From the IMG/VR virus record IMGVR_UViG_3300006735_004667, positions 1 through 55,719 of that record: 55,719 nt of DNA; one strand, given 5' to 3'. This stretch comes from a virus. Both the position numbers and the translations under genes were made by a program. This document shows positions 1-55,719 of this stretch, one piece after another. The notes beneath the pieces were generated by a model. That model saw only the letters and a list, made by a program, of their open reading frames with translations, had not been told where the DNA came from and ran no database searches. Positions within the stretch are counted from its first letter, which is position 1, and each line of letters opens with the position of its first letter.

Positions 1-2
1 AT

Positions 3-146
3 GAAATAGAATATTACAAAAAAAGTTTGGTAAAAAGAATATTTTTTTTACGACAAGCTGAACAAAGAGCACAAAATCCTGAAATGAAAAAACTTTGGGA
101 ATCAAAAAAACAAGAATTATTAACGAATTATTTAGAACAGAGATAA
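3..146 (+). CDS. 3' end of an unidentified protein (partial)
   Basis: An open frame enters from the left edge and runs 47 codons to a TAA. The visible tail is rich in Lys, Glu and Gln and looks helical (for example AEQRAQNPEMKKLWESKK). No family is recognised and the start lies outside the window. It is followed at once by a late promoter and a hairpin, so it closes an upstream transcription unit. Confidence 0.5.
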   Translation, partial: EIEYYKKSLVKRIFFLRQAEQRAQNPEMKKLWESKKQELLTNYLEQR

Positions 147-153
147 TTTCTGT

Positions 154-161
154 TATAAATA
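154..161 (+). promoter_or_regulatory. T4-type late promoter (TATAAATA)
   Basis: Exact match to the T4 late promoter box TATAAATA, about 64 bases upstream of the hsp20 start. In T4 this box is read by gp55 with gp33 and the gp45 clamp. A hairpin lies between it and the gene. Confidence 0.6.
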
Positions 162-165
162 TAAT

Positions 166-194
166 ATGTAAACGCCAATAGGGTTTACATTTTT
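166..194 (+). terminator. Hairpin with T-run, possible terminator
   Basis: Eight-base perfect inverted repeat (ATGTAAAC at 166-173, GTTTACAT at 183-190) with a 9-base loop, followed by five T. The stem is AT-rich, so termination would be weak. It lies in the 5' leader of hsp20 and could instead stabilise that mRNA. Confidence 0.4.
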
Positions 195-224
195 ATTAAC
201 CTTGCTTACTAAAAGGAGGTCAAA

Positions 225-680
225 ATGACTATAAATGAAGCAATCTGGAGAGATTTATCTCCATTCACAATCGGCTTTGACAATGTGTTTACACAATTGG
301 ATAGAGTCCGACAAATACCACAAACTAATTATCCACCTTACAATATTCGTAAAGGTTCTACAGAGGATACATTTTTAATTGAACTAGCTGTTGCTGGTTT
401 CGGTGAAGATGATTTAACAATTACTGTTAAAGAAAATAATCTTACTGTAGTAGGTGATATAGGTGATAAAGATGAAGGGTTTGTTCATCATGGAATCTCA
501 CAAAGAAAATTCTCTAGAAATTTTGTTCTAGCAGATGATGTTGTGGTTAAAGGTTCTGACTTAACAAATGGTATACTTACCATTTATGCTGAGAGAATAG
601 TTCCAGAAGAAAAGAAAACTAGAACTATTGAGATTGGTAGTCTTAAAAAGTCAGATAAAAAAGTATTTTTGTCTGAATAA
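225..680 (+). CDS. hsp20: Small heat shock protein Hsp20
   Basis: 151-residue alpha-crystallin-type chaperone. The core is at roughly residues 40-135, with the family's IELAVAGF-like first strand, a VVGDIG strand and the final GILTIYAERI strand (the G-I-L motif of Hsp20 proteins). Such proteins are ATP-independent holdases; Hsp20 genes are common in marine T4-like phages, where they may protect virion proteins or polymerase. The start is fixed by a strong AAGGAGG about seven bases before the ATG. The upstream late promoter suggests late expression. Identity is confident, the client proteins are unknown. Confidence 0.92.
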   Translation: MTINEAIWRDLSPFTIGFDNVFTQLDRVRQIPQTNYPPYNIRKGSTEDTFLIELAVAGFGEDDLTITVKENNLTVVGDIGDKDEGFVHHGISQRKFSRNFVLADDVVVKGSDLTNGILTIYAERIVPEEKKTRTIEIGSLKKSDKKVFLSE

Positions 681-693
681 ATAAATATTAAAT

Positions 694-728
694 CCTGGGG
701 TGTTAATATGCTTGACACCTCAGGTTTT
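694..728 (+). terminator. Intrinsic terminator after hsp20
   Basis: Ten-base stem with one G-T wobble (CCTGGGGTGT at 694-703, ACACCTCAGG at 715-724), 11-base loop, then TTTT. It ends the hsp20 transcript. The 3' arm contains most of the -35 box of the next promoter. Confidence 0.7.
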
Positions 729-739
729 AGTAGTATAAT
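712..739 (+). promoter_or_regulatory. Class B sigma70-type promoter
   Basis: TTGACA at 712-717, 16-base spacer ending TAG, then TATAAT at 734-739 followed by AG. The same layout recurs at 5362, 27986 and 45580. It drives the AT-hook/lysozyme/denV/polymerase run. A GAGGA ribosome site precedes the ATG at 773, so this class B transcript has a normal leader of roughly 27 bases. Confidence 0.75.
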
Positions 740-772
740 AGTAGTAATAAAAAAATAATGTGAGGAAATATT

Positions 773-964
773 ATGTTTAATTGGTTTAAAAGATTAATTA
801 ATTTGGGTGTTGAACCAACGGGTGTTAGAGCTAGAGATTCTAGAGGAAGATTCGTTGCAGATGATAAATCTACACCTAATGTAAATGAAGCTTATAATGA
901 CGGTAAAACACCGACTAAAAGAGGTCGTGGTAGACCAAAAGGTTCTAAAAACAAAAAGAAATAA
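773..964 (+). CDS. AT-hook-type small basic protein
   Basis: 63 residues with a very basic C-terminus containing GRGRPKGS, the AT-hook core (RGRP) that binds the minor groove of AT-rich DNA. The N-terminal MFNWFKRLI may form an amphipathic helix. It is the first gene after a class B promoter, so expression before late genes is likely. A DNA-binding or nucleoid-remodelling role is inferred from the hook alone. The motif is simple, but the whole C-terminal third fits it. Confidence 0.65.
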   Translation: MFNWFKRLINLGVEPTGVRARDSRGRFVADDKSTPNVNEAYNDGKTPTKRGRGRPKGSKNKKK

Positions 965-972
965 GATACATT

Positions 973-1302
973 ATGGTCAAAGACGATAATGTAATAAATA
1001 CTCATTATCCCCTTTTTGATGAAGGTCTTTATACAGAAGTAGTTCATCAAAATGGAGAAAGAGCAATAAAAATTCTTTCAGGTAAATATAAAGATGTTAT
1101 TTATCAATATGGTAAAGTAAATCTTGTACCAAGAGAAGTTTCAGAAGAGCCTACTGTAGATTTTGAAAGAGCAGTTAGGTCTTGTCCTGAAAATATGATT
1201 GATACAATATCAGAAGATGAAGAATTTAATCAACTTATGGGTGATATACTCATAGAATTATTAGCCAATCAAGGGCTAGAGGAACTAAAAAATGGAATAT
1301 AG
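973..1302 (+). CDS. Hypothetical acidic protein
   Basis: 109 residues. The N-terminal half looks like a small beta domain (KILSGKYKDVIYQYG, NLVPREV); the C-terminal half is acidic and helical (EDEEFNQLMGDILIELLANQ). No family is recognised. Its end overlaps the lysozyme start by 11 bases, so the two are translationally coupled in the class B operon. Confidence 0.6.
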   Translation: MVKDDNVINTHYPLFDEGLYTEVVHQNGERAIKILSGKYKDVIYQYGKVNLVPREVSEEPTVDFERAVRSCPENMIDTISEDEEFNQLMGDILIELLANQGLEELKNGI

Positions 1303-1753
1303 TAATGAATTTATGGTTCAACTTAAGGATGAAATTTCTGCAGATGAAGGTGTTGTATTAGAAGTATATCACGACCATTTAGGATATCCAACTGTAGGTG
1401 TTGGTCATTTAATCAAACATGACGACCCTGAATTTGGTGAAGGTGTGGGATTTAAAATTACACAAACAAGATGTGATGAATTGTTTTATCAAGATATTAA
1501 TATTTGTTTAGATGAATGTGAAAAACAATTAGGTGAATGGTCTACATATCCTGAGGAAGTAAAACTAATTATTGCTAACATGGCTTTCAATCTAGGTATT
1601 ACTAGACTTAGAAAATTTAAAAAGATGTTTGCAGCTCTTAATAATGGTGATTATGTCGCAGCAGCTGAGGAAGGTTTAGATTCAAGGTGGGCAAAACAAG
1701 TTTACAATAGGTCTCATAGATTAATGGACAGACTCAGGTCAATAGAAGTATGA
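1292..1753 (+). CDS. T4-type lysozyme (glycoside hydrolase 24)
   Basis: 153-residue muramidase that would cut the glycan backbone of peptidoglycan. The catalytic Glu lies near residue 19 (DEGVVLEVYHD) and the downstream TVGVGHL stretch matches the family's substrate-site segment. The C-terminal helices (NMAFNLGITRLRKFKKM) and the R-W motif near residue 132 are typical. No signal peptide is visible, so it would need a holin, as in T4, or act as a virion enzyme. Length is close to T4 gpe (164). A second cell-wall enzyme (SleB type) is encoded at 38212. Confidence 0.88.
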   Translation: MEYSNEFMVQLKDEISADEGVVLEVYHDHLGYPTVGVGHLIKHDDPEFGEGVGFKITQTRCDELFYQDINICLDECEKQLGEWSTYPEEVKLIIANMAFNLGITRLRKFKKMFAALNNGDYVAAAEEGLDSRWAKQVYNRSHRLMDRLRSIEV

Positions 1754-1974
1754 TAGCACTAGATAAACAATTAAGAGACGCACTTAGATTAAAATATCAA
1801 GGTGAAATTGCAGCTGCAAAAGCTAACATAAATGTCTATATGAAACAGTCAGTTGGTATTGGAGAACATTCTGATATCATAGGTGCTATTGATGAACAAC
1901 TTAATTTACTTACACAAGCAGAAGAAAAACTTCAAGCTGTAGAACATCACTTTACACCTGATAGAGTAATTTGA
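1750..1974 (+). CDS. Hypothetical small helical protein
   Basis: 74 residues, starting inside the lysozyme stop and ending inside the denV start, so it belongs to a coupled gene run. The sequence is alanine- and glutamine-rich and mostly helical (EIAAAKANINVYM, LNLLTQAEEKLQAVE). No function can be assigned. Confidence 0.6.
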   Translation: MIALDKQLRDALRLKYQGEIAAAKANINVYMKQSVGIGEHSDIIGAIDEQLNLLTQAEEKLQAVEHHFTPDRVI

Positions 1975-2381
1975 CAAGAATCAATATTGTACCTGTAGAA
2001 GAATTAACAGACCAACATTTGATGGCTGAGTATCGTGAAATATTCATGATTGGTTCTTCTCTACAAAGGTCTCTTAAATCAGAAAATTGGGACCCAAAAA
2101 GAATACCTAAAAAATTTACATTGAATGAAGGTCATGTATTATTTTTTTATAACAAAGGTAAATATCTTTATAAAAGATATGATGAAATAAAAAAAGAACT
2201 CAAAAAAAGAAATTATAATTTAGATAAAAATAGATTATTTAAATCAACACAATTCCCATCTGAATATTTTAATGATTGGAAACCCACAAAAGAAGACCAA
2301 GCAATAGTTTGGAAAAGAATTGAAGAAAGAATACAACAGAAACCAGAATGGTATAGACATTATGGAGTTTCTATAGTATAA
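1971..2381 (+). CDS. denV: Pyrimidine-dimer DNA glycosylase (DenV)
   Basis: Homologue of T4 endonuclease V, 136 residues against 138 in T4. It excises UV-induced cyclobutane pyrimidine dimers and nicks the abasic site. The N-terminus MTRINIVPVEELTDQHLMAEYRE follows T4 DenV, including Thr2, whose alpha-amino group is the nucleophile, and the conserved Glu near residue 23; the C-terminal W-Y-x-x-Y-G motif is also kept. The start is a TTG overlapping the previous stop: no other start leaves Thr at position 2, so protein chemistry decides it. A dimer-repair enzyme suits a phage of sunlit water. Confidence 0.93.
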   Translation: MTRINIVPVEELTDQHLMAEYREIFMIGSSLQRSLKSENWDPKRIPKKFTLNEGHVLFFYNKGKYLYKRYDEIKKELKKRNYNLDKNRLFKSTQFPSEYFNDWKPTKEDQAIVWKRIEERIQQKPEWYRHYGVSIV

Positions 2382-2388
2382 TTATATT

Positions 2389-4884
2389 ATGCACTATTAC
2401 ACAAATATACAAAGGTATAAAGATTTCATACTCGCAAGAGGTGTGAAAAATGGTAAGAAATATATTAAGAGATTAAAATACGAACCAACTCTTTACATAC
2501 CAACAAACAAACCAACTCCTCATAAATCAATAGCAGGAGAATATTTACAATCAAAGAAATTTAGTTCACCAAGTAATGCTCGTCATTGGAAAAAACAATA
2601 CGATAATACAGGTATTGATATTCATGGTTTAGAACAATGGGAATATACTTACATATCTGAAACATATCCTTCTGATATAGAATTTGATATTAATAATATT
2701 AACATATTGAACATTGATATTGAGTGTGAATGTGAAGAAGGGTTTCCAGAACCAACTGAAGCAGAAGAAAGAGTCAATGCAATCACTATGAAACTTTTTG
2801 GTCATGATGAAACTCATGTTATTGGTATTGATAATTTTGATTACAAAACAGATAATCCAAATATCATATATCATAAAACAAGACATGAAAAAGAATTACT
2901 CATGAAGTTTATGGAGATATGGGATACACTAGAACCAGATATAGTCACAGGTTGGAATGTAGAAACATTTGATATTGCTTATCTTGTTAATCGTATTTGG
3001 AAACTATTTGATTGGGATACAGTTAGAAAACTATCTCCTCACGAATTAATTACATCAAGAGAATGGTTATATATGGGTCAGAAAAAAATGATATCATATA
3101 ATATTTCTGGTGTTGCAATACTTGATTATCTTGAAATGTATAAAAAGTTTACATACATTACAAGAGAAACATATCGTTTAGACCATATCGCAGAAGTTGA
3201 ATTAGGTAAGAAGAAGATTGATTATTCAGAGTTCGGTGCAATGCATTTGTTTTATAGAAATGATTATCAAAAGTTTTTAGATTATAACATTCGTGATACA
3301 GAACTTGTTGAACAATTAGATGATAAACTACAACTTATGGAATTAGTTATAACAATGGCTTATCAAGCAAAGTGTAATTATGAAGATGTATTCGGTTCAG
3401 TTCGTTATTGGGATTTAATTATTTACAATTTCTTAAAGAAAAGAGGAATGGTACCACCACCAAAAAAACTAGCACAAGATTCTAGAATTGTTGGAGCTTA
3501 TGTAAAAGAACCACAAGTTGGTCAACATAAATGGGTTATGTCTTTTGATTTAAATAGTCTATATCCTCACTTAATCATGCAATATAATATGAGTCCAGAT
3601 ACTTACCAAAGAAAGATATTTAATCAAGAAATAAATGTCAAAAAACTATTAGAAGGTGAAGTAGATTTAAGTATGTTGACTAATACTACTGTCACACCAA
3701 ATGGTGCTTTGTTTAGAACAGATAAACAAGGATTTCTACCAGAACTTTTAGAAGAAATGTATGACCAAAGAGTTTTGTTTAAAAGAAAAATGATTAATAA
3801 ACAAAAAGAACTTGAAACTATTGATAAGAATGATATTGTAAAAAGAAAGAAATGTGAATATGATATTGTTAAGTATAACAATAATCAAATGGTTAGAAAG
3901 ATTTCTCTTAACAGTTGTTATGGTGCTTTGGGTAATCAATATTTCAGATACTTCAACAGAGAGATTGCAGAAGGAATCACAACATCAGGACAGTTGAGTA
4001 TTAAATGGATTGAGAAAGCAGTTAATGACTATTTAAACAAACTATTAGAAAGTGATAAAGATTATGTTGTAGCAATTGATACTGATTCAATTTATGTGAC
4101 ATTTGAAGATTTAGTTGAAAGAGTCAAACCAAATAATCCGATTGATTTTTTAGATACAATAGCGAAAGAAAAATTAGAACCATACATGAAAGAAACTTAT
4201 GAAGAACTTGCTTCTTACATGAATGCTTATCAAAACAAAATGGAAATGGGTAGAGAAGTTATTGCCGATAAAGGTATTTGGACAGCAAAGAAAAGATATA
4301 TTCTCAATGTTCATGATTCAGAAGGTGTAAGGTATAAAAAACCAAAACTTAAAATGATGGGTATTGAAACAGCAAAATCTTCAACACCGATGTGGTGTAG
4401 AAAGAAACTTGAAGAAGGACTCAAAGTTGTAATGACAGGTACAGAAAGTGATGTTTGGGACTTTATAACTAATTCAAAAAATGAATTTAATAAATTACCA
4501 ATAGAAGAAATATCTTTTCCAAGAGGTGTTCAAAATATTAAGAAGTATCATAATGCCGCTTCTATCTATAATAAAGGAACACCAATTCATGTTCGTGGTT
4601 CACTACTTTACAATAACTTTTTATATAAATACAATATAGACAAGAAATATCCAATTATACAGAATGGTGAAAAAATTAAATTTTGTTATATGAAATTACC
4701 TAATATTATGAATGAGAATGTTATTTCATTTGTCTCAGCATTGCCTAAAGAATTTGAACTTGAAGATTATATTGATTACGATACTCAATTTCAAAAATCA
4801 TTTGTTGAACCTTTAGGCGTTATATTAGATAAAATTGGGTGGACTACAGAACCTGTCAGTACACTTGATTCATTTTTTGGGTAA
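2389..4884 (+). CDS. 43: DNA polymerase, family B (gp43)
   Basis: 831-residue replicative polymerase with 3'-5' exonuclease (T4 gp43 is 898). Exo I is NIDIECE near residues 105-111. Polymerase motif A is DLNSLYP near 387-393, motif B is KISLNSCYG near 504-512, and motif C is AIDTDSIYV near 563-571 with both catalytic aspartates. It would act with the gp41/gp61 primosome, UvsX and gp32 encoded elsewhere in the window. It sits eight bases after denV in the class B operon. The stop codon lies inside a perfect palindrome (see 4879). Confidence 0.97.
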   Translation: MHYYTNIQRYKDFILARGVKNGKKYIKRLKYEPTLYIPTNKPTPHKSIAGEYLQSKKFSSPSNARHWKKQYDNTGIDIHGLEQWEYTYISETYPSDIEFDINNINILNIDIECECEEGFPEPTEAEERVNAITMKLFGHDETHVIGIDNFDYKTDNPNIIYHKTRHEKELLMKFMEIWDTLEPDIVTGWNVETFDIAYLVNRIWKLFDWDTVRKLSPHELITSREWLYMGQKKMISYNISGVAILDYLEMYKKFTYITRETYRLDHIAEVELGKKKIDYSEFGAMHLFYRNDYQKFLDYNIRDTELVEQLDDKLQLMELVITMAYQAKCNYEDVFGSVRYWDLIIYNFLKKRGMVPPPKKLAQDSRIVGAYVKEPQVGQHKWVMSFDLNSLYPHLIMQYNMSPDTYQRKIFNQEINVKKLLEGEVDLSMLTNTTVTPNGALFRTDKQGFLPELLEEMYDQRVLFKRKMINKQKELETIDKNDIVKRKKCEYDIVKYNNNQMVRKISLNSCYGALGNQYFRYFNREIAEGITTSGQLSIKWIEKAVNDYLNKLLESDKDYVVAIDTDSIYVTFEDLVERVKPNNPIDFLDTIAKEKLEPYMKETYEELASYMNAYQNKMEMGREVIADKGIWTAKKRYILNVHDSEGVRYKKPKLKMMGIETAKSSTPMWCRKKLEEGLKVVMTGTESDVWDFITNSKNEFNKLPIEEISFPRGVQNIKKYHNAASIYNKGTPIHVRGSLLYNNFLYKYNIDKKYPIIQNGEKIKFCYMKLPNIMNENVISFVSALPKEFELEDYIDYDTQFQKSFVEPLGVILDKIGWTTEPVSTLDSFFG

Positions 4885-4907
4885 TAATTATTACCCATAG
4901 GGGTAAT
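4879..4907 (+). promoter_or_regulatory. Palindrome and alternative hairpin over gene 43 stop
   Basis: 4879-4896 is a perfect 18-base palindrome (GGGTAATAA then TTATTACCC) holding the polymerase stop codon. Its right arm, ATTACCC at 4890-4896, can instead pair with GGGTAAT at 4901-4907, which carries the probable ribosome site of the next gene. The two pairings exclude each other. It could be a protein-binding operator or a translational switch; the sequence alone does not decide. Confidence 0.45.
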
Positions 4908-4908
4908 A

Positions 4909-5388
4909 ATGTACGAGTACAGAGTAAAAATATTAAAAGTGGTAGACGGTGATACAGTTGATGTTGACATAGATTTAGGATTTGGTGTGACATTAACAGA
5001 TGAAAGAGTTAGAATAATGGGTATTGATACACCAGAGTCTAGAACTAGAGATAAAGTAGAAAAAGTTTTTGGTAAAGCAGCAAAGAAAGCTTTACAAGAT
5101 ATGTTGGGTAAAACATCAATTTTAAAAACACAAATTAACAGAGACGGTGAAGACATGAAAGGTAAGTTCGGTAGAATACTTGGCGACTTTATCGTAGATA
5201 GAAATGGTCAAAGTATAAGTGTCGTAGAAGCTTTAGTTGAAGACGGACACGCTGTAGATTATTATGGTGGTTCAAAAGAAGATATAAAATCAGCTCATAT
5301 GGTTAATCGTAAAAAATTAATTGATGAAGGAGTTGTAGAAATGTCTTATGAAAAAGCTGGGTTGACAGATACAGATTTGGTAGTATAA
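4909..5388 (+). CDS. SNase-like (thermonuclease fold) nuclease
   Basis: 159 residues of the staphylococcal nuclease family. Visible signatures are VVDGDTVDVDIDLG (calcium-binding aspartates), RIMGIDTPESRTRD (the Arg-containing IDTPE motif), and KGKFGRILGDF, matching the second catalytic Arg region. There is no signal peptide, so it should act inside the cell, possibly in host DNA or RNA breakdown; such genes occur in marine T4-like phages. It starts 25 bases after gene 43, behind the possible switch at 4879-4907. Its 3' end contains the -35 and -10 of the next promoter. Confidence 0.82.
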   Translation: MYEYRVKILKVVDGDTVDVDIDLGFGVTLTDERVRIMGIDTPESRTRDKVEKVFGKAAKKALQDMLGKTSILKTQINRDGEDMKGKFGRILGDFIVDRNGQSISVVEALVEDGHAVDYYGGSKEDIKSAHMVNRKKLIDEGVVEMSYEKAGLTDTDLVV

Positions 5389-5389
5389 T
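5362..5389 (+). promoter_or_regulatory. Class B promoter inside the nuclease gene
   Basis: TTGACA at 5362-5367, 16-base spacer, TATAAT at 5384-5389. From 5373 to 5399 it matches 45591-45617 at 26 of 27 positions, including the ATG. The start codon of the next gene is six bases after the -10 box, so transcript and coding sequence should begin together. It would also feed uvsX and gene 41. Confidence 0.75.
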
Positions 5390-5395
5390 AGATAT

Positions 5396-5560
5396 ATGAC
5401 TGAAATTCAATACATATTTTTGTCTTTTCATTGTGTCACTTGGATATTACTTTTTCTAGTATATACTGAAATACAATCTTGGAAAAAAGAAATAAGACAA
5501 CATATAGATTATGATAATAGTCTAAAAGCTTTGAGAAAAGAAGAAAGAAGAAAAAAATAA
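5396..5560 (+). CDS. Small single-pass membrane protein
   Basis: 54 residues. One hydrophobic helix at about residues 6-22 ([17 protein letters not shown]) is followed by a charged, helical, lysine-rich tail. No Shine-Dalgarno sequence precedes the ATG, which sits six bases beyond the -10 box of a class B promoter, so it is likely read from a leaderless mRNA. It directly precedes uvsX. Function unknown; the clear topology and the promoter support a real gene. Confidence 0.6.
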
Positions 5561-5577
5561 ATTATGGAGATTATATT

Positions 5578-6621
5578 ATGAGTTATTTGAAAAACTTAAT
5601 AAAAACAACAGGTAATGAGTTCGCTTCTATTGTAGAAGACGGAGTACAAGCAGCTGATGTTAGTGGGTACATTGACACAGGTTCTTATATTTTTAACGCT
5701 CTCTTGTCTGGTTCAATTTATGAAGGTTTACCTAACAACAAGATTACAGCTCTTGCAGGTGAATCAGCAACAGGTAAAACATTCTTTGCACTTGGAATGT
5801 GTAAACAATTCTTAAATGATAATCCTGATTCAGCAGTTATCTACTTTGAATCAGAAAGTGCAATCACTAAAGACATGATTGAAGAAAGAGGAATTGATTC
5901 TTCAAGAATCGTTATTGTTCCTGTCACAACTGTACAAGAATTTAGAACTCAATCTATTAAGATACTTGACCAATATATCAAAGACAATTCAGATATGAAA
6001 ATGTGTTTTGTACTTGATTCACTAGGTATGTTGTCAACAACTAAAGAGATTGAAGACACAGCATCAGGTGCAGAAACTAGAGATATGACTAGAGCACAAT
6101 TAGTTAAAGGTGCTTTCAGAGTTTTAACTCTTAAACTTGGTAAGGCAGGAGTACCATTAATAGTCACAAACCACACTTATGATGAAATGGGATTGTTTGC
6201 AAAGAAAGTTATGGGTGGTGGTAGTGGACTCAAGTATGCTGCATCATCAATCATATTTTTATCAAAGAAAAAAGAAAAAGATGGTAAAGATGTTATTGGT
6301 AATATCATTCATTGTAAGAATGAAAAATCAAGACTTACTATTGAAAACAAAATGGTAGATGTTATTCTAAAATATGATTCAGGACTAGACAGATATTATG
6401 GTTTACTAGATTTAGCTGTCAAGTATGGTATCTTTAAACAATCATCTACAAGAATTGAATTACCAGATGGGACTACTCAATTTGGTAAAACAATTAACAA
6501 TAATCCAGAGAAGTATTTCACACCAGAAGTACTAGACAAACTTAATGAAGTAGCGAAAGAAGAATTTTTATATGGCAATGCGATTAGAACAAACGATTCT
6601 CAAGAATCTGATACAGAATGA
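5578..6621 (+). CDS. uvsX: UvsX, RecA-like recombinase
   Basis: 347-residue strand-exchange ATPase of T4 recombination and recombination-dependent replication. Walker A is GESATGKTF at about residues 61-69; Walker B is MCFVLDSLG near 142-150. The [13 protein letters not shown] stretch corresponds to the RecA/UvsX L2 region. T4 UvsX is about 390 residues, so this is slightly short. A partner UvsY is not visible in the window. Its 3' end overlaps gene 41 by 50 bases. Confidence 0.95.
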
Positions 6622-7957
6622 AGAATTTACTAGAAAGACTTTACCTTACATAAAATCAGAATTTTTTTCTGAAAGAGATGAAGAATTTTTATTTAAACAA
6701 ATTCGTGATTATTTTTTAAAGTATCAAACATCACCAACACCAGAAGCACTTATCATTGATATTGATGAAAAACAAGATGTGGACCAACAATTAATATCAG
6801 ATACTATGTTATTAATAAAAGATATTAAAGGTGATATATCTGATACACCAGATGAATGGTTAGTAGATTCTACAGAAAAATGGTGTAAAGATAGAGCTGT
6901 CTATAATGGTGTAATGAGTTCTATTGAAATTATTCAAGATAAAAATGGAAACTCTGGTGAGATACCCGATATTCTAAGAGAAGCACTATCTGTATCTTTT
7001 GATTCAAATATTGGTCATGACTTTATAGAAGATTGGGATTCAAGATATGACTTCATGCATACAGAAGAAGAAAGAGTTCCATTTGATTTAGAATTGATGA
7101 ATAAAATCAGTAAAGGTGGTCTTCCAAATAAAACATTAAATATAGTCATGGCAGGTACAGGTGTTGGTAAATCATTATTCATGTGTCATTGTGCATCAGC
7201 ATCTTTACTTCAAGGTAAAAATGTATTGTATATCACAATGGAAATGGCAGAAGAAAAGATTGCTGAAAGAATTGATGCAAATTTGTTAGATATATCATTA
7301 AACGATTTACAAGATTTACCAAAAATGATGTATGAGAAAAAGATTACTAGAGTCAGAGAAAAGACTAAAGGTAAATTAATTATTAAAGAATATCCAACAG
7401 CAACAGCACATAGTGGTCATTTTAGACATCTATTACAAGAACTAGATTTAAAAAGAGATTTCAAACCAGAAATTATTTTTATAGATTATTTAAATATCTG
7501 TAGTTCATTTAGAGTTAGACCAGGTAGTAATGTAAACACTTATTCATATATTAAATCAATTGCAGAAGAATTAAGAGGACTAGCAGTAGAATTTGATGTT
7601 CCAATCATGTCTGCAACACAAACAAATAGAACAGGTTTTGTATCTACAGATGTTGGACTTGAAGATACATCTGAATCATTCGGTTTACCAGCAACAGCAG
7701 ACTTTATGTTTGCATTGATATCTACAGAAGAAATGCAAGAATTAGACCAAGTAATGGTTAAACAGTTAAAGAATAGATACAATGACCCAACTTATCATAA
7801 AAGATTTGTATTGGGTGTAGATAGGTCTAAAATGAGATTATATGATTGTGAGCAATCAGCACAAGATGAATTAGTTGATATCGGTCCTGTTATGGATAAT
7901 ACAACAACAGGTAAAAGAGTGTCAGCAGAGAATACAAAGGATTTAAAGTTTAGTTGA
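6572..7957 (+). CDS. 41: Replicative DNA helicase (gp41, DnaB family)
   Basis: 461 residues (T4 gp41 is 475). The N-terminal domain is helical; the RecA-like motor has Walker A AGTGVGKS at about 193-200, Walker [10 protein letters not shown] near 301-309, and the later SATQTNR motif. It unwinds DNA at the fork together with primase gp61 (28027) and is loaded by gp59 (46128), both present. Two ATGs (6572 and 6578) are possible starts within the uvsX overlap. The 50-base overlap is unusually long. Confidence 0.94.
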
Positions 7958-8027
7958 TATGTGGGAATTTAGACATTTAAAAATGCCAGACTTGAAACCG
8001 CATGTACAGTTTTTGTATAATAACAGT

Positions 8028-8534
8028 ATGAAAAAAGATAAAAAAATTAGACAAATATTTCTAGATATGGACGGTGTTTTAGCTGATTTTGAGTCTAAAA
8101 TAACCGAAATGTTAGGTAAAAAAGTCTGGAATGATGATGCAGGTCATAATGTTTATGATTTACATAAAAGAGAACTGACTTCTAAGCATATGTTTAGAAA
8201 AATGGACCCTTTACCAGATGCTTGGAAACTTGTAGATTGGTGTTTAAATTCTGGTATTCATACAGAAATTTTAACTGCAGCAGGAACTGTTAACAGAGAA
8301 CTTGTTGTAAGAGATAAAGTTGAATGGATAAGAGAACACATAAATCCTCATTGGACAATAATACCGACATTCAAAGGTAGTCAGAAAGCAGCATTTGCTC
8401 ATAAAAAAGCAGTTCTGATTGACGACAGAGAAAAAAATATAGATTGTTGGGTTAAAGCAGGTGGGATTGGTATTATACATACTACAGCTGATGAAACAAT
8501 AAGACAATTAAATGAAATTCTCAACTCAAAATAA
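8028..8534 (+). CDS. HAD-family 5'(3')-deoxyribonucleotidase-like protein
   Basis: 168 residues from the ATG at 8028; an in-frame ATG at 7959 would add an unlikely 23-residue extension. HAD motif I is FLDMDGVLADF (nucleophile Asp plus acid/base Asp), motif II is ILTAA, and the C-terminal motif is VLIDDREKNI. This fits the small NT5C-like nucleotidases that remove phosphate from dNMPs, so a role in the phage dNTP supply beside NrdA/NrdB is likely. Polynucleotide phosphatase is an alternative. It directly follows gene 41. Confidence 0.8.
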   Translation: MKKDKKIRQIFLDMDGVLADFESKITEMLGKKVWNDDAGHNVYDLHKRELTSKHMFRKMDPLPDAWKLVDWCLNSGIHTEILTAAGTVNRELVVRDKVEWIREHINPHWTIIPTFKGSQKAAFAHKKAVLIDDREKNIDCWVKAGGIGIIHTTADETIRQLNEILNSK

Positions 8535-8712
8535 ATCTCAAGGGATTATCAAAAGTAAATCCCTTGTAGACCTTCTTGTTAAAAAAACAGAAATAAAAAA
8601 AGAACTTATTGTTCTTAAAAAAAGTAATAAAAATCTAGAAAAACAAGAAGAACTCATAGAAGAAATATCAGCAATTGATAATTTCTTGAGTAAGCACAAA
8701 ATTCAAAAATAG
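8512..8712 (+). CDS. Hypothetical coiled-coil protein
   Basis: 66 residues overlapping the nucleotidase end by 23 bases. After a short N-terminus it is nearly all Lys, Glu, Leu and Ile with coiled-coil spacing (LLVKKTEIKKELIVLKKS, LIEEISAIDNFLSK). No family is recognised. A strong hairpin (8539-8566) lies inside its first codons, which either regulates it or is incidental. Confidence 0.5.
   Translation: MKFSTQNKSQGIIKSKSLVDLLVKKTEIKKELIVLKKSNKNLEKQEELIEEISAIDNFLSKHKIQK
8539..8566 (+). promoter_or_regulatory. Hairpin just after the nucleotidase stop
   Basis: Perfect nine-base stem (CAAGGGATT at 8539-8547, AATCCCTTG at 8558-8566) with a 10-base loop. It begins five bases after the upstream stop and falls within the first codons of the next ORF. 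There is no T-run, so it is more likely an mRNA-stabilising or translation-controlling stem than a terminator. Confidence 0.4.
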
Positions 8713-8718
8713 TATTAA

Positions 8719-8726
8719 CATAAATA
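8719..8726 (+). promoter_or_regulatory. Late promoter-like box (CATAAATA)
   Basis: One mismatch from TATAAATA, seven bases before the ATG at 8733. It stands at the junction between replication genes and the virion cargo genes, where a switch to late transcription would be expected. Confidence 0.4.
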
Positions 8727-8732
8727 CTGTTT

Positions 8733-11105
8733 ATGAAATCATTTCTAGAAACAATCGTAGAAGAATCAAAAGAAGACAAATTAGATAAACTTACCCACAT
8801 GAAAAAGTATGGTGAGAAAAATCTAAAAAGTCTTATGGTTCCTTTTCCCGCTTTTGAACATATCAATTTAGAAGATTGGGAAGGATATTATCCACCAAAA
8901 AATTCTTCTGAAACAACTAAAAAAGAAATTCAATATCTCATATCTTTATCACCTATGACAGATGTATGGGAAGATGAAATAGTGATGCATGATACAAAAG
9001 TTATGAAAGCTTTTAGAAATTATGCTGATGAATATGGTTTAGAAATTGATTTTGAAAGAATAAAGAACATAAAACTTCAATCTGAACCTATAATTTTAGC
9101 TCTAAAAAGACATTATAATAGACCAAGACCGAAAGCAGTAGCAAAAGAATTAGGTCTACCAATGGACACATTCCCACTTAAAACTAACAAAACACCATCA
9201 TATCCTTCAGGACATGCTACACAAGGTAAGTTAGTATCTCTTTTAGTAGCTGATGAAGCTCCATTAGAACATAGAAGAAATATATTAAAAATTGGTGAAA
9301 GAATTGGTCAAGGAAGACAGATAGCTGGAACACATTACCCAACAGATACAGAATTTGGATTTAAATTGGGAGAACATTTATATAATCTTACTCAAAAGAG
9401 TATGGAACCTGATTTAAAATTAGAATCATTTGAACTTAAAGAAGAAGATGTGTTTATATCAATTAATGATACATTACCAAAATCACCTACAGACAGAACA
9501 CAAATTTATGAAGGTTGTGCTATTATTGAAGGTATGGGTCAAGGTTTAAAAATATTATCACACCCTGAATTTTCTCCAATTTGTAAATCTTGGATTGAAG
9601 AATTTACATCAAATGTTGAAAATGGTGAAAAAATATTATTGAATTATTGTAAAGAACTTGGTTCAGCTATAAAACAATTAGGTAATTTTAAAGATTTTAT
9701 TCATAAGACTGTTGAGGATTGGAAAACTGCAGCACCTGAAATATTTGCAGTAAAAAATCCTGATAAAGTAAATACAGCTGACTCTATTTTTATATCTAAA
9801 GGTACTAGAACAGATTTATATAATCTCATGAAAGAAATGAATCAACTAGATAAACATGGTCAACATAGAAGAATAAGAACAGAAGGTAGTAAAATTATTT
9901 TATTAAACGCTGATAACAAACCTGTTGTAGTATTTTATCAAGTATCATTAAAGAAAGATGCAAAAGCAGGTTCAGCAAGAATTGGTAAAGTTGGAAAGTT
10001 TGCTAGTTCTAGGTTTACAGATGGAGTTGCGTCAAACTTACCTTCAAAAATTCAACAAATACAAGACAATCATAATGAATGGGATATTGAAGCTGAACTT
10101 ATATCAGAAGGTATTCAAGATATATTTAATAAAGGAACAGCTGTATTAAATAGATTAGGTGCAACAGTTTCAAAAGGTGTAGACTTCTTATACAAAAAAA
10201 TAAAAGGTGTATTCTCTAAATTAGCTAAAACAGGTATGGATTTTGCTAAATCATTTACAGATAAACAAGTTAAGACAAGTAAGATAAGTAAATCAGCAAA
10301 TTCAATTATTAAACAACTAGAATCAGAAGGTGGTGTTATAACAGAATCAACAAGAACTATTGAAGCTAAACCAAATCTAGTTAAAGAAATAAAATCTTTT
10401 AATCAAGCAATGAAAGGAGACCCTATCAACAAATTATATCAAGAGAACAAAAAAATTATCAGTAAATTAAATTCTTCTTTTGATATTAAAGATAGACCAA
10501 TAGACCCTATAGTTATACTTGAAGGTGGTGATGTTAAAATATCAACAGATGATTTAAATAAACTAAAAATGCTTGACAATTTAAAACCAGGTGATACAAT
10601 ACAATTAGGATTAGGGACACCTGTAGATACAGTATTTAAATTAACTTCTAATTGGGCTGGTATGAATTACATAAAAGGTATATTAAAATATGTTGAAGGT
10701 AATATATCTAGTTATGAGAATTTATCTACATCATTGTTTGCTCTTGCAGCTGAGTTTGAGGGTGAAGCTAGATTTGGTAATACAGCTCTACCATTAGTTA
10801 TTGTTTATGGTGGTAATAAATTAAAACACATGGGAACTAGAGACGATTTTGAAAGAAAAAAAGTAGAAGATTTAGCTAAGAAAGGAAAAGAATATAATAA
10901 CTTTCCTGTATTAGTAGTTAAAGTTGCTAGAGTAGCTGGTAAAAAATATAATAGTATAAACATATTGTTAGTAGAAAGTTTAGATGGAATGCCACCACAA
11001 CCACAATATAATGTTGTTGGTATTGCTACAAACTCTGGTTCTAAATTTGCTACTAAATTTGAAATCAATACAACAACTAAAAATTGGAAAGGTGCATTGA
11101 AATAA
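8733..11105 (+). CDS. Probable internal head protein with PAP2 phosphatase domain
   Basis: 790 residues. The first residues, MKSFLETIVEE, resemble the T4 capsid-targeting peptide (MKTYQEFIAEA) with an I-x-E cleavage site. Residues about 115-205 carry all three PAP2 signatures: KRHYNRPRP, YPSGH and GRQIAGTHYPTD, so an acid or lipid phosphatase is predicted. The remaining 580 residues are not recognised; a central part (LGATVSKGVDFLYKKIKGVFSKL) is amphipathic, and further I/L-x-E sites (LISEG, VITES) occur. Inference: a large protein packaged in the head, processed by the prohead protease and ejected with DNA. It is the first gene of the 16-kb cargo region. Confidence 0.75.
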   Translation: MKSFLETIVEESKEDKLDKLTHMKKYGEKNLKSLMVPFPAFEHINLEDWEGYYPPKNSSETTKKEIQYLISLSPMTDVWEDEIVMHDTKVMKAFRNYADEYGLEIDFERIKNIKLQSEPIILALKRHYNRPRPKAVAKELGLPMDTFPLKTNKTPSYPSGHATQGKLVSLLVADEAPLEHRRNILKIGERIGQGRQIAGTHYPTDTEFGFKLGEHLYNLTQKSMEPDLKLESFELKEEDVFISINDTLPKSPTDRTQIYEGCAIIEGMGQGLKILSHPEFSPICKSWIEEFTSNVENGEKILLNYCKELGSAIKQLGNFKDFIHKTVEDWKTAAPEIFAVKNPDKVNTADSIFISKGTRTDLYNLMKEMNQLDKHGQHRRIRTEGSKIILLNADNKPVVVFYQVSLKKDAKAGSARIGKVGKFASSRFTDGVASNLPSKIQQIQDNHNEWDIEAELISEGIQDIFNKGTAVLNRLGATVSKGVDFLYKKIKGVFSKLAKTGMDFAKSFTDKQVKTSKISKSANSIIKQLESEGGVITESTRTIEAKPNLVKEIKSFNQAMKGDPINKLYQENKKIISKLNSSFDIKDRPIDPIVILEGGDVKISTDDLNKLKMLDNLKPGDTIQLGLGTPVDTVFKLTSNWAGMNYIKGILKYVEGNISSYENLSTSLFALAAEFEGEARFGNTALPLVIVYGGNKLKHMGTRDDFERKKVEDLAKKGKEYNNFPVLVVKVARVAGKKYNSINILLVESLDGMPPQPQYNVVGIATNSGSKFATKFEINTTTKNWKGALK

Positions 11106-12316
11106 TGGAATATCTGTCAGAAGCAGCTGGTAAGAATTTACACTTAGAACATCTTGAAGATGAAATTCTAAACTTTGGTATTGCTGGTGGACGAAGTGCT
11201 ATACAATTTTTACAATCATTAAGAGATATGTTTGCTAGTAGTTCAAAGTCTAAATTAAATGTGACAGTTAAGTGGGACGGAGCTCCTGCAGTCTTTGCTG
11301 GTCCGCATCCTGAAACAGGTAAATTCTTTGTAGCGAAAAAGTCTTTGTTTAGAAAAACTCAAGAACCTAAACCATATTATCATACATACGCTGACATTGA
11401 TGCTGATACTAGTGGTGAACTTAATAAAAAACTTAAAATATGTTTAGACGAGTTTAGTAAACTTGGTATGAATGAAATATTACAAGGTGATTTAATGTTT
11501 ACAGATGATACATCTAGTATGGACATTGATGGTGTTAAACATATAACTTTTCAACCTAACACTATATTGTATGCTGTTGAAGCTGACTCAAAAATAGGTA
11601 GACAAATTTCAAGTGCAAAGATTGGTGTAGTTTGGCATACAACATATAAAGGTGATTCTATTGAAAATTTAAAAGCATCATTTGGTGCAAAGATACCTAG
11701 TAAATCATCAAAAGTATGGCAAGATGATGCAACATATAGAGATGTATCAGGTAGAGCTACATTCACAGCTAAAGAAACTGTAGAAGTCACAAAATTATTA
11801 TCAGCAGCCGGTAAACAATTTCAAAGAATAAATTCAGGTTCTTTTAATGAGTTTTTAAGATGGCAAGATAGTTTAGGAACATCTGCATCAGGAGCAGGGT
11901 TTAAAACTTATTTGAATACATTTACAAGAGCTGGTAAAACATTACCAAAAGGTAAAGATGCTGTAAAATCATATCAAGCACATTTTACTAATTGGTGGAG
12001 TAAAAATAAATCAGATAGTCCTGTACAAAAATCTAAATTAAGAGAACATTTAAGAGTAATTAAAAAATCTTTAAAAACTTTAGAACAAGTTGTTGACTTT
12101 ATCAGATTTTTGATACAAGCAAAGCTGATGATAGTAAAAAAGATGGACCAAGCAAAAGGTCTAGCAAAAACATTTGTAAAAACAAGTCAAGGTTTGAAAG
12201 TAGTTGCACCAGAAGGATATGTAGCTATTGACAGAAAAGGTGAAGCTGTTAAAATTGTAGATAAAATGGAATTTAGTTTTAATAACTTTACTGTAGCTAA
12301 AAATTGGGATAAATAG
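11105..12316 (+). CDS. KxDG nucleotidyltransferase/ligase-like virion protein
   Basis: 403 residues from the ATG at 11105, which overlaps the upstream TAA; a TTG at 11084 would only add seven residues. The N-terminus MEYLSEAAG has an L-x-E site at residue 6, like the cleavable leaders of its neighbours. VTVKWDGAPAVFAGP near residues 58-72 looks like motif I (KxDG) of ATP-dependent DNA/RNA ligases and capping enzymes, with the Lys as AMP acceptor; EILQGDLMF near 125 could be motif III. Similar proteins occur in cyanophages as uncharacterised families. Ligase activity is an inference from the motifs. Confidence 0.62.
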   Translation: MEYLSEAAGKNLHLEHLEDEILNFGIAGGRSAIQFLQSLRDMFASSSKSKLNVTVKWDGAPAVFAGPHPETGKFFVAKKSLFRKTQEPKPYYHTYADIDADTSGELNKKLKICLDEFSKLGMNEILQGDLMFTDDTSSMDIDGVKHITFQPNTILYAVEADSKIGRQISSAKIGVVWHTTYKGDSIENLKASFGAKIPSKSSKVWQDDATYRDVSGRATFTAKETVEVTKLLSAAGKQFQRINSGSFNEFLRWQDSLGTSASGAGFKTYLNTFTRAGKTLPKGKDAVKSYQAHFTNWWSKNKSDSPVQKSKLREHLRVIKKSLKTLEQVVDFIRFLIQAKLMIVKKMDQAKGLAKTFVKTSQGLKVVAPEGYVAIDRKGEAVKIVDKMEFSFNNFTVAKNWDK

Positions 12317-12320
12317 TAAT

Positions 12321-12755
12321 ATGAAAGACAAAAACGCAATAGTACAATCATTTAATAGTAAATGGAAGTATCGTAAAGACAAACATCAATATGGTATGAG
12401 AGATGCTTGGAAAATAATATACTCACAAAATGCTGAAGGTAAATATGAAGGAGATTGTGAAGACTACGCTCTTTCTATTTTATATAGATTAGCTGGTGAA
12501 AGTCATTTAAAGATGTGGTGGTTATTAATTACTCACCAAGCAGGTATTTGTTTAGTAGGACCAAGTAAACTTAAAACATCACATGCTGTCTTAAGATACG
12601 AAGGTGAATATATTGATAACCAGACTAGAAAGTTTGGACCAAAATATGAAATAGAAAGAAATTATAAATTTCATATTTTTTATGGATATGGTTGGGCATA
12701 TATGACAGCTTTAAAAATGATTATAAGTAAAGTTGTAAGGACACTAAAGAAATGA
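12321..12755 (+). CDS. Transglutaminase-like cysteine protease (BTLCP type)
   Basis: 144 residues. GDCEDYALSILYRLA near residues 46-60 matches the active-site Cys segment of bacterial transglutaminase-like cysteine proteases; SHAVLRYEGEYIDNQT near 92-107 supplies the His and Asp/Asn. The protein is as short as the minimal domain and has no signal peptide. In a virion cluster it could process head proteins or act on host targets after ejection. The fold call is fairly secure, the substrate unknown. Confidence 0.68.
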   Translation: MKDKNAIVQSFNSKWKYRKDKHQYGMRDAWKIIYSQNAEGKYEGDCEDYALSILYRLAGESHLKMWWLLITHQAGICLVGPSKLKTSHAVLRYEGEYIDNQTRKFGPKYEIERNYKFHIFYGYGWAYMTALKMIISKVVRTLKK

Positions 12756-13624
12756 AAGAAAGAAAACAACCTCAAGACCCTACAGTAAAAGATGAACCAG
12801 GTACACAACCTAAGAAGTATTACAAAGGGTTGAGTAAAGACGATAAAGAAGCACGAGCAAAACACTTTGCAAAAGGTGGTAAAGGTCCTGCTCCGGGTGA
12901 TATAGATGATGATGGTGATAAAGTTAAGACTAAACCAAGTAAACATACTTTGAAATTTAGAAAAATGTTTGGAGAGAGTAATCCTGACAAATCATTAAAT
13001 GATAAAGCTAAGAAGTCAGGTATATCTGTTAGTATACTTAAACAAGTATTTAAGAGAGGTGTAAAAGCTTGGCAGACAGGACATAGACCCGGTACAACAG
13101 CTGTGCAGTGGGGTCATGCACGCGTTAATTCTTTTATTACTAAAGGTAAAGGAACATGGGGTAAAGCTGATAAAGATTTAGCTGATAAAGTTAGAAAAAC
13201 AGAACAAGTAGAAGCTGTATCAAGTGCTCAACAAGCAGCAATAGCTATTTCTAAAAAAGAAAAAGCAGGTAAACCTGGATATGATAAACATGGTAAATCG
13301 TTAAAGAATAAAAAGAAAAACGAAAGTTTATGGGATAATATCAGAAAAAAAAGAGAGAGAATTAAAAAGGGTTCTGGTGAAAAAATGAGAAAGAAAGGAG
13401 ACAAAGGAGCTCCTACTGCAGCCCAAATGAAACGAGCAGAAAGTCTTTGGGATAATATCAGAAAGAAAAGAGCAAGAATAGCTAAAGGCTCGGGTGAAAA
13501 AATGGGTGCAAAAGGTAGTGTATCAAAGAAACAATTTGATACAAGTGTAAAATTTAGTGACAGTCCTAGAGCTGACGCTGCTAGAAAAAGAAAGAACAAA
13601 ATGAAAGGTAAAGCTAAGAAATGA
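12752..13624 (+). CDS. Basic virion-associated protein with tandem repeat
   Basis: 290 residues, very Lys-rich. Three parts: residues 20-60 with KYYKGLSKDDKEARAKHFAK and a DIDDDGD acidic loop; residues 85-150 with GISVSILKQVFKRGVKAW and GTTAVQWGHARVNSF, a domain common in marine T4-like phages (DUF5824-like, from memory); and a C-terminal duplication in which SLWDNIRKKRxRIxKGSGEKM occurs twice, near residues 190 and 230. The charge suits DNA binding inside the head. It overlaps both neighbours by four bases. Function not established. Confidence 0.6.
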   Translation: MKERKQPQDPTVKDEPGTQPKKYYKGLSKDDKEARAKHFAKGGKGPAPGDIDDDGDKVKTKPSKHTLKFRKMFGESNPDKSLNDKAKKSGISVSILKQVFKRGVKAWQTGHRPGTTAVQWGHARVNSFITKGKGTWGKADKDLADKVRKTEQVEAVSSAQQAAIAISKKEKAGKPGYDKHGKSLKNKKKNESLWDNIRKKRERIKKGSGEKMRKKGDKGAPTAAQMKRAESLWDNIRKKRARIAKGSGEKMGAKGSVSKKQFDTSVKFSDSPRADAARKRKNKMKGKAKK

Positions 13625-14004
13625 AATCATTCTTAGAACATATAGATTTTGGTAAGTATGAAGGTAAGCATGTTCCTTTAGAAAGACCTATGATTGATAT
13701 TACAGAAGATGATGATAAAGAAATCAATAAACCTAAAAGAGGTGGTTCTAAAAAATTCTATGTATATGTCAAGGACGGAGATAAAGTAAAAAAAGTATCT
13801 TTCGGTGCAAAAGATGGTGGTAGTAGTTTATCAGTAAAACTTCAAGACCCTAAAGCTAGAAAAGCATTTGCTGATAGGCATAATTGTGATACAGCTAATG
13901 ATAAACTTTCAGCTAGATATTGGAGTTGTAGATTACCCAACTATGCAAAAGATTTAGGATTAGCTCCTGTTGATAAAGGAGATGGTGGTGGAATCTATTG
14001 GTAG
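13621..14004 (+). CDS. Internal head protein-like, RHNC domain
   Basis: 127 residues. MKSFLEHIDFG matches the capsid-targeting pattern at its start, although the usual Glu is replaced; DITEDD near residue 28 gives a possible I-x-E site. The C-terminal half contains ADRHNCDTANDKLSARYWSC and RLPNYAKDLGL, a Cys/His-containing module seen in several marine viruses but without known function. It starts within the stop of the upstream gene, with which it is likely co-translated. Confidence 0.6.
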   Translation: MKSFLEHIDFGKYEGKHVPLERPMIDITEDDDKEINKPKRGGSKKFYVYVKDGDKVKKVSFGAKDGGSSLSVKLQDPKARKAFADRHNCDTANDKLSARYWSCRLPNYAKDLGLAPVDKGDGGGIYW

Positions 14005-14248
14005 ACCATATAAAGATATTGGTGTAGTAAGAATATTTTATAGTGATGTAAAAAGTAATGAATTAGTTTGGCATCGTGATAAAGAAGATAGAAAAATTAC
14101 AGTAGTAGAAGGTGAAGGTTGGCAGTTTCAATTTAATGGCAGTTTACCTTTTGAATTAAAAAAAGGACAAATATTTGATATACAAGAAGGATTATATCAT
14201 AGAGTAATAAAGGGTAAAACTAATTTAGTGTTAAAGATTAAGAAATGA
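13988..14248 (+). CDS. Small cupin-like protein
   Basis: 86 residues starting at a GTG. AAGGAG at 13976-13981 is immediately next to the in-frame ATG (13982), too close to use, but six bases before the GTG at 13988, which decides the start. The sequence is all beta: VVRIFYSDV, LVWHRDKEDRKITVVEGEGW, FELKKGQIFDIQEGLYHRVI. The paired H-x-D and later G-x-x-H-R-V are typical of a one-domain cupin barrel with a possible metal site. Activity unknown. Confidence 0.6.
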   Translation: MESIGRPYKDIGVVRIFYSDVKSNELVWHRDKEDRKITVVEGEGWQFQFNGSLPFELKKGQIFDIQEGLYHRVIKGKTNLVLKIKK

Positions 14249-15423
14249 AAAATTTTAGAAACATAACAGAAGTAAAAAGTAAAAGTGCAACATTTACTTT
14301 TGGAAGATTTAATCCACCAACAGTCGGACACATGAAACTTGCAAAGAAAATGCAATCAGTATCTAGTGGTAGTGATGTAAAAATATTTACTTCTCACGGT
14401 TCTGATAAGAAAAAAAATCCTTTAACTCATTCACAAAAAACAAAATTCATGAATCCGATGTTGCCTAAAGGTGTCAAAGTATCTAATTCACAATCAAGAA
14501 CTGTATTTGATGTAGTCACAACTTTATATGATGAAGGATACAGAGAAGTACAAATGGTAGTGGGTTCAGATAGAATTAGAGAATTTGATTCGTTGTTAAA
14601 AAAATATAATGGTGTAAAAGCTAGACACGGATATTATAAATTTGATTCTATTCAAGTTGTGTCAGCAGGTCAAAGAGACCCGGATGCTGAAGGTGATGTT
14701 GGTATGTCAGCTTCTAAAATGAGACAATTTGCTTCATTGAGTCAAGAAAAAGAATTTTTAGATGCTTTACCAAAAGGATATAGACTTGGTAAACAATTAT
14801 ACAAAGCAGTACAAAAAGGTATGGGTATATCAGAAGAATTTGAAGACTTTATGTATGAAATAATGACAGAAGATAATCCTAGAATACCTAGAAAGAAAGG
14901 ACAACCTAGAGGAAGCGATAGTCATTCTGATTTATATACAGATGAAAACCCTAAAGGTACTATAAAAGGTTTAAAGTTTGCTACTGTAGAAGATGCTGAG
15001 AAAAGTGTTAAAAAAATAGAAAATTCTGGTAAAACACATGCTCATAAAATTCAAGCAGCAATTGCTATGGAACAGAGAGCAGAAGTTATGGGTAAAATAT
15101 CAGCAGCTGCTGTTTATAGAAAATACATCAATAAGATGAAAGATATTACAAAACAAAAAAATGAATATTATGAGTGGGGAACAGATAAAGGTAGAAGACA
15201 TGCACAAAAATTTACACCAGGACAAAATGTAGTTGACTATGTAAAAAGAATAAAAGAAGCAGAAGATTTACCAAAAAAAGTTTTATTATACAAAGAAAAA
15301 ATGTATAAAGAATTGAAAAAAGAAAGAAAAGACTTTGTAAAGAAACACGGAGATAAAGCTGATTCAATAATGCATGCTACTGCTATGAATATGGCAAAGA
15401 GGAAATATGGAATCGATTCTTAA
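14245..15423 (+). CDS. HxGH-type nucleotidylyltransferase, capsid-targeted
   Basis: 392 residues. The start MKNFRNITEV is a shortened targeting peptide with an I-T-E site. Residues 15-200 form a nucleotidylyltransferase: GRFNPPTVGHMKL is the (H/T)xGH motif, VVGSDR the middle motif, and SASKMR stands for ISSTxxR. Members of this fold make NAD, CDP or CoA precursors. The C-terminal half carries DENPKGTIKGLKFATVEDAE and HAHKIQAAIAMEQRA, a helical module found in marine phage proteins. Inference: an enzyme carried in the head. The substrate cannot be named. Confidence 0.7.
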   Translation: MKNFRNITEVKSKSATFTFGRFNPPTVGHMKLAKKMQSVSSGSDVKIFTSHGSDKKKNPLTHSQKTKFMNPMLPKGVKVSNSQSRTVFDVVTTLYDEGYREVQMVVGSDRIREFDSLLKKYNGVKARHGYYKFDSIQVVSAGQRDPDAEGDVGMSASKMRQFASLSQEKEFLDALPKGYRLGKQLYKAVQKGMGISEEFEDFMYEIMTEDNPRIPRKKGQPRGSDSHSDLYTDENPKGTIKGLKFATVEDAEKSVKKIENSGKTHAHKIQAAIAMEQRAEVMGKISAAAVYRKYINKMKDITKQKNEYYEWGTDKGRRHAQKFTPGQNVVDYVKRIKEAEDLPKKVLLYKEKMYKELKKERKDFVKKHGDKADSIMHATAMNMAKRKYGIDS

Positions 15424-16549
15424 TTACAAAGAAGAAGACTTAGTACTTGACTTTGATGAAGGTATAAATGACCCAGGTATATTCAAAGCAATAATACTAG
15501 CAGGTGGTCCTGGTAGTGGTAAATCTTATGTAGCTAAAAAATTAGGTTTATCCTCTCTAGGATTAGTTGTTGTTAATTCAGATACTTTTTTTGAAATGTT
15601 AATGAAACGAAAAGGTCTATCATTAAAGATGCCAGAGAATGAAATAGAAGACAGAGAAGTTGCAAGAATGGCAGCAAAAGGATTAACTGATAAAAGATAT
15701 AAGTCTTTGATTGACGCAAGACTTGGTATTCTAATAGATTCTACATCTGGTGACCAAGGTAAAACATTTAGAATGTATAGAGAATTAAAAACAGCAGGAT
15801 ATGATATTAAAGCCATATTCATTCAAACAGATTTAGATGTTGCTCTTATGAGAAACAATGAAAGAGCAAGAACATTACCACCAAGAATAGTAGAAAAATC
15901 TCATAAATCAGCTCAAGCAGTTAAAAATATGTTAAAGAAAAAAATGGGTAGAGATTTTCATGAAATAGAAAATAATGGTGGTCCAATTGATATTTCTATT
16001 TCAGGTAAATTATCAGTATGGTCAAAGAAAATGAATCAGAATGCATTAGAATGGATTGCATCAGTTAAAAGAGGTATGGATTCGAACATAAAAGAAGACA
16101 TAAATAATAGTGTTATGAAAAATTTTAAAGAATATATTAATGAAAAATTACAACCAAGAGGACAGAATATATCACTACAGGTAAAGAATTTTGATGGTAG
16201 TAGTATAGCAAATCTTGAAAAATATTCAAAACAAGATAGAACCGAATTTACATTAGCACAACTTTTTGAAATACCTGAAGAAGATGCGACAGCTGTCACT
16301 TACAAGAGAGATACAATCATTTATAGTTTTGATGATAAAGACTATGCACAAGAAATATTTGATAGTGCTAAACTAGAAACTAAGTATATGAATAGGTCTT
16401 CAAGAGAAACAGCAAAAGCTTTTAAAGCTTATGATAATCCTAGGGATTTTCCTCGTAGTGTAGGATTAGATAGATATTATGCTCATGCACACGATAGAAG
16501 AATGACACAAGAAGGTAAACCATTCGAATACATAATGAAGTTAATATAA
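15407..16549 (+). CDS. P-loop kinase fused to a capsid-targeted domain
   Basis: 380 residues. ILAGGPGSGKSYVAKKLG near residues 31-48 is Walker A; VVVNSDTFF and the helical lid resemble zeta-toxin/polynucleotide-type small kinases, with FIQTDLDVALMRNNER as the later strand and Arg helix. At residue 237 an in-frame Met (base 16115) begins MKNFKEYINEKL, an almost ideal targeting peptide with I-N-E. The remaining 144 residues are not recognised. Either two proteins are fused, or the second is also made from the internal ATG. It overlaps the upstream gene by 17 bases. Confidence 0.68.
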   Translation: MESILNYKEEDLVLDFDEGINDPGIFKAIILAGGPGSGKSYVAKKLGLSSLGLVVVNSDTFFEMLMKRKGLSLKMPENEIEDREVARMAAKGLTDKRYKSLIDARLGILIDSTSGDQGKTFRMYRELKTAGYDIKAIFIQTDLDVALMRNNERARTLPPRIVEKSHKSAQAVKNMLKKKMGRDFHEIENNGGPIDISISGKLSVWSKKMNQNALEWIASVKRGMDSNIKEDINNSVMKNFKEYINEKLQPRGQNISLQVKNFDGSSIANLEKYSKQDRTEFTLAQLFEIPEEDATAVTYKRDTIIYSFDDKDYAQEIFDSAKLETKYMNRSSRETAKAFKAYDNPRDFPRSVGLDRYYAHAHDRRMTQEGKPFEYIMKLI

Positions 16550-17373
16550 TGGCAATAGGAACAACAAACATAGGTTTTAGTACAATAGCTACAGAAGTAG
16601 GTTTACCTGCTACTAATTTAAAACTCTCAGAATTAACTAGACAACAAGTAATAATTAATCCGACTAATAGTAGACAAACATACACACTAACAGATACACT
16701 TACATTGAACGCAGAAGATAGTACGGTTGCTGATAATGTAAATTTAGCTTCTGCACCTGATGAAGTAAGTGAATTTAAATCTTACACACAAACCTCACCT
16801 AAATTTAGTGCACAAGGTGCTAATCAAGGGGACCATGTAGAAACTCTTTCAGCAAGAGATACTTTTAGTGGTAGTTGTTTTACATCTGTATTATTACATG
16901 CAAGACTTTATTGTCAAAGAGTTAGTAATGATTTAGTTTGGTATGTTGATAAAGGCACACATACTAATGGTACAACTAATTCAAATATTGGTTACAAGAA
17001 AGAAGGTACTGGTATAACATCAAGTATATCTAGCCCACTTGAAGTAGCTAGATTAGCTGGTGTTGGTTCCAGTGTCACCATAGCAACATCAGTAACAACT
17101 TTAGATAATACAACAGGTCAAGTCTTTGGAAGTATAGCTACAGGTACAACAGGTTTGACAGGTACAGGTGGTACACTTGCATCTACAAACTCTAAATATG
17201 GTATTAACTATAGTTTCCAAGGTTTAGCTGAGTGTGTCCCTTCACCGCAACAAATGAACCTCGTATATTTACATAAAACAGATGTAACAGTTAGTGGTAA
17301 AAGAGTAAGACAATTTCAATTTCATGTAGCTCTAAAATCTACTTATTCAACAAATGTAGCACAATGTTGTTAA
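16549..17373 (+). CDS. Putative virion surface protein
   Basis: 274 residues rich in Thr, Ser, Gly and Ala with predicted beta structure (VTIATSVTTLDNTTGQVFG, TGTTGLTGTGGTLAS) and few charges, unlike the Lys-rich neighbours. No targeting peptide is present. Such composition is typical of capsid decoration or fibre proteins. It starts inside the stop of the kinase gene. No family is recognised. Confidence 0.5.
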   Translation: MAIGTTNIGFSTIATEVGLPATNLKLSELTRQQVIINPTNSRQTYTLTDTLTLNAEDSTVADNVNLASAPDEVSEFKSYTQTSPKFSAQGANQGDHVETLSARDTFSGSCFTSVLLHARLYCQRVSNDLVWYVDKGTHTNGTTNSNIGYKKEGTGITSSISSPLEVARLAGVGSSVTIATSVTTLDNTTGQVFGSIATGTTGLTGTGGTLASTNSKYGINYSFQGLAECVPSPQQMNLVYLHKTDVTVSGKRVRQFQFHVALKSTYSTNVAQCC

Positions 17374-17383
17374 GAGAAATAAT

Positions 17384-17770
17384 ATGATTACAATAAGACA
17401 TAAAGAAACAATTTTAAGAAATGCTATGGATGTAGCTTATGCTATAGATGTAGATGTTGAGTGTTATAAATTACCTCTTGCTGAAAAGGATAGATTTATT
17501 AGAGAAAATTTTGATGATGCTGAAGCTACAGTTAATATAAAAGAAGTTGATTGGGATAAATCAAATAAATTAAGTTCAGAAAGACATCAATTTTTAATAC
17601 CAACTAATAAACAAACAGATACATTTCCATCAAATAAAAGAGAATCAAATACAAATTATGATTCGTTAATATGGGAATGGAGAGAAATATATAAAGAAGA
17701 TAGTGATATCATAAGACTCACTAAAGAACAATTAAAACTCAATGAAGAACATGACGGGATTCAAGAGTAG
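17384..17770 (+). CDS. Hypothetical protein
   Basis: 128 residues, acidic, with alternating helix and loop (KETILRNAMDVAYAIDVDVE near the start, IIRLTKEQLKLNEEHDG at the end). No motif is recognised. It lies ten bases after the surface-type protein and is followed directly by a late promoter, so it closes this transcription segment. Confidence 0.55.
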   Translation: MITIRHKETILRNAMDVAYAIDVDVECYKLPLAEKDRFIRENFDDAEATVNIKEVDWDKSNKLSSERHQFLIPTNKQTDTFPSNKRESNTNYDSLIWEWREIYKEDSDIIRLTKEQLKLNEEHDGIQE

Positions 17771-17775
17771 AGAAT

Positions 17776-17783
17776 TATAAATA
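17776..17783 (+). promoter_or_regulatory. T4-type late promoter (TATAAATA)
   Basis: Exact TATAAATA, 32 bases before the ATG at 17815, with ACGGAGA as ribosome site between. A second CATAAATA overlaps just downstream at 17784-17791. Confidence 0.7.
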
Positions 17784-17814
17784 CATAAATACATTACAAT
17801 AACGGAGAAAAGCC

Positions 17815-18090
17815 ATGTCAATATGGAAACCAATTACAACTGAAGCAGCATTAGGAACAAGTACAGGTGCAGCATCAAATGTCGGTAAAAGCAGATATGT
17901 CAGATTATTAAATACAGCAGCTGTGGGAACAGAACATTTAGTGACACTAGAAGAATCTGGTGGTACTGATATTGGTACATTTAGTATAGAAGGACAAATG
18001 GAATGTCTTATTCAAAAAGACCCAACTGACCAATTATTTGCAGCTAACGCAGCAGTTCTAGCTGTTGGTGTAGCAATCAACTCAAACTAA
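17815..18090 (+). CDS. Small putative head decoration protein
   Basis: 91 residues, Ala/Thr/Gly-rich and beta-like (VRLLNTAAVGTEHLVTLEE, IGTFSIEGQMECLIQK, AANAAVLAVGVAI). An exact late promoter and a good ribosome site suggest abundant late expression, fitting a structural protein. Similar short proteins are common in marine myoviruses. The function is not proven. Confidence 0.55.
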   Translation: MSIWKPITTEAALGTSTGAASNVGKSRYVRLLNTAAVGTEHLVTLEESGGTDIGTFSIEGQMECLIQKDPTDQLFAANAAVLAVGVAINSN

Positions 18091-18100
18091 GAATAACATT

Positions 18101-20776
18101 ATGAAAGAAACTACAACTATTACTGACTTTAAAGACCTACGAAAAATAATCGGAGAAGTCACAACAAAGAAACCTGCAAAAACAAGATATCAACAACAAG
18201 CAGAAAAAATGGGTTATACTAAAGACCCTAAAGTAGTTGTTAATGAAAGATTTACACCAGATAAAATTAGAGGTTTTGAAAGAGTAATTGATTTCTATGT
18301 TCAGTTTAGAGGTGGTAGAGGTGATAGAATTACTTCACCAGAAAACAAAAAAGACTTTGAAGCAGCAAAGAAAATGATTACCGCATACGGTAGAAAACAT
18401 AAGTTAAATATCAAAGACCACCCAAGACAACAAATTTACGGTACACCACAAGAAGGTTCAAGTGCATATAAGATTAGTTTGTATGCAAAATTTCACACTA
18501 GTGACCCAAATCATGATTTAAGACCATTACTTACTCAAATATCAAAACTTAAAACAGCAGAAGACCATGGTGGTGGTTATGATAAACCAATCAATGAAGA
18601 TGTATTTGTTCACACTAAAGACCCAAAAGTATTTACAGCATTACAGAAGATTGCAAAACAAACAGGTAATAAAGTTAAAAAACAATCTGGTGGTATCAAG
18701 GTCATGGGTAAAGATTTATCTAAATCAAAAGGATTTTTATATCAATTAGATAAAGTCGATATTCCTGGTTTTAATCCTAATTACGAATCGGTACAGATAG
18801 ATGAAGGAATAATATCAGAAAACTATAGAACTCTTGCAAGAAAAGGTATGGGTGCAGAAACAAGAAAATCAATTAAAGTTGGAACAGTAGTAGACTTCTA
18901 TGATAACAATGGTAATAAAAGAGAAGGTACAATTATTAAATTGGGACCAATTGGAGATGGTTATACTCTAAAAGACAACAAAGATAACAAAGTCTATAAG
19001 TTCAAATATCTTGACAGAATGAAAGCAAAGAAACTACTTGCAGCTAAAAATGAGTTTGATAAAGAACCATTGAAAGGATTCCCAGCTAATGAACAGAAAT
19101 TAGATGAAGCAATGTCAAAACGAGCAACAGTTCAACAATACGCAAGTAAAATTGGTATAGATGCAAAAGAAAAACAGTGGATATTAGACAACGAAAAAGA
19201 TATAATTGTATTTTTACCTAATCAAAATAAAGCAAACAGTTTTTCATTTTTAGGTTATCCGGTAAGAGATGGTGATTACTATTTTTCATTCTTGGTAAGT
19301 GATAAGGGAGGTGCTGACCTACAAAAAGCTAGAATGCAAGCTACTATGGCAAATACAAGAATGAATGTTTTACTTCAACAAGAAGTTAAGAGATATAGTA
19401 ATTTAAAAGGTGATTCACAACTTGCTGGTTATCTTTGGAATTACATGATGAAACATTTTGATAAATTACCAAGAAGTTTAGGTGCTGGTGATACTATGAC
19501 CAGAGAAGAATTAGCGTACGCTATTGAAGATGCAGTCGGTGCTGAAATACAGTTTGAATCATTTAATACTTCTGATTCAGAAATTACAGAAAACCTTAGT
19601 GGTATTTTTGGTAAGATTATGAATAAACTTAGAAATGCTAAGAAAAAAATGAAGAAAATGAGAATTGGTTTCAAAGCAAAAGGTATGAAAGAAGATAAGT
19701 TAGACCCTGTTGGTAAAGCTGATGATGATATTGACAACGATGGTGATACAGATGATTCTGACGCTTATCTTAAAAACAGAAGAAAGAAAATCTCTAAAGC
19801 TATTAAGATGAAAGAATCTCATGAACAAGCAAAGAGGTCACCATTCAAATTAAAATCACAAGCATTTCCAAAAGCTGTTGGTATAGAGACAGAAGGTTTT
19901 GGAACAAGACATGCTATAAGAGAAAACATTGTAGAAGCTTGTGATTGTTTTGGTATGATTACAGAACAAGAATTACAAGTAGAACAAATACAAAAAACGC
20001 TTGGCAAATTAGGATTTTTAACATATAATATATCTGAATTAAATGATGTATTTGATGAAAGAGAAACAGAAAGAATGCTTTTAGCTTTAGAGTCAGTTAT
20101 AACAGATGAAAAATTAGATGTAGTTAATTATACGAGAACTGATATTGATAAAGCTTTAGAAGAAGAATTAGAAGTAGATTTTGTAAAACCTGATGGAATG
20201 AAAGCCAGAGGTCCTGTTTTAAAAATGTGTGAGAATACTTATAACTTAAAAGATAAACATACAGGTAAATCATTTACATTTAAATATGAGGATTCAGATA
20301 TGAAAACATTTAATCAAGTTATTTCAGAAGCTAAATTTCCAAAGAAATTAGTTAGAATGGCTGGTGGTATTGCATTTGACAAAAGATATGTCGGTGGTAA
20401 TATGACAGGTGCAGTCAAAGCTATTGAAAAAATTAAGAAAGGGTTATCAGATGACCCGGAAGTAAAAAGAATGTTAAGATTAGCTAATGAATCGTTTAAC
20501 AATGAATTTTACAATGCTTTATCAGAGAAAGAACAAACAGCTTATCAAAAATTCTTTATGAAAACTCTTAAAAAGTTTAATGTAAGTTCACCTGCTGAAT
20601 TAAAAGGTGATAAAGAAAAAGAATTTTATAATTTTATCGATAAAAATTGGTCTGGTAAAAAAGAAACTGACGAAAACAAAAAAGTAAAAGTCGACCCTTC
20701 TAGCACGAAGATTGATGGTAGAAGAACTAATTTTCGTGAAAAAATGAGAAAGTTAGGATATATAAAGGCTAAATAA
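18101..20776 (+). CDS. Large multi-domain internal virion protein
   Basis: 891 residues. The N-terminus contains FKDLRKIIGEV, with an I-G-E site at residue 21. Further modules: RGGRGDRITSPENKKDF near 70; an SH3-like strand set (VGTVVDFYDNNGNKREGTI) near 265; an acidic DDDIDNDGDTDDSDAYLKNRRK loop near 545, like calcium-binding dockerin loops; and, at residue 734, MKTFNQVISEA, nearly identical in pattern to the T4 leader MKTYQEFIAEA. A GAGG lies nine bases before that internal ATG (20300). Many I/L-x-E sites suggest polyprotein-like processing. No enzyme motif is seen. Confidence 0.65.
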   Translation: MKETTTITDFKDLRKIIGEVTTKKPAKTRYQQQAEKMGYTKDPKVVVNERFTPDKIRGFERVIDFYVQFRGGRGDRITSPENKKDFEAAKKMITAYGRKHKLNIKDHPRQQIYGTPQEGSSAYKISLYAKFHTSDPNHDLRPLLTQISKLKTAEDHGGGYDKPINEDVFVHTKDPKVFTALQKIAKQTGNKVKKQSGGIKVMGKDLSKSKGFLYQLDKVDIPGFNPNYESVQIDEGIISENYRTLARKGMGAETRKSIKVGTVVDFYDNNGNKREGTIIKLGPIGDGYTLKDNKDNKVYKFKYLDRMKAKKLLAAKNEFDKEPLKGFPANEQKLDEAMSKRATVQQYASKIGIDAKEKQWILDNEKDIIVFLPNQNKANSFSFLGYPVRDGDYYFSFLVSDKGGADLQKARMQATMANTRMNVLLQQEVKRYSNLKGDSQLAGYLWNYMMKHFDKLPRSLGAGDTMTREELAYAIEDAVGAEIQFESFNTSDSEITENLSGIFGKIMNKLRNAKKKMKKMRIGFKAKGMKEDKLDPVGKADDDIDNDGDTDDSDAYLKNRRKKISKAIKMKESHEQAKRSPFKLKSQAFPKAVGIETEGFGTRHAIRENIVEACDCFGMITEQELQVEQIQKTLGKLGFLTYNISELNDVFDERETERMLLALESVITDEKLDVVNYTRTDIDKALEEELEVDFVKPDGMKARGPVLKMCENTYNLKDKHTGKSFTFKYEDSDMKTFNQVISEAKFPKKLVRMAGGIAFDKRYVGGNMTGAVKAIEKIKKGLSDDPEVKRMLRLANESFNNEFYNALSEKEQTAYQKFFMKTLKKFNVSSPAELKGDKEKEFYNFIDKNWSGKKETDENKKVKVDPSSTKIDGRRTNFREKMRKLGYIKAK

Positions 20777-20777
20777 T

Positions 20778-21851
20778 ATGAGTTGGACAACACCAGGACA
20801 AGGATATTTTAAATCAAACTTGAACTTGAATGAAAGCATTCAATCAATTATGAAAATATATCCTAGAGAGAACATTAACACTATTTCAGCATTAAGAGAT
20901 ATTGCTGGTGGTCGTGGTAGAGATGAAGGAAGAACAGCTGATGCAATAGCAAATAAATTTATTAGTTATATGATGCATGTTTCTCAGACAGATAAACAAT
21001 TATATGCAAAATATAAAAAAATGAATTTTAAAGATTTATTTAAGAAGAATCTGAATACATTTAAGAAGACAAAAGGTGGTGATGTATTCAAAATTAAATC
21101 TGGTTCACTTAAAGAAGAAACACTTCAAGAAGATGCCGCTGCTGCAGCAGATTTAAAAGCTAAACAAGCTGTTGAAGCAGAAAGATTAAAAGACAAACAA
21201 GAAAGTGAGAATGATGCTCTTAAAATGAAACATGAGAGAGAAAATGAACAACAAAAGAAAAAAGATGAATCAGAGAAAGAAGCTGAAAAAAATCAAGCAG
21301 CAAGAGAATCAGTAAATGAAGTTTCTTTTGATTCATTAAGTCCAGCAGATAAAACTCAAATGTACAAACTCCTTAGTAAAGGTATGGACTTACCTCATGG
21401 TTCACCAGCATTCAAAAAGAACAAAGCAGAACTAGATAAACTTCGTAAGAAACTCAAACTTGAAGGCCAGTTTTGGGGTCAAGATGGTATGTCAAATGCA
21501 ATTATAAATAAGCTTAAAAAGACTCATGTTAAACTAGTAAGAACCAAAGGCGGTAATTATGAGAGTGCTACTATACCTATGAAAGATAAAAATAAAATTG
21601 CACAACTAAAAAGAGATGGTTATAAAGAAGTTAAAAAAGAAGCAGTAAATGAAGGAGAAAAAATGATTGGAGAATTAAATGAAGCTAAAATGCCTTTTAA
21701 AAGTCCTACAGGTTGGAGTTTTAAAGAGGAAGGTAAAGATACAATAGTATTAACTCAATCAAAATCCTCACATTACCCAAGACCTTTTACGAGAATGACA
21801 AAAGAAGATTTTAAACTATTACAGAAAGTAATAAGACAAGTAAAGGTATAG
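20778..21851 (+). CDS. Internal virion protein, MSWTTPGQGY family, copy 1
   Basis: 357 residues. Starts with MSWTTPGQGY, also found on the next gene; an L-N-E site follows at about residue 20. Residues 115-175 form a long charged coiled coil (DLKAKQAVEAERLKDK and on), and later parts are Lys-rich. It belongs to the cargo region and is probably packaged in the head. No enzymatic motif is seen. The overlap-free two-base gap to its upstream neighbour implies coupling. Confidence 0.6.
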   Translation: MSWTTPGQGYFKSNLNLNESIQSIMKIYPRENINTISALRDIAGGRGRDEGRTADAIANKFISYMMHVSQTDKQLYAKYKKMNFKDLFKKNLNTFKKTKGGDVFKIKSGSLKEETLQEDAAAAADLKAKQAVEAERLKDKQESENDALKMKHERENEQQKKKDESEKEAEKNQAARESVNEVSFDSLSPADKTQMYKLLSKGMDLPHGSPAFKKNKAELDKLRKKLKLEGQFWGQDGMSNAIINKLKKTHVKLVRTKGGNYESATIPMKDKNKIAQLKRDGYKEVKKEAVNEGEKMIGELNEAKMPFKSPTGWSFKEEGKDTIVLTQSKSSHYPRPFTRMTKEDFKLLQKVIRQVKV

Positions 21852-21863
21852 GAGCAAAATAAA

Positions 21864-23012
21864 ATGAGTTGGACAACACCAGGACAAGGATATAATTTTA
21901 ATGAACCATTATCAGAAGGTGCAAAAGAAGTTGCAAAAGAATATCCTAGAGATAGAGAATGGCAGAAGTTAGTTAAAAAACATTCAAGGTCAATAGAAAA
22001 GTTTCAAAAAACAGGTAATTTTGACAGAAAAGCAGAAGAAGAATTAGTTTCTTGGGCAATGGATAATGGTGAAATTAGAACTGATGATGTAGATGAAACA
22101 GATGCGTGGATAGATGATATAATACTTAATAATTCATACATACCTGAAGGTGAACCTATTTCAGAACAGATATTAAATCTTATGGAAAAACCATATGACG
22201 ATAAAGATGTAAAGAATGTTCAAAAACTTGAAAAACAATTTGAGAAATTACTCAAAGAAGTAGAGAAGACTATGAGAGGTTCAGGTTTATCTGCAAATGC
22301 GTTCTCAATGGTTCGTTCAGGTATTGTAAAGGGTCTTGAAGCTATAAAGAAATTCTATAGAATTGCAGCTAAAATTCCAATGAATGCATCTAAAATCCCA
22401 ATGAAAGAAAGTGTAATATCTGAAACTAAAAGACAAGAAGTTGATGCAATGAGAAAAGTTTCTAAAGACATGCAAAAGGTCTTAAAAGATTATCAGAAAA
22501 TTTCAACAATGGGTGATAGGACACTTAAAGATACAAAATACAACCCATCTTATAAGAAAGTTCTTGATGCAAGAGACGCTATAATTACAATGATTGGAAC
22601 TCTTAACAATCAACTGTTAATGAATGAAGAACTAATAAATGAAACATCACAGCTTGAAAAAGACCTTAAAAAGTTGAAAAGAGGTGATGAAATAGCACAG
22701 ATGGATATTGTGTTTTCAGATGAAAACGAAGCTAAAAGAATGTTTCCCATAGCTAAAAGTTTAACAAGAAGAGCCGGTGGAGGAAATACAGCTCGGTATT
22801 ATGTGGACTCAAAATATGGTCCAATAATATCTATAGGGCATCAGAATGATGTAGAAGTAGCTGGTGAATTTATAGAGATGAATAAAGTAGCTATGGAAAT
22901 TGCTAAAAAGACAAAAGATAAAAAAGCAAGAGCACAAGATGTTCAGTTAGATTGGGATGCTGATTATGCATCACCTTTTAGACCTGGGACTTGGGCGTAT
23001 CCGGCAAAATGA
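21864..23012 (+). CDS. Internal virion protein, MSWTTPGQGY family, copy 2
   Basis: 382 residues sharing its first ten residues, and all 30 encoding bases, with the upstream gene; after that the two proteins diverge. L-S-E follows at about residue 18, a possible prohead-protease site. The body is helical and charged (VQKLEKQFEKLLKEVEKTM, MRKVSKDMQKVLKDYQKIS) with another targeting-like KESVISET near 190. Ribosome site GGAG lies nine bases upstream. Role as packaged protein is inferred. Confidence 0.6.
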   Translation: MSWTTPGQGYNFNEPLSEGAKEVAKEYPRDREWQKLVKKHSRSIEKFQKTGNFDRKAEEELVSWAMDNGEIRTDDVDETDAWIDDIILNNSYIPEGEPISEQILNLMEKPYDDKDVKNVQKLEKQFEKLLKEVEKTMRGSGLSANAFSMVRSGIVKGLEAIKKFYRIAAKIPMNASKIPMKESVISETKRQEVDAMRKVSKDMQKVLKDYQKISTMGDRTLKDTKYNPSYKKVLDARDAIITMIGTLNNQLLMNEELINETSQLEKDLKKLKRGDEIAQMDIVFSDENEAKRMFPIAKSLTRRAGGGNTARYYVDSKYGPIISIGHQNDVEVAGEFIEMNKVAMEIAKKTKDKKARAQDVQLDWDADYASPFRPGTWAYPAK

Positions 23013-23467
23013 TGATTACTGAAGGTAGGAGAGCACCAGATATGGGGATGCCTACACAAGCAGGTAATAATCTCTTATATGGTTTAGTTCAAAAAGCTAA
23101 ATCTGAAAGAGAATTACTTAGCATGATTGACAAACTAGCTCAAAAATTGGGTGGTAAGTATAAAGATGCTAAAGACGAACTGATTACCAGAGCTGCTATT
23201 GATTTCTTTAATAACAAAGGGAACAAAGGAGAACAAGGTAAAGCTGACCGAAATGTATTCGTTCAGGTTAAAGGAGCTGCAGACTTAAGTGGAGGCAGTG
23301 AAATAAAACTAGATGATAAAAGTAAAGTTAAAATATCAAAAAAAGAAGCTGAAAATATCATCAAAAATTTAGAGAAGGTGAAATCTCAACAAAGACTTCA
23401 AGTACAGAAGGCAATGCAAAAGGATAAAAGGTCTTTTCTAAAATTTTTAAAGATTCTAAATGTATAA
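23009..23467 (+). CDS. Small virion-cluster protein with I-T-E leader
   Basis: 152 residues from the ATG at 23009, which overlaps the previous stop (ATGA); an in-frame TTG at 22991 is less likely. MMITEGRRAPD has an I-T-E site at residue 5. The body is helical (LLYGLVQKAKSERELLSMID) with a Lys-rich end. The KVKISKKEAENIIKNLEKV segment resembles a repeat seen in other marine phage head proteins, but no family can be named. Confidence 0.55.
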   Translation: MMITEGRRAPDMGMPTQAGNNLLYGLVQKAKSERELLSMIDKLAQKLGGKYKDAKDELITRAAIDFFNNKGNKGEQGKADRNVFVQVKGAADLSGGSEIKLDDKSKVKISKKEAENIIKNLEKVKSQQRLQVQKAMQKDKRSFLKFLKILNV

Positions 23468-23470
23468 ATA
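23463..23470 (+). promoter_or_regulatory. T4-type late promoter (TATAAATA)
   Basis: Exact TATAAATA overlapping the stop of the preceding gene, 40 bases before the ATG at 23510, with TAGGAG as ribosome site. The gene that follows has the richest codon usage in this region, as expected of a highly expressed late protein. Confidence 0.7.
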
Positions 23471-23509
23471 CATATAGAATTAAAATTTTTTAAATTAGGA
23501 GAAATAAAA

Positions 23510-24103
23510 ATGCCACTATGGGGAGCAACAGACGCAGACGAGTCAAAACCTAAACACTTGACAACTGCACAAAAGAAAGAAGTATATGCGAACGCTAGCG
23601 GTTGGGTAGTAGAAGCAGGCTCTACACAATCTGGAAATGGTAATACAAGTGCTACTCCAGAAGTTTTAGTGGCCATCGGTTCTCTAGCAACTTCATTAGG
23701 TTCAGCAGATATTACTGAAATAGATTGGATTACAACAGCAGCAGACAAATCAGACGGATTTAGTCTTTCTGTTAGAGTATTCTTTAACGAACCGGTTGAT
23801 GTAGATACAGGAAGTGGAACACCTTATGTAGCAGTAACCAACGGAAACGAAGGTACAGGTACAGGTCGTGGACCTCACAACTTACCATACGCTTCTGGAA
23901 CAGGTACAAATGAGTTAGTGTTCACATTAGCAATAGCAGCAGCCAATGCAGCTACAAATGCTGATGATGTATTAACAATCGGTACTAATGCTATGAACTT
24001 GAACTCTGGTACAATTAAAGATGCTGGTACTTCAACAAACGCAACTATTACAAATAGTTCAGCGATTGGAACAGCAGCAGGTTCAATTACAGTAACAGCT
24101 TAA
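23510..24103 (+). CDS. Putative abundant structural protein
   Basis: 197 residues. MPLWGATDADESKPKHLT and the following AQKKEVYANASGWVVEAG are typical of a conserved marine myovirus structural protein. The middle is Ig-like in pattern (DGFSLSVRVFFNEPVDVDT, ELVFTLAIAAANAATNADD), and the end is a Thr/Ala/Ser-rich beta stretch. It has its own exact late promoter and a higher proportion of C/G-ending codons than its neighbours. Decoration or surface protein is likely. Confidence 0.6.
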   Translation: MPLWGATDADESKPKHLTTAQKKEVYANASGWVVEAGSTQSGNGNTSATPEVLVAIGSLATSLGSADITEIDWITTAADKSDGFSLSVRVFFNEPVDVDTGSGTPYVAVTNGNEGTGTGRGPHNLPYASGTGTNELVFTLAIAAANAATNADDVLTIGTNAMNLNSGTIKDAGTSTNATITNSSAIGTAAGSITVTA

Positions 24104-24116
24104 TTAGGATAATATT

Positions 24117-24512
24117 ATGAAATCTTTTAAAAGTTATATAAAAGAATATCATCATTCAGGTGGGATAACTTCAGATGTCCCACCCGATTTCCATAGACTT
24201 GACCAAGAAGATGTAAAAGTTAGAGTCAATACATGGTTAGAAGGGTGTTCTAGTATGGAATATATGAGTGTTGAAGCAGCACTAACACAATTAGCAGGTA
24301 AAATTCAACAACTAGGTCTTACATTTACTATGTCAGAACAAGAGTTCGGTAGTTCAGGTAATATATCATTAAATGTTCATCAATTTGGTGAAAAATTTGA
24401 CCCAGCAGAAACTCACATTTTAGAACCTGTAATACCAGAAGACTTGTCTATGAGTGTATCATATGAAACAAGTGGAAATGGTGGATATAAAATATCAGCT
24501 AAATTGAACTAG
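24117..24512 (+). CDS. Capsid-targeted small protein
   Basis: 131 residues. MKSFKSYIKEY fits the targeting pattern exactly, with I-K-E at residue 10. The rest looks like one alpha/beta domain (VKVRVNTWLEGCSSMEYM, VEAALTQLAGKIQQLGLTF, LSMSVSYETSGNGGYKISA). No enzyme motif is seen. It is the last gene of the cargo region and shares a transcript with the structural protein at 23510. Confidence 0.6.
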   Translation: MKSFKSYIKEYHHSGGITSDVPPDFHRLDQEDVKVRVNTWLEGCSSMEYMSVEAALTQLAGKIQQLGLTFTMSEQEFGSSGNISLNVHQFGEKFDPAETHILEPVIPEDLSMSVSYETSGNGGYKISAKLN

Positions 24513-24516
24513 TTTT

Positions 24517-24537
24517 TGTAAGTACTATATACTTACA
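24517..24537 (+). promoter_or_regulatory. Hairpin touching a start codon
   Basis: Perfect inverted repeat TGTAAGTA (24517-24524) and TACTTACA (24530-24537) with a five-base loop. Its last base is the A of the next ATG, and no Shine-Dalgarno sequence is present. It may control translation or mark a processing point between the cargo region and the next block. Confidence 0.4.
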
Positions 24538-24908
24538 TGATGGATATATTTGAAGAACTCAACGAGGAGAATTTTACTCTTTTTGCAATCAGACATTATG
24601 ATAATCCGCAATGTACTTCTACAGAAGAATTTTATGAAGACATTCGAAGATTTAGATATTTGAAAAGATTACTAAAACGATATCATAAAACAGGTGAGTT
24701 AAGAGAAAGATTAATACTCAATCACATAATTGTATTATGTAATTTATTTGGTGTAGACAATACACTTAGAATGCTTGAGTTCAAACTTGAGAAAGAATTT
24801 TGGCCTACATTAAAGACTTGTCTTTTGTACTTGGGATATATTGATGAAAAATGGAAGATAGAACTTCCACTAGATGAAAAAGTCACAAAACGAATGAGAG
24901 AAATATAA
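24537..24908 (+). CDS. Conserved hypothetical protein
   Basis: 123 residues, helical, with DIRRFRYLKRLLKRYHKTGE and LRERLILNHIIVLCNLFGVD. This pattern is familiar from T4-like cyanophage proteins of unknown function. ATG 24537 or 24540 may be used. It abuts the next gene. Confidence 0.65.
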   Translation: MMDIFEELNEENFTLFAIRHYDNPQCTSTEEFYEDIRRFRYLKRLLKRYHKTGELRERLILNHIIVLCNLFGVDNTLRMLEFKLEKEFWPTLKTCLLYLGYIDEKWKIELPLDEKVTKRMREI

Positions 24909-25478
24909 ATGGCAAGTAGAGCTATAGATACAGTTATCACATTTAGAGTTCTTAAACTCTTAACAACTAAATGGGAAGACCACGAAGCTTATCAATTTGG
25001 TATCATTGATAAAAATGGTAAAAGAGATAAGACTGTCAAAATCAATACTTCTGAAAAGAAAAAAGCATATACTTTTTTACATCGGTTAGTATTCAATCTA
25101 AAAAGACTAATAGAAGTATTACCATTGGGTAAGACTAGACTTGCATCGTATGCTGCAGCACTATTTTTAATTAAAGAACATTGTAATTTATCTGGAACAC
25201 AACTAGATAAAGAAGTTTTTAAGTATCTAAAAGAAGGTGATTATATACCAGAAAATCTATTAGAAGAATTTTTACCAATTAAAAAATTAGAAACTGAAAA
25301 AACATTTCATCTAAAAAGAAGTATGATTATAGATGAAGAAGTAGAAGGCGAAAGAGGTGATACATTGATTCATTCAGGTGCAAAACCTGTAGGAAAAGTG
25401 TATGGTGTACCTTTATTTCGTATGTACAACATTGATAAAAACCAAATGATGATTTGTTCAGGTCATGATTTGAGATAG
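24909..25478 (+). CDS. Conserved hypothetical protein
   Basis: 189 residues. The first half is helical and basic (TFLHRLVFNLKRLIEVLPLG, AAALFLIKEHCNL); the end contains a beta stretch (GAKPVGKVYGVPLFRMYNID). It directly follows the preceding gene without a gap, and the pair appears to be a unit also kept in related marine myoviruses. No function can be inferred from visible motifs. Confidence 0.65.
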   Translation: MASRAIDTVITFRVLKLLTTKWEDHEAYQFGIIDKNGKRDKTVKINTSEKKKAYTFLHRLVFNLKRLIEVLPLGKTRLASYAAALFLIKEHCNLSGTQLDKEVFKYLKEGDYIPENLLEEFLPIKKLETEKTFHLKRSMIIDEEVEGERGDTLIHSGAKPVGKVYGVPLFRMYNIDKNQMMICSGHDLR

Positions 25479-25494
25479 AAAAGGAGAATATATT

Positions 25495-25968
25495 ATGGAT
25501 ATCAATAATTTAACACTAAAACAAGCACCATTTCAAGATATAAACACCACAGAATACTTTGCTGGAAAGAAAGTTATTCTATTTGGTCTACCAGGTGCAT
25601 TCACACCAACTTGTTCAACAAAACAATTACCAGGTTTTGAAGAAATGTATGAAAAATTTCAAGAGAAAGGTATATTTGAAATAATATGTGTATCAGTCAA
25701 TGATGCTTTTGTTATGTCAAAATGGTTTGAAGACCAGAATATTAAAAATGTTCGTTGGTTAGCTGATGGGTCTGGTGTTCTTACAGAAAAACTTGGTATG
25801 TTATGTAAAAAAGACAATTTGGGATTTGGTACAAGAAGTTGGAGATACGCTGCTGTTATAAATAATGGTATAGTAGAACAAATGTTTGCCGAAGAAGGTA
25901 AATGTGATAATCATACGGAAGACCCTTATGATGTATCATCACCCGAAAATGTCTATGAGAAATTATAA
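25495..25968 (+). CDS. Peroxiredoxin (Prx5/redoxin type)
   Basis: 157-residue thiol peroxidase reducing hydrogen peroxide and alkyl peroxides. LPGAFTPTCSTKQLPGF near residues 34-50 is the Prx5 active-site motif with peroxidatic Cys near 43; the following VSVNDAFVMSKWF and later FGTRSWRYAAV (the conserved Arg) agree. There is no signal peptide, so it is cytoplasmic. A glutaredoxin (33167) in the same genome could recycle it. A strong AAGGAG precedes the ATG. It probably relieves oxidative stress in the infected cell. Confidence 0.9.
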   Translation: MDINNLTLKQAPFQDINTTEYFAGKKVILFGLPGAFTPTCSTKQLPGFEEMYEKFQEKGIFEIICVSVNDAFVMSKWFEDQNIKNVRWLADGSGVLTEKLGMLCKKDNLGFGTRSWRYAAVINNGIVEQMFAEEGKCDNHTEDPYDVSSPENVYEKL

Positions 25969-26338
25969 GAAAGAATACAAGAATTATCATTCTAAACCAG
26001 AACAAAAGTTAAGAAGAGCTGCACGAAACGCAGCTCGAAGGTCAGTTAAAGCACCTTCAGATAAAGATGTTCACCATAAAGACGGTAATCCTATGAATAA
26101 TGATAAATCTAATCTTTCAGTAGTATCTAAAAATTACAATAGAAAAGAACCAAGACTTAGAGAAAAGAAACTTAAAGAGTGGGAAATCGCTGCAGAAGAA
26201 ATGGGAACTACAACAGGTGCTCATATTGCTGGTACCGGTGATGATTCTTCTACAGTCATAGTTCGTAAGAAAAAGAAAATTTTAAAAAGAATAAAAGATA
26301 TGATTGATTATAATAAAAAAGGTGGTCATGATGTCTAA
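25955..26338 (+). CDS. HNH endonuclease-like protein
   Basis: 127 residues from the ATG at 25955, overlapping the peroxiredoxin stop; the longer frame upstream lies within that gene and is not needed. DVHHKDGNPMNNDKSNLSVVSK near residues 37-58 is the HNH core (paired His, the later Asn). KLRRAARNAARRSV before it is a basic DNA-contacting helix. Such short HNH proteins occur widely in T4-like phages as free-standing or homing-type nucleases, or packaging helpers. Confidence 0.75.
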   Translation: MRNYKKEYKNYHSKPEQKLRRAARNAARRSVKAPSDKDVHHKDGNPMNNDKSNLSVVSKNYNRKEPRLREKKLKEWEIAAEEMGTTTGAHIAGTGDDSSTVIVRKKKKILKRIKDMIDYNKKGGHDV

Positions 26339-26621
26339 TTTCTTTAAAAAAGTTAAAGACTTTTTTGTGTGGTTGTATTTAAAATTTATGAGTCTGTTTG
26401 AAGACCATAAATATCTTCATGTCACACACACAAAATATGATACAGAAGGTCAGGTAGTTGATACTTTAGTGAAAAGTTTTACAGTAAGAAAATTTTACAA
26501 ATGTGCACCAAAACACATGAAATTTAAAACTTATCAAGGTACACTAGTAGAATTAAAAACAGCAACACCAATGGACTACATGACAGAAACAATAGAAGGT
26601 GAAGTAAAGTATTATGATTGA
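26331..26621 (+). CDS. Hypothetical protein with amphipathic N-terminus
   Basis: 96 residues from the ATG at 26331, or one codon earlier. MSNFFKKVKDFFVWLYLKFM is an aromatic, amphipathic or membrane-skimming helix; the rest is a small beta domain (YLHVTHTKYDTEGQVVDTLV). It overlaps both neighbours by eight bases in a packed run of small genes. Unknown function. Confidence 0.55.
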   Translation: MSNFFKKVKDFFVWLYLKFMSLFEDHKYLHVTHTKYDTEGQVVDTLVKSFTVRKFYKCAPKHMKFKTYQGTLVELKTATPMDYMTETIEGEVKYYD

Positions 26622-26883
26622 GTGTCCAGAAGAATTAATTTGTTTTACTGAAGATGAATGGGTAGACTTTATTATGGAATATGAATTAGATATCATAGAT
26701 GAAACAAATTTGACTGCTGTTGAATCAACAAGTGATGCACAAGCAGTAGCAGACTTCACATGGCAAATACTATTTTTAAGTCCTTGGGAACTAGCATACA
26801 TAGCATTACCAATGACTGTATTAGCATGCTATGGACTAACAATATACGGATTATTTAAATATATACAAAGGAGATTTTCATAA
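26614..26883 (+). CDS. Small C-terminally anchored membrane protein
   Basis: 89 residues. The first 50 are acidic (CFTEDEWVDFIMEYELDIID); residues about 58-80 form a hydrophobic helix (LAYIALPMTVLACYGLTIYG) followed by a basic tail KYIQRRFS, so the acidic part may lie outside the cytoplasm or at the membrane. It abuts the acyl carrier protein gene, whose ribosome site is inside its 3' end. Confidence 0.55.
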   Translation: MIECPEELICFTEDEWVDFIMEYELDIIDETNLTAVESTSDAQAVADFTWQILFLSPWELAYIALPMTVLACYGLTIYGLFKYIQRRFS

Positions 26884-27107
26884 TGTCATGGATGGTAGAA
26901 AAAATAATAGCAGAAAATTTAAACATAAAACAAGAATCAATCAAAGATGAATCAAACTTTGTAAATGACTTGGGTGCAGACTCACTAAATATAGTAGAAG
27001 TTGTAATGGGTATTGAAAATGAATATGAAATTGAAATACCTGATGAAGATGTTGAATCACTTCATACTGTAGGTGATTTGAAACAATATATTGAGGATAA
27101 TTCATGA
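26883..27107 (+). CDS. acpP: Acyl carrier protein
   Basis: 74 residues, the usual ACP length. FVNDLGADSLNIVEVVMGIE contains the DSL motif whose Ser (near residue 36) takes 4'-phosphopantetheine from the host AcpS. The rest of the four-helix pattern (EIEIPDEDVESLHTVGDLKQYI) is intact. ACPs carry growing acyl chains in fatty-acid and lipid synthesis. Coupled to the membrane protein before it and the spanin after it. No synthase partner is encoded here, so it must work with host enzymes or have a regulatory role. Confidence 0.92.
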   Translation: MSWMVEKIIAENLNIKQESIKDESNFVNDLGADSLNIVEVVMGIENEYEIEIPDEDVESLHTVGDLKQYIEDNS

Positions 27108-27499
27108 ATCAATTTTTTATAGCAATAATTTTAATTTTAGGATTAGGTTGTTGGTGGTTATATTCAGAAAATCAAACATTGACTATGAATAACATGCAAC
27201 TAGAAGTTGCTATTCAACAACAAGAAGAAACTTTGGCAGCGATTAAAGAATCATACGAAAAACAAGGTGAATCTTTAAATGCTTTAATGAACAAAAATGC
27301 TCAAATAGAAGCTGAAGCAGCAAGATATATGGATATATTTAAAAGACATGACTTGAATAAAATAGCAATAGCAAAACCAGGTCAATTAGAAGAAAAAGTG
27401 AATAGAGGAACTAAAGATGTTTTTGACACAATCGAAAAAGATAGCAGAGAACTTGACTCGCTGGACGATATTACCAGCGATATTAACCCTAATAATTAG
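27104..27499 (+). CDS. Rz-like inner-membrane spanin
   Basis: 131 residues. An N-terminal signal anchor (FIAIILILGLGCWWLY, residues 4-20) is followed by a periplasmic coiled coil (MQLEVAIQQQEETLAAIKES). The last 80 bases overlap, in another frame, a lipoprotein gene, the typical Rz/Rz1 layout. Spanins fuse inner and outer membrane in the last step of lysis. The assignment rests on topology and gene overlap, not on similarity. Confidence 0.65.
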   Translation: MNQFFIAIILILGLGCWWLYSENQTLTMNNMQLEVAIQQQEETLAAIKESYEKQGESLNALMNKNAQIEAEAARYMDIFKRHDLNKIAIAKPGQLEEKVNRGTKDVFDTIEKDSRELDSLDDITSDINPNN

Positions 27500-27983
27500 T
27501 GGTTGTTCTACATTTGGAACTAAACCTATAACGGTTAGTTCTAAACCTATTGATATACAAATCATTCAACCAGCTATGCCAAGAGGTATAGATTTAGAAG
27601 ATGTTAGATGGCATGTAGTTTCTACAGCACCAATAGTTAATCCATGTGTAAAAGATACAGAAGGTAAAAGACCAAAAATGGACCATCCAGATGGTTTGTT
27701 AAAAGAGAATGGTAAACCTGTAAGAGTATGTAAATATGGTAAAGAAAATGATTGGCCGGAAGGATATTCATATTTAGATAGATTCTTAGAAGAAAATGCA
27801 GAAATGAATAATGGTGATGTAGTTTTCATGGCTATATCAGTTGGTGATTATGAAATTATGAGTGGTAATATGCAAGAACTAAGAAGATACATAAGAGAAG
27901 TACAGGAAGTTATAGTCTATTATCGTAATGTGACAATCAATGATAAACCTGCAGTCGGTGCAGAAGTAAAACTCAAACAATAA
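27417..27983 (+). CDS. Lipoprotein, probable outer-membrane spanin
   Basis: 188 residues. ILPAILTLIISGCSTFG near residues 18-34 is a lipobox (I-S-G-C) with signal helix; Cys30 would be lipidated. It begins inside the Rz-like gene. Most Rz1 proteins are short and Pro-rich; this one is long, with a folded domain (VRWHVVSTAPIVNPC, VVFMAISVGDYEIM), so it may combine o-spanin and another role. Transcription ends shortly before the promoter at 27986. Confidence 0.62.
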   Translation: MFLTQSKKIAENLTRWTILPAILTLIISGCSTFGTKPITVSSKPIDIQIIQPAMPRGIDLEDVRWHVVSTAPIVNPCVKDTEGKRPKMDHPDGLLKENGKPVRVCKYGKENDWPEGYSYLDRFLEENAEMNNGDVVFMAISVGDYEIMSGNMQELRRYIREVQEVIVYYRNVTINDKPAVGAEVKLKQ

Positions 27984-27985
27984 GC

Positions 27986-28013
27986 TTGACAAAATAGAGT
28001 ATACTAGTATAAT
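27986..28013 (+). promoter_or_regulatory. Class B promoter for gene 61
   Basis: TTGACA at 27986-27991, 16-base spacer ending CTAG, TATAAT at 28008-28013 followed by AGTAGTA. The ATG of gene 61 lies 13 bases beyond the -10 box, giving a leader of about seven bases without Shine-Dalgarno sequence. Confidence 0.75.
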
Positions 28014-28026
28014 AGTAGTATACATT

Positions 28027-29031
28027 ATGTTTTGGGTTGATAAGAAATATTTACGATTAGTTAGTTCTCGCTTTCGCAATAGTAAGTGGAAGAATGAAGA
28101 ACTATTAAATCATTCATGTCCTTATTGTGGTGATTCAGAAAAGAATCCTCACAAAGCAAGAGGATATCATTTTAAAATGAAAGAGACATATATCTACAAG
28201 TGTCATAACTGTGGTGTCTCTAAACCGTTTAGTAAGTTTCTTAAAGAACAAGATAATTCTCTCTGGAAACAGTATGCTGTAGAAAAGTTCTACAAAAAAG
28301 AACCTACATTTACAGAAATAGTAAAGACACCAAAGTCAACAAAAATATTTAAAGACGACCCACTTAAAAAAGTTGGTTGTGTATCTGCTGTTGACTCACA
28401 ACAAGCAAGAGATTATCTTAATCATAGACAGGTTCCAAAAGACAAATGGGATGAATTGTACTATATTGAAAATAGTCAATCTCTAAGTTCTTTGGATTAT
28501 AAGTATAAAGATAGAGTATTTGGAAATGACCCAAGACTGATTTTACCTTTCTATTCAAGACAGGGAAAACTAATTGGAGTTTCAGGTAGGGCTCTTAACA
28601 ATAACAAACTTAGATATCTAACACTAAAATTTGATGAAACGGAATCTCTCATCTATGGCTTACGAACAGTCGATTACAATAAAAAAGTTTATGTTACAGA
28701 AGGACCCATTGACAGCTTGTTTCTCCCGAATGCGATTGCAGTCGCAGGAAGTGATTTCTCAAAATTAAAATCGTATGTACCAACAGAACAAGCTGTGGTA
28801 GTATTCGATAATGAAAGTAGAAATAATGAATTAGTGAAAAAAATGAGTCAAATTATTGATGATGGTTTTACAATATGTTTCTGGCCGAAACATATAAAAC
28901 AGAAAGACATAAATGATATGATTTTAAATGGGTTTTCGAGTAAGTACATAGAAGAAGTAATTAATAATAATAAATTTTCAGGGTTATCAGCAAGAATGGC
29001 CTTGAGTGATTGGAGTAAAGTTAGTGGGTGA
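28027..29031 (+). CDS. 61: DNA primase (gp61)
   Basis: 334 residues, close to T4 gp61 (342). The N-terminal zinc site is CPYCGDS (near 30-36) with CHNCG (near 58-62). The TOPRIM catalytic core shows VYVTEGPIDSLF near 221-232 and VVFDNES near 258. It makes RNA primers with helicase gp41. It is the first gene of a class B unit that continues with nrdA and nrdB. A short stretch around 28680-28760 has more GC than the rest. Confidence 0.92.
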   Translation: MFWVDKKYLRLVSSRFRNSKWKNEELLNHSCPYCGDSEKNPHKARGYHFKMKETYIYKCHNCGVSKPFSKFLKEQDNSLWKQYAVEKFYKKEPTFTEIVKTPKSTKIFKDDPLKKVGCVSAVDSQQARDYLNHRQVPKDKWDELYYIENSQSLSSLDYKYKDRVFGNDPRLILPFYSRQGKLIGVSGRALNNNKLRYLTLKFDETESLIYGLRTVDYNKKVYVTEGPIDSLFLPNAIAVAGSDFSKLKSYVPTEQAVVVFDNESRNNELVKKMSQIIDDGFTICFWPKHIKQKDINDMILNGFSSKYIEEVINNNKFSGLSARMALSDWSKVSG

Positions 29032-31357
29032 GATAGAAACTAGAATAGTTAAGAGAAGTGGTGAGTTAGAACCAATAGATTTAGAAAAAGTACATAGAAT
29101 GGTAGAAGCAGCATGTAAAGATGTTGCTGGAGTGTCTGAATCATCTGTAGAGATGAACTCAGGATTACAATTTTATGATGGAATTACATCAACAGAGATA
29201 CAAAGTATTCTCATAAAATCAGCTGCAGATTTGATAAGTTTAGAAACACCTAATTATCAATATGTAGCAGCAAGATTGTTGTTGTTTCAAATAAGAAAAA
29301 GTGTTTTTAACACTAAATGGAAAGATTCAAAGATTTATCCTCCATTGAAAGATATTGTCACACGGAATATTAATTATGAAGTGTATGATGATAAACTTAT
29401 CACATATTATAGTGAAGAGGAGTGGGATAAATTAGACAGTTATATGAAACACGATAGAGATATGTTGTTTACATATGCTGGATTAAGACAAGTAGTTGAC
29501 AAATATCTAGTTCAAGACAGAAGTTCTGGAAAGATATTTGAATCACCACAATATATGTATATGTTGATTGCTGCTGTCTTATTCAAGAATTATCCGAAAG
29601 AAAAGAGGTTATCGTATGTCAAAAGATATTACGATGCTGTATCAACATTTAAAATCAACATTCCGACACCTATCATGTCTGGCATCAGAACTCCTTTGCG
29701 ACAGTTTGCAAGTTGTGTTCTTGTTGACAGCGATGATACTTTGGACAGTATTTTTAGTTCTGATATGGCTATTGGTCGTTATGTTGCTCAGCGTGCGGGA
29801 ATTGGTATTAATGCTGGCAGAATACGAGGATTGGGTTCGAAGATTAGAGGTGGTGAGGTTCAACATACAGGAGTCATTCCGTTTCTTAAAAAGTTTGAAT
29901 CGACAGTTCGTTGTTGCACTCAAAATGGTGTTCGTGGCGGTTCAGCAACTGTTCATTTTCCGATATGGCATCAAGAAATTGAAGACATTATTGTTCTCAA
30001 GAACAACAAAGGTTCAGAAGACAACAGAGTCAGAAAATTAGATTATTCAATACAAATATCAAAATTGTTTTATGAAAGATTTCTAAAAAATGAAGATATA
30101 ACTCTGTTTAGTCCACATGAAGTACCTGGTTTATATGAAGCGTTTGGTACAGAAAAGTTTGATGAACTCTATGAACAATATGAAAGAGCTTATTCAGTAC
30201 CCAAAACTAAAATAAATGCTCAATCATTGTTCATGGAGTTGCTCAAAGAAAGAGCAGAAACAGGTAGAATCTATATCATGAATATAGACCATTGTAATAG
30301 TCATTCATCTTTTGTTGAAGAAGAATCAAAAATCAATATGTCTAATTTGTGTCAAGAGATTACATTACCAACAGAACCATTACAAAATCCAAATGATACT
30401 AAAGGTGAAATAGCACTTTGTATATTGTCTGCTATCAATGTTGGTCAACTGACTACTGATTTAAAAGATTTACCTGAATTATGTGATTTGACAGTAAGAG
30501 CATTAGATGAAGTAATTGATTATCAGAGATATCCTGTTCCAGCAGCAGAACATTCAACAGTCAATAGAAGAAGTCTTGGTATTGGTTATATTGGACTAGC
30601 ACATTTTCTAGCAAAGAACAAATTAAAATATGATGATAAAGAAGCACATGAATTAGTTCACAAATTGAGTGAACATTTTCAATTCAATTTGATTAAAACA
30701 TCTGTTGAACTAGCAAAAGAGAAAGGTTCTTGTGGGTATTATAATCAGACAAAATATCATCAAGGACTATTACCAATAGACCATTATAAAAAAGATGTTG
30801 ATGAATTAGTGAATCCAGATTATGAATGTGATTGGGAATCATTAAGAGAAGAAGTTATTAAACACGGAATGAGAAACTCTACATTATCTGCTCAGATGCC
30901 TTCGGAGAGTTCCTCTGTGGTGTCGAATGAGACAAATGGTATAGAACCACCAAGAGATTACTTATCAATTAAAAAATCTAAAAAAGGACCTCTCAAACAA
31001 ATAGTTCCAGGATATCCACATTTAAAGAACAATTATACTTTATTATGGGATATGCCAAGTAATGATGGGTATATCAAAGTTGTATCAGTAATGCAAAAGT
31101 TTTTTGACCAAGCAATAAGTGGTAATTGGAGTTATAATCCTGAAAATTATGATAATAATGAAGTACCATTATCTGAAATGGCAAAAGATATGTTAAACAC
31201 ATACAAATATGGTTGGAAAACATCTTATTATCAAAATACTTACGATAGTAAAACAGATGAAGATATAGAAGATGATTCAACAGCAAAAGATATAGTATCA
31301 AATGACAATTATGAAGATTTTGATGATGAAGAAGATTGTGAGGCGTGTGCAATATGA
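29024..31357 (+). CDS. nrdA: Ribonucleotide reductase alpha subunit (class Ia)
   Basis: About 777 residues. GTG 29024 is preferred over GTG 29006, since GGAG stands eight bases before it. It reduces NDPs to dNDPs. Active-site segments are FASCVLV (redox Cys), NLCQEI (radical Cys and Glu) and ALCILSAINVG (second redox Cys). The C-terminal CEACAI is the mobile dithiol re-reduced by thioredoxin or glutaredoxin; a phage glutaredoxin follows at 33167. The region about 29640-29960 uses more CGT and GC-ending codons than the rest, perhaps a recombined patch. Confidence 0.95.
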   Translation: MGEIETRIVKRSGELEPIDLEKVHRMVEAACKDVAGVSESSVEMNSGLQFYDGITSTEIQSILIKSAADLISLETPNYQYVAARLLLFQIRKSVFNTKWKDSKIYPPLKDIVTRNINYEVYDDKLITYYSEEEWDKLDSYMKHDRDMLFTYAGLRQVVDKYLVQDRSSGKIFESPQYMYMLIAAVLFKNYPKEKRLSYVKRYYDAVSTFKINIPTPIMSGIRTPLRQFASCVLVDSDDTLDSIFSSDMAIGRYVAQRAGIGINAGRIRGLGSKIRGGEVQHTGVIPFLKKFESTVRCCTQNGVRGGSATVHFPIWHQEIEDIIVLKNNKGSEDNRVRKLDYSIQISKLFYERFLKNEDITLFSPHEVPGLYEAFGTEKFDELYEQYERAYSVPKTKINAQSLFMELLKERAETGRIYIMNIDHCNSHSSFVEEESKINMSNLCQEITLPTEPLQNPNDTKGEIALCILSAINVGQLTTDLKDLPELCDLTVRALDEVIDYQRYPVPAAEHSTVNRRSLGIGYIGLAHFLAKNKLKYDDKEAHELVHKLSEHFQFNLIKTSVELAKEKGSCGYYNQTKYHQGLLPIDHYKKDVDELVNPDYECDWESLREEVIKHGMRNSTLSAQMPSESSSVVSNETNGIEPPRDYLSIKKSKKGPLKQIVPGYPHLKNNYTLLWDMPSNDGYIKVVSVMQKFFDQAISGNWSYNPENYDNNEVPLSEMAKDMLNTYKYGWKTSYYQNTYDSKTDEDIEDDSTAKDIVSNDNYEDFDDEEDCEACAI

Positions 31358-32451
31358 GTGTATTTAATAAAAACAAAGTAAACACTTTAAAACAACCGAT
31401 GTTCTTTGGTGAAGAATTGAATACACAAAGATATGACGAGTTTAAATATCCTATATTTGATAAGTTAACACAAACACAACTAGGATACTTCTGGAGACCA
31501 GAAGAAGTATCTCTACAAAAAGACCGAAATGATTATCAATCATTAGACGAAGGACAAAAACACATCTTTACAGCGAATCTAAAATATCAGACACTATTAG
31601 ATTCAGTTCAAGGTCGTGGTCCTGCATTAGCATTACTGCCGTATTGTTCTATTCCAGAACTTGAAGGATGCATCATTGCTTGGGACTTTATGGAGTCTAT
31701 ACATAGTCGGTCATACACTTATATAATGAAGAACTTATATCCAAATCCTGCAGAAGTGTTTGATACTATTTTAGATACAAAAGAAATAGTTCAAAGAGCT
31801 GAGTCAGTCACTAAATGTTATGATAATTTTATAGAATATGCTCAAAAGTATCAATTAGGATATGTTAAAGATACTAGAGAACTTAAAAAAAGATTCTATT
31901 TGATGATGATATCAATTAACATATTAGAAGGTGTAAGATTCTATGTATCATTTGCATGCACATTTGGATTCGGAGAGTTAAGACTTATGGAAGGTAGTGC
32001 AAAGATTATATCTTTGATTGCAAGAGATGAATCTCAACATCTAGCTATATCACAACATATTATAAAAAACTATAAAAAGTTTGAAAATGATAAAGAAATG
32101 TTATCTATAATGAAAGAATGTGAAGATGAAGTCTATAATATGTATCGTCAAGCAGTAGAAGAAGAAAAAGAGTGGGCGAAATATTTGTTTAAAGATGGGT
32201 CAATGATTGGGTTGTCAGAAACATTACTAAGTAATTATGTTGAATATATTGCTAACAAAAGACTAAAAGGTATTGGTTTAGAACCTATATATGATATATC
32301 AAGTAGAAATAATCCTTTACCATGGACTCAACATTGGTTATCAAGTAGAGGACAACAAAATGCACCACAAGAAACAGAAATAGAATCATATATTATTGGT
32401 GGTATAAAACAAGATATAGAAGAAAATACATTTGGAGAGTTTAAATTATGA
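31354..32451 (+). CDS. nrdB: Ribonucleotide reductase beta subunit
   Basis: 365 residues from the ATG at 31354, which overlaps the nrdA stop; the upstream in-frame GTG is rejected. Di-iron ligands and the radical Tyr lie in AWDFMESIHSRSYTYI, EGVRFYVSFA and IARDESQHLAI. It supplies the tyrosyl radical to NrdA. T4 NrdB is 388 residues. Translationally coupled to nrdA and, through an ATGA overlap, to the small membrane protein after it. Confidence 0.95.
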   Translation: MSVFNKNKVNTLKQPMFFGEELNTQRYDEFKYPIFDKLTQTQLGYFWRPEEVSLQKDRNDYQSLDEGQKHIFTANLKYQTLLDSVQGRGPALALLPYCSIPELEGCIIAWDFMESIHSRSYTYIMKNLYPNPAEVFDTILDTKEIVQRAESVTKCYDNFIEYAQKYQLGYVKDTRELKKRFYLMMISINILEGVRFYVSFACTFGFGELRLMEGSAKIISLIARDESQHLAISQHIIKNYKKFENDKEMLSIMKECEDEVYNMYRQAVEEEKEWAKYLFKDGSMIGLSETLLSNYVEYIANKRLKGIGLEPIYDISSRNNPLPWTQHWLSSRGQQNAPQETEIESYIIGGIKQDIEENTFGEFKL

Positions 32452-32567
32452 TGGAACCATTTGAGAATATCGGTGAACTAATAACATTTATTAGTCTTGT
32501 CTCATTAGCGTGGATAACACCACTCTTTTTTATATGGATTGATAGAGGTATCAATGGAGATAGATAA
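32448..32567 (+). CDS. Micro membrane protein (39 residues)
   Basis: MMEPFENIGELITFISLVS begins a protein with one transmembrane helix (about residues 9-31) ending in DRGINGDR. The start overlaps the nrdB stop as ATGA and the end overlaps the next gene, so coupling argues for a real gene despite its size. Function unknown; it opens a run of small membrane and redox genes. Confidence 0.55.
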   Translation: MMEPFENIGELITFISLVSLAWITPLFFIWIDRGINGDR

Positions 32568-32730
32568 GAAAATATTACAAGTAGTCAATCTTTCTCCAGA
32601 TGAAAGTGTTGTAGAAAAAATAGTAGAAGTACATCCGATGAAACAAGTAGCAATCATGTCAGTAGTACAAGTTGTTATATTTTTCATGATGTTAGGAAGT
32701 ATGGTATTAATAGGAAAAATATTTGAATGA
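32554..32730 (+). CDS. Small C-terminally anchored membrane protein
   Basis: 58 residues from the ATG at 32554. The soluble part EIDKKILQVVNLSPDES is followed by a membrane helix at about 36-56 (AIMSVVQVVIFFMMLGSMVL). It overlaps the preceding micro-gene by 14 bases and the cytochrome gene by four. It could be an accessory subunit or anchor for the cytochrome, but this is only suggested by position. Confidence 0.55.
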   Translation: MEIDKKILQVVNLSPDESVVEKIVEVHPMKQVAIMSVVQVVIFFMMLGSMVLIGKIFE

Positions 32731-33170
32731 AAGAATTAGGAATGACAATGTTCGGAGTGTTATGTATAGTAGCATTCTTTAGTATAAAAATATATCCAGA
32801 TTTAGAATATTCTGGTGTCGGTGGTGGTCATTCATGCACCGGTGAATGTTATGAAGAATATGTAAGAATCAATGGTACTAGTGTTGAAATAGAACAGAGA
32901 AAACAAGCACTTGCATCAGTTGATGAATTTAGTTCTATCAAAAGTTTATGGTCTGGTTGTGCAGCATGTCATGGCAACGAAGGTCAAGGTATGGGAGTAT
33001 TTCCAAAACTTGCAGGACAGAATGCTGATTACATAATAAACAGACTGAATCAATACAAAAACAGAGAACAAATAGGTCCTATGAGTGCTACAATGTGGGC
33101 ACAAGCAGGTATGTTATCTGACAATGACATAAATACTATTGGTAGATTTATTGAGGAGACTATGAAATGA
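32727..33170 (+). CDS. Membrane-anchored class I cytochrome c
   Basis: 147 residues. An N-terminal hydrophobic helix (MTMFGVLCIVAFFSIKIY) exports and probably anchors it. SGCAACHGNEGQGMGVFPKL near residues 73-92 holds the CxxCH heme site, and AGQNADYIINRLNQYKN plus MSATMW (axial Met) and LSDNDINTIGRFIEE match the c4/c5/c553-type fold. It would carry electrons in the periplasm, matured by host Ccm. The 40-residue linker contains an extra CTGEC pair. A rare phage gene, packed between nrdB and glutaredoxin. Confidence 0.88.
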   Translation: MKELGMTMFGVLCIVAFFSIKIYPDLEYSGVGGGHSCTGECYEEYVRINGTSVEIEQRKQALASVDEFSSIKSLWSGCAACHGNEGQGMGVFPKLAGQNADYIINRLNQYKNREQIGPMSATMWAQAGMLSDNDINTIGRFIEETMK

Positions 33171-33400
33171 TTGAAATATACAGTAAACCAGCATGTCCTT
33201 ATTGTGTTAGAGCAAAGAACTTATGTGAACAAAAAGGATATGAATATACATACAAAATGTTGGACGAAGACTTTACCAGAGAAGAACTCTTTGAGAAGTT
33301 TCCAACAGCAAGAACATTTCCACAGATAACAGCTCATGGAGAGTATATCGGTGGATTTACAGAATTTGAACAATGGACTAACGGAGAAAGAAGGATTTAA
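33167..33400 (+). CDS. grxC: Glutaredoxin
   Basis: 77 residues. CPYC at 9-12 within IYSKPACPYCVRAKNLC is the dithiol active site; TARTFPQIT is the cis-Pro loop and GGFTEFEQW the glutathione-binding C-terminal motif. It should reduce the phage NrdA, and perhaps the peroxiredoxin, with host glutathione. Coupled to the cytochrome gene by a four-base overlap. Confidence 0.93.
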   Translation: MIEIYSKPACPYCVRAKNLCEQKGYEYTYKMLDEDFTREELFEKFPTARTFPQITAHGEYIGGFTEFEQWTNGERRI

Positions 33401-33402
33401 AC

Positions 33403-33594
33403 ATGGAAAACATAGAACATCATGGCGAAAATTGTATTGAGATGTTTTGTGAAGAATGTGGAGCAGACTTTACGATAGAACACGAAATGGGATTACAGTA
33501 TATTCCACACTATTGTACATTTTGTGGTGAAGAAATATATCGTGAAGAGGAGAATATAGATTATGAAGAAAACAATCAAGGAACAGTTCACTAG
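33403..33594 (+). CDS. Zinc-ribbon protein
   Basis: 63 residues. CEECGADF (near 15) and CTFCGEEIY (near 39) form a four-Cys zinc ribbon; the N-terminus has extra His and Cys (HHGENCIEMF). The end is acidic (EEENIDYEENN). Probably a small DNA- or protein-binding factor. It lies two bases after glutaredoxin and overlaps the lipoprotein gene. Confidence 0.7.
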   Translation: MENIEHHGENCIEMFCEECGADFTIEHEMGLQYIPHYCTFCGEEIYREEENIDYEENNQGTVH

Positions 33595-33853
33595 AGTAAA
33601 TCTAGAAACAAACATATACACCCTACTGATACTAGGTTCTCTAGTATTAATGTCATTAACATCTTGTTCAATCGTAGAAATCAACAAACAGAAGATTGAA
33701 CCTGATATGGAAGAACTACAACCATTATACGAAAAATGTAAAAGATTTGAATACAAACATGACCCAGCTAGAAAAGGTCCTATGTTTGATTTATGGATGG
33801 AATGTATCATGAATGAACAAGAAAGAGTAAGACTTTTAAAACATACAGCATGA
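33563..33853 (+). CDS. Small lipoprotein
   Basis: 96 residues with a signal sequence and lipobox (LVLMSLTSCSIVEINKQ, Cys near 35). The mature part is helical and charged, with two further Cys. It overlaps the zinc-ribbon gene by 32 bases. It could be a second small outer-membrane lipoprotein for lysis or superinfection exclusion; the sequence does not decide. Confidence 0.6.
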   Translation: MKKTIKEQFTRVNLETNIYTLLILGSLVLMSLTSCSIVEINKQKIEPDMEELQPLYEKCKRFEYKHDPARKGPMFDLWMECIMNEQERVRLLKHTA

Positions 33854-34116
33854 AGAATCTAAACAAATTCACTTATGTTCCTGGTAGTAAGAACGAAACT
33901 GATAAGATTCTATTGTTCAATAATGTAGCAGTAGCGTTTGAAGATGTAGCGTTGATGTGTCTATTCTTTATGGAGAATGAAGACAATCTATACCCACCTT
34001 CAAGAGGCTTTAAAGGTGCTGAAATGTTTAAAGATTACATTAAAGAAACACTAGAAACAAGAAAAATACCACAAGACAAACAATATGCAATCAAAAAAAG
34101 GAGAACTAAAGTATGA
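33850..34116 (+). CDS. Hypothetical protein
   Basis: 88 residues, with FTYVPGSKNETDKILLFNN and a C-terminal basic end KKRRTKV. It is overlapped at both ends by coupled neighbours. No motif is recognised and no membrane helix is certain (ALMCLFFM is too short). Confidence 0.5.
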   Translation: MKNLNKFTYVPGSKNETDKILLFNNVAVAFEDVALMCLFFMENEDNLYPPSRGFKGAEMFKDYIKETLETRKIPQDKQYAIKKRRTKV

Positions 34117-34214
34117 ATAACTTTCCAGACATAATAGACTACTTCATCTTTGTATTAGTAGCACTCATTCCAATAACATTTATAGCTGCTTTCATAGAGA
34201 GAATATGGTCATGA
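34113..34214 (+). CDS. Micro membrane protein (33 residues)
   Basis: One transmembrane helix (YFIFVLVALIPITFIAAF) with a short tail ERIWS. Start and stop overlap neighbouring genes as ATGA, strongly suggesting translation. AGGAG lies eleven bases upstream. Function unknown. Confidence 0.5.
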   Translation: MNNFPDIIDYFIFVLVALIPITFIAAFIERIWS

Positions 34215-34456
34215 TAACATACAAACAACTAAAGAAACTAGTAAAAGAGAACGCAAATGACATGATGTTAGGTTCTAAAATAAGAGAGATATATCGTAAT
34301 AATGTCAAAGAGATAACAGAATTAGAAAGATTCAATCTCATCAATGACGCCGCGCAACAATCAATAACCGAAGGCACGAAGGTTACGAGCTCAGAAATAC
34401 AGTTAGAATTAGACTTAGAAGAAGCTTTAGAAGACCTCAAAGAAGACAAAGAATAG
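34211..34456 (+). CDS. Hypothetical acidic helical protein
   Basis: 81 residues from the ATG at 34211 (an ATG two codons earlier is possible). MITYKQLKKLVKENANDMML leads to a helical, acidic C-terminus (LELDLEEALEDLKEDKE). A short GC-richer stretch occurs at about 34345-34395, unlike its surroundings. No function recognised. Confidence 0.55.
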   Translation: MITYKQLKKLVKENANDMMLGSKIREIYRNNVKEITELERFNLINDAAQQSITEGTKVTSSEIQLELDLEEALEDLKEDKE

Positions 34457-34459
34457 AGT

Positions 34460-34467
34460 TATAAATA
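34460..34467 (+). promoter_or_regulatory. T4-type late promoter (TATAAATA)
   Basis: Exact TATAAATA ten bases before the ATG at 34477, so the transcript would begin only a few bases before the start codon. No clear ribosome site lies between. Confidence 0.6.
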
Positions 34468-34476
34468 CTTCTTATC

Positions 34477-34743
34477 ATGGCAATAAGAAGATATACAGAG
34501 AGTCAAAACATAAGATTCGAAGTTCACATAGTAGAACTATTAGACGAAGCTTTACAATCCCAATGGTGTAAAGACAGAAACTTCAACAGAAGTGACTTAA
34601 TACGACATCTAGTTCGTATAGGATTACACAATTTTCAAAGAAAACAACCAATGAATAGAGAGTTTATCTCAGAGAGAGATGAATCTTTTGGGTCTTTAGA
34701 TGTTAATTCAAGTAATGTGAAAGACTTATTCGGTGATTCTTAA
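34477..34743 (+). CDS. Ribbon-helix-helix-like regulator
   Basis: 88 residues. The beta strand IRFEVHIVEL followed by two helices (DEALQSQWCKDR and RSDLIRHLVRIGL) fits a CopG/MetJ-type ribbon-helix-helix DNA-binding fold, and the S-D-L-I-R start of the second helix is typical. The C-terminal 35 residues are polar. It has its own late promoter. Regulator of phage or host transcription is an inference from the fold pattern. Confidence 0.55.
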   Translation: MAIRRYTESQNIRFEVHIVELLDEALQSQWCKDRNFNRSDLIRHLVRIGLHNFQRKQPMNREFISERDESFGSLDVNSSNVKDLFGDS

Positions 34744-34850
34744 TGTCTTTTATATGTGTAAACACTAACAGAACACATGAAAAGTATCAAATAACCGAGT
34801 GTGAGAGAGAATACGAAAGTCTTCATGAAAAAGAAAACAAAAAAGTCTAA
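34743..34850 (+). CDS. Micro-protein (35 residues)
   Basis: MSFICVNTNRTHEKYQ and an acidic/basic helical tail. It starts within the stop of the preceding gene and overlaps the next start, so coupling supports it; no other evidence is available. Confidence 0.35.
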   Translation: MSFICVNTNRTHEKYQITECEREYESLHEKENKKV

Positions 34851-35217
34851 AAGAGTTTCAAAGATTCATAGAGTTTACTGTACTTACTTCAAAGACGGCC
34901 GCTACTATATAGGTTATTCGTGTAAACCAGAGAAACAGTTCGAGAAGTACTTCGGAAGTAGTAGTATTATAAAAGAAGCGAATAGTAACGAACTAGAGAA
35001 GGAGTTACTCCTTGTTACCCCTCATCGGAATAAAGCTAAAATACAAGAGTTTCTCCTACAATGGCAATGTAGACACGACAGTATGTGTTTAAATGATATG
35101 ATACATATAAGACTAAGACTATCTCATCTCAAAGACTTCACACCCATCTCATGGACACCAAGACATTCAACAGATACATTCGTAGATACACCAGACGGGT
35201 ATAAGACAGTTACATAG
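34825..35217 (+). CDS. GIY-YIG-like protein
   Basis: 130 residues from the ATG at 34825; an in-frame GTG at 34801 is less likely. HRVYCTYFKDGRYYIGYS corresponds to the GIY...YIG core, followed by KYFGSS and a basic helix, as in Seg-type nucleases. The catalytic Glu is not obvious, so it may be inactive. A bidirectional terminator follows two bases after the stop. Confidence 0.5.
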   Translation: MKKKTKKSKRVSKIHRVYCTYFKDGRYYIGYSCKPEKQFEKYFGSSSIIKEANSNELEKELLLVTPHRNKAKIQEFLLQWQCRHDSMCLNDMIHIRLRLSHLKDFTPISWTPRHSTDTFVDTPDGYKTVT

Positions 35218-35219
35218 AA

Positions 35220-35246
35220 AAAGGACTCCATCGGAGGCCTTTGTTT
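35220..35246. terminator. Bidirectional intrinsic terminator
   Basis: AAAGG-A-CTCC (35220-35229) pairs with GGAG-G-CCTTT (35233-35242) around a three-base loop. It is followed by TTTGTTT on the plus strand and by a T5 run on the minus strand, so it can end both the rightward genes and the leftward gene at 35298-35495. Confidence 0.75.
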
Positions 35247-35262
35247 ATAAGGGTTTCAGAGT

Positions 35263-35291
35263 ACTCTCCCGGAACGAATACTAGGGAGAGT
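35263..35291 (-). terminator. Second hairpin in the convergent gap
   Basis: Perfect eight-base stem (ACTCTCCC at 35263-35270, GGGAGAGT at 35284-35291), 13-base loop. It follows the stop of the minus-strand gene. There is no T-run next to it, so it may protect the transcript end rather than terminate. Confidence 0.45.
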
Positions 35292-35297
35292 TAAACT

Positions 35298-35495
35298 CTA
35301 TATTGTTGTCATGTTATCATAAAAGAAATCTTTATCCCAATCATCACCAAGAGTCTTATCAAGAAGCTTCTCTGGTGTTGTTATGTTATTAACAACATCA
35401 TTGAAGTTATCCTTCGTTATAAGAACACTATCTGGATACTCCGTTGCGATGTGAGTAAGATTCAGTCTATGTGTGTAATCTTTCTTATTTTTCAT
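35298..35495 (-). CDS. Hypothetical early protein
   Basis: 65 residues from the ATG at 35495; a second ATG at 35504 abuts the -10 box and would lie before the transcription start. MKNKKDYTHRLNLTHIATEY, then acidic (KTLGDDWDKDFFYDN). It is the only minus-strand gene in the left 48 kb, read from its own class A promoter without leader or Shine-Dalgarno sequence. Unknown function. Confidence 0.6.
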   Translation of the reverse strand: MKNKKDYTHRLNLTHIATEYPDSVLITKDNFNDVVNNITTPEKLLDKTLGDDWDKDFFYDNMTTI

Positions 35496-35504
35496 TATGT
35501 ACAT

Positions 35505-35534
35505 AGTATATCAAAAGTGTACATGCGTTGTCAA
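35505..35534 (-). promoter_or_regulatory. Class A promoter (minus strand)
   Basis: On the minus strand: TTGACA, 18-base spacer containing GTACACTTTT, then TATACTA. This is the same pattern as four plus-strand sites. The ATG at 35495 lies nine bases past the -10 box. It is divergent from the promoter at 35694. Confidence 0.75.
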
Positions 35535-35693
35535 ATAGGGGGGGTAGGTGGAGACTCAGAATACCACATATCGATATACGGACTTACTGCAACCTGGTTG
35601 TTCAAAGAAAACTAAACCAATTTCAAAACCATGATATCAAAATTTTTTTTTCTATATTTTTTTTCGTCTCAAACCAAAATTTTTTTCCGGTAC

Positions 35694-35723
35694 TTGAAAC
35701 CACTGGTACCCTTTTTGTATACT
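35694..35723 (+). promoter_or_regulatory. Class A promoter
   Basis: TTGAAA at 35694-35699, 18-base spacer with GTACCCTTTT, TATACT at 35718-35723. The ATG at 35730 lies six bases on, so the mRNA is probably leaderless. Three T-tracts lie just upstream at 35643-35650, 35657-35664 and 35680-35686. Confidence 0.72.
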
Positions 35724-35729
35724 ATAAAC

Positions 35730-35852
35730 ATGATGAAAACTTACTTACGAAAATTAGACATCTGGTTCTTTAGTAGTCCAGCTGTTGGTATGATGTTCCC
35801 TTGGGTTGTTGTATTCTCAATAATTCATGGTGTCTCTTACATAGTATCTTAA
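35730..35852 (+). CDS. Small hydrophobic early protein
   Basis: 40 residues, MMKTYLRKLDIWFF then a membrane helix (VGMMFPWVVVFSIIHGVSYI). The longer open frame upstream is discarded because it would begin before the promoter. No Shine-Dalgarno sequence. A small inner-membrane protein made early could block superinfection or alter host envelope function, but nothing in the sequence proves this. Confidence 0.5.
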   Translation: MMKTYLRKLDIWFFSSPAVGMMFPWVVVFSIIHGVSYIVS

Positions 35853-35855
35853 TAC

Positions 35856-35885
35856 TTGACACCGCGGGTACACTTTTTGTATACT
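35856..35885 (+). promoter_or_regulatory. Class A promoter
   Basis: TTGACA at 35856-35861, 18-base spacer with GTACACTTTT, TATACT at 35880-35885. It begins three bases after the preceding stop and drives the 35916-37204 operon through a leader carrying GAGGT. Confidence 0.78.
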
Positions 35886-35915
35886 ATAGACATGATAAAG
35901 AAAGAGGTAAATAAT

Positions 35916-36254
35916 ATGGAAAATGGAATCTGGTCAGAGTTCGCCGAAGAAGGACTCAATTCAATAAAGATAGAAAAAGAATCTTTGAAAGATGTCTTTC
36001 AAGAACCTTTCGAAGGTATTAGATATAAACATTCAGGTAAAATGTATGAAGGATATGTTGATGAAGTGTTTGATGATTACATTGTAGCAAGAGTTGAACT
36101 TTGTTTAGATGATTTTAGTCGAAAGCTTGGAGAATTTGACACGGTGATACTTTATAAACAAGTATTTAAATCAATCGAATTAGAATGGTGGTATGAAGGA
36201 CAAGGTTCTTGTACTAGAGGTTCTGGTTCATGGGAAAAATTGGAGGTAGCTTAA
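35916..36254 (+). CDS. Hypothetical early protein
   Basis: 112 residues from the ATG at 35916, chosen because AGAGGT lies seven bases before it; earlier in-frame starts overlap the promoter. The middle looks like a small beta barrel (GIRYKHSGKMYEGYVDEVF, YIVARVEL) and the end is rich in Trp, Gly and Ser. First gene of a class A operon. No family recognised. Confidence 0.6.
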   Translation: MENGIWSEFAEEGLNSIKIEKESLKDVFQEPFEGIRYKHSGKMYEGYVDEVFDDYIVARVELCLDDFSRKLGEFDTVILYKQVFKSIELEWWYEGQGSCTRGSGSWEKLEVA

Positions 36255-36255
36255 T

Positions 36256-36444
36256 ATGTTAATTGAAATAACACAAGCAGATTATAAAAAGTTTCTGAGA
36301 AAGGTAAGTATTCTTAAGAGTAATGGTATTGTTCTTGATTATACAGTCGTTTCTCCGAACAAAAGGGTGGTCAAATTGACTATGAATAAGGTATATGATT
36401 GGGTCAAACTAGACTCAATTTGTGAAAAGGGGAGTGTTTCATGA
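36256..36444 (+). CDS. Hypothetical early protein
   Basis: 62 residues with a compact alpha/beta pattern (LIEITQADYKKFLRKV, GIVLDYTVVSPNKRVVKL). It starts one base after its neighbour and ends overlapping the next ATG, so it is part of the class A operon. Unknown function. Confidence 0.55.
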   Translation: MLIEITQADYKKFLRKVSILKSNGIVLDYTVVSPNKRVVKLTMNKVYDWVKLDSICEKGSVS

Positions 36445-36893
36445 GTGATAAGTATGTAAAATTGGAGAACCTTGAGGGTTTTGATGATGAATTTCTCAAT
36501 GCTTTGAGTGAATTAGAGTTAAGAATCTTTGAAGATTATGACAGATTCATGCCTTCTAAAGGTAATAAAGGATTTCCAGAAACAGTTCCTGGCGAACATC
36601 CGATGTTTACTGAGTTCAAAAATGACTTTGGTTATTCTGTTAAAGGTAGAAAGTATCTGAAACTAGTGATAGGAGCTTTTGGTGAAAGAAATCAAACTTC
36701 TGTTTGGGGTTTCATTGCTAAATCTGATTTTAAAGTAAACAACAAAAAGAAGTCAGGTGGTCCATTCATAGATTTTAAAGAGGGTGATATACTCAAATCA
36801 GCAGGTTGGAATACACCAGCTCTAAACAGTCCAAGAGGTAATATCTTTAGTGATGATTATTCAGTTGGTTGGACTGGACCAAAATATTTATGA
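36441..36893 (+). CDS. Hypothetical early protein
   Basis: 150 residues. GRKYLKLVIGAFGERNQTSV and WGFIAKSDFKVNNKKKSGG suggest a beta domain with a nucleic-acid-like basic loop. GGGGAG precedes the ATG. It is coupled at both ends. In small phage early operons such genes often encode host-takeover factors, but there is no direct evidence. Confidence 0.6.
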   Translation: MSDKYVKLENLEGFDDEFLNALSELELRIFEDYDRFMPSKGNKGFPETVPGEHPMFTEFKNDFGYSVKGRKYLKLVIGAFGERNQTSVWGFIAKSDFKVNNKKKSGGPFIDFKEGDILKSAGWNTPALNSPRGNIFSDDYSVGWTGPKYL

Positions 36894-37204
36894 ATAGAAT
36901 AATTTATGATGAAACTAATCCTCACCCACATTGGGAGAAAGGTTGGTATTCATTCGCTTACAAATATGAACCTATGACAGACTTTACAGATTTTGATTGT
37001 ATACAAGAAATAACTGTATGGGATAAAACAGATTGTAATATACCTTCACATACTTATGTTCTTAATCGAGCTGGGTATTGTAATGGGTATTTTAAAAACA
37101 ACATTATCACTTTGGATAATTGGTTTCAGTTTGGTAGGTCAAATCAAGGATTTAGTAAATCACATAGAAAATGGAAAAAAGTATCAATAGGAAAATTAGC
37201 TTGA
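36890..37204 (+). CDS. Hypothetical early protein
   Basis: 104 residues from the ATG at 36890, overlapping the previous stop. It is rich in aromatic residues (HPHWEKGWYSFAYKYEP, NWFQFGRSNQGFSKSH) with a D-C-x-Q Cys pair. The last codons overlap the -35 box of the next class A promoter. No family recognised. Confidence 0.55.
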   Translation: MNRIIYDETNPHPHWEKGWYSFAYKYEPMTDFTDFDCIQEITVWDKTDCNIPSHTYVLNRAGYCNGYFKNNIITLDNWFQFGRSNQGFSKSHRKWKKVSIGKLA

Positions 37205-37230
37205 CACCGCTGGTACCCTTTTGTTATACT
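37201..37230 (+). promoter_or_regulatory. Class A promoter
   Basis: TTGACA at 37201-37206 overlapping the previous stop, 18-base spacer with GTACCCTTTT, TATACT at 37225-37230. GAGGT precedes the ATG at 37262. Confidence 0.78.
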
Positions 37231-37261
37231 ATGTACATAATAAAAAATAGAGGTATAAAAT

Positions 37262-37666
37262 ATGAAAAACGAAAGTATATTATTTAAACCATGTGTTCCG
37301 GGAACGGTTGGTCATGGTGGTTCTCTCCAAGGAGAGATTCGTGCTTCGTATGCTGAGTTAGTTGAAATGTTTGGCGAACCAGCTTTCGAAGGTATTGGTG
37401 ATAAAATCACAACAGAGTTTGTGATTGACTATGAGTATCATGACGGTATAACCGATGATACTGAATATGGTGGTTTCAGTTTATATGATTGGAGATTCGG
37501 AAGAAATCTTAATGATGATACACAAGAAATCACTTGGAATGTCGGTGGTAGAAAATTCTTGGACGGAGTTGCTGCTAGTCATGCAATGACTATTTTTAAT
37601 AATACAGACATTAGATATGGACAGGATTCGGCTGTTCTATGTCATGCACAATGGCATAAAGTTTAA
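37262..37666 (+). CDS. Hypothetical early protein
   Basis: 134 residues. VPGTVGHGGSLQGEIRASYA and the acidic YHDGITDDTEYGGFSLYDW give a single alpha/beta domain rich in Gly, Asp and aromatic residues. It has its own class A promoter and is followed directly by a structured RNA on the same strand. Function unknown. Confidence 0.6.
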   Translation: MKNESILFKPCVPGTVGHGGSLQGEIRASYAELVEMFGEPAFEGIGDKITTEFVIDYEYHDGITDDTEYGGFSLYDWRFGRNLNDDTQEITWNVGGRKFLDGVAASHAMTIFNNTDIRYGQDSAVLCHAQWHKV

Positions 37667-37670
37667 ACAA

Positions 37671-37778
37671 TGAGAGAGGGATTCCCGAGTAGGATTTCGT
37701 AAACTGGGTTTCGTAATGATATATACTGTAGCAAGTGAAATTTCCCTAAGTGTCCTGACTTCCTCTCTCACCCTTTTT
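37671..37778 (+). ncRNA. Putative structured RNA with three nested stems
   Basis: P1 is a perfect nine-base stem (TGAGAGAGG at 37671-37679, CCTCTCTCA at 37762-37770). P2 is AGTAGGA (37688-37694) with TCCTGACT (37753-37760), seven pairs and one bulged G. P3 is ACTGGGTTTC (37703-37712) with GAAA, CCC and AGT segments between 37737 and 37751. T5 follows at 37774-37778. Twice-repeated TTTCGTAA lies inside. No ORF is present. It could be a stand-alone RNA processed from the upstream class A transcript, or the 3' end of that mRNA. Confidence 0.6.
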
Positions 37779-37799
37779 AATATTTAGTATGGAGAAAAA

Positions 37800-37922
37800 A
37801 TGGAATATTTAATCACACATTTAAAAGAAATGTTATTAGTTATCGGAGCTGCAAGTTTTACAGGACTGTTTTGTTGGGCAATATGGTTTTGTATTTATGG
37901 GGAAGATATAAATAACAAATAG
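37800..37922 (+). CDS. Micro membrane protein (40 residues)
   Basis: One membrane helix (LLVIGAASFTGLFCWAIWFC) and an acidic end. GGAG lies nine bases before the ATG, and the next gene follows two bases after the stop. Unknown function; possibly part of a lysis group with the hydrolase at 38212. Confidence 0.5.
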   Translation: MEYLITHLKEMLLVIGAASFTGLFCWAIWFCIYGEDINNK

Positions 37923-37924
37923 TT

Positions 37925-38215
37925 ATGACAAAGTTTGAACAGAAAGAGATAGAAAACTCTAAAAGAATATTTAAGTCAGCAACACCGAAGTATACAATAG
38001 ATTGGTATTTGAAATGGATATCATCTTGTTTTGTATTAGCTTCAATGTCTATAAGAGGTATAGAAGGACTTCAAGATTATGATTTAATATTATCAACCTG
38101 TGGAGTATTCGGTTGGTTGATTGTTTCTTTTATTTGGCAAGACAGAGCATTGATAATAGTCAATGGTGTTGGTCTTATGTTTCTAATTAAAAACTTAATA
38201 ACAAATCTAATATGA
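37925..38215 (+). CDS. Membrane protein, possible holin-like
   Basis: 96 residues with two or three hydrophobic segments (WISSCFVLASMSIRGI, LILSTCGVFGWLIVSFIW, ALIIVNGVGLMFLIKNLI). The W-x-D-R-A-L-I-I-V-N end is a conserved pattern of a small marine phage membrane family of unknown role. It overlaps the hydrolase gene by four bases, a position that would suit a holin or lysis helper. Confidence 0.55.
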   Translation: MTKFEQKEIENSKRIFKSATPKYTIDWYLKWISSCFVLASMSIRGIEGLQDYDLILSTCGVFGWLIVSFIWQDRALIIVNGVGLMFLIKNLITNLI

Positions 38216-38814
38216 AAAAATATCAAATTTATTTAATACTAGCAACCATTGGTGTTGTTATATATCACGAACATACATTAACTAAAAAAGTAGATGAAAT
38301 ACATGATGTAGTTCTACCTTATATTTTAGATACAGTAAATGACACAAATGATACAGTAAATGAAATCAGTAGAACTATTCACAATACACCATATGATTTA
38401 TCAAATGATTATCATTGTTTAGCTTCAAACATTTATTGGGAGTCGCGTAATCAATCACTTGGTGGTAAAGTAGCTGTAGGTCAGGTTGTTCTTAACAGAG
38501 TTGACAGCGAAGTATTTCCTGATACAATATGTAATGTAGTTAAACAAACAAAATATTATCCTAGTGGTGGTATTGATTTACACGATTGTCAATTCAGTTG
38601 GTATTGTGATGGGAAGTCAGATGTACCTCTAGAGCATGAACAAGTTGTATATGAAGAATCATTCATGATAGCTGTTAATCTTCTGGAGAATCGTCCTATG
38701 GACCTCACAGGTGGTGCTGTTCACTATCATTCAGATAAAGTATATCCTTATTGGGCAGACACTTTAGAAAGAACAACAAGAATTGATAATCATATATTTT
38801 ATAAAAGGAAATAG
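38212..38814 (+). CDS. SleB-type cell wall hydrolase
   Basis: 200 residues. The N-terminal hydrophobic segment (YLILATIGVVIYHEHTL) is a signal anchor. Residues 65-195 match Hydrolase_2/SleB: LASNIYWESRNQSLGGKVAV with the catalytic Glu, VVLNRVDSEVFPDTICNVV, and CQFSWYCDG. These enzymes cleave peptidoglycan glycan strands. With the T4-type lysozyme at 1292 the phage has two wall enzymes; the exported one may be the endolysin and the other a virion or holin-dependent enzyme. Confidence 0.85.
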   Translation: MKKYQIYLILATIGVVIYHEHTLTKKVDEIHDVVLPYILDTVNDTNDTVNEISRTIHNTPYDLSNDYHCLASNIYWESRNQSLGGKVAVGQVVLNRVDSEVFPDTICNVVKQTKYYPSGGIDLHDCQFSWYCDGKSDVPLEHEQVVYEESFMIAVNLLENRPMDLTGGAVHYHSDKVYPYWADTLERTTRIDNHIFYKRK

Positions 38815-38817
38815 ATT

Positions 38818-39147
38818 ATGGGTATGATAAATTTAGGTTCATCAATGAGATATGGACCAAATGGTAAAAGAAGAAAAACAAAAGCTTGGACTACTAAGAA
38901 AAGAAAAGTAGCACCACCTCATTTACAAGGTGAGTTAAAACAGAGTCAAACAGAACTAAACAGAATGCAAGCAATAAAAGAACATAGAAATAAATATCCT
39001 TCCTATGAATCAAACAAATATATTCCTACTAGTTATGATGATTCTTATAAAAAAGAAGTATCAGAAAACTATACAGTAGCAATAGGATACAATAAAGGTG
39101 GGTATCAAGTGATACCAAAAAGTGAAATTAAAGACATCGGAAAATAA
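38818..39147 (+). CDS. Conserved hypothetical protein
   Basis: 109 residues, basic N-terminus (GPNGKRRKTKAWTTKKRKV) and a conserved end (SENYTVAIGYNKGGYQVIP, KSEIKDIGK) familiar from other marine phages. A small unknown domain with a disordered basic lead is likely. It follows the hydrolase by three bases. Confidence 0.6.
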   Translation: MGMINLGSSMRYGPNGKRRKTKAWTTKKRKVAPPHLQGELKQSQTELNRMQAIKEHRNKYPSYESNKYIPTSYDDSYKKEVSENYTVAIGYNKGGYQVIPKSEIKDIGK

Positions 39148-39166
39148 TAATATTATATATAATTAA

Positions 39167-40303
39167 ATGGCAATAAGAAAAACAAAAAGAAAAACCAAAG
39201 CGTCAAGAATTACTTTAGATGAAATGCACATGGGTTTAGAACCTGGTGTTGATTTTTTTGAAGATAAATCAGTCGGTGCTTTTTACAATTGGTATAATTA
39301 TATGTATGACCGAAAGAAAGTTAATCAGGTCATAATATCTTACGCAAAGAAACATGGTTATAAGAATGCACCTAAATTTTCTAAAATGTTTTTACCACAA
39401 AGCTTTGCAGCTGTCATTCGTGGATTAGAAAATGGTATTAAGTTTCCAGACCATAATGATTATCCTGGTGAAGGTGCAGCAGGTTATCAAAAATATATTC
39501 ATTCAGAATTAAGAAAGTATAATAAGAAAGCAACAGAATTAAAACAAAAAGATTTAAATACTGATATGGTCATTAAGAAGAAAAGACTTTCAGTTCAAGA
39601 AAACATTAATAATAAAGGACAAGAATTATTAGGTGATGTTGATTATGCAATTGATACATGGGATATTATTCCATTTGATATGTATAAGTATTTAAGTGAG
39701 AAAGGTGCTTCCTCTGCTGTAGCTAATTCAATCGTTAATGAATATGATTCTTTAATAGAAGAAATTAAAGAAGCAAGAACAGGTGATTGTAAACAACTTA
39801 AAGAAGCTTACAACCATATGACTAAAAGTGAAAAAGATGATTTCTATAATTTCTTACTTAAAATAAAAACAGATACAGAAAGATATGTTCTAAATAATAA
39901 ACCTGTAAGAAAACCAAGAAAAGCAAAAGCAATCAATGCTACAAAAGTTGTATCAAAATTAAATTTTCTAGAACATGATACAGACAATAAAGTTAAATCA
40001 ATAGACCCAAGTAGAATAGTAGGGTGTAAAGAATTATGGGTATTCAATAGTAAGACAAATGAAATGATTAGGTATGTAGCAGAAGACAGAGGTGGTCTTT
40101 CAGTTAAAGGAACAACAATTCAAAACTTCGATTCTAAAACATCAATGAGTAAGAAACTTGGTGTCAAGACAAAACACTTTATTGACCGTATTTTAGAGGG
40201 TGGTTCAATCGTACTAAATAAGTGTATGAATGAAATAAATTCAAAGTCTAGTGAAGTATCTGGACGAATAAATAATAATATGATATTACTAAAGGTGGAT
40301 TAA
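39167..40303 (+). CDS. Conserved hypothetical protein
   Basis: 378 residues. A basic start (MAIRKTKRKTKASRIT), then MGLEPGVDFFEDKSVGAFYN and a helical N-terminal half; the C-terminal half includes VVSKLNFLEHDTDNKVKSID and ELWVFNSKTNEMIRYVAED, a beta domain near 290-330. No catalytic motif is seen. It is followed by three bases and then the next gene, so both are co-translated. Confidence 0.65.
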   Translation: MAIRKTKRKTKASRITLDEMHMGLEPGVDFFEDKSVGAFYNWYNYMYDRKKVNQVIISYAKKHGYKNAPKFSKMFLPQSFAAVIRGLENGIKFPDHNDYPGEGAAGYQKYIHSELRKYNKKATELKQKDLNTDMVIKKKRLSVQENINNKGQELLGDVDYAIDTWDIIPFDMYKYLSEKGASSAVANSIVNEYDSLIEEIKEARTGDCKQLKEAYNHMTKSEKDDFYNFLLKIKTDTERYVLNNKPVRKPRKAKAINATKVVSKLNFLEHDTDNKVKSIDPSRIVGCKELWVFNSKTNEMIRYVAEDRGGLSVKGTTIQNFDSKTSMSKKLGVKTKHFIDRILEGGSIVLNKCMNEINSKSSEVSGRINNNMILLKVD

Positions 40304-40306
40304 ATT

Positions 40307-40783
40307 ATGGCTATAGATTATAGTAGATTACCGAGTGATGCTTCAACAGTTGAAATCTTAACTGCAGTATCTAAACTCAAAACAAAAAAAGAAAAAATAC
40401 AAATGTTGCAAGCGTTTGAATCAAGAGCAGACTTTATGTATGTATTAAGAGGAGCGTATGCAAAGAACATAGTGTGGTTAATACCAGATGGAGAACTACC
40501 ACCTGGTGTATCATGGAGTAGTGCAGCTTCTATTGATACAGCAGAAGATAGATTAATTAGAGCGTACAGAAATTTGTCGTATCTAGTTAAAGGTGGTCCT
40601 GATGTTAAACAATCTAAAAGAGAAGATATTTATTTAAATATGATTAGGTCGTTTCATGAATCAGAAGCAAAACTTCTTATGTCAATGGTGAGTAAAAAAT
40701 TACCATACAAAGGAATAACTAAAGCATTAATTGCAGAAGCTTTTCCTACAGTTTGGCCAAAAGAAAACAAGTCAGAATCATAA
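40307..40783 (+). CDS. Conserved T4-like protein (DUF6433-like)
   Basis: 158 residues. VEILTAVSKLKTKKEKIQML, RADFMYVLRGAYAKNIVWLI and PDGELPPG match a family conserved across T4-like cyanophages, which I recall as DUF6433. Position near replication and late-transcription genes gives no clear role. Length is normal for the family. Confidence 0.6.
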   Translation: MAIDYSRLPSDASTVEILTAVSKLKTKKEKIQMLQAFESRADFMYVLRGAYAKNIVWLIPDGELPPGVSWSSAASIDTAEDRLIRAYRNLSYLVKGGPDVKQSKREDIYLNMIRSFHESEAKLLMSMVSKKLPYKGITKALIAEAFPTVWPKENKSES

Positions 40784-40786
40784 ATA
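40779..40786 (+). promoter_or_regulatory. Late promoter-like box (CATAAATA)
   Basis: One mismatch from TATAAATA, overlapping the preceding stop and five bases before the ATG at 40792, so any transcript from it would be leaderless. Confidence 0.35.
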
Positions 40787-40791
40787 CTTAA

Positions 40792-41088
40792 ATGAGTAAT
40801 AAACTAGGATTAACATTAGAAGAACGAACTGTTTTTTATACTACACCTGAAGGTAAAAGAGTAGGTGAGATAAGACAGTTTGACCCTATAGTAGGACTTT
40901 TAAATATTCATGACCCTATGAAAAATACTCAAATAGAATTTTTATGGGATTCAAGTTCTTCCAAATGGAAGGGTCTTGGAGTCCAATCTGGATATGAAGC
41001 TCTAGTATCACTAGAAACTCCTATCACTAAACAAACGGATAGTGATGTTCCAGATAAAGCAGTAAGTGTGTCAAGATTTCCTTCATAG
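40792..41088 (+). CDS. Hypothetical protein
   Basis: 98 residues, beta-rich at first (LTLEERTVFYTTPEGKRVGE, IVGLLNIHDPMKNTQIEFLW) with a polar end. No recognised family. It ends just before a sigma70-type promoter and a strong hairpin. Confidence 0.5.
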   Translation: MSNKLGLTLEERTVFYTTPEGKRVGEIRQFDPIVGLLNIHDPMKNTQIEFLWDSSSSKWKGLGVQSGYEALVSLETPITKQTDSDVPDKAVSVSRFPS

Positions 41089-41108
41089 GATAGACACAAA
41101 AAATTAAC

Positions 41109-41137
41109 TTGACAGAAATCAAGTTATGTAGTAAAAT
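41109..41137 (+). promoter_or_regulatory. Sigma70-type promoter
   Basis: TTGACA at 41109-41114, 17-base spacer, TAAAAT at 41132-41137. It belongs to neither repeated class. Transcription would begin at about 41144, at the foot of the hairpin that follows. Confidence 0.65.
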
Positions 41138-41143
41138 TAATAT

Positions 41144-41205
41144 ATGAATTGAGATTGTGTAAGTCAATCCGCGTTTTAGAGGAGCGTCAATCTCAATTTG
41201 TTTTT
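41144..41205 (+). ncRNA. Hairpin leader or small terminated RNA
   Basis: A perfect 11-base stem (AATTGAGATTG at 41147-41157, CAATCTCAATT at 41188-41198) encloses a 30-base loop with a TCC/GGA inner pairing, then TTTGTTTTT. The predicted transcription start falls at its left foot. It would make a short terminated RNA, or act as attenuator for the gene at 41236. Confidence 0.55.
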
Positions 41206-41235
41206 AATAAACCATTTATTATGACAGGAGAAAAA

Positions 41236-41463
41236 ATGGAAACTAAAGTAATAACAGTCCAAGATTTAGCCGGTGTGGTTTCAATCATTGATGTATGCTC
41301 TGCAAGAGGTGCATTTAAAGGTGAAGAACTAGCTGGTGTCGGAAGACTGAGAGAATCTTTTCTTGCTGAGGTGAAAGAACAACAACCTGATGCTGTACAA
41401 GCACCAGTGGGTGTAGAAACACCAGTTGTCGAAACAACCGAAGAAGATAACTCTGATTCATAA
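41236..41463 (+). CDS. Conserved small protein
   Basis: 75 residues from the ATG at 41236, with AGGAG seven bases before; the in-frame extension back to 41149 crosses the hairpin and is rejected. ITVQDLAGVVSIIDVCSARG and AFKGEELAGVGRLRESFL fit a short helical family common in marine T4-like phages, with a polar, Pro/Val-rich tail. Expression depends on passing the hairpin. Role unknown. Confidence 0.65.
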   Translation: METKVITVQDLAGVVSIIDVCSARGAFKGEELAGVGRLRESFLAEVKEQQPDAVQAPVGVETPVVETTEEDNSDS

Positions 41464-41474
41464 GCTTATAGATT

Positions 41475-41501
41475 AGAGGGATTAACTTCCCTCTTTCTTT
41501 T
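41475..41501 (+). terminator. Intrinsic terminator
   Basis: AGAGGGA (41475-41481) and TCCCTCT (41488-41494) form a perfect seven-base stem with a six-base loop, followed by TTCTTTT. It ends the 41236 transcript. Confidence 0.8.
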
Positions 41502-41518
41502 ATTTAACAGACACGAAT

Positions 41519-41728
41519 ATGCCAACAAAATTAAAACCAAGTGTAAAAACACTTAATAGAAAAATAGGTAAGACTACTACTGAACATTTCTATATGAAAA
41601 CTATGTCTAAAGAATCATTATTTGAATACATTAATGACGATAGAAATAAACCTAAGATTAAACAGAAATGTAGAAATGAATTAGCTAGAAGAGGTATCAA
41701 AATAGTAATGGTGCCGAAGGAAGTATAA
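41519..41728 (+). CDS. Hypothetical basic protein
   Basis: 69 residues, basic and helical (LKPSVKTLNRKIGKTTTEHF, KIKQKCRNELARRGIKIV). The end resembles a small RNA- or DNA-binding helix pair. It overlaps the next ATG by one base. Similar short proteins occur in related phages, without known function. Confidence 0.55.
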   Translation: MPTKLKPSVKTLNRKIGKTTTEHFYMKTMSKESLFEYINDDRNKPKIKQKCRNELARRGIKIVMVPKEV

Positions 41729-42156
41729 TGGTTTACATACCTCTGAAAAATGGTTCTGGACAAGTAGTTAAAGATATTAAACTTAAAAGTCCAGACAATA
41801 AAACTTATACTGTTGTTCGTAATAAAAGAAAAGGTATTAACAGATATGAGATTGAATTAAAAGGTAGTGATGGGTCCACAAAAAAAGTAATGAATCATGA
41901 TATCATGAAAAAGAAATCAGACCCTAAACACGAACCTTGGGAAGTGGTAGGTGGTTTTCATAGTCCTGCTGAACTAGCGAAGATAAACAAATCAGATAAA
42001 GTTGACCCGGATGCTAACAAACCAAGGTCAAAAAGAAAGTCGTTTTGGAAACAAGACAACAAACCAGGAACACATAGTCATAGTCAAAAACAAAGATTAA
42101 TGAAAAAAGAAGAATTTAAAAAATTTAGAGAGTATTTTAAAAATGACAGAGATTAA
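41728..42156 (+). CDS. Hypothetical basic protein
   Basis: 142 residues. The first half is an SH3-like beta barrel (SGQVVKDIKLKSPDNKTYTV, NRYEIELKGSDGSTKKVM), the second half a disordered, Lys/His/Ser-rich stretch (KPGTHSHSQKQRLMKKEEF). A nucleic-acid-binding role is conceivable. Coupled to both neighbours. Confidence 0.55.
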   Translation: MVYIPLKNGSGQVVKDIKLKSPDNKTYTVVRNKRKGINRYEIELKGSDGSTKKVMNHDIMKKKSDPKHEPWEVVGGFHSPAELAKINKSDKVDPDANKPRSKRKSFWKQDNKPGTHSHSQKQRLMKKEEFKKFREYFKNDRD

Positions 42157-42559
42157 CGATTTTGGGTTTACCGCTGTAGACCAAGATGAACTAAAAACTA
42201 AGACAGGTGAAGATGCCGGTATTGGTGAAGAAGTAGCAAAGAAGTTAGAACAAGTTGCTAAGTCTTCTGCTGGTCAAGCTAACTCAGCTCAGATAGAAGA
42301 ACTTGATTCTAAAGTTGACTTACTATCTAACCTAATCTCTAAGACATTAGGTGAACTAGACGACCATAAAGATAACTTATCATCTATTGACGATAAAAAA
42401 ACATTAGACTTTAAAGACAGATTAATTGAATGTGAAAAACTCATTCTACCATTATTACAAAACTTAATGAAGAATGAAGATAAAGAATACATCTATTGGC
42501 CAAACAGAAAGGCTATCATACAACAACAAATTGACAGACTACAAAAGATTACAAGATAG
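42143..42559 (+). CDS. Conserved helical protein
   Basis: 138 residues, acidic, helical, with a coiled-coil core (QIEELDSKVDLLSNLISKTL, LIECEKLILPLLQNLMKN) and a conserved end (YIYWPNRKAIIQQQIDRLQ). That end is familiar from marine T4-like phages. The role is unknown. It is followed immediately by a class A promoter. Confidence 0.6.
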   Translation: MTEINDFGFTAVDQDELKTKTGEDAGIGEEVAKKLEQVAKSSAGQANSAQIEELDSKVDLLSNLISKTLGELDDHKDNLSSIDDKKTLDFKDRLIECEKLILPLLQNLMKNEDKEYIYWPNRKAIIQQQIDRLQKITR

Positions 42560-42560
42560 A

Positions 42561-42590
42561 TTGATACCGCTTGTACACTTTTGATATACT
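42561..42590 (+). promoter_or_regulatory. Class A promoter
   Basis: TTGATA at 42561-42566, 18-base spacer with GTACACTTTT, TATACT at 42585-42590. The ATG at 42600 is nine bases past the -10 box, so a leaderless transcript is predicted. Confidence 0.72.
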
Positions 42591-42599
42591 AGATACACT

Positions 42600-42830
42600 A
42601 TGGAATTAGTAAATATTTTAGAATACGCAATATACATAATAGTATTATTAGGTGCTATGTATCATGCTCACAAGATTGGTGAGAAGTCTGGTTCAATGTA
42701 TATGTTAGAATACTTAAGAACAAATAAATATACCGATGCTAGTGGTACAGATGTTCCTTTTCTAAATGATACAGGATTCAATCGTTTCATGGCTCACATG
42801 AGAAAAGAAAAAATGAAGAAAGAATTATGA
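42600..42830 (+). CDS. Small membrane protein
   Basis: 76 residues. A membrane helix near residues 7-22 (LEYAIYIIVLLGAMYHA) is followed by a conserved-looking soluble part (LNDTGFNRFMAHMRKEKMKK). No Shine-Dalgarno sequence; read from a class A promoter. First gene of a run to gene 44093. Function unknown. Confidence 0.6.
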   Translation: MELVNILEYAIYIIVLLGAMYHAHKIGEKSGSMYMLEYLRTNKYTDASGTDVPFLNDTGFNRFMAHMRKEKMKKEL

Positions 42831-43234
42831 GTGAATTTATTATCAAAGGTAAAGTTGGTGATGCATTTATCAGAATATCAGCTGATAAAGATGTACAATT
42901 AATATTTGGTGAAGATGATGAATCGTTAATTAGAGAAGTAGGTTGGGATACACATGAAGTTTACAAATGTGCTGTTCAATTTAGTTTGATGATTGATAGT
43001 TATTTAAGAAATGCGAAAGCTTTAGACGACCTCATAGTGACTTCTCCAACAGGAAGTATTCCTGCTGAATTAATGGGTAGAGATTTATTACCTATTCTTT
43101 TATCAGGTGGTGAGAGAAGTGATTTGGAAGTTGAAGATTTTGATTATGAAGAATCAGAATCTAAACCAACATATACTAATAATGTAATAACAGGAAATTT
43201 TAAAAATAAGGATAAAGATAATAAAGACAAGTGA
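42827..43234 (+). CDS. Conserved hypothetical protein
   Basis: 135 residues. The N-terminus looks like a beta sheet (EFIIKGKVGDAFIRISADK), then a helical part (VYKCAVQFSLMIDSYLRNAK) and a disordered Asp/Lys/Asn tail. Coupled to the membrane protein by an ATGA overlap. No family recognised. Confidence 0.55.
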   Translation: MSEFIIKGKVGDAFIRISADKDVQLIFGEDDESLIREVGWDTHEVYKCAVQFSLMIDSYLRNAKALDDLIVTSPTGSIPAELMGRDLLPILLSGGERSDLEVEDFDYEESESKPTYTNNVITGNFKNKDKDNKDK

Positions 43235-43292
43235 AGTTTATAATGACAGACTACACCGAGGTAAACCAAGAGGATATTATGACCCATCACCA

Positions 43293-43517
43293 ATGGAAGT
43301 TTTTTTCACAAAGGTAGGTCAAGCGATATTTAAATTTACAGATGATAACCAACACAAAACACAAATGACAGATGAAGATTGGATTTCTCATTGTGATGCA
43401 GCAAACAAATGTGTAAGATTTGGAACACTATATGGTCCAAAGACTATAGATGATTTTAAACCAGAAGAACTAGTAATAGTTAAACGATTTGTAGGACAAA
43501 GAAAAAAATGGATTTAA
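43293..43517 (+). CDS. Conserved hypothetical protein (start uncertain)
   Basis: 74 residues from the first ATG (MEVFFTKVGQAIFKFTDDN, WISHCDAANKCVRFGTLYG). The frame stays open upstream with coding-like sequence (EVYNDRLHRGKPRGYYDPSP), but has no ATG, GTG or TTG there. A nearby GTG at 43231 is in another frame. Either an unusual start or a frame change near 43239 provides a longer N-terminus. Confidence 0.55.
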   Translation: MEVFFTKVGQAIFKFTDDNQHKTQMTDEDWISHCDAANKCVRFGTLYGPKTIDDFKPEELVIVKRFVGQRKKWI

Positions 43518-43777
43518 GTACAGAAGTTAAAATTTTACAAGACAACATTCTTGAATTACAAAAACAATTAAATCATGCACATCAAAGAATTGGTGAACTT
43601 GTATCAGAGAAACATACTAGTAATGAAGAAGTTGTTAAACAAAAACAATTTATTCAAGAAATAACTAACGAACTAAAAAGAGTTAATAGTGAAGCTGAAC
43701 AAAAGATTCAAAAAGAAATGGATGATATACCTAGTGTATTAGATTCTAAACCACAAGTATTGAAAGAAGGTGATTGA
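43508..43777 (+). CDS. Coiled-coil protein
   Basis: 89 residues. Heptad-patterned helix through residues 5-72 (VKILQDNILELQKQLNHAHQ, FIQEITNELKRVNSEAEQK). It overlaps its neighbours by ten and one bases. It may be an assembly or clamp-associated factor; nothing specific is visible. Confidence 0.55.
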   Translation: MDLSTEVKILQDNILELQKQLNHAHQRIGELVSEKHTSNEEVVKQKQFIQEITNELKRVNSEAEQKIQKEMDDIPSVLDSKPQVLKEGD

Positions 43778-44100
43778 TGCCAACTTATGATTTTTTAAAT
43801 ACAGAAACAGATGAAGTAGAAGAACACTTCATGTCTATCTCTGCCAAAACAAAATTTCTAAAAGATAATCCTCACATGAAACAAACATATACTAAAGTTC
43901 CAGGTATAGTATCAGGAACTATATCAGCAGGTAATATTGATAATCATGGGTTTAAAGAAGTATTACAGAAAGTTGGTGAAGCGCATCCGAATGGTGCAGT
44001 AGCAAAAGAACACACTAGAAGAACAGCTAAAGAAGTTAGGACTAGAGAAGTTGTAGAAAAACACGCCGCTATACAAGCAAGGAATAATAAAAATGTTTAA
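43777..44100 (+). CDS. Conserved protein, MPTYDF family
   Basis: 107 residues from the ATG at 43777; an upstream TTG adds one Met only. MPTYDFLNTETDEVEEHFMS resembles the start of FmdB-like zinc-ribbon proteins, but the cysteines are missing, as in the phage family of this type. The C-terminal half is basic and helical (HTRRTAKEVRTREVVEKH). It sits directly before the exonuclease. Confidence 0.6.
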   Translation: MPTYDFLNTETDEVEEHFMSISAKTKFLKDNPHMKQTYTKVPGIVSGTISAGNIDNHGFKEVLQKVGEAHPNGAVAKEHTRRTAKEVRTREVVEKHAAIQARNNKNV

Positions 44101-44764
44101 TCATTTAAAAGGGTATGAGTCTGTCACATTACCTACAGAAAACATAAACGGAAAAAGATACTATGTCTCACCAGACGGAAATAAGTATCCGTCAGTCACA
44201 ACAGTCACAGGTATGCATAGTGCTAAATGGGTAGCTAAATGGAGAAAGAATGTCGGTGCAGAAGTTGCTGATAAAATTTCAAGACAAGCTGCAGGTAGAG
44301 GTTCTAGATATCATTACTTACAAGAAGACTTTTTAAACAATATTGACATTACAGAAAAGTTATCTAAAGCAACACCTCTTGATAAAATGATGTTCAACCA
44401 GACAAAAGAATTAACAGAGAAGATTGGAGATATTTACATGCTAGAAGGTTCTTTATATAGCGACGACCTCTGTATGGCAGGTAGAGTTGATTGTATAGCA
44501 GAGTTTGCTGGTAAAGTATCAGTTATTGATTTTAAGACTAGTACAAAAGCAAAGTCGCCAAGTAAGATTAAAAATTATTTCATGCAAGAGACAGCATATG
44601 CTAAAATGTTTGAAGAAAGATATCAAGTACCTGTAGAAAGAATTGTGACTATAGTTTCTGTAGAAGAAACAGGACAAGCTCAGTTATTTGTTGAAAACCC
44701 AGCAAATTGGGTTGACCAATTGCTGAGTCTTCGTAGTCAGTATAAAACTGAATATGGTTTATAG
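44093..44764 (+). CDS. PD-(D/E)XK exonuclease
   Basis: 223 residues. GRGSRYHYLQEDFLNN near 70-85 is the first acidic helix; GRVDCIAEFAGKVSVIDFKT near 139-158 holds the catalytic D...D-x-K (DFKTS), typical of MGME1/Cas4/RecB-like nucleases; the QETAYAKMFEERY helix is the Q-x-x-x-Y motif. It probably degrades host DNA or works in recombination with UvsX. T4-like cyanophages carry similar genes. Confidence 0.82.
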   Translation: MFNHLKGYESVTLPTENINGKRYYVSPDGNKYPSVTTVTGMHSAKWVAKWRKNVGAEVADKISRQAAGRGSRYHYLQEDFLNNIDITEKLSKATPLDKMMFNQTKELTEKIGDIYMLEGSLYSDDLCMAGRVDCIAEFAGKVSVIDFKTSTKAKSPSKIKNYFMQETAYAKMFEERYQVPVERIVTIVSVEETGQAQLFVENPANWVDQLLSLRSQYKTEYGL

Positions 44765-44785
44765 GAGTAGTGCCTAAGTTATATT

Positions 44786-44956
44786 ATGAATCTGCTTACT
44801 CACATTCCAGATAGCATGATTATGAAAATTGGTGATAGAATACCAAAAACCATAAACATTATCTCAATGAGAGAGGCCGCAGAAGCCTTTACTTCTTCGC
44901 CGTGTCTACTCCATGATTGTTTAACATTCATTGGAGTATCCTCTGTTTATAAATAG
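44786..44956 (+). CDS. Small hypothetical protein (56 residues)
   Basis: MNLLTHIPDSMIMKIGDRIP, then NIISMREAAEAFTSSPCLLH. Its codon usage is less AT-rich than neighbours, and a seven-base stem (TACTCCA, TGGAGTA) lies within. It is preceded by GGAGTAG about 15 bases before the ATG, a poor distance. It fills most of the gap 44765-45036 and could instead be part of an RNA. A late promoter overlaps its stop. Confidence 0.4.
   Translation: MNLLTHIPDSMIMKIGDRIPKTINIISMREAAEAFTSSPCLLHDCLTFIGVSSVYK
44948..44955 (+). promoter_or_regulatory. T4-type late promoter (TATAAATA)
   Basis: Exact TATAAATA, 81 bases before the iscU start, giving a leader of about 75 bases which is AT-rich and without clear structure. 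No strong ribosome site precedes ATG 45037. Confidence 0.6.
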
Positions 44957-45036
44957 TTATATAAATGAAAATCAAATGATTTCCACTTATATTTATAACA
45001 ATGATATCCTTACATTCATCAAATTAATAAAATAAA

Positions 45037-45462
45037 ATGGCTTACAGTAAAGAAGTAGTAGAAAGATTCGAGTCAGTATTAGCAAATCCTGAAAAACATT
45101 CTGTTGGTAGATTCGACCCAAAAGATGATACAGTAATTACCGGTATGGTGGGTGCACCTGCTTGTGGTGATGTAATGAAATTAGATTTAAAAATGAATGG
45201 TGATATTATAGAAGATGTTAAATTCAAAACATATGGTTGTGGTTCAGCAATTGCCTCAAGTACTATGTTTGTAGAAATGTTAAAAGGTAAAACTATTGAA
45301 GAAGCTAAATTAATAAAAGATAAAGATATAGCTGATGCATTACAATTACCACCAATCAAATTACATTGTTCTGTTTTAGCAGAAGATTGTATTAGACAAG
45401 CAGTAGAAAATTGGAAACCTGAACACCCAATGAAAGGACACAACAATCCACCAAATGAGTAA
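45037..45462 (+). CDS. iscU: IscU-type iron-sulfur cluster scaffold
   Basis: 141 residues, close to bacterial IscU (128). All three cluster cysteines are present: GAPACGDVMKL, FKTYGCGSAIASS and LHCSVLAEDC, together with the conserved Asp after the first Cys. The LPPIKLHCS segment contains the LPPVK motif that binds the HscA chaperone. It would assemble [2Fe-2S] clusters with host IscS, perhaps for redox enzymes during infection. Late promoter upstream. A host-derived metabolic gene. Confidence 0.93.
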   Translation: MAYSKEVVERFESVLANPEKHSVGRFDPKDDTVITGMVGAPACGDVMKLDLKMNGDIIEDVKFKTYGCGSAIASSTMFVEMLKGKTIEEAKLIKDKDIADALQLPPIKLHCSVLAEDCIRQAVENWKPEHPMKGHNNPPNE

Positions 45463-45583
45463 AGCTGCTTTATTATATTGTTTATTTTTAGTATCACATA
45501 ATAACTTTGGTATTGATGAAAGACAATATGGTATACTAAGAGCTTTGAAAGAAACTCATGAAGCAATGACATTAAAAACTTGA
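45455..45583 (+). CDS. Micro-protein (42 residues)
   Basis: MSKAALLYCLFLVSHNNFGI followed by a helical tail (RQYGILRALKETHEAM). The start overlaps the iscU stop, and the end overlaps the -35 of the next promoter. The N-terminus could be a weak membrane segment. Coupling is the main support. Confidence 0.4.
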   Translation: MSKAALLYCLFLVSHNNFGIDERQYGILRALKETHEAMTLKT

Positions 45584-45607
45584 CCTATAGAGATTTCGTA
45601 GTATAAT
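45580..45607 (+). promoter_or_regulatory. Class B promoter
   Basis: TTGACC at 45580-45585, 16-base spacer, TATAAT at 45602-45607. The ATG at 45614 is six bases on, as at 5396. From 45591 to 45617 it differs from 5373-5399 at one position. Confidence 0.75.
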
Positions 45608-45613
45608 AGATAT

Positions 45614-45835
45614 ATGATTTTAACTAAAAAGAAGTTTACAAATTCAGTCGAACAATTAGTTATTGACAAACATCTTTCATACATAGATGCTATAGTTTAT
45701 TTTTGCCAAGAGAATCACTTAGAACCTGAATCAGTAAAAGGACTTATAACACCACCACTGAAAGAAAAAATCAAAGCTGAAGCTGTTAATTTGAGATTTC
45801 TAAAAGAAGAATCAAAAGCAAAATTGCCAATATAA
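45614..45835 (+). CDS. Late-transcription accessory protein (gp33-like)
   Basis: 73 residues. LTKKKFTNSVEQLVIDKHLS, YIDAIVYFCQENHLEPESV and PLKEKIKAEAVNLRF match the small helical protein of marine T4-like phages usually labelled late promoter transcription accessory protein. In T4, gp33 links RNA polymerase to the gp45 clamp at TATAAATA promoters, which are frequent here. The mRNA appears leaderless. The assignment comes from memory of the family pattern. Confidence 0.6.
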   Translation: MILTKKKFTNSVEQLVIDKHLSYIDAIVYFCQENHLEPESVKGLITPPLKEKIKAEAVNLRFLKEESKAKLPI

Positions 45836-45860
45836 TAAAATACAATAAAATACAATAATA
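45834..45860 (+). repeat. Short tandem repeat before the bS21 gene
   Basis: Two perfect copies of the ten-mer AATAAAATAC (45834-45843, 45844-45853) and a partial third. It occupies the place where a ribosome site for the next gene should be. Confidence 0.6.
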
Positions 45861-45864
45861 TAAT

Positions 45865-46128
45865 ATGAAACCACAAAGACAAAAATCTTACCATCAAAGA
45901 AAACACTTCAACAAGAAAAAAAGACATGACGGACCTCCTCCGTTTGATGTAATGCTTAGACAATTCAAAAAGAAATGTGAAAGAAAAGGTATTGTAGCAG
46001 AAGTTAGAGAAAGACAATACTATGAAAAACCCTCTGCAAAAAGACAAAGAAAAAAGAAAGAAGCTATTCGTAGAGAACAAATCAATCAATTAAACAACAA
46101 TATATTTGCTAGACCGAAATACTATTAA
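45865..46128 (+). CDS. rpsU: Ribosomal protein bS21
   Basis: 87 residues. [38 protein letters not shown] and the basic helical end match bS21, with a phage-specific basic N-terminal extension of about 25 residues ([19 protein letters not shown]). bS21 sits on the 30S platform near the anti-Shine-Dalgarno end of 16S rRNA and helps initiation. Viral bS21 has been reported in pelagiphages. No Shine-Dalgarno sequence precedes its ATG. It may replace host bS21 to favour phage mRNAs, an inference. Confidence 0.88.
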
Positions 46129-46721
46129 TGACAAGTAGAGAAGGATTCGATGCCTACTGTTTGTACTTAGCTATTAATAATCATTTTAATACAGAGTCTT
46201 ATGACTTCTTTAAGTATAACGGTAAGGTACCTGTAAAACTACCAGCATTTCTAAAAAGAAATGATAAATACCATTTTGCTAAATTAGCTAGAGAACATAG
46301 AGAAGAATTAAAAGATTTTTTAGTAGCTAATCTTTCTAAACAAAAATATTATGTTAAAAATTTATTAGATAACGAATGTATTGAAAATTATAAAGAGTAT
46401 AAAAAGAAGAAACAAAAACTGTCATATTGTGTCATACAAGATATGAGATACTTAAAAGATGCTTATGAAGATATTAATATTGTTTTAGAATGTGAGAATG
46501 GTCAACACCCACCATTATTAAGAGAATATTTAGGTAAGAAGATTGAAGCAGAAACATTTATATACTTTGATTATATGTTTGGTATCTTTACAGATTATGA
46601 TGAACGAATACAAGAACAATTTATTTGGCCAAAAGAAAAAAACAAATTAATTAAATTAAAACCATTTGTAGAATTAAGTAGATTACAATTAAGAAAAGAA
46701 GTAAGAGAAGTATGGGTGTAG
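46128..46721 (+). CDS. 59: Helicase loader gp59
   Basis: 197 residues (T4 gp59 is 217). The start FDAYCLYLAINNHFNTESYD, FFKYNGKVPVKLPAFLKRND and KYHFAKLAREHREELKDFLV follow T4 gp59, which loads gp41 on forks and recombination intermediates coated with gp32. All four partners (41, 61, 32, UvsX) are in the window. One-base overlap with bS21. Confidence 0.8.
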   Translation: MTSREGFDAYCLYLAINNHFNTESYDFFKYNGKVPVKLPAFLKRNDKYHFAKLAREHREELKDFLVANLSKQKYYVKNLLDNECIENYKEYKKKKQKLSYCVIQDMRYLKDAYEDINIVLECENGQHPPLLREYLGKKIEAETFIYFDYMFGIFTDYDERIQEQFIWPKEKNKLIKLKPFVELSRLQLRKEVREVWV

Positions 46722-47440
46722 CTTATATTATAGGAAATGGTCCTTCAAGAAAAGGATTAAATTTAGATTCTTTAGAAGGAACTACATTTGGTTGTAATGC
46801 TTTGTTTAGAGATTATAGTCCTGATTATTTAATTTCAGGAGATTCTACTATCATCAAAGAAATTTGTGAATCAGAATATCCTAAAGATAATAAATGTATC
46901 TTTCCTGATTTTGACCCTATACCTAAAGACATGAAAGATATTGTTCTTTCATCTTTTGATAAATCAGTATACACTATCAAAGAATCAGATTTAGATAGAT
47001 GGAATGAATGTTGGATATTTGGACTTCAAGATGATATATCTGATATCATGGAAGTTCATGTTATCGGTGTTGATTCACAATGGAAAATACAGAACATGAA
47101 AGGTACAGAAGAAGACCCTAGATTTAGTGTTAACTTCTTTGCAGGAAGTCAAGCTATGGCTCAGGCTTCTATTATGGATTTTGATGAAGTGTGTCTTGTT
47201 GGTTTCGATTCAATATGGAACTTTCAAAACGACACTTATCAGAATATCTATGCTGGTACTAATGCCTATAAAAGAGAGAAAGAAACTTCTCGCTTGAGGG
47301 TTGGTACTGATAATCCTAACTCACTATTAGGAACTCAAGAAGCACAGATAAAAAAAGTGATTGACAAATTTCAAAATGTCAATTATACTATATACAATAA
47401 CGGAAATAAAAAACCGTTAACATACGATAGTTTTATATAA
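46712..47440 (+). CDS. Rossmann-like conserved protein
   Basis: 242 residues. AYIIGNGPSRKGLNLDSLEG near the start is a glycine-rich nucleotide-binding-like loop, followed by TTFGCNALFRDYSPDYLISG. Near 160-190, MDFDEVCLVGFDSIWNFQND suggests a second strand of the same fold. This resembles phage proteins related to glycosyltransferase or 6-hydroxymethylpterin-type Rossmann folds; substrate unknown. It overlaps gene 59 by ten bases. Confidence 0.6.
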   Translation: MGVAYIIGNGPSRKGLNLDSLEGTTFGCNALFRDYSPDYLISGDSTIIKEICESEYPKDNKCIFPDFDPIPKDMKDIVLSSFDKSVYTIKESDLDRWNECWIFGLQDDISDIMEVHVIGVDSQWKIQNMKGTEEDPRFSVNFFAGSQAMAQASIMDFDEVCLVGFDSIWNFQNDTYQNIYAGTNAYKREKETSRLRVGTDNPNSLLGTQEAQIKKVIDKFQNVNYTIYNNGNKKPLTYDSFI

Positions 47441-47496
47441 TGAATAAAGTGGATAAAATAATATAATAATAAAATTGAAATACAAGGAGAAATACA

Positions 47497-48402
47497 ATGT
47501 CATTCAATGAATTAAAAAGAAGTCGCGGTGGCTTCGATAAACTTCAAACCGCTTTAGAGGCTGAAACCTCTGAAAAAAAATCCTACGGAGACGACAGATA
47601 TTGGAAACCAGAATTAGATAAGTCTGGTAATGGATATGCTGTTCTTCGTTTTCTACCAGCATCACATGGAGAAGAACTTCCATGGATTCAATATTGGGAC
47701 CATGGTTTTCAAGGACCAGGTGGTTGGTTAATTGAGAAGTCTTTAACGACACTTAATCAAAACTGTCCGATAAGTGAGTATAATACTCAACTATGGAATA
47801 GTGGTGATGAAGCTCAAAAAGACCAAGCAAGAAAACAAAAAAGAAGATTACATTATGTAAGTAATGTTCTTGTTGTTTCAGACCCAACTCATCCTGAGAA
47901 TGAAGGTAAAGTAATGCTTTATCGTTTTGGTAAAAAAATCTTTGAGAAAGTTAAAGATGTAATGCAACCACAATTTGAAGATGAAAGTCCTATCAATCCT
48001 TTTGATATGTGGGAAGGTGCTGACTTTAAACTTAAAGTTAGAAAAGTAGATGGATATTGGAACTATGATAAATCAGAGTTTGCAACTCCAGCTCCAATCT
48101 CGGAAGATGATTCTGTTATGGAAGGTATCTATAACAAACAACATTCTTTAGCAGAACTAATTGCAGCAGACCAATTCAAATCTTATGATGATTTGAAAGC
48201 TCAATTAGATAGAGCTCTAGGGTTATCTGGTTCTGAAGCACCAACATCAACAGCTGAAACAATAGCAGAAGACAACACTAGTGGTCAGACAGCTACTGCA
48301 GAAGCTCAACCTTGGGCAGACACACCAACACCTGTAAGTAATTCAACAGACTCAAGTGATTCTACTATGAGTTATTTTGAAAAACTTGCAAATGACCAGT
48401 AA
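47497..48402 (+). CDS. 32: Single-stranded DNA-binding protein gp32
   Basis: 301 residues, the size of T4 gp32. N-terminal basic segment (LKRSRGGFDKL) for cooperativity; OB-fold core near 25-220 with YWKPELDKSGNGYAVLRFLP and RLHYVSNVLVVSDPTHPENE; disordered acidic C-terminus (Ser/Thr/Asp) ending SYFEKLANDQ, for protein partners. The T4 zinc-finger cysteines are missing: only one Cys remains near 90. AAGGAG lies seven bases before the ATG. A late promoter and structured RNA follow immediately. Confidence 0.92.
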   Translation: MSFNELKRSRGGFDKLQTALEAETSEKKSYGDDRYWKPELDKSGNGYAVLRFLPASHGEELPWIQYWDHGFQGPGGWLIEKSLTTLNQNCPISEYNTQLWNSGDEAQKDQARKQKRRLHYVSNVLVVSDPTHPENEGKVMLYRFGKKIFEKVKDVMQPQFEDESPINPFDMWEGADFKLKVRKVDGYWNYDKSEFATPAPISEDDSVMEGIYNKQHSLAELIAADQFKSYDDLKAQLDRALGLSGSEAPTSTAETIAEDNTSGQTATAEAQPWADTPTPVSNSTDSSDSTMSYFEKLANDQ

Positions 48403-48408
48403 TAAAGT

Positions 48409-48416
48409 TATAAATA
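48409..48416 (+). promoter_or_regulatory. Late promoter in a palindrome, for an RNA gene
   Basis: Exact TATAAATA inside a perfect 21-base inverted repeat (AAGTTATAA at 48405-48413, TTATAACTT at 48417-48425). The expected start, about seven bases on, falls at the first pairing base of the structured RNA. No plus-strand gene follows. Confidence 0.65.
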
Positions 48417-48420
48417 TTAT

Positions 48421-48590
48421 AACTTAATTCAAAGTTATGGGATTGACCTTCGTGTCAGGTCATGAGTCTTCATAGCTAGACTATAGAAGACGGGACGGTT
48501 AAGATTGGGGAATCTTAATATTCAATGAGGAAAGATATCTATGCGGCAGGAGATATCAGAATTAACAGCGGGAAGCGGGGCTAGTTTTTT
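48421..48590 (+). ncRNA. Putative multibranched structured RNA
   Basis: A closing stem TTAATTC (48424-48430)/GAATTAA (48559-48565) encloses four hairpins: TGACCT/AGGTCA (48444-48449, 48457-48462); GTCTTCATAG/CTATaGAAGAC (48466-48475, 48481-48491, one bulge); TTAAGATT/AATCTTAA with GGGG loop (48499-48518); GATATCT/AGATATC (48534-48540, 48551-48557). A G-rich segment (GCGGGAAGCGGGG) and T6 (48585-48590) follow. Local GC content is above the surroundings. It lies between convergent genes. It is not a tRNA. Function unknown. Confidence 0.7.
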
Positions 48591-48600
48591 CAACTTACGA

Positions 48601-50238
48601 TTAATTTGTGGTATCAAAGACTTTAGTGTTCTGGTCTGTACCATTTTGACTAGTAATACCACTATTAGCTGCAATGATTTGATTATTGTAGTAATTCATA
48701 TTTTGTAAACTATTTCCATAACCTATAGCTGCATCAGGATTTGCATATCTTGGGTCGGCATCAAAATTCACAAAACTTGACCGGTTTTCATATTGAGCTT
48801 GAAATAATTCTTGTTGAGCTTGATTAAAAGCGTTCCTTTGTGCTACTAATGATTTTAATTCCTCACCTTCTAATACTCTACCACCAACACCCTTTCCTTT
48901 ATCTAATCTTTCTTTTACAATACTCTCAATAGCTCTTCTATCTTTTAAACTTATATCATCACCTTCTTCTCTTAATAAAGCTAATAACTGAGAAGTGGTT
49001 GCATTATCTTTAAGCCAATCTTCATTAATACTTGAAAGACCGAAAAAGTTTTTATTGAAACCTAATTCTTCGGTATCTCTCTTTACACCATCTTCACCTT
49101 TAACTTTATTTCTACCAAAGAAAGTTTCTTGAGTTTGAATACCACCTGTTTTTATTCCTGTTTTTTCGTCTACTACTTCACCTTGAATTTCTTTTCTATC
49201 AAGTTCATTCTTAGCAGCAAAGCCAAGGTACTCCATTAATTTATTCCAATTATTATAAATCAAATATGCAGCTGCAGCTATAGCAGCTAGACCTGCAATT
49301 ATCAAAAGAGCTTTCGCACCCATTAGTATCATGAAGGTCATTAATCTCAAGTATAATTTTCTAAAAAGGCTCCCAATTTTACTGACTATTTTAGTCATAC
49401 CTTTTCTAAATGAACCTCTCCTTCTTCCACCTTCGATTCGTTTACTTTTATCAATCGTCTTAAGAGCTTGTTTATTTCTAAAACCAATTTTCTTTCTAGA
49501 CATAATGTTGCTATCTTTGTCTAGAATAGTCTTACCATCATAAGTTAACCCTTTTTTCTCAAGCCTTCTTTTAGCTGCTCCCAATTTTTTTTCTTCTTTT
49601 CTAGATAACTTACTGTCATTCTTCAAGAACTTTATTAACGAGCCAATCCTATTAAAAATGAAACCACCTACAGTAAATAGTGCTGTTTTGAGTATATTAA
49701 ATCCTGGGACTTGTTGAAGAGCGTTTAAAGAACCTAACATAATAGAGAAGTCACCTTTAACAGCATCCATGAAATTACTAAGACCTGAATTATTATCAAA
49801 AGCTTGTTTGACTCTTTCTCTAAAAACACTTATTGATTCTTCAAACCCTGCTGCAGCTATTTCTATAAATTCTTTATTAGTTTGTCTTAATCTTTCTAAA
49901 ACAGATATAGTTTTTTCTTGTTTTTCTTCACCAGCAAGTTTTCCTTTACCTTCCCCTGGTGTAGTTTTTACTAGTTTTGTTATTTGTTTATCACTATTTC
50001 TAGCAACAATAGCTGCATCTCTAGTTAATTGAACTTCTGCTCCTTGTAGTCTTCTATTATATTGGTCTCTTTTAACTTCTTTTTCAGCTTCTTTATTATC
50101 TGTTCTTTCTTTTTTTAAGTCATCTGTTTTTTCATGGTCTATTAATGATTGAATTTTTTCACCAACTTTATCCACATGAGTAGCGAGTGCTTTCGTGGCA
50201 TTGACTATAGGATTATTATTACCTGTTTCTTCAACCAT
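48601..50238 (-). CDS. 29: Tail tape measure protein (gp29-like)
   Basis: 545 residues. The N-terminal 200 are charged helices; a hydrophobic helix near 300-325 (MILMGAKALLIIAGLAAIAA) follows a very basic segment, as in tape measures that insert into the host membrane; the C-terminus is polar and flexible. It lies downstream of the gp26/gp51 assembly-chaperone pair, the usual tape measure location. Length is close to T4 gp29 (590). The identification rests on position and composition. Confidence 0.65.
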   Translation of the reverse strand: MVEETGNNNPIVNATKALATHVDKVGEKIQSLIDHEKTDDLKKERTDNKEAEKEVKRDQYNRRLQGAEVQLTRDAAIVARNSDKQITKLVKTTPGEGKGKLAGEEKQEKTISVLERLRQTNKEFIEIAAAGFEESISVFRERVKQAFDNNSGLSNFMDAVKGDFSIMLGSLNALQQVPGFNILKTALFTVGGFIFNRIGSLIKFLKNDSKLSRKEEKKLGAAKRRLEKKGLTYDGKTILDKDSNIMSRKKIGFRNKQALKTIDKSKRIEGGRRRGSFRKGMTKIVSKIGSLFRKLYLRLMTFMILMGAKALLIIAGLAAIAAAAYLIYNNWNKLMEYLGFAAKNELDRKEIQGEVVDEKTGIKTGGIQTQETFFGRNKVKGEDGVKRDTEELGFNKNFFGLSSINEDWLKDNATTSQLLALLREEGDDISLKDRRAIESIVKERLDKGKGVGGRVLEGEELKSLVAQRNAFNQAQQELFQAQYENRSSFVNFDADPRYANPDAAIGYGNSLQNMNYYNNQIIAANSGITSQNGTDQNTKVFDTTN

Positions 50239-50245
50239 TTAGATA

Positions 50246-50623
50246 TTATTTCTTTGCGTTTGTGTCGTGTTCTTTAGCTGCACTGTTAACATATAAACCA
50301 AACCATGCTGCTCCTGCACCAACTAGAATACTAATAAGACCTGATTGTTCCATTGAAGGGTCAGGTAAATCTAGGAACCACATAACTACCCAATAGATTA
50401 AAAATATGTAAACACTTAAAAATGCTCTTGGCCATATTCTCCATGCATCAACTGTTCTAGCTAAGTGAACCCATTTTTGCCAAGGGTTAACTGTATCGTT
50501 TGCTTTTAAATCTCTTATCTCATCTTTAAGGGCACCATTCTCTTGAATCATTTCCATAAACTTTGATAAGTCCATCTCCACTTCGTTTCGTGACATATCG
50601 CCACTAAATCTTTCGTCTGCCAT
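50246..50623 (-). CDS. Membrane protein, holin-like
   Basis: 125 residues. A coiled-coil-like start (EVEMDLSKFMEMIQENGALK) then two membrane helices (AFLSVYIFLIYWVVMWFL and SGLISILVGAGAAWFGLYV) with a short polar end. The WQKWVHLARTVDAWRIWPRA segment is conserved in marine phage proteins often called holin. In T4 the holin lies elsewhere, so a structural membrane role is possible. It lies between gp51-like and tape measure. Confidence 0.6.
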   Translation of the reverse strand: MADERFSGDMSRNEVEMDLSKFMEMIQENGALKDEIRDLKANDTVNPWQKWVHLARTVDAWRIWPRAFLSVYIFLIYWVVMWFLDLPDPSMEQSGLISILVGAGAAWFGLYVNSAAKEHDTNAKK

Positions 50624-50637
50624 TTTTATTTACCTCT

Positions 50638-50835
50638 TTATTTACGATATTTAGCCATTTGGGCTTTTTCGTGTTTTTCTTTTTCTCTTAAATGTTTTAT
50701 CAACAGTTGAATGAAAACTTCCCTCTCCCAAGGTATCATTCTATCTATATCATACATAGAGTATTTATGTTCTTGAAGTAGATAGAAATTAGTATTTGTG
50801 TAATTATATAAAGTTTCATGGGAGAGGCCTATACG
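50638..50835 (-). CDS. 51: gp51-like segment, probably made by -1 frameshift
   Basis: 65 codons in the -1 frame relative to gp26, with no start codon near their beginning: RIGLSHETLYNYTNTNFYLL, then LLQEHKYSMYDIDRMIPWER and EVFIQLLIKHLREKEKHEK. The Y-x-x-x-D-I-x-x-M-x-P-W-E-R pattern and the charged helix are typical of T4 gp51-type proteins (baseplate hub assembly). It is continuous with gp26 through the slippery site at 50835-50844. Initiation at the internal ATG (SMYDID) is the alternative and would lose about 26 residues. Confidence 0.65.
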   Translation of the reverse strand, partial: RIGLSHETLYNYTNTNFYLLQEHKYSMYDIDRMIPWEREVFIQLLIKHLREKEKHEKAQMAKYRK

Positions 50836-51563
50836 AAAAAATTTTCGATACCCTCAATTAATATTTTGTTCTCATGTTCACATTTAGTACATTTATATTC
50901 AGCTGGTACAACCATTTTAGGTTGATGTTGAACATATGCTAATATATTTTCTAACATATCTAAAGTCATACCTTCTAAAAACTTATCTAGTTCTTCACTA
51001 GTAAAATCATCTCTAGTCATAACTTCATCACCATTGATAATTTTATCAACCATTCTATTTAATATAGCAAACATGACTTCAGGATTTTCCATATCTTCAT
51101 CATCACCATCTTCTATATTAAATTTTTTGTTTATTGATGCTAATTCATTAAGAGAAGGTAATCTTAATTCAATAGAGATTGTATCAGTAAGTTTTTGAAT
51201 TTTATTTACTACTTTTTTAGGTGGTAATAATTCGTATTTTTCATAGTCAATAGATACATGGTTTTCTTCTTCACAATTTTCACATTGTAATCCTATATCT
51301 GTAGTTTCACCAACTGATACTATACGAAGTCTTATAAATAAAAATTCTAAATCAGTTTGATGTAAAGTTTGAACATTAACATTTTCTGTACAAGATTCTA
51401 CAAGTCTAAAAATTTCTTTTAGTTTATTTTCTTGGTCATCACCTTCTTGTGCTATTAGCAATGCCTTTTGTTCACCCACTAAAAAAGGTCTGTATCTAAT
51501 TTCATCACCACTAATTGGTAATGAAGTTGTATACATAGGGGTTTCTATTGTTGGTAAGCTCAT
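50829..51563 (-). CDS. 26: Baseplate hub/tail assembly chaperone gp26
   Basis: 244 residues (T4 gp26 is 208). MSLPTIETPMYTTSLPISGD, EIRYRPFLVGEQKALLIAQE, and two Cys pairs, CENCEEEN near 92 and CTKCEHEN near 226, that form a likely zinc ribbon. The pattern fits the T4 baseplate protein family. The last codons, AAT TTT TTC, form two overlapping -1 slippery heptamers just before the stop, so a gp26-gp51 fusion is predicted, similar to the G/GT tail chaperones of siphophages. Own late promoter at 51591. Confidence 0.78.
   Translation of the reverse strand: MSLPTIETPMYTTSLPISGDEIRYRPFLVGEQKALLIAQEGDDQENKLKEIFRLVESCTENVNVQTLHQTDLEFLFIRLRIVSVGETTDIGLQCENCEEENHVSIDYEKYELLPPKKVVNKIQKLTDTISIELRLPSLNELASINKKFNIEDGDDEDMENPEVMFAILNRMVDKIINGDEVMTRDDFTSEELDKFLEGMTLDMLENILAYVQHQPKMVVPAEYKCTKCEHENKILIEGIENFFV
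50835..50844 (-). other. Programmed -1 frameshift site
   Basis: On the minus strand, A AAT TTT (50844-50838) and T TTT TTC (50841-50835) are both canonical X XXY YYZ heptamers in the zero frame of gene 26; the stop TAG follows six bases later. The -1 frame stays open for 65 codons with gp51-like sequence. Confidence 0.7.
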
Positions 51564-51590
51564 AATTTATTCCTCATTATATTATGTAAT

Positions 51591-51598
51591 TATTTATA
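51591..51598 (-). promoter_or_regulatory. T4-type late promoter (minus strand)
   Basis: TATAAATA on the minus strand, 27 bases before the gene 26 start, with GAGGA ribosome site between. It would drive gene 26/51, holin-like and tape measure genes. Confidence 0.65.
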
Positions 51599-51599
51599 T

Positions 51600-52259
51600 T
51601 TAAAATATATCGTCAATTTTATCTGATAATTTAGTAGTAAGTTTATTGGTGACTTTATCAAGTTTTCTATCTATTTTAGAATTAAGTTTTCTACTAAACT
51701 TATTGAATAGACTACCAAGTAAACCTTGTGGTGTATTTTCAAAAGCTGAACTCCATCTTCTAAATGCAAATGAACAAGTAAATGTTTGTATACCTGTACT
51801 TCCTGCATCTAGAGTTTGTGCTGCTATCGCTTGAGGGTACGCTTCTTGTAATTTAACTGAATATATTACTGTACCATCTGCTGCTAGTTGTTCTATCTCA
51901 ATTTCACCTATATAATCATCATAGTATCTATAATAATACGCATCATCAAAAATATATTGTTGCCATAATTCTATTTTTTGTTTATCTTCAAAAGTAGTAT
52001 CACATACAAAAGTCATTTGAACTAGACCACCTTCATAATCTATACCACTAACTCTATTAGCTTTTGGACCACCATGATATTCACTATGAGGTGTTGTTAT
52101 AAAACTTCTACCAGGTATTGATATATTAGTACATCTAATACCTCTAGAACTCAAAGACCCATCTGCAAGACCTATTGGTCCTGATATGTGAACATTAAAA
52201 TTATTTGTACGGGTCATATTATCAATATTACCCATAAATCTGTTTATATTAAAACTCAT
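51600..52259 (-). CDS. Tail tube-fold protein (gp54/gp19-like)
   Basis: 219 residues. NNFNVHISGPIGL, CTNISIPGRSFITTPH, VQMTFVCDTTFEDKQKIELW and IEIEQLAADGTVIYSVKLQE follow the strand order of T4 tail-tube proteins (gp19, gp54, gp48). The C-terminal 40 residues form a basic/acidic tail (KLNSKIDRKLDKVTNKLTTK). Being next to gene 26 and near gene 48, the tube initiator gp54 is more likely than gp19. Confidence 0.65.
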   Translation of the reverse strand: MSFNINRFMGNIDNMTRTNNFNVHISGPIGLADGSLSSRGIRCTNISIPGRSFITTPHSEYHGGPKANRVSGIDYEGGLVQMTFVCDTTFEDKQKIELWQQYIFDDAYYYRYYDDYIGEIEIEQLAADGTVIYSVKLQEAYPQAIAAQTLDAGSTGIQTFTCSFAFRRWSSAFENTPQGLLGSLFNKFSRKLNSKIDRKLDKVTNKLTTKLSDKIDDIF

Positions 52260-52837
52260 TGAAACATCTTCCTACTTTCTTTCCATACTGTTGCTTTACT
52301 CTTTCTGATAAATTGTTCTGTTGGTAAAAATATAGCTATCTCCCAATCCTGTGGTTCTATTAACAATAATTTAGTTTTTATATGTTCTGATAAATAATGT
52401 TTAAAACACGGTTTGTAAAATCTATATTTTTTAGCTCCTTGCATCAATTTATAAGTTAATCTGAATTTAGTTGATGTATCAAATTGATTATTATTTGTTA
52501 TATCAAGTAAAGCATCTAAAAATTGAGCTCTCCAATTCGGAGCTATATAATGTAAATTCATACCATGAAACCCACCTTTAGCTGGTTGAACCGGTATCAC
52601 TAAAGGGAATCTATCATAGTATGGTAATGTCTTTTTATTCTTTGGGTCGTATTGAAAATTATACATCATCCCAAATATTTTACGAACTCTAGTTGGTCCG
52701 TCTTTAATTAAAGCTGGTCGGGAGACCGACATAGTACTAACTTGGTCTTGAAACCAATTCATTGAAGCTTTTGTTCTAGCTTGTATTCCAGCTCTGAACG
52801 CTTCTTGTTCTAATTTATCAAATAGTCTCCCAGCCAT
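52256..52837 (-). CDS. Conserved T4-like virion protein
   Basis: 193 residues. FGMMYNFQYDPKNKKTLPYY, DRFPLVIPVQPAKGGFHGMN and LHYIAPNWRAQFLDALLDIT are a strongly conserved pattern in T4-like marine phages. I recall it as a structural protein near genes 2, 4 and 53, but cannot fix the T4 counterpart (gp2, DNA end protector, is one possibility). It overlaps the tube-fold gene by four bases. Confidence 0.65.
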   Translation of the reverse strand: MAGRLFDKLEQEAFRAGIQARTKASMNWFQDQVSTMSVSRPALIKDGPTRVRKIFGMMYNFQYDPKNKKTLPYYDRFPLVIPVQPAKGGFHGMNLHYIAPNWRAQFLDALLDITNNNQFDTSTKFRLTYKLMQGAKKYRFYKPCFKHYLSEHIKTKLLLIEPQDWEIAIFLPTEQFIRKSKATVWKESRKMFQ

Positions 52838-52845
52838 TTGTTATC

Positions 52846-53451
52846 CTAAAATTTTGTTGTAAAGTGTAATGATACTGCATCACCTAAGTCAACATCACTA
52901 TCTCTTATATCACTTTGGACTAATACTCCAATGCTCATTGAATCTGATAATGAATATTCTATGTTTACACTTTTATCTAAAACACCATCATAGTCTCCAT
53001 AGTGTAATGTTACATCAGCAAAATTAAGAAAAGGAAGGTTTAAATCTACCCATTCATAATCAGGTGCTAAATCTTGACCATAGAACTTACCAACTTTAAT
53101 TGGACCATATCCTACAGACATATACTTTTCTTCAAAGTTTTTAGTACTGTCATCATACCTATAAGCTGCATAACCTAAATTCATATTAAATTTATTCTTA
53201 ACAACACTATATCCACCATAAAGGTCTGTTTCAACCTTTGCGTCATCATTAAAATCAACATTCATTGCACAACCACCAACATAAAAACCTTTTCCTATGT
53301 TTTGGTCTAGACATGCCCATATTGAAGGGTTACCATCAGTTTGTGATACACCTCTCCACATATAATCAGAACTCACACCATATGAGCCAGTCATTGCAAA
53401 TCCAGGGATGCTTAGAAACACACCTGCTAATAATACTAATAATTTATTCAT
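52846..53451 (-). CDS. Outer-membrane TorF/Gcw_chp-type porin
   Basis: 201 residues with a clear signal peptide (MNKLLVLLAGVFLSIPGFA, cut after Ala19). The mature start GSYGVSSDYMWRGVSQTDGN has the SDYxxRGxSQT hallmark of the TorF/Gcw_chp putative porin family; alternating beta strands follow and the protein ends in Phe (TTKF), as outer-membrane barrels do. It has its own late promoter and sits between structural genes. It could alter the envelope late in infection or block competing phage; both are inferences. Confidence 0.78.
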   Translation of the reverse strand: MNKLLVLLAGVFLSIPGFAMTGSYGVSSDYMWRGVSQTDGNPSIWACLDQNIGKGFYVGGCAMNVDFNDDAKVETDLYGGYSVVKNKFNMNLGYAAYRYDDSTKNFEEKYMSVGYGPIKVGKFYGQDLAPDYEWVDLNLPFLNFADVTLHYGDYDGVLDKSVNIEYSLSDSMSIGVLVQSDIRDSDVDLGDAVSLHFTTKF

Positions 53452-53507
53452 ATATTTCTCCTATATTATTTTGTATTAAACATTATATAATTCATAATGT
53501 AATAAAG

Positions 53508-53515
53508 TATTTATA
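53508..53515 (-). promoter_or_regulatory. T4-type late promoter (minus strand)
   Basis: TATAAATA on the minus strand, 56 bases before the porin start, with AGGAGA as ribosome site. It overlies the end of gene 4. Confidence 0.65.
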
Positions 53516-53519
53516 TCAC

Positions 53520-53975
53520 TTAATAGATGTTAATGTCCTTTTCTGTTAAGATTCTCCATTTCCATTTTCTATCTTTACAATACTTCATAGCTGAGTTCCA
53601 TTTAGCATCATTGACTATATAAGTTTGTACTTCTTTAAGATATCGTTTAGATGTTCTACCTGTTTTAGTAAGTTTTCGTTTTGGGTTGGGCGGAGAACAT
53701 TGAGAGTGAGGTTTTACTTCTATTAGTTCTTCTACTATCATTCCATTTGTTGTTCTGTACTTGATATAGAAGTCTGGAAAGTATCTGTGCACACGATTAT
53801 CTACCGGTGAGACATATGGTATTATTATTTCCTCAGATTGCCATTGAAGTATAGAAGGATTGTTGTCTAGATAAGTCATAAATCTTCGCTCTAATAAAGA
53901 ACGATAAATAATATTACTAGGGTTACCTTTATACTTATTTGGATTCTTTGGACGAAACTTTCCTTTATAAGACAT
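53520..53975 (-). CDS. 4: Head completion protein gp4
   Basis: 151 residues (T4 gp4 is 150). MSYKGKFRPKNPNKYKGNPS, NIIYRSLLERRFMTYLDNNP, YFPDFYIKYR and EELIEVKPHSQC fit gp4/gp50/gp65, whose PDFYI...IEVKP resembles a restriction-endonuclease core (P-D...E-x-K). It finishes heads before tail joining. Late promoter 15 bases upstream on the minus strand. Confidence 0.88.
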   Translation of the reverse strand: MSYKGKFRPKNPNKYKGNPSNIIYRSLLERRFMTYLDNNPSILQWQSEEIIIPYVSPVDNRVHRYFPDFYIKYRTTNGMIVEELIEVKPHSQCSPPNPKRKLTKTGRTSKRYLKEVQTYIVNDAKWNSAMKYCKDRKWKWRILTEKDINIY

Positions 53976-53980
53976 AAATA
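53973..53980 (+). promoter_or_regulatory. Late promoter-like box (CATAAATA)
   Basis: One mismatch from consensus, 37 bases before the gene 48 start; divergent with the minus-strand box at 53990. Confidence 0.4.
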
Positions 53981-53989
53981 ACTATATAG

Positions 53990-53997
53990 TATTTATA
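53990..53997 (-). promoter_or_regulatory. T4-type late promoter (minus strand)
   Basis: TATAAATA on the minus strand, immediately upstream of gene 4. With the box at 53973 it forms a divergent late control region between the two baseplate/head groups. Confidence 0.65.
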
Positions 53998-54016
53998 ATA
54001 CAATAGGATAATTATA

Positions 54017-55270
54017 ATGGCAGGAAAAAATTTCAAAAAACTTCAGAGTAGAATTAATAATTATGTGGGTTCAGTAGATGGTGATATATCAAACATCGGT
54101 GACAAAGTTTCAAACTTTAGAAATAATTTTGGTACAGGAAAAAATATATCTAACTTTTTTGACCAAAGACTTGCAGACGGATTAGATACTCTTATTCAAG
54201 GTTCTTTAGGTGTTCGTACATCTAACATACCTGAAATTAGTGATAAAGTAGCGTTAGCTAGACAAGAGAATAGACTTGCTAGAAATAATGCTCTTTCTAA
54301 GTTAGTAAAAGGAGAGGAAAAACCTTCTACACATAAGTTGTTCAGATATCCTGAGATGTATACAAATGAAGATGGTACTAAAAATACATTTCCTAATTAT
54401 ATTCATTTCAGGTCTTTAGAAAGAAGACACAAACCAGGTAGAGCAAAAACAAAAGACGGTAGATTCATTGATGGTGTTGCTAGTATGTCAGATGATGATA
54501 CAGAATTGTATGATATATTTTTATCTCTACCTGATAATCTTGTTGATAATTTAGCAGTTTCATATGCTGAATCTGAAGCTGGTATGTTAGACCAACTAAT
54601 TGGAACTCTCTTTAATACAAATAATGATGTAATGAACAACTCTGTTTTTGATAAAGCACAAGTAAAACAAGCTCTTTTAAAAATGTTACCTGGTAATGAT
54701 TTAAGAGAATTTGGTCAAGGTAAAATGAATAATCCTATGAAATTTAATAAATTTTCAGGTGTACCTTTTAGAACATTCACTTATCAATTTACACTTAGAC
54801 CAAAAAACCCACAAGAATCAAATACACTATTACAAATAATAAGTGCTTTCAAAAAGTCCATGTTACCTGGTGTTGAAGGTGCAGGTTCTAAAATATGGAC
54901 TTTTCCTAATGAGTGGGCTATTGAATTTGATGGTCTTATAAAAAATTGGGTTGACTTTCCTTTGACATCTGTTTGTACTAGTTGTGATGTTGACTATACA
55001 GCTGGTCAAGGATATGCTCCCACGATTGATGGAGCTCCACAAGCTTTTACAATGTCTTTAGGATTTACAGAAACAACACCATTACATAGACAAAGATTCT
55101 ATGATGAAGTTTCAGCTGCAAATCCAGATAGAAAATCTAGAGCAGCACAGGGTTCTGAAATTACAGATAAAATGATAGAAGAAATAGAAAATGCCGAAGC
55201 AGAAGCTGAAGCTGAAGCAGCAAGATTACTTGAAGCAAAAGAAAAAGAAAACCAAAAACCGGTGGAATAA
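54017..55270 (+). CDS. 48: Baseplate tail-tube cap gp48
   Basis: 417 residues (T4 gp48 is 364). KLFRYPEMYTNEDGTKNTFP, NYIHFRSLERRHKPG and PFRTFTYQFTLRPKNPQESN form the N-terminal domain and tube-fold strands; SCDVDYTAGQGYAPTIDGAP, QAFTMSLGFTETTPLHRQRF is the conserved C-terminal tube motif. The last 40 residues are an acidic Glu/Ala-rich tail (AEAEAEAEAA). Followed by gp53 two bases later. Confidence 0.8.
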   Translation: MAGKNFKKLQSRINNYVGSVDGDISNIGDKVSNFRNNFGTGKNISNFFDQRLADGLDTLIQGSLGVRTSNIPEISDKVALARQENRLARNNALSKLVKGEEKPSTHKLFRYPEMYTNEDGTKNTFPNYIHFRSLERRHKPGRAKTKDGRFIDGVASMSDDDTELYDIFLSLPDNLVDNLAVSYAESEAGMLDQLIGTLFNTNNDVMNNSVFDKAQVKQALLKMLPGNDLREFGQGKMNNPMKFNKFSGVPFRTFTYQFTLRPKNPQESNTLLQIISAFKKSMLPGVEGAGSKIWTFPNEWAIEFDGLIKNWVDFPLTSVCTSCDVDYTAGQGYAPTIDGAPQAFTMSLGFTETTPLHRQRFYDEVSAANPDRKSRAAQGSEITDKMIEEIENAEAEAEAEAARLLEAKEKENQKPVE

Positions 55271-55272
55271 TA

Positions 55273-55719
55273 ATGAGTACAGGATTTTTTAAACATATAC
55301 CAACAATAGCTTATGACTTTAAAAGTGATGGTAAATTTTCTGAAGCAAAAGACCTTTTTCGTAAAGTAGGAGTTTGGTCTTATTTACAAGAAGGTATTAC
55401 AGGTTATTCTTACTACAGAATAACAGAAGGTGAAAGACCTGATTCTGTAGCAACAAAACTTTATGGTGATGCTACTTTATATTGGTTGTTCTTTTTAGTA
55501 AATGAAAATTTACAAGATTTAAATGATTGGCCAAAAGGTCAAAGACAATTTGAAAAATATCTTGATAGAAAATATTCAGGTAAATCTCTTACAGCATCAG
55601 ACTCAACTGATATAGTTTCATATAATCATACAACAGAAGTATCTAGTAAATTTTTATTAGGAGAAAAAGTTAGTCAATCAGATAGTGTGTTCGGGTTTGT
55701 TACAAGTGTTGAACCAACC
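55273..55719 (+). CDS. 53: Baseplate wedge gp53 (partial)
   Basis: 149 codons are visible; the gene runs off the window. FKHIPTIAYDFKSDGKFSEA, YYRITEGERPDSVATKLYGD and ATLYWLFFLVNENLQDLNDW match the LysM-like N-terminal part of gp53 (GERPDxVAxKxYGxxxYWW). It joins wedges around the hub. Coupled to gene 48. Confidence 0.9.
   Translation, partial: MSTGFFKHIPTIAYDFKSDGKFSEAKDLFRKVGVWSYLQEGITGYSYYRITEGERPDSVATKLYGDATLYWLFFLVNENLQDLNDWPKGQRQFEKYLDRKYSGKSLTASDSTDIVSYNHTTEVSSKFLLGEKVSQSDSVFGFVTSVEPT

Follow-up and report, generated by a model that had tools for sequence, protein, structure and literature searches.

Conserved T4-type head-targeting leaders on predicted enzymes of the gp41-gp61 locus of T4-like phages, a probable head cargo

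In phage T4, the substrates of the prohead protease gp21 are head proteins. Residues 4 and 7 of the leader of the T4 internal protein IPIII direct targeting, residues 8 and 10 are required for processing, and Asp at position 10 leaves IPIII packaged yet unprocessed (PMC9026906). Published mass spectrometry has detected a nucleotidylyltransferase in virions of the cyanophages S-SM1, S-CREM2, S-SZBM1 and S-SCSM1. The authors of the proteomics allowed that such enzymes might be carried over from the lysate, and this recurring protein had stood undecided between cargo and contamination. No leader or packaging mechanism for it is reported in the available parts of the cyanophage proteomics papers, and we found no propeptide logic of this kind in the literature searched. 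Here we describe a related locus and argue that it is, quite probably, a head cargo locus, with leader docking, cutting by gp21 and probable entry with the DNA. Leaders and motifs were assigned by sequence, virion presence comes from the work of others, cleavage is predicted from the sites, and ejection is proposed by analogy to T4.

The locus and its N-terminal leaders

The window, the whole stretch of 55,719 nucleotides that was analysed, comes from an uncultured, T4-like marine phage resembling Kyanoviridae, of whose genome it covers a fragment; in it, a cluster of 17 genes is flanked by the gp41 helicase on one side and the gp61 primase on the other (Table 1). An earlier note had read this 16-kb cluster, which it took to be from a pelagiphage, as a packaged cargo set of proteins directed to the capsid by T4-like leaders and ejected with the DNA. 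The N-termini that it named are all in place, and its capsid-targeting reading is sustained by the behaviour of the leaders and by virion-detected orthologues. Its choice of host is not supported, as identity to the nearest phages that have a name, Melnitz (a Methylophilales phage), HTVC008M and cyanophages, reaches about 55% at most; nor is the block a single uniform cargo set, because about half of its genes, 23510 included, are leaderless.

Table 1. Annotated genes of the cluster; a slash following Glu marks the putative cut, here and in the text.
Feature	Coordinates	Strand	Leader or candidate site	Other features
PAP2 protein, 790 aa	8733..11105	+	MKSFLETIVE (8733-8762)	PAP2 domain aa 122-217; C-terminal part without assignment
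DUF6267 protein	11105..12316	+	MEYLSE (11105-11122)	invariant VKWDG (KxDG)
DUF5824 protein	12752..13624	+	no leader	Pfam DUF5824 4e-24
127-aa protein	13621..14004	+	MKSFLEHID start; possible site at residue 29 (PMIDITE)	
NMNAT/cytidylyltransferase-like protein	14245..15423	+	MKNFRNITE (14245-14271)	TxGH, GMSASKMR
P-loop kinase	15407..16549	+	site at residue 18, VLDFDE/GIND (15407-15460)	
891-aa protein	18101..20776	+	...FKDLRKIIGE (18101-18157)	
357-aa protein	20778..21851	+	possible site LNE at residue 19 (window sequence)	MSWTTPGQGY start
382-aa protein	21864..23012	+	possible site LSE at residue 18 (window sequence)	MSWTTPGQGY start
152-aa protein	23009..23467	+	very short leader MMITE, then GRRAPD	
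S-layer-like protein	23510..24103	+	no leader	phrog_11617 1e-55
131-aa protein	24117..24512	+	MKSFKSYIKE (24117-24146)	

Within the window alone the excess of leaders is modest: [IL]xE falls within residues 4-20 in 9/17 cluster genes versus 12/63 of the other genes (Fisher p=0.008), and internal windows of the same cluster proteins give an expectation of 3.0 against the 9 seen (p=3e-4). Comparison of N-termini across distinct relatives from IMG/VR, one of the checks that the earlier note had proposed, revealed that the pattern is kept well above chance, and here the predicted leaders show a strong excess. They are present in 96% of PAP2 relatives (23/24, with an internal expectation of 16%), 70% of DUF6267 relatives (16/23), 85% of nucleotidylyltransferase relatives (40/47), 100% of P-loop kinase relatives and 80% of the 24117 family (8/10, despite bodies down to 26-32% identity), versus 5-21% expected inside the same proteins; core genes subjected to the same test have the motif at or below expectation. 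The columns of the putative cleavage site have Ile or Leu at P3, a variable P2 and Glu at P1. When the register was fixed without selecting for Glu, P1 was Glu in 19/24 PAP2, 9/10 24117 and 8/8 23009 relatives, the only families in which this column is unbiased, because those of the kinase, nucleotidylyltransferase and DUF6267 were anchored on Glu.

The usual form of the leader is M-K-x-F-x-x-x-I/L-x-E, with lengths of about 4 to 19 residues; the T4 IPIII register is exact in 8733 and 24117, and the other cluster leaders are shorter or longer. This one leader type is found on the unrelated bodies of the PAP2, DUF6267, nucleotidylyltransferase, kinase, 23009 and 24117 families. It is also modular: some DUF6267 relatives do without it, in cyanophages it precedes extra domains, the Melnitz kinase still bears it although relocated outside the locus, and both phage C48C1 and a phage of Stenotrophomonas have it.

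Seven genes of the interval (12321, 12752, 13970, 16549, 17384, 17815 and 23510) carry no leader that holds up under the test of conservation. Two of these, 16549 and 17815, were rejected as leader-bearing, a Glu near their N-terminus being conserved but P3 occupied by other residues. Gene 24537 (FEELNE) was also rejected, as its relatives are without the motif or keep it within the conserved body; [IL]xE close to the N-terminus is frequent by chance, as in the 12 of 63 other genes above, and 24537 is a likely false positive.

Enzyme families and internal sites

The PAP2 phosphatase assignment is upheld by a Pfam PAP2 match above cut-off (8e-8), by matches to class A acid phosphatases in the PDB (E 2.6e-9) and by the motifs KX6RP - PSGH - SRX5HX3D, whose residues K125, R132-P133, P158-S159-G160-H161, R195, H201 and D205 are invariant in 24 PAP2 relatives. 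The SLKK at 405-408 is likewise invariant. A tblastn search of isolated phages gave no match to this protein, and its predicted structure is poor outside the phosphatase domain. The 11105 protein matches Pfam DUF6267 at 1e-93, and its leaderless relatives begin at the junction (M-AGKNLHLEH). It had been described as ligase-like on the basis of its KxDG motif; V55-K56-W57-D58-G59 is indeed invariant in 30 sequences, but the fold search gave no informative match to an RNA/DNA-ligase fold, with a model pLDDT below 50 around the motif.

The 14245 protein matches phrog_395 at 1.6e-51 and NMNAT weakly, and sequence searches of the PDB gave no convincing match. The earlier designation of an HxGH nucleotidylyltransferase holds for the family, whose downstream S-x-x-x-R type motif is present, but not for the signature itself, which reads TxGH (GRFNPPTVGH) in the window and in marine relatives; T26-G28-H29 and S155-A156-S157-K158-M159-R160 are invariant. 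In the HTVC008M protein (MKTLKELLRKKVG) the putative site is lost, and in both Melnitz and HTVC008M the DUF5824 domain is fused C-terminal to the nucleotidylyltransferase.

The 15407 protein, which was missing from the earlier list of leaders, was correctly recognized as a P-loop kinase, with Pfam matches to Zeta_toxin (2e-14; 53.8 bits versus a cut-off of 22.3) and AAA_33 (3e-11), and a Walker A motif, GGPGSGKS, that fits GxxGxGK[ST]. Its residue-18 site reads FDE in the window and [LI]xE/G in 26/26 distinct relatives, and its C-terminal extension opens with an internal leader-like MKNFKEYINE (residues 237-246; 16115-16144). In some relatives the nucleotidylyltransferase and kinase are fused in NadR-like order, and CT-kinase fusions at 14 loci retain L-x-E/G where the two parts meet, a sign of proteolysis. 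At P3, the leaders of some fusion proteins show F in place of I/L (FKE, FNE).

Among the remaining genes, 18101 (N-terminus MKETTTITDFKDLRKIIGE) keeps I-x-E in 5/5 relatives and has a DNDGD-rich segment in common with S-SCSM1 virion protein 92 (a short match, SSCSM1_92). Relatives of 23009 read MI-x-E/GR, where x is T, N, D, S or L, and 8/8 of those in register have E and I/L. Distant homologues of 13621 have [IL]xE immediately before (A/S)E(Y/F)QG. The positional counterparts of 23510, S-SZBM1_136 and SSCSM1_95, are virion-detected, and its direct BLAST match to counterparts is to SSM1_195 only.

Head protease sites and virion evidence

The window is a fragment that lacks the gp20-gp23 region. 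A Pfam S77 match at 17354-17572 was rejected as gp21 and taken as chance (14 bits, below cut-off, with an internal stop). The protease was found in the three largest relative contigs tested, in Melnitz and in cyanophages. Candidate gp23 and gp21 sites are FLSE/A and YITE/A in Melnitz, LLTE/A and FLAE/A in cyanophages, and, in two cluster-bearing genomes, ISE/A and LITE; across relatives the gp23 candidates are ISE/A, LSE/A, LTE/A and LAE/A, and those of gp21 are ITE or LTE. The cluster leaders carry this same motif, which, with the conserved [I/L]-x-E and the T4 register, supports the proposal that they are T4-like capsid-targeting peptides with a gp21-type site. The leaders might instead be targeting helices that carry proteins into the prohead without being cut, as in IPIII with Asp10 (PMC9026906), and position 4, which is F in 100% of the relatives of PAP2 and 24117, suits such a role. 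We consider this unlikely, as few leader positions are kept as well as P1 Glu and P3 Ile/Leu while P2 is free, and the motif recurs at internal fusion junctions, which mere targeting would not require.

The virion presence of the locus in cyanophages was partly known beforehand. All four virion-detected nucleotidylyltransferases bear leaders: MKKFSAFLNE/A, MKNFSSFLTE/A, MRFRQFIIE/A and MKSFLQFLKE/A in S-SM1, S-CREM2, S-SZBM1 and S-SCSM1, respectively. Further products of the same syntenic locus have been found in purified cyanophage virions; in S-SCSM1, 7/9 genes from SSCSM1_89 to _97 carry a virion annotation, and the flanking gp41, recombinase, primase and RNR carry none. SSCSM1_92, _93, _95 and _97 are virion-detected without a leader. 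Direct BLAST matches between the cyanophage locus and the cluster involve DUF6267, the nucleotidylyltransferase, 18101 over a short stretch and, in S-SM1, the S-layer-like gene, the remaining proteins being counterparts by position only. The packaging part of the earlier cargo claim gains support from these orthologues and locus products, and its cleavage and ejection parts are what we infer from the sites and from T4.

The metabolic look of the enzyme functions, and the carry-over that the proteomics authors allow, would also fit cytoplasmic late enzymes whose N-terminal motif has another role. This is less likely still, given four independent virion preparations containing the nucleotidylyltransferase, the contrast in S-SCSM1 between the locus and its unmarked flanks, and one leader type on unrelated bodies. 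That the cluster encodes tail, baseplate or decoration proteins is very improbable: the S-layer-like and 16549/17815-type genes look structural and are leaderless, and some cyanophage counterparts are virion proteins, but the catalytic motifs of the PAP2, P-loop kinase and nucleotidylyltransferase families are kept and the leaders match sites of a protease whose T4 substrates belong to the head.

Proposed cargo route and comparison with known systems

Many enzymes of the locus carry a T4-type head-loading tag, and therefore these phages probably carry ready-made enzymes with their DNA. According to the head-cargo model, the leaders would dock the enzymes onto the scaffold core during prohead assembly, like the IPIII leader, and gp21 would then cleave after [I/L]-x-E, the type of site that would serve it for maturing gp23 and, probably, itself, freeing mature enzymes within the head. 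Fused enzymes would probably be parted by cuts at similar internal sites, and the cargo would then probably enter the host alongside the DNA, as T4 internal proteins and Alt suggest. That the enzymes then act at once on nucleotides, NAD+ or RNA of the host, ahead of phage gene expression, is a conjecture. A broader version, which is possible but which we hold doubtful, envisages a modular cargo locus of marine and other T4-like phages in which gp21 frees tagged enzymes and cuts multi-enzyme precursors, with the nucleotidylyltransferase, kinase, KxDG protein and phosphatase forming an entry-delivered pathway that would salvage NAD+ or repair RNA to counter host defences.

Conserved head targeting with a protease site would supply a mechanism for the presence of the nucleotidylyltransferase in virions, and leader and site together predict which neighbours are also cargo and their exact mature N-termini. 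If the model is true, phages abundant in the ocean supply their hosts with a set of enzymes ahead of any phage gene expression.

On this reading, T4 capsid targeting is applied here to a set of enzymes. Like T4 IPI, IPII and IPIII, the cluster has a 10-residue leader with an aromatic residue at 4, I/L at 8, E at 10 and a gp21-type site, and places one leader on unrelated bodies. Those three proteins are small and basic; in the cluster the leader precedes large enzymes from a syntenic locus that is conserved, its length ranges from about 4 to 19 residues, and there are apparent multi-domain fusions with internal sites. The T4 ADP-ribosyltransferase Alt is a head-packaged enzyme with a cleaved 7-residue propeptide that is delivered with the DNA, resembling the candidate cargo here, but it is a single enzyme of another class, whereas the cluster brings several enzyme families together. 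In SPN3US and phiKZ-type giant phages the prohead protease also processes head ejection proteins after Glu, as we propose for the cluster, although the motif is A-x-E in SPN3US, the propeptides are mostly long and the phage lineage is different. A further near system is the cyanophage cytidylyltransferase/NMNAT (T4-GC190), which is orthologous, lies in the same syntenic locus and is virion-detected in cyanophages, and to whose locus the window adds PAP2, the kinase and other leader-bearing families.

Affinity of the window and frequency of leaders

This virus record of 55.7 kb is a fragment. Genes for a T4-type gp43 DNA polymerase, for UvsX, primase and a gp41-type helicase, and for ribonucleotide reductase and ssDNA-binding protein are followed, beyond a strand switch, by head-closure, tail-tube and baseplate genes; the gp20-gp23 head region is absent from the window. 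Among named phages the nearest are mixed: Methylophilales phage Melnitz shows 55% identity in DUF6267 and 49% in the polymerase, Pelagibacter phage HTVC008M 42% in DUF6267, and cyanophages reach 49% in the polymerase, so the pelagiphage label given in the earlier note is not justified. Every N-terminus quoted in that note was found in the window. When a leader was defined as [I/L]-x-E whose Glu falls within residues 4-20, 9/17 cluster genes qualified versus 12/63 other window genes (Fisher p=0.008), and stretches taken from inside these cluster proteins predicted 3.0 matches (p=3e-4). This window-only excess is suggestive only. The P-loop kinase (15407) carries an internal MKNFKEYINE at residues 237-246.

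Conservation and modularity of the leader

Orthologues of every region gene were called in 80 DUF6267-gene neighbourhoods from IMG/VR and in named phages, and their N-termini were compared. This comparison, proposed in the earlier note, revealed that the leader is kept in several cluster families above the internal expectation, while control genes were at or under it.

Occurrence of [I/L]xE in residues 4-20 of distinct orthologues (genes named by window start)
Start	Gene or family	Observed	Internal expectation
8733	PAP2 protein	23/24	16%
11105	DUF6267	16/23	9%
14245	nucleotidylyltransferase	40/47	13%
15407	kinase	26/26	5%
18101		5/5	30%
23009		8/12	0%
24117		8/10	21%
	gp41 (control)	24%	28%
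8512	control	35%	80%
7959, 24909, 16549, 17815, 23510	controls	0% each	

Around the site, P3 is I or L, P2 is free to vary and P1 is Glu, an alternation that would be expected of a protease site. The whole leader of the 23009 family is M-I-x-E (x = T, N, D, S or L), and leaders such as MKSFKTYINE and MKKFAEFIAE are kept in the 24117 family despite body identity falling to 26-32%.

Judged from these sequences, the leader is a module. DUF6267 relatives begin MEFLTE/AAGKNLHLEH, MKSFYQHIISE/AASPGKNLHLEH or MLRFKQYLAE/AKEGKNLHLEH (slash, candidate cleavage point), or start directly at MAGKNLHLEH, and in some cyanophages an extra stretch of 65-90 residues separates leader and nucleotidylyltransferase domain. 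Leaders of the same type occur in a Stenotrophomonas phage (MMKFTQFLAE/S, MKNIKDILE/A) and phage C48C1 (MLSFKQFVSE, MITFKKYLEE, MKKFTEIRE, MKKFKQYIDE), and a Melnitz kinase-like gene outside the locus begins MKTFAELQE/GVYDP. At 14 loci (L049-L065, e.g. L049:5591-6889) the nucleotidylyltransferase and P-loop kinase are fused in one frame, the domain order of NadR, which joins NMNAT to ribosylnicotinamide kinase. Because L-x-E/G persists at the internal junction of these fusions (LLQE, MLTE, DLYE, VLEE, LLSE), proteolysis would fit the site, whereas translation start or targeting alone would be hard to reconcile with it.

Enzyme assignments and neighbouring genes

Two proposed assignments held: the PAP2 domain is related to class A acid phosphatases and retains all catalytic residues, and the kinase scored well over Pfam cut-offs. 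The nucleotidylyltransferase has TxGH rather than the claimed HxGH, together with GMSASKMR and a weak NMNAT match. In DUF6267, described earlier as KxDG ligase-like, KxDG is invariant and conserved EG-VA and VK-VD segments recall by eye ligase motifs IV and V; as the structure model is poor around these segments and a fold search gave no informative match, ligase identity is a lead.

Outside the phosphatase domain of 8733-11105, SLKK (aa 405-408) is invariant in 24 relatives and, with the preceding strands, may form a nuclease-like core in a poorly modelled part. A 5'-nucleotidase (NT5C, HAD type; 7959-8534) lies without leader immediately ahead of the cluster; phosphatases of similar appearance lie within it in Melnitz and HTVC008M. 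The product of 12321-12755, present in only one related locus, weakly resembles transglutaminase-like cysteine proteinases of the BTLCP/LapG kind, with scores below threshold. Adjacent proteins 20778-21851 and 21864-23012 share their first ten residues (MSWTTPGQGY) and then diverge, and 26883-27107 resembles by eye an acyl carrier protein (LGADSLN). The product of 12752-13624 (phrog_16028) holds two copies of SLWDNIRKKRxRIxKGSGEKM at aa ~190-260; the resemblance to SLWDDIK, the reported mature N-terminus, after Glu, of SPN3US ejection protein gp54 (PMC10052503), is possibly coincidence.

Virion proteins and the T4 system

Virions contain the nucleotidylyltransferase T4-GC190 in S-SM1 (PMC3037559), ORF154 (nucleotidylyltransferase) with neighbours 155, 156 and 160 in S-CREM2 (PMC10665884), and genes 136, 139 and 140 in S-SZBM1 (PMC9146016); S-SCSM1 genes 89, 90, 91, 92, 93, 95 and 97 are annotated as virion proteins (PMC9602691). 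In 4/4 of these phages the nucleotidylyltransferase has a leader ending [I/L]xE, then Ala. In S-SZBM1, gene 141 encodes a DUF6267 protein that lacks a leader and is not listed in the consulted parts of the virion table (PMC9146016). Leaderless locus products are likewise present in virions; the leader is therefore not the sole route into the virion.

In the ten-residue leader of T4 IPIII, residues 4 and 7 mainly direct prohead targeting and residues 8 and 10 are required for gp21 cleavage (PMC9026906). MKSFLETIVE and MKSFKSYIKE sit exactly in this register, and both the PAP2 and the 24117 family keep F4 without exception. Relatives' major capsid proteins have predicted sites in the expected place (ISE/A, LSE/A, LTE/A or LAE/A) and their gp21 a predicted ITE or LTE close to the N-terminus; two genomes with this same cluster (G001 and G002) also have predicted gp23/gp21 sites. 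Cleavage, packaging and ejection of the leader-bearing proteins, as the earlier note proposed, are predicted. Neither leaders nor cargo locus were described in the portions seen of the Melnitz and pelagimyophage papers or in a limited targeted literature search. As the general idea that leaders allow T4-like phages to load varied proteins is already published (PMC9026906), the leader-tagged locus is a variant of the known T4 system and not a separate one.

Follow-up and report, generated by a model that had tools for sequence, protein, structure and literature searches.

A predicted structured RNA with a near-invariant core is shared by dozens of otherwise different phages, often directly ahead of a tRNA gene

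A structured element behind an early-type phage gene

The window analyzed here comprises the 55,719 nt of a virus record (IMG/VR IMGVR_UViG_3300006735_004667, positions 1 to 55,719), whose best DNA match among deposited phages is Pelagibacter phage HTVC008M, with merely 4% of a 24-kb query covered. Our interest was in an intergenic stretch that a preliminary description of this DNA had proposed to encode a structured RNA. The stretch lies directly behind a gene for a 134-aa protein and is followed by a 40-codon ORF at 37800; a DUF6552 gene lies 155 nt behind the element, and a cell-wall hydrolase (endolysin) gene is also located downstream. The features of the locus, as refined by the comparisons below, are as follows.

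37201..37230, + strand: predicted sigma-70-like early promoter of the upstream gene (motif scan)
37262..37666, + strand: upstream neighbor, a 134-aa gene matching nothing in PHROG or Pfam
37671..37770, + strand: whole structured RNA element, P1 to P1' (match to covariance model R1, covariation)
37671..37684, + strand: P1 5' strand, pairing with 37757-37770 at 13 of 14 positions
37685..37690, + strand: conserved 6-nt bulge CCGAGU, family form HCGARU (comparison of copies)
37691..37694, + strand: P2 5' strand AGGA, pairing with UCCU at 37753-37756
37695..37705, + strand: near-invariant internal-loop segment UUUCGUAAACU (alignment)
37706..37708, + strand: P3 5' strand GGG, pairing with 37744-37746
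37709..37743, + strand: P4 domain, pelagiphage type, in which UUUC 37709-37712 can pair with GAAA 37737-37740
37744..37752, + strand: P3 3' strand CCC and conserved loop segment UAAGUG (alignment)
37753..37756, + strand: P2 3' strand UCCU (covariation)
37757..37770, + strand: P1 3' strand (covariation)
37774..37778, + strand: T-run TTTTT behind P1 (sequence)

P1 encloses 72 nt in the window, and its outer nine pairs are unbroken, just as first described. The T-run after the stems and the position behind an early-type gene were likewise read correctly. The inner stems were partly wrong and needed revision: a P2 of seven pairs with one bulge had been proposed, while relatives support 4 bp, together with a P3 of 3 bp and a lineage-specific P4.

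Comparative evidence for a conserved fold

Taken by itself, the window element folds with -25.2 kcal/mol (z -0.52), and 52 of 200 shuffled sequences did at least as well. Folding energy was dropped as proof of structure (z -0.52 on the + strand, -0.46 on the - strand), and the case rests wholly on comparison. When seven relatives were folded, six gave z-scores of -1.20 to -3.81 and one, with a query that was cut short, +0.44.

In an alignment of 37 copies, pairing holds in 94.6% of cells, and two-sided changes are seen in 12 of 17 pairs. These include all 10 P1 pairs counted and two of the four pairs of P2, in which 148/148 cells are paired. P3 is different: its GGG/CCC is invariant in 37/37 copies, which leaves the pairing unproved by covariation. 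Cells with two-sided changes numbered 176, compared to 54 in shuffled alignments and 26-50 when the structure was slid, and the covariation score was 0.704 versus 0.187 after shuffling and 0.11-0.18 after sliding by 1-3 columns, the slid control being biased in favor of structure since the structure was set by hand from the same 37 sequences. None of 500 shuffles reached 0.704, and RNAalifold, with the alignment as its sole input, returned the same three helices. Covariation above both shuffled and slid controls is what we take to define a structured noncoding RNA, and the strong covariation of P1 and P2 bears out the original reading of the stretch as one.

Mismatch types indicate the strand. 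The 842 helix cells of all 61 family members (see below) include 83 G-U and 14 A-C combinations; this excess of G-U points to an RNA of the + strand, and on these counts an opposite-strand RNA or a DNA hairpin was rejected. Among six pelagiphage-type copies, identity is 94% in the core, 70% in the upstream gene, and 53% in the downstream DNA. Judged from these alignments, constraint weighs more heavily on the element than on the sequence around it, the opposite of the pattern (flanking genes conserved, stems not) that the preliminary description had named as evidence against it.

The family shares a common anatomy. A freely varying P1 of 5-18 positions is followed by the bulge HCGARU, a 4-bp P2 that is usually GGUN with NACU or NACC, the near-invariant internal loop UUUCGUAAAYU/URAGUG, the GGG/CCC of P3, and a variable, lineage-specific P4 domain of 5-74 nt. 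Large conserved single-stranded segments hence separate the helices, and the internal-loop segment corresponding to 37695..37705 stayed conserved even with five of its positions left free in the search pattern. Six natural variants (L030, L033, L034, L035, L036, and L140) have lost all or some of the bulge while keeping the internal loop and GGG/CCC. To judge from their sequences, these variants hint that function resides in the internal loop together with GGG/CCC, unless those copies are decaying.

Distribution among viral contigs

Using the 134-aa protein as a query, we recovered 14 viral-contig loci. The element sits directly behind the 134-aa relative in seven (L001, L002, L003, L004, L006, L008, and L014), follows ∼650 nt further on in L010, and is absent from six (L005, L007, L009, L011, L012, and L013). 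One of the latter, L012, carries at the element's usual place behind the 134-aa relative (match end 3369) a GC-rich hairpin run ending GACCCCC...GGGGGTCTTTT, which is unrelated to the element and has no Rfam match.

Patterns derived from the core yielded 14, 22, and 68 stretches in viral contigs, and later searches added members. In the 68-stretch set, 67 satisfied a descriptor of P1 and P2 pairing, the 68th (L074) being cut by a contig end. A further 23 loci (L111-L133) comprised eight with the element (L112, L114, L123, L124, L126, L127, L129, and L130) and 15 chance matches. After removal of duplicates, the family stands at 61 distinct copies from 90 occurrences in viral contigs; the feature noticed in the window is real and reaches further than its first description said, as the window copy is one member among 61. 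Leaving five loop positions free in the pattern gave 104 stretches, and among the 55 new loci examined (L142-L183 and L184-L196), only L174/L179 and L191 proved to be members, with all four P2 pairs, P1, and the core; these are outside the 61. At the remaining loci of that set P2 fails, and they look protein-coding by eye.

A covariance model of 87 positions (R1), built from 37 sequences including the window, recovers all known members supplied at E <1e-4, 37 of them being its own building set. The window copy, itself one of those building sequences, scores 75.2 bits (E 1.5e-17). In a search of 20 records, the 12 with a match contained exactly one copy each, and eight had none, including HTVC008M, Melnitz, and T4. 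Contigs with the element extend up to 333-340 kb, which tells us that very large phages carry it too.

Comparison with known RNA families

Rfam 15 gave no match in the window at gathering score and chance-level matches alone at E up to 10 within 37500-37900; neither did it match the element in eight relatives (E up to 5) or in 12 more at gathering score. When five variants were compared by blastn with 50,697 deposited phage records, they returned nothing, or short chance matches: inspection of the sequences of H11 and H13 showed the structure to be absent, and H12, H14-H17, and H62-H66 were taken as chance from their E-values of 2-9 and short coverage. Plasmids, queried with one variant, yielded nothing. 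A pattern scan of a collection of cellular genomes, described as covering 84,980 species, found 18 stretches, none convincing; 16 fail the descriptor, none reaches E 0.1 with R1 (best L097, 0.23), and the two that pass, L093 and L094, do so weakly with three of four P2 pairs and four P1 pairs. All these collection searches require a near-exact core, such that remote relatives would escape them. Within the literature searched, we found no earlier report of the family.

The closest parallels in setting are RNAs C and D of phage T4 (rnaC and rnaD; species 1 and 2 RNA), which are close to the element in size (139 and 119 nt) and lie beside phage tRNA genes; of the element's 61 copies, 25 have a tRNA within 400 nt downstream, and the window copy has none. 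To our knowledge, they have no known function. However, rnaC and rnaD sit behind tRNAs while the element is mostly in front of one, and homology, considered because of the tRNA setting, was dismissed as R1 has no match in the whole T4 record. GOLLD and ROOL are described as phage or prophage RNAs with no assigned function that frequently occur close to tRNA islands, many GOLLD RNAs exceeding 800 nt (PMC12286853). Both are large and have Rfam entries, whereas the element is ∼100 nt and has no Rfam match, and we do not assign it to either. Conserved structured RNAs are also described for marine T4-like phages, specifically of the manA, wcaG, and glutamine-riboswitch types (PMC2864571, PMC9004378). 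The element is likewise a structured RNA of marine phages, but differs from these in having no Rfam match and in not being bound to one class of downstream gene. Given a setting that resembles T4 RNAs C and D, GOLLD, and ROOL, and membership in none of them by our tests, the element is, on comparative grounds, filed as a new family within a known kind of RNA, the phage-encoded structured noncoding RNA.

Neighboring tRNAs, promoters, and T-rich flanks

Dozens of otherwise different phages keep the predicted shape and the core letters, often directly ahead of a tRNA gene. ARAGORN places a tRNA ≤400 nt downstream of 25/61 copies, in 22 cases tRNA-Glu; restricting the count to the 56 copies whose sequence extends 400 nt or more downstream leaves 22 with a tRNA and 19 with tRNA-Glu. 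The distance from the element to the next tRNA ranges from 3 to 205 nt, and in 16/61 copies the tRNA starts 3-20 nt behind P1. As tRNA-Glu makes up just 18 of 76 distinct tRNA genes in element loci, its preference goes beyond mere abundance. No tRNA was detected in the window or in the pelagiphage-type loci scanned. At L041 (1286-1371, - strand), the element lies within a cluster of 34 tRNA genes spanning 14.5 kb and is followed after 13 nt by a tRNA-Lys.

A predicted sigma-70-like promoter (score of at least 10) with its -10 box ending 6-12 nt before P1 precedes 8/53 copies, compared to 1.8% of 1060 random places, which leaves 45/53 copies without a strong promoter at P1. One of the eight is the pelagiphage-type copy L031, whose promoter is of the type found at five places in the window, and the same type lies ahead of the variant without the bulge and usual P2 strand in L030 and L033-L036. 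This long shared early-promoter motif, GGTAYMCTTTT ... TATACTA, has its window copies at 35705, 35867, 37212, and 42572 (+ strand) and at 35523 (- strand), the one at 37212 being the promoter of the 134-aa gene. A T-rich flank behind P1 occurs in 16/35 copies without a tRNA (3.8 expected), in 5/16 near-tRNA copies (2.2 expected), and in 4/9 copies with a farther tRNA (1.5 expected); many copies have no T-run.

Nor is there a fixed protein-coding neighbor. Relatives of the DUF6552 gene were found at 42 loci, just one of which has the element, on a contig already counted; this search was incomplete, as L031 has a similar ORF behind the element that was missed. Promoters and neighboring genes vary among copies, and the element is tied to no single gene. 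Altogether, sequence comparison establishes the element as a conserved, covarying + strand structure with a single copy per record and a loose gene context.

A probable discrete RNA, weighed against other readings

An RNA structure under strong constraint and with no tie to a single gene is best explained as a discrete RNA that acts in trans. We therefore consider it probable that the element represents a phage noncoding RNA of roughly 60-125 nt which is freed as its own RNA and acts via its invariant loops on a conserved partner. Different phages would use different routes of release. In some, transcription may start at a promoter just ahead of P1; in others, the transcript may end in the T-rich flank behind P1. 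Since RNase P cuts the 5' end of tRNAs, a third route could operate in the 16 of 61 copies with a closely following tRNA, cleavage at which would release the element. P1 and P4 would then serve as scaffold, and the invariant single-stranded segments would form the surface contacted by the partner; the likeliest candidate is a protein or ribonucleoprotein belonging to the RNA or translation machinery. Weighing against this reading, 45 of 53 copies have no strong promoter at P1, many have no T-run, and the window copy by itself folds no better than shuffled sequence. Phage genes here are also mostly co-oriented, so that some gene or tRNA usually follows the element, which leaves room for a role in cis.

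The main rival, if an unlikely one, is a cis-acting leader (riboswitch, antiterminator, or 5' stabilizer) controlling the gene or tRNA behind it, in which the core would recognize a ligand, a protein, or RNA polymerase, and read-through would be switched by P1 together with the T-rich flank. The copies located at a predicted transcript start are what such a leader should look like, as are those in L031, L030, and L033-L036, which sit between promoter and ORF, and those in L063, L124, and L137, where a T-run is followed by a GGAG resembling a ribosome-binding site. However, the would-be targets differ (tRNA-Glu, other tRNAs, the DUF6552/endolysin operon, and other ORFs) rather than forming one gene class, the spacing to the next tRNA is highly variable, and the window copy lies behind a gene rather than opening the transcript expected from the 37201 promoter.

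An elaborate terminator or 3'-end processing element, which would end or protect the upstream mRNA or split it from the tRNA transcript, strikes us as improbable. With an intrinsic terminator the element shares a stem and T-run in the window and some relatives, and at several loci it directly follows a gene. Terminators, though, need no invariant unpaired core, and the interior here is very large and highly conserved; several copies sit at a promoter with no intervening gene, and many are without the T-run. Moreover, a terminator scan for short hairpins (loops of 3-8 nt) lists five sites in 33000-42000 and none at the element, in agreement with the earlier view that this is more than a plain terminator. 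Very improbable, in our estimate, is a small pseudoknotted ribozyme or aptamer, in which bulge CGAR and loop UUCG would form an H-type pseudoknot with P2. Of the 60 copies whose bulge is complete, 53 could form all four pairs, and the most frequent substitution, A/G facing U, preserves a pair. Yet the pairing is broken in seven copies with no compensated change seen, the UUGCG (L174, L179) and UUCCG (L191) loops from the free-position search also come without a compensating change, and segments of such length show four-pair complementarity by chance in 22-31% of random cases. There is also no Rfam ribozyme or riboswitch match.

Returning to a trans-acting RNA, a more specific version seems doubtful to us: a new class of compact phage RNA, present once per phage in many large uncultured phages (the longest record being 340 kb) and co-processed with tRNA-Glu in some of them, that might take over or shield part of the host RNA or translation machinery. 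It could, for example, lure away a host factor or a defense nuclease that attacks tRNAs.

Phage RNAs beside tRNA genes, such as T4 RNAs C and D, GOLLD, and ROOL, are still without a known function. The family described here is much smaller than GOLLD and ROOL, has an almost invariant core, includes natural variants lacking parts, and is mainly tied to tRNA-Glu (UUC), which together make it tractable for finding what such RNAs bind. It also provides a marker for large uncultured phages with unexplored RNA biology.

Additional features of the window and its relatives

Cultured relatives are described as using other RNAs, namely, a two-piece tmRNA and a glutamine riboswitch (PMC9004378). In HTVC008M, ARAGORN and Rfam agree on a permuted two-piece tmRNA gene (L134:47104-47462) that is missing from the deposited annotation. 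In Melnitz, a tRNA match of 50.8 bits (L135:20684-20754) lies inside an annotated hypothetical CDS, ∼400 nt behind a relative of the 134-aa gene. The window itself contains, at 35263-35291 between two convergent ORFs, a perfect 8-bp inverted repeat, ACTCTCCC/GGGAGAGT.
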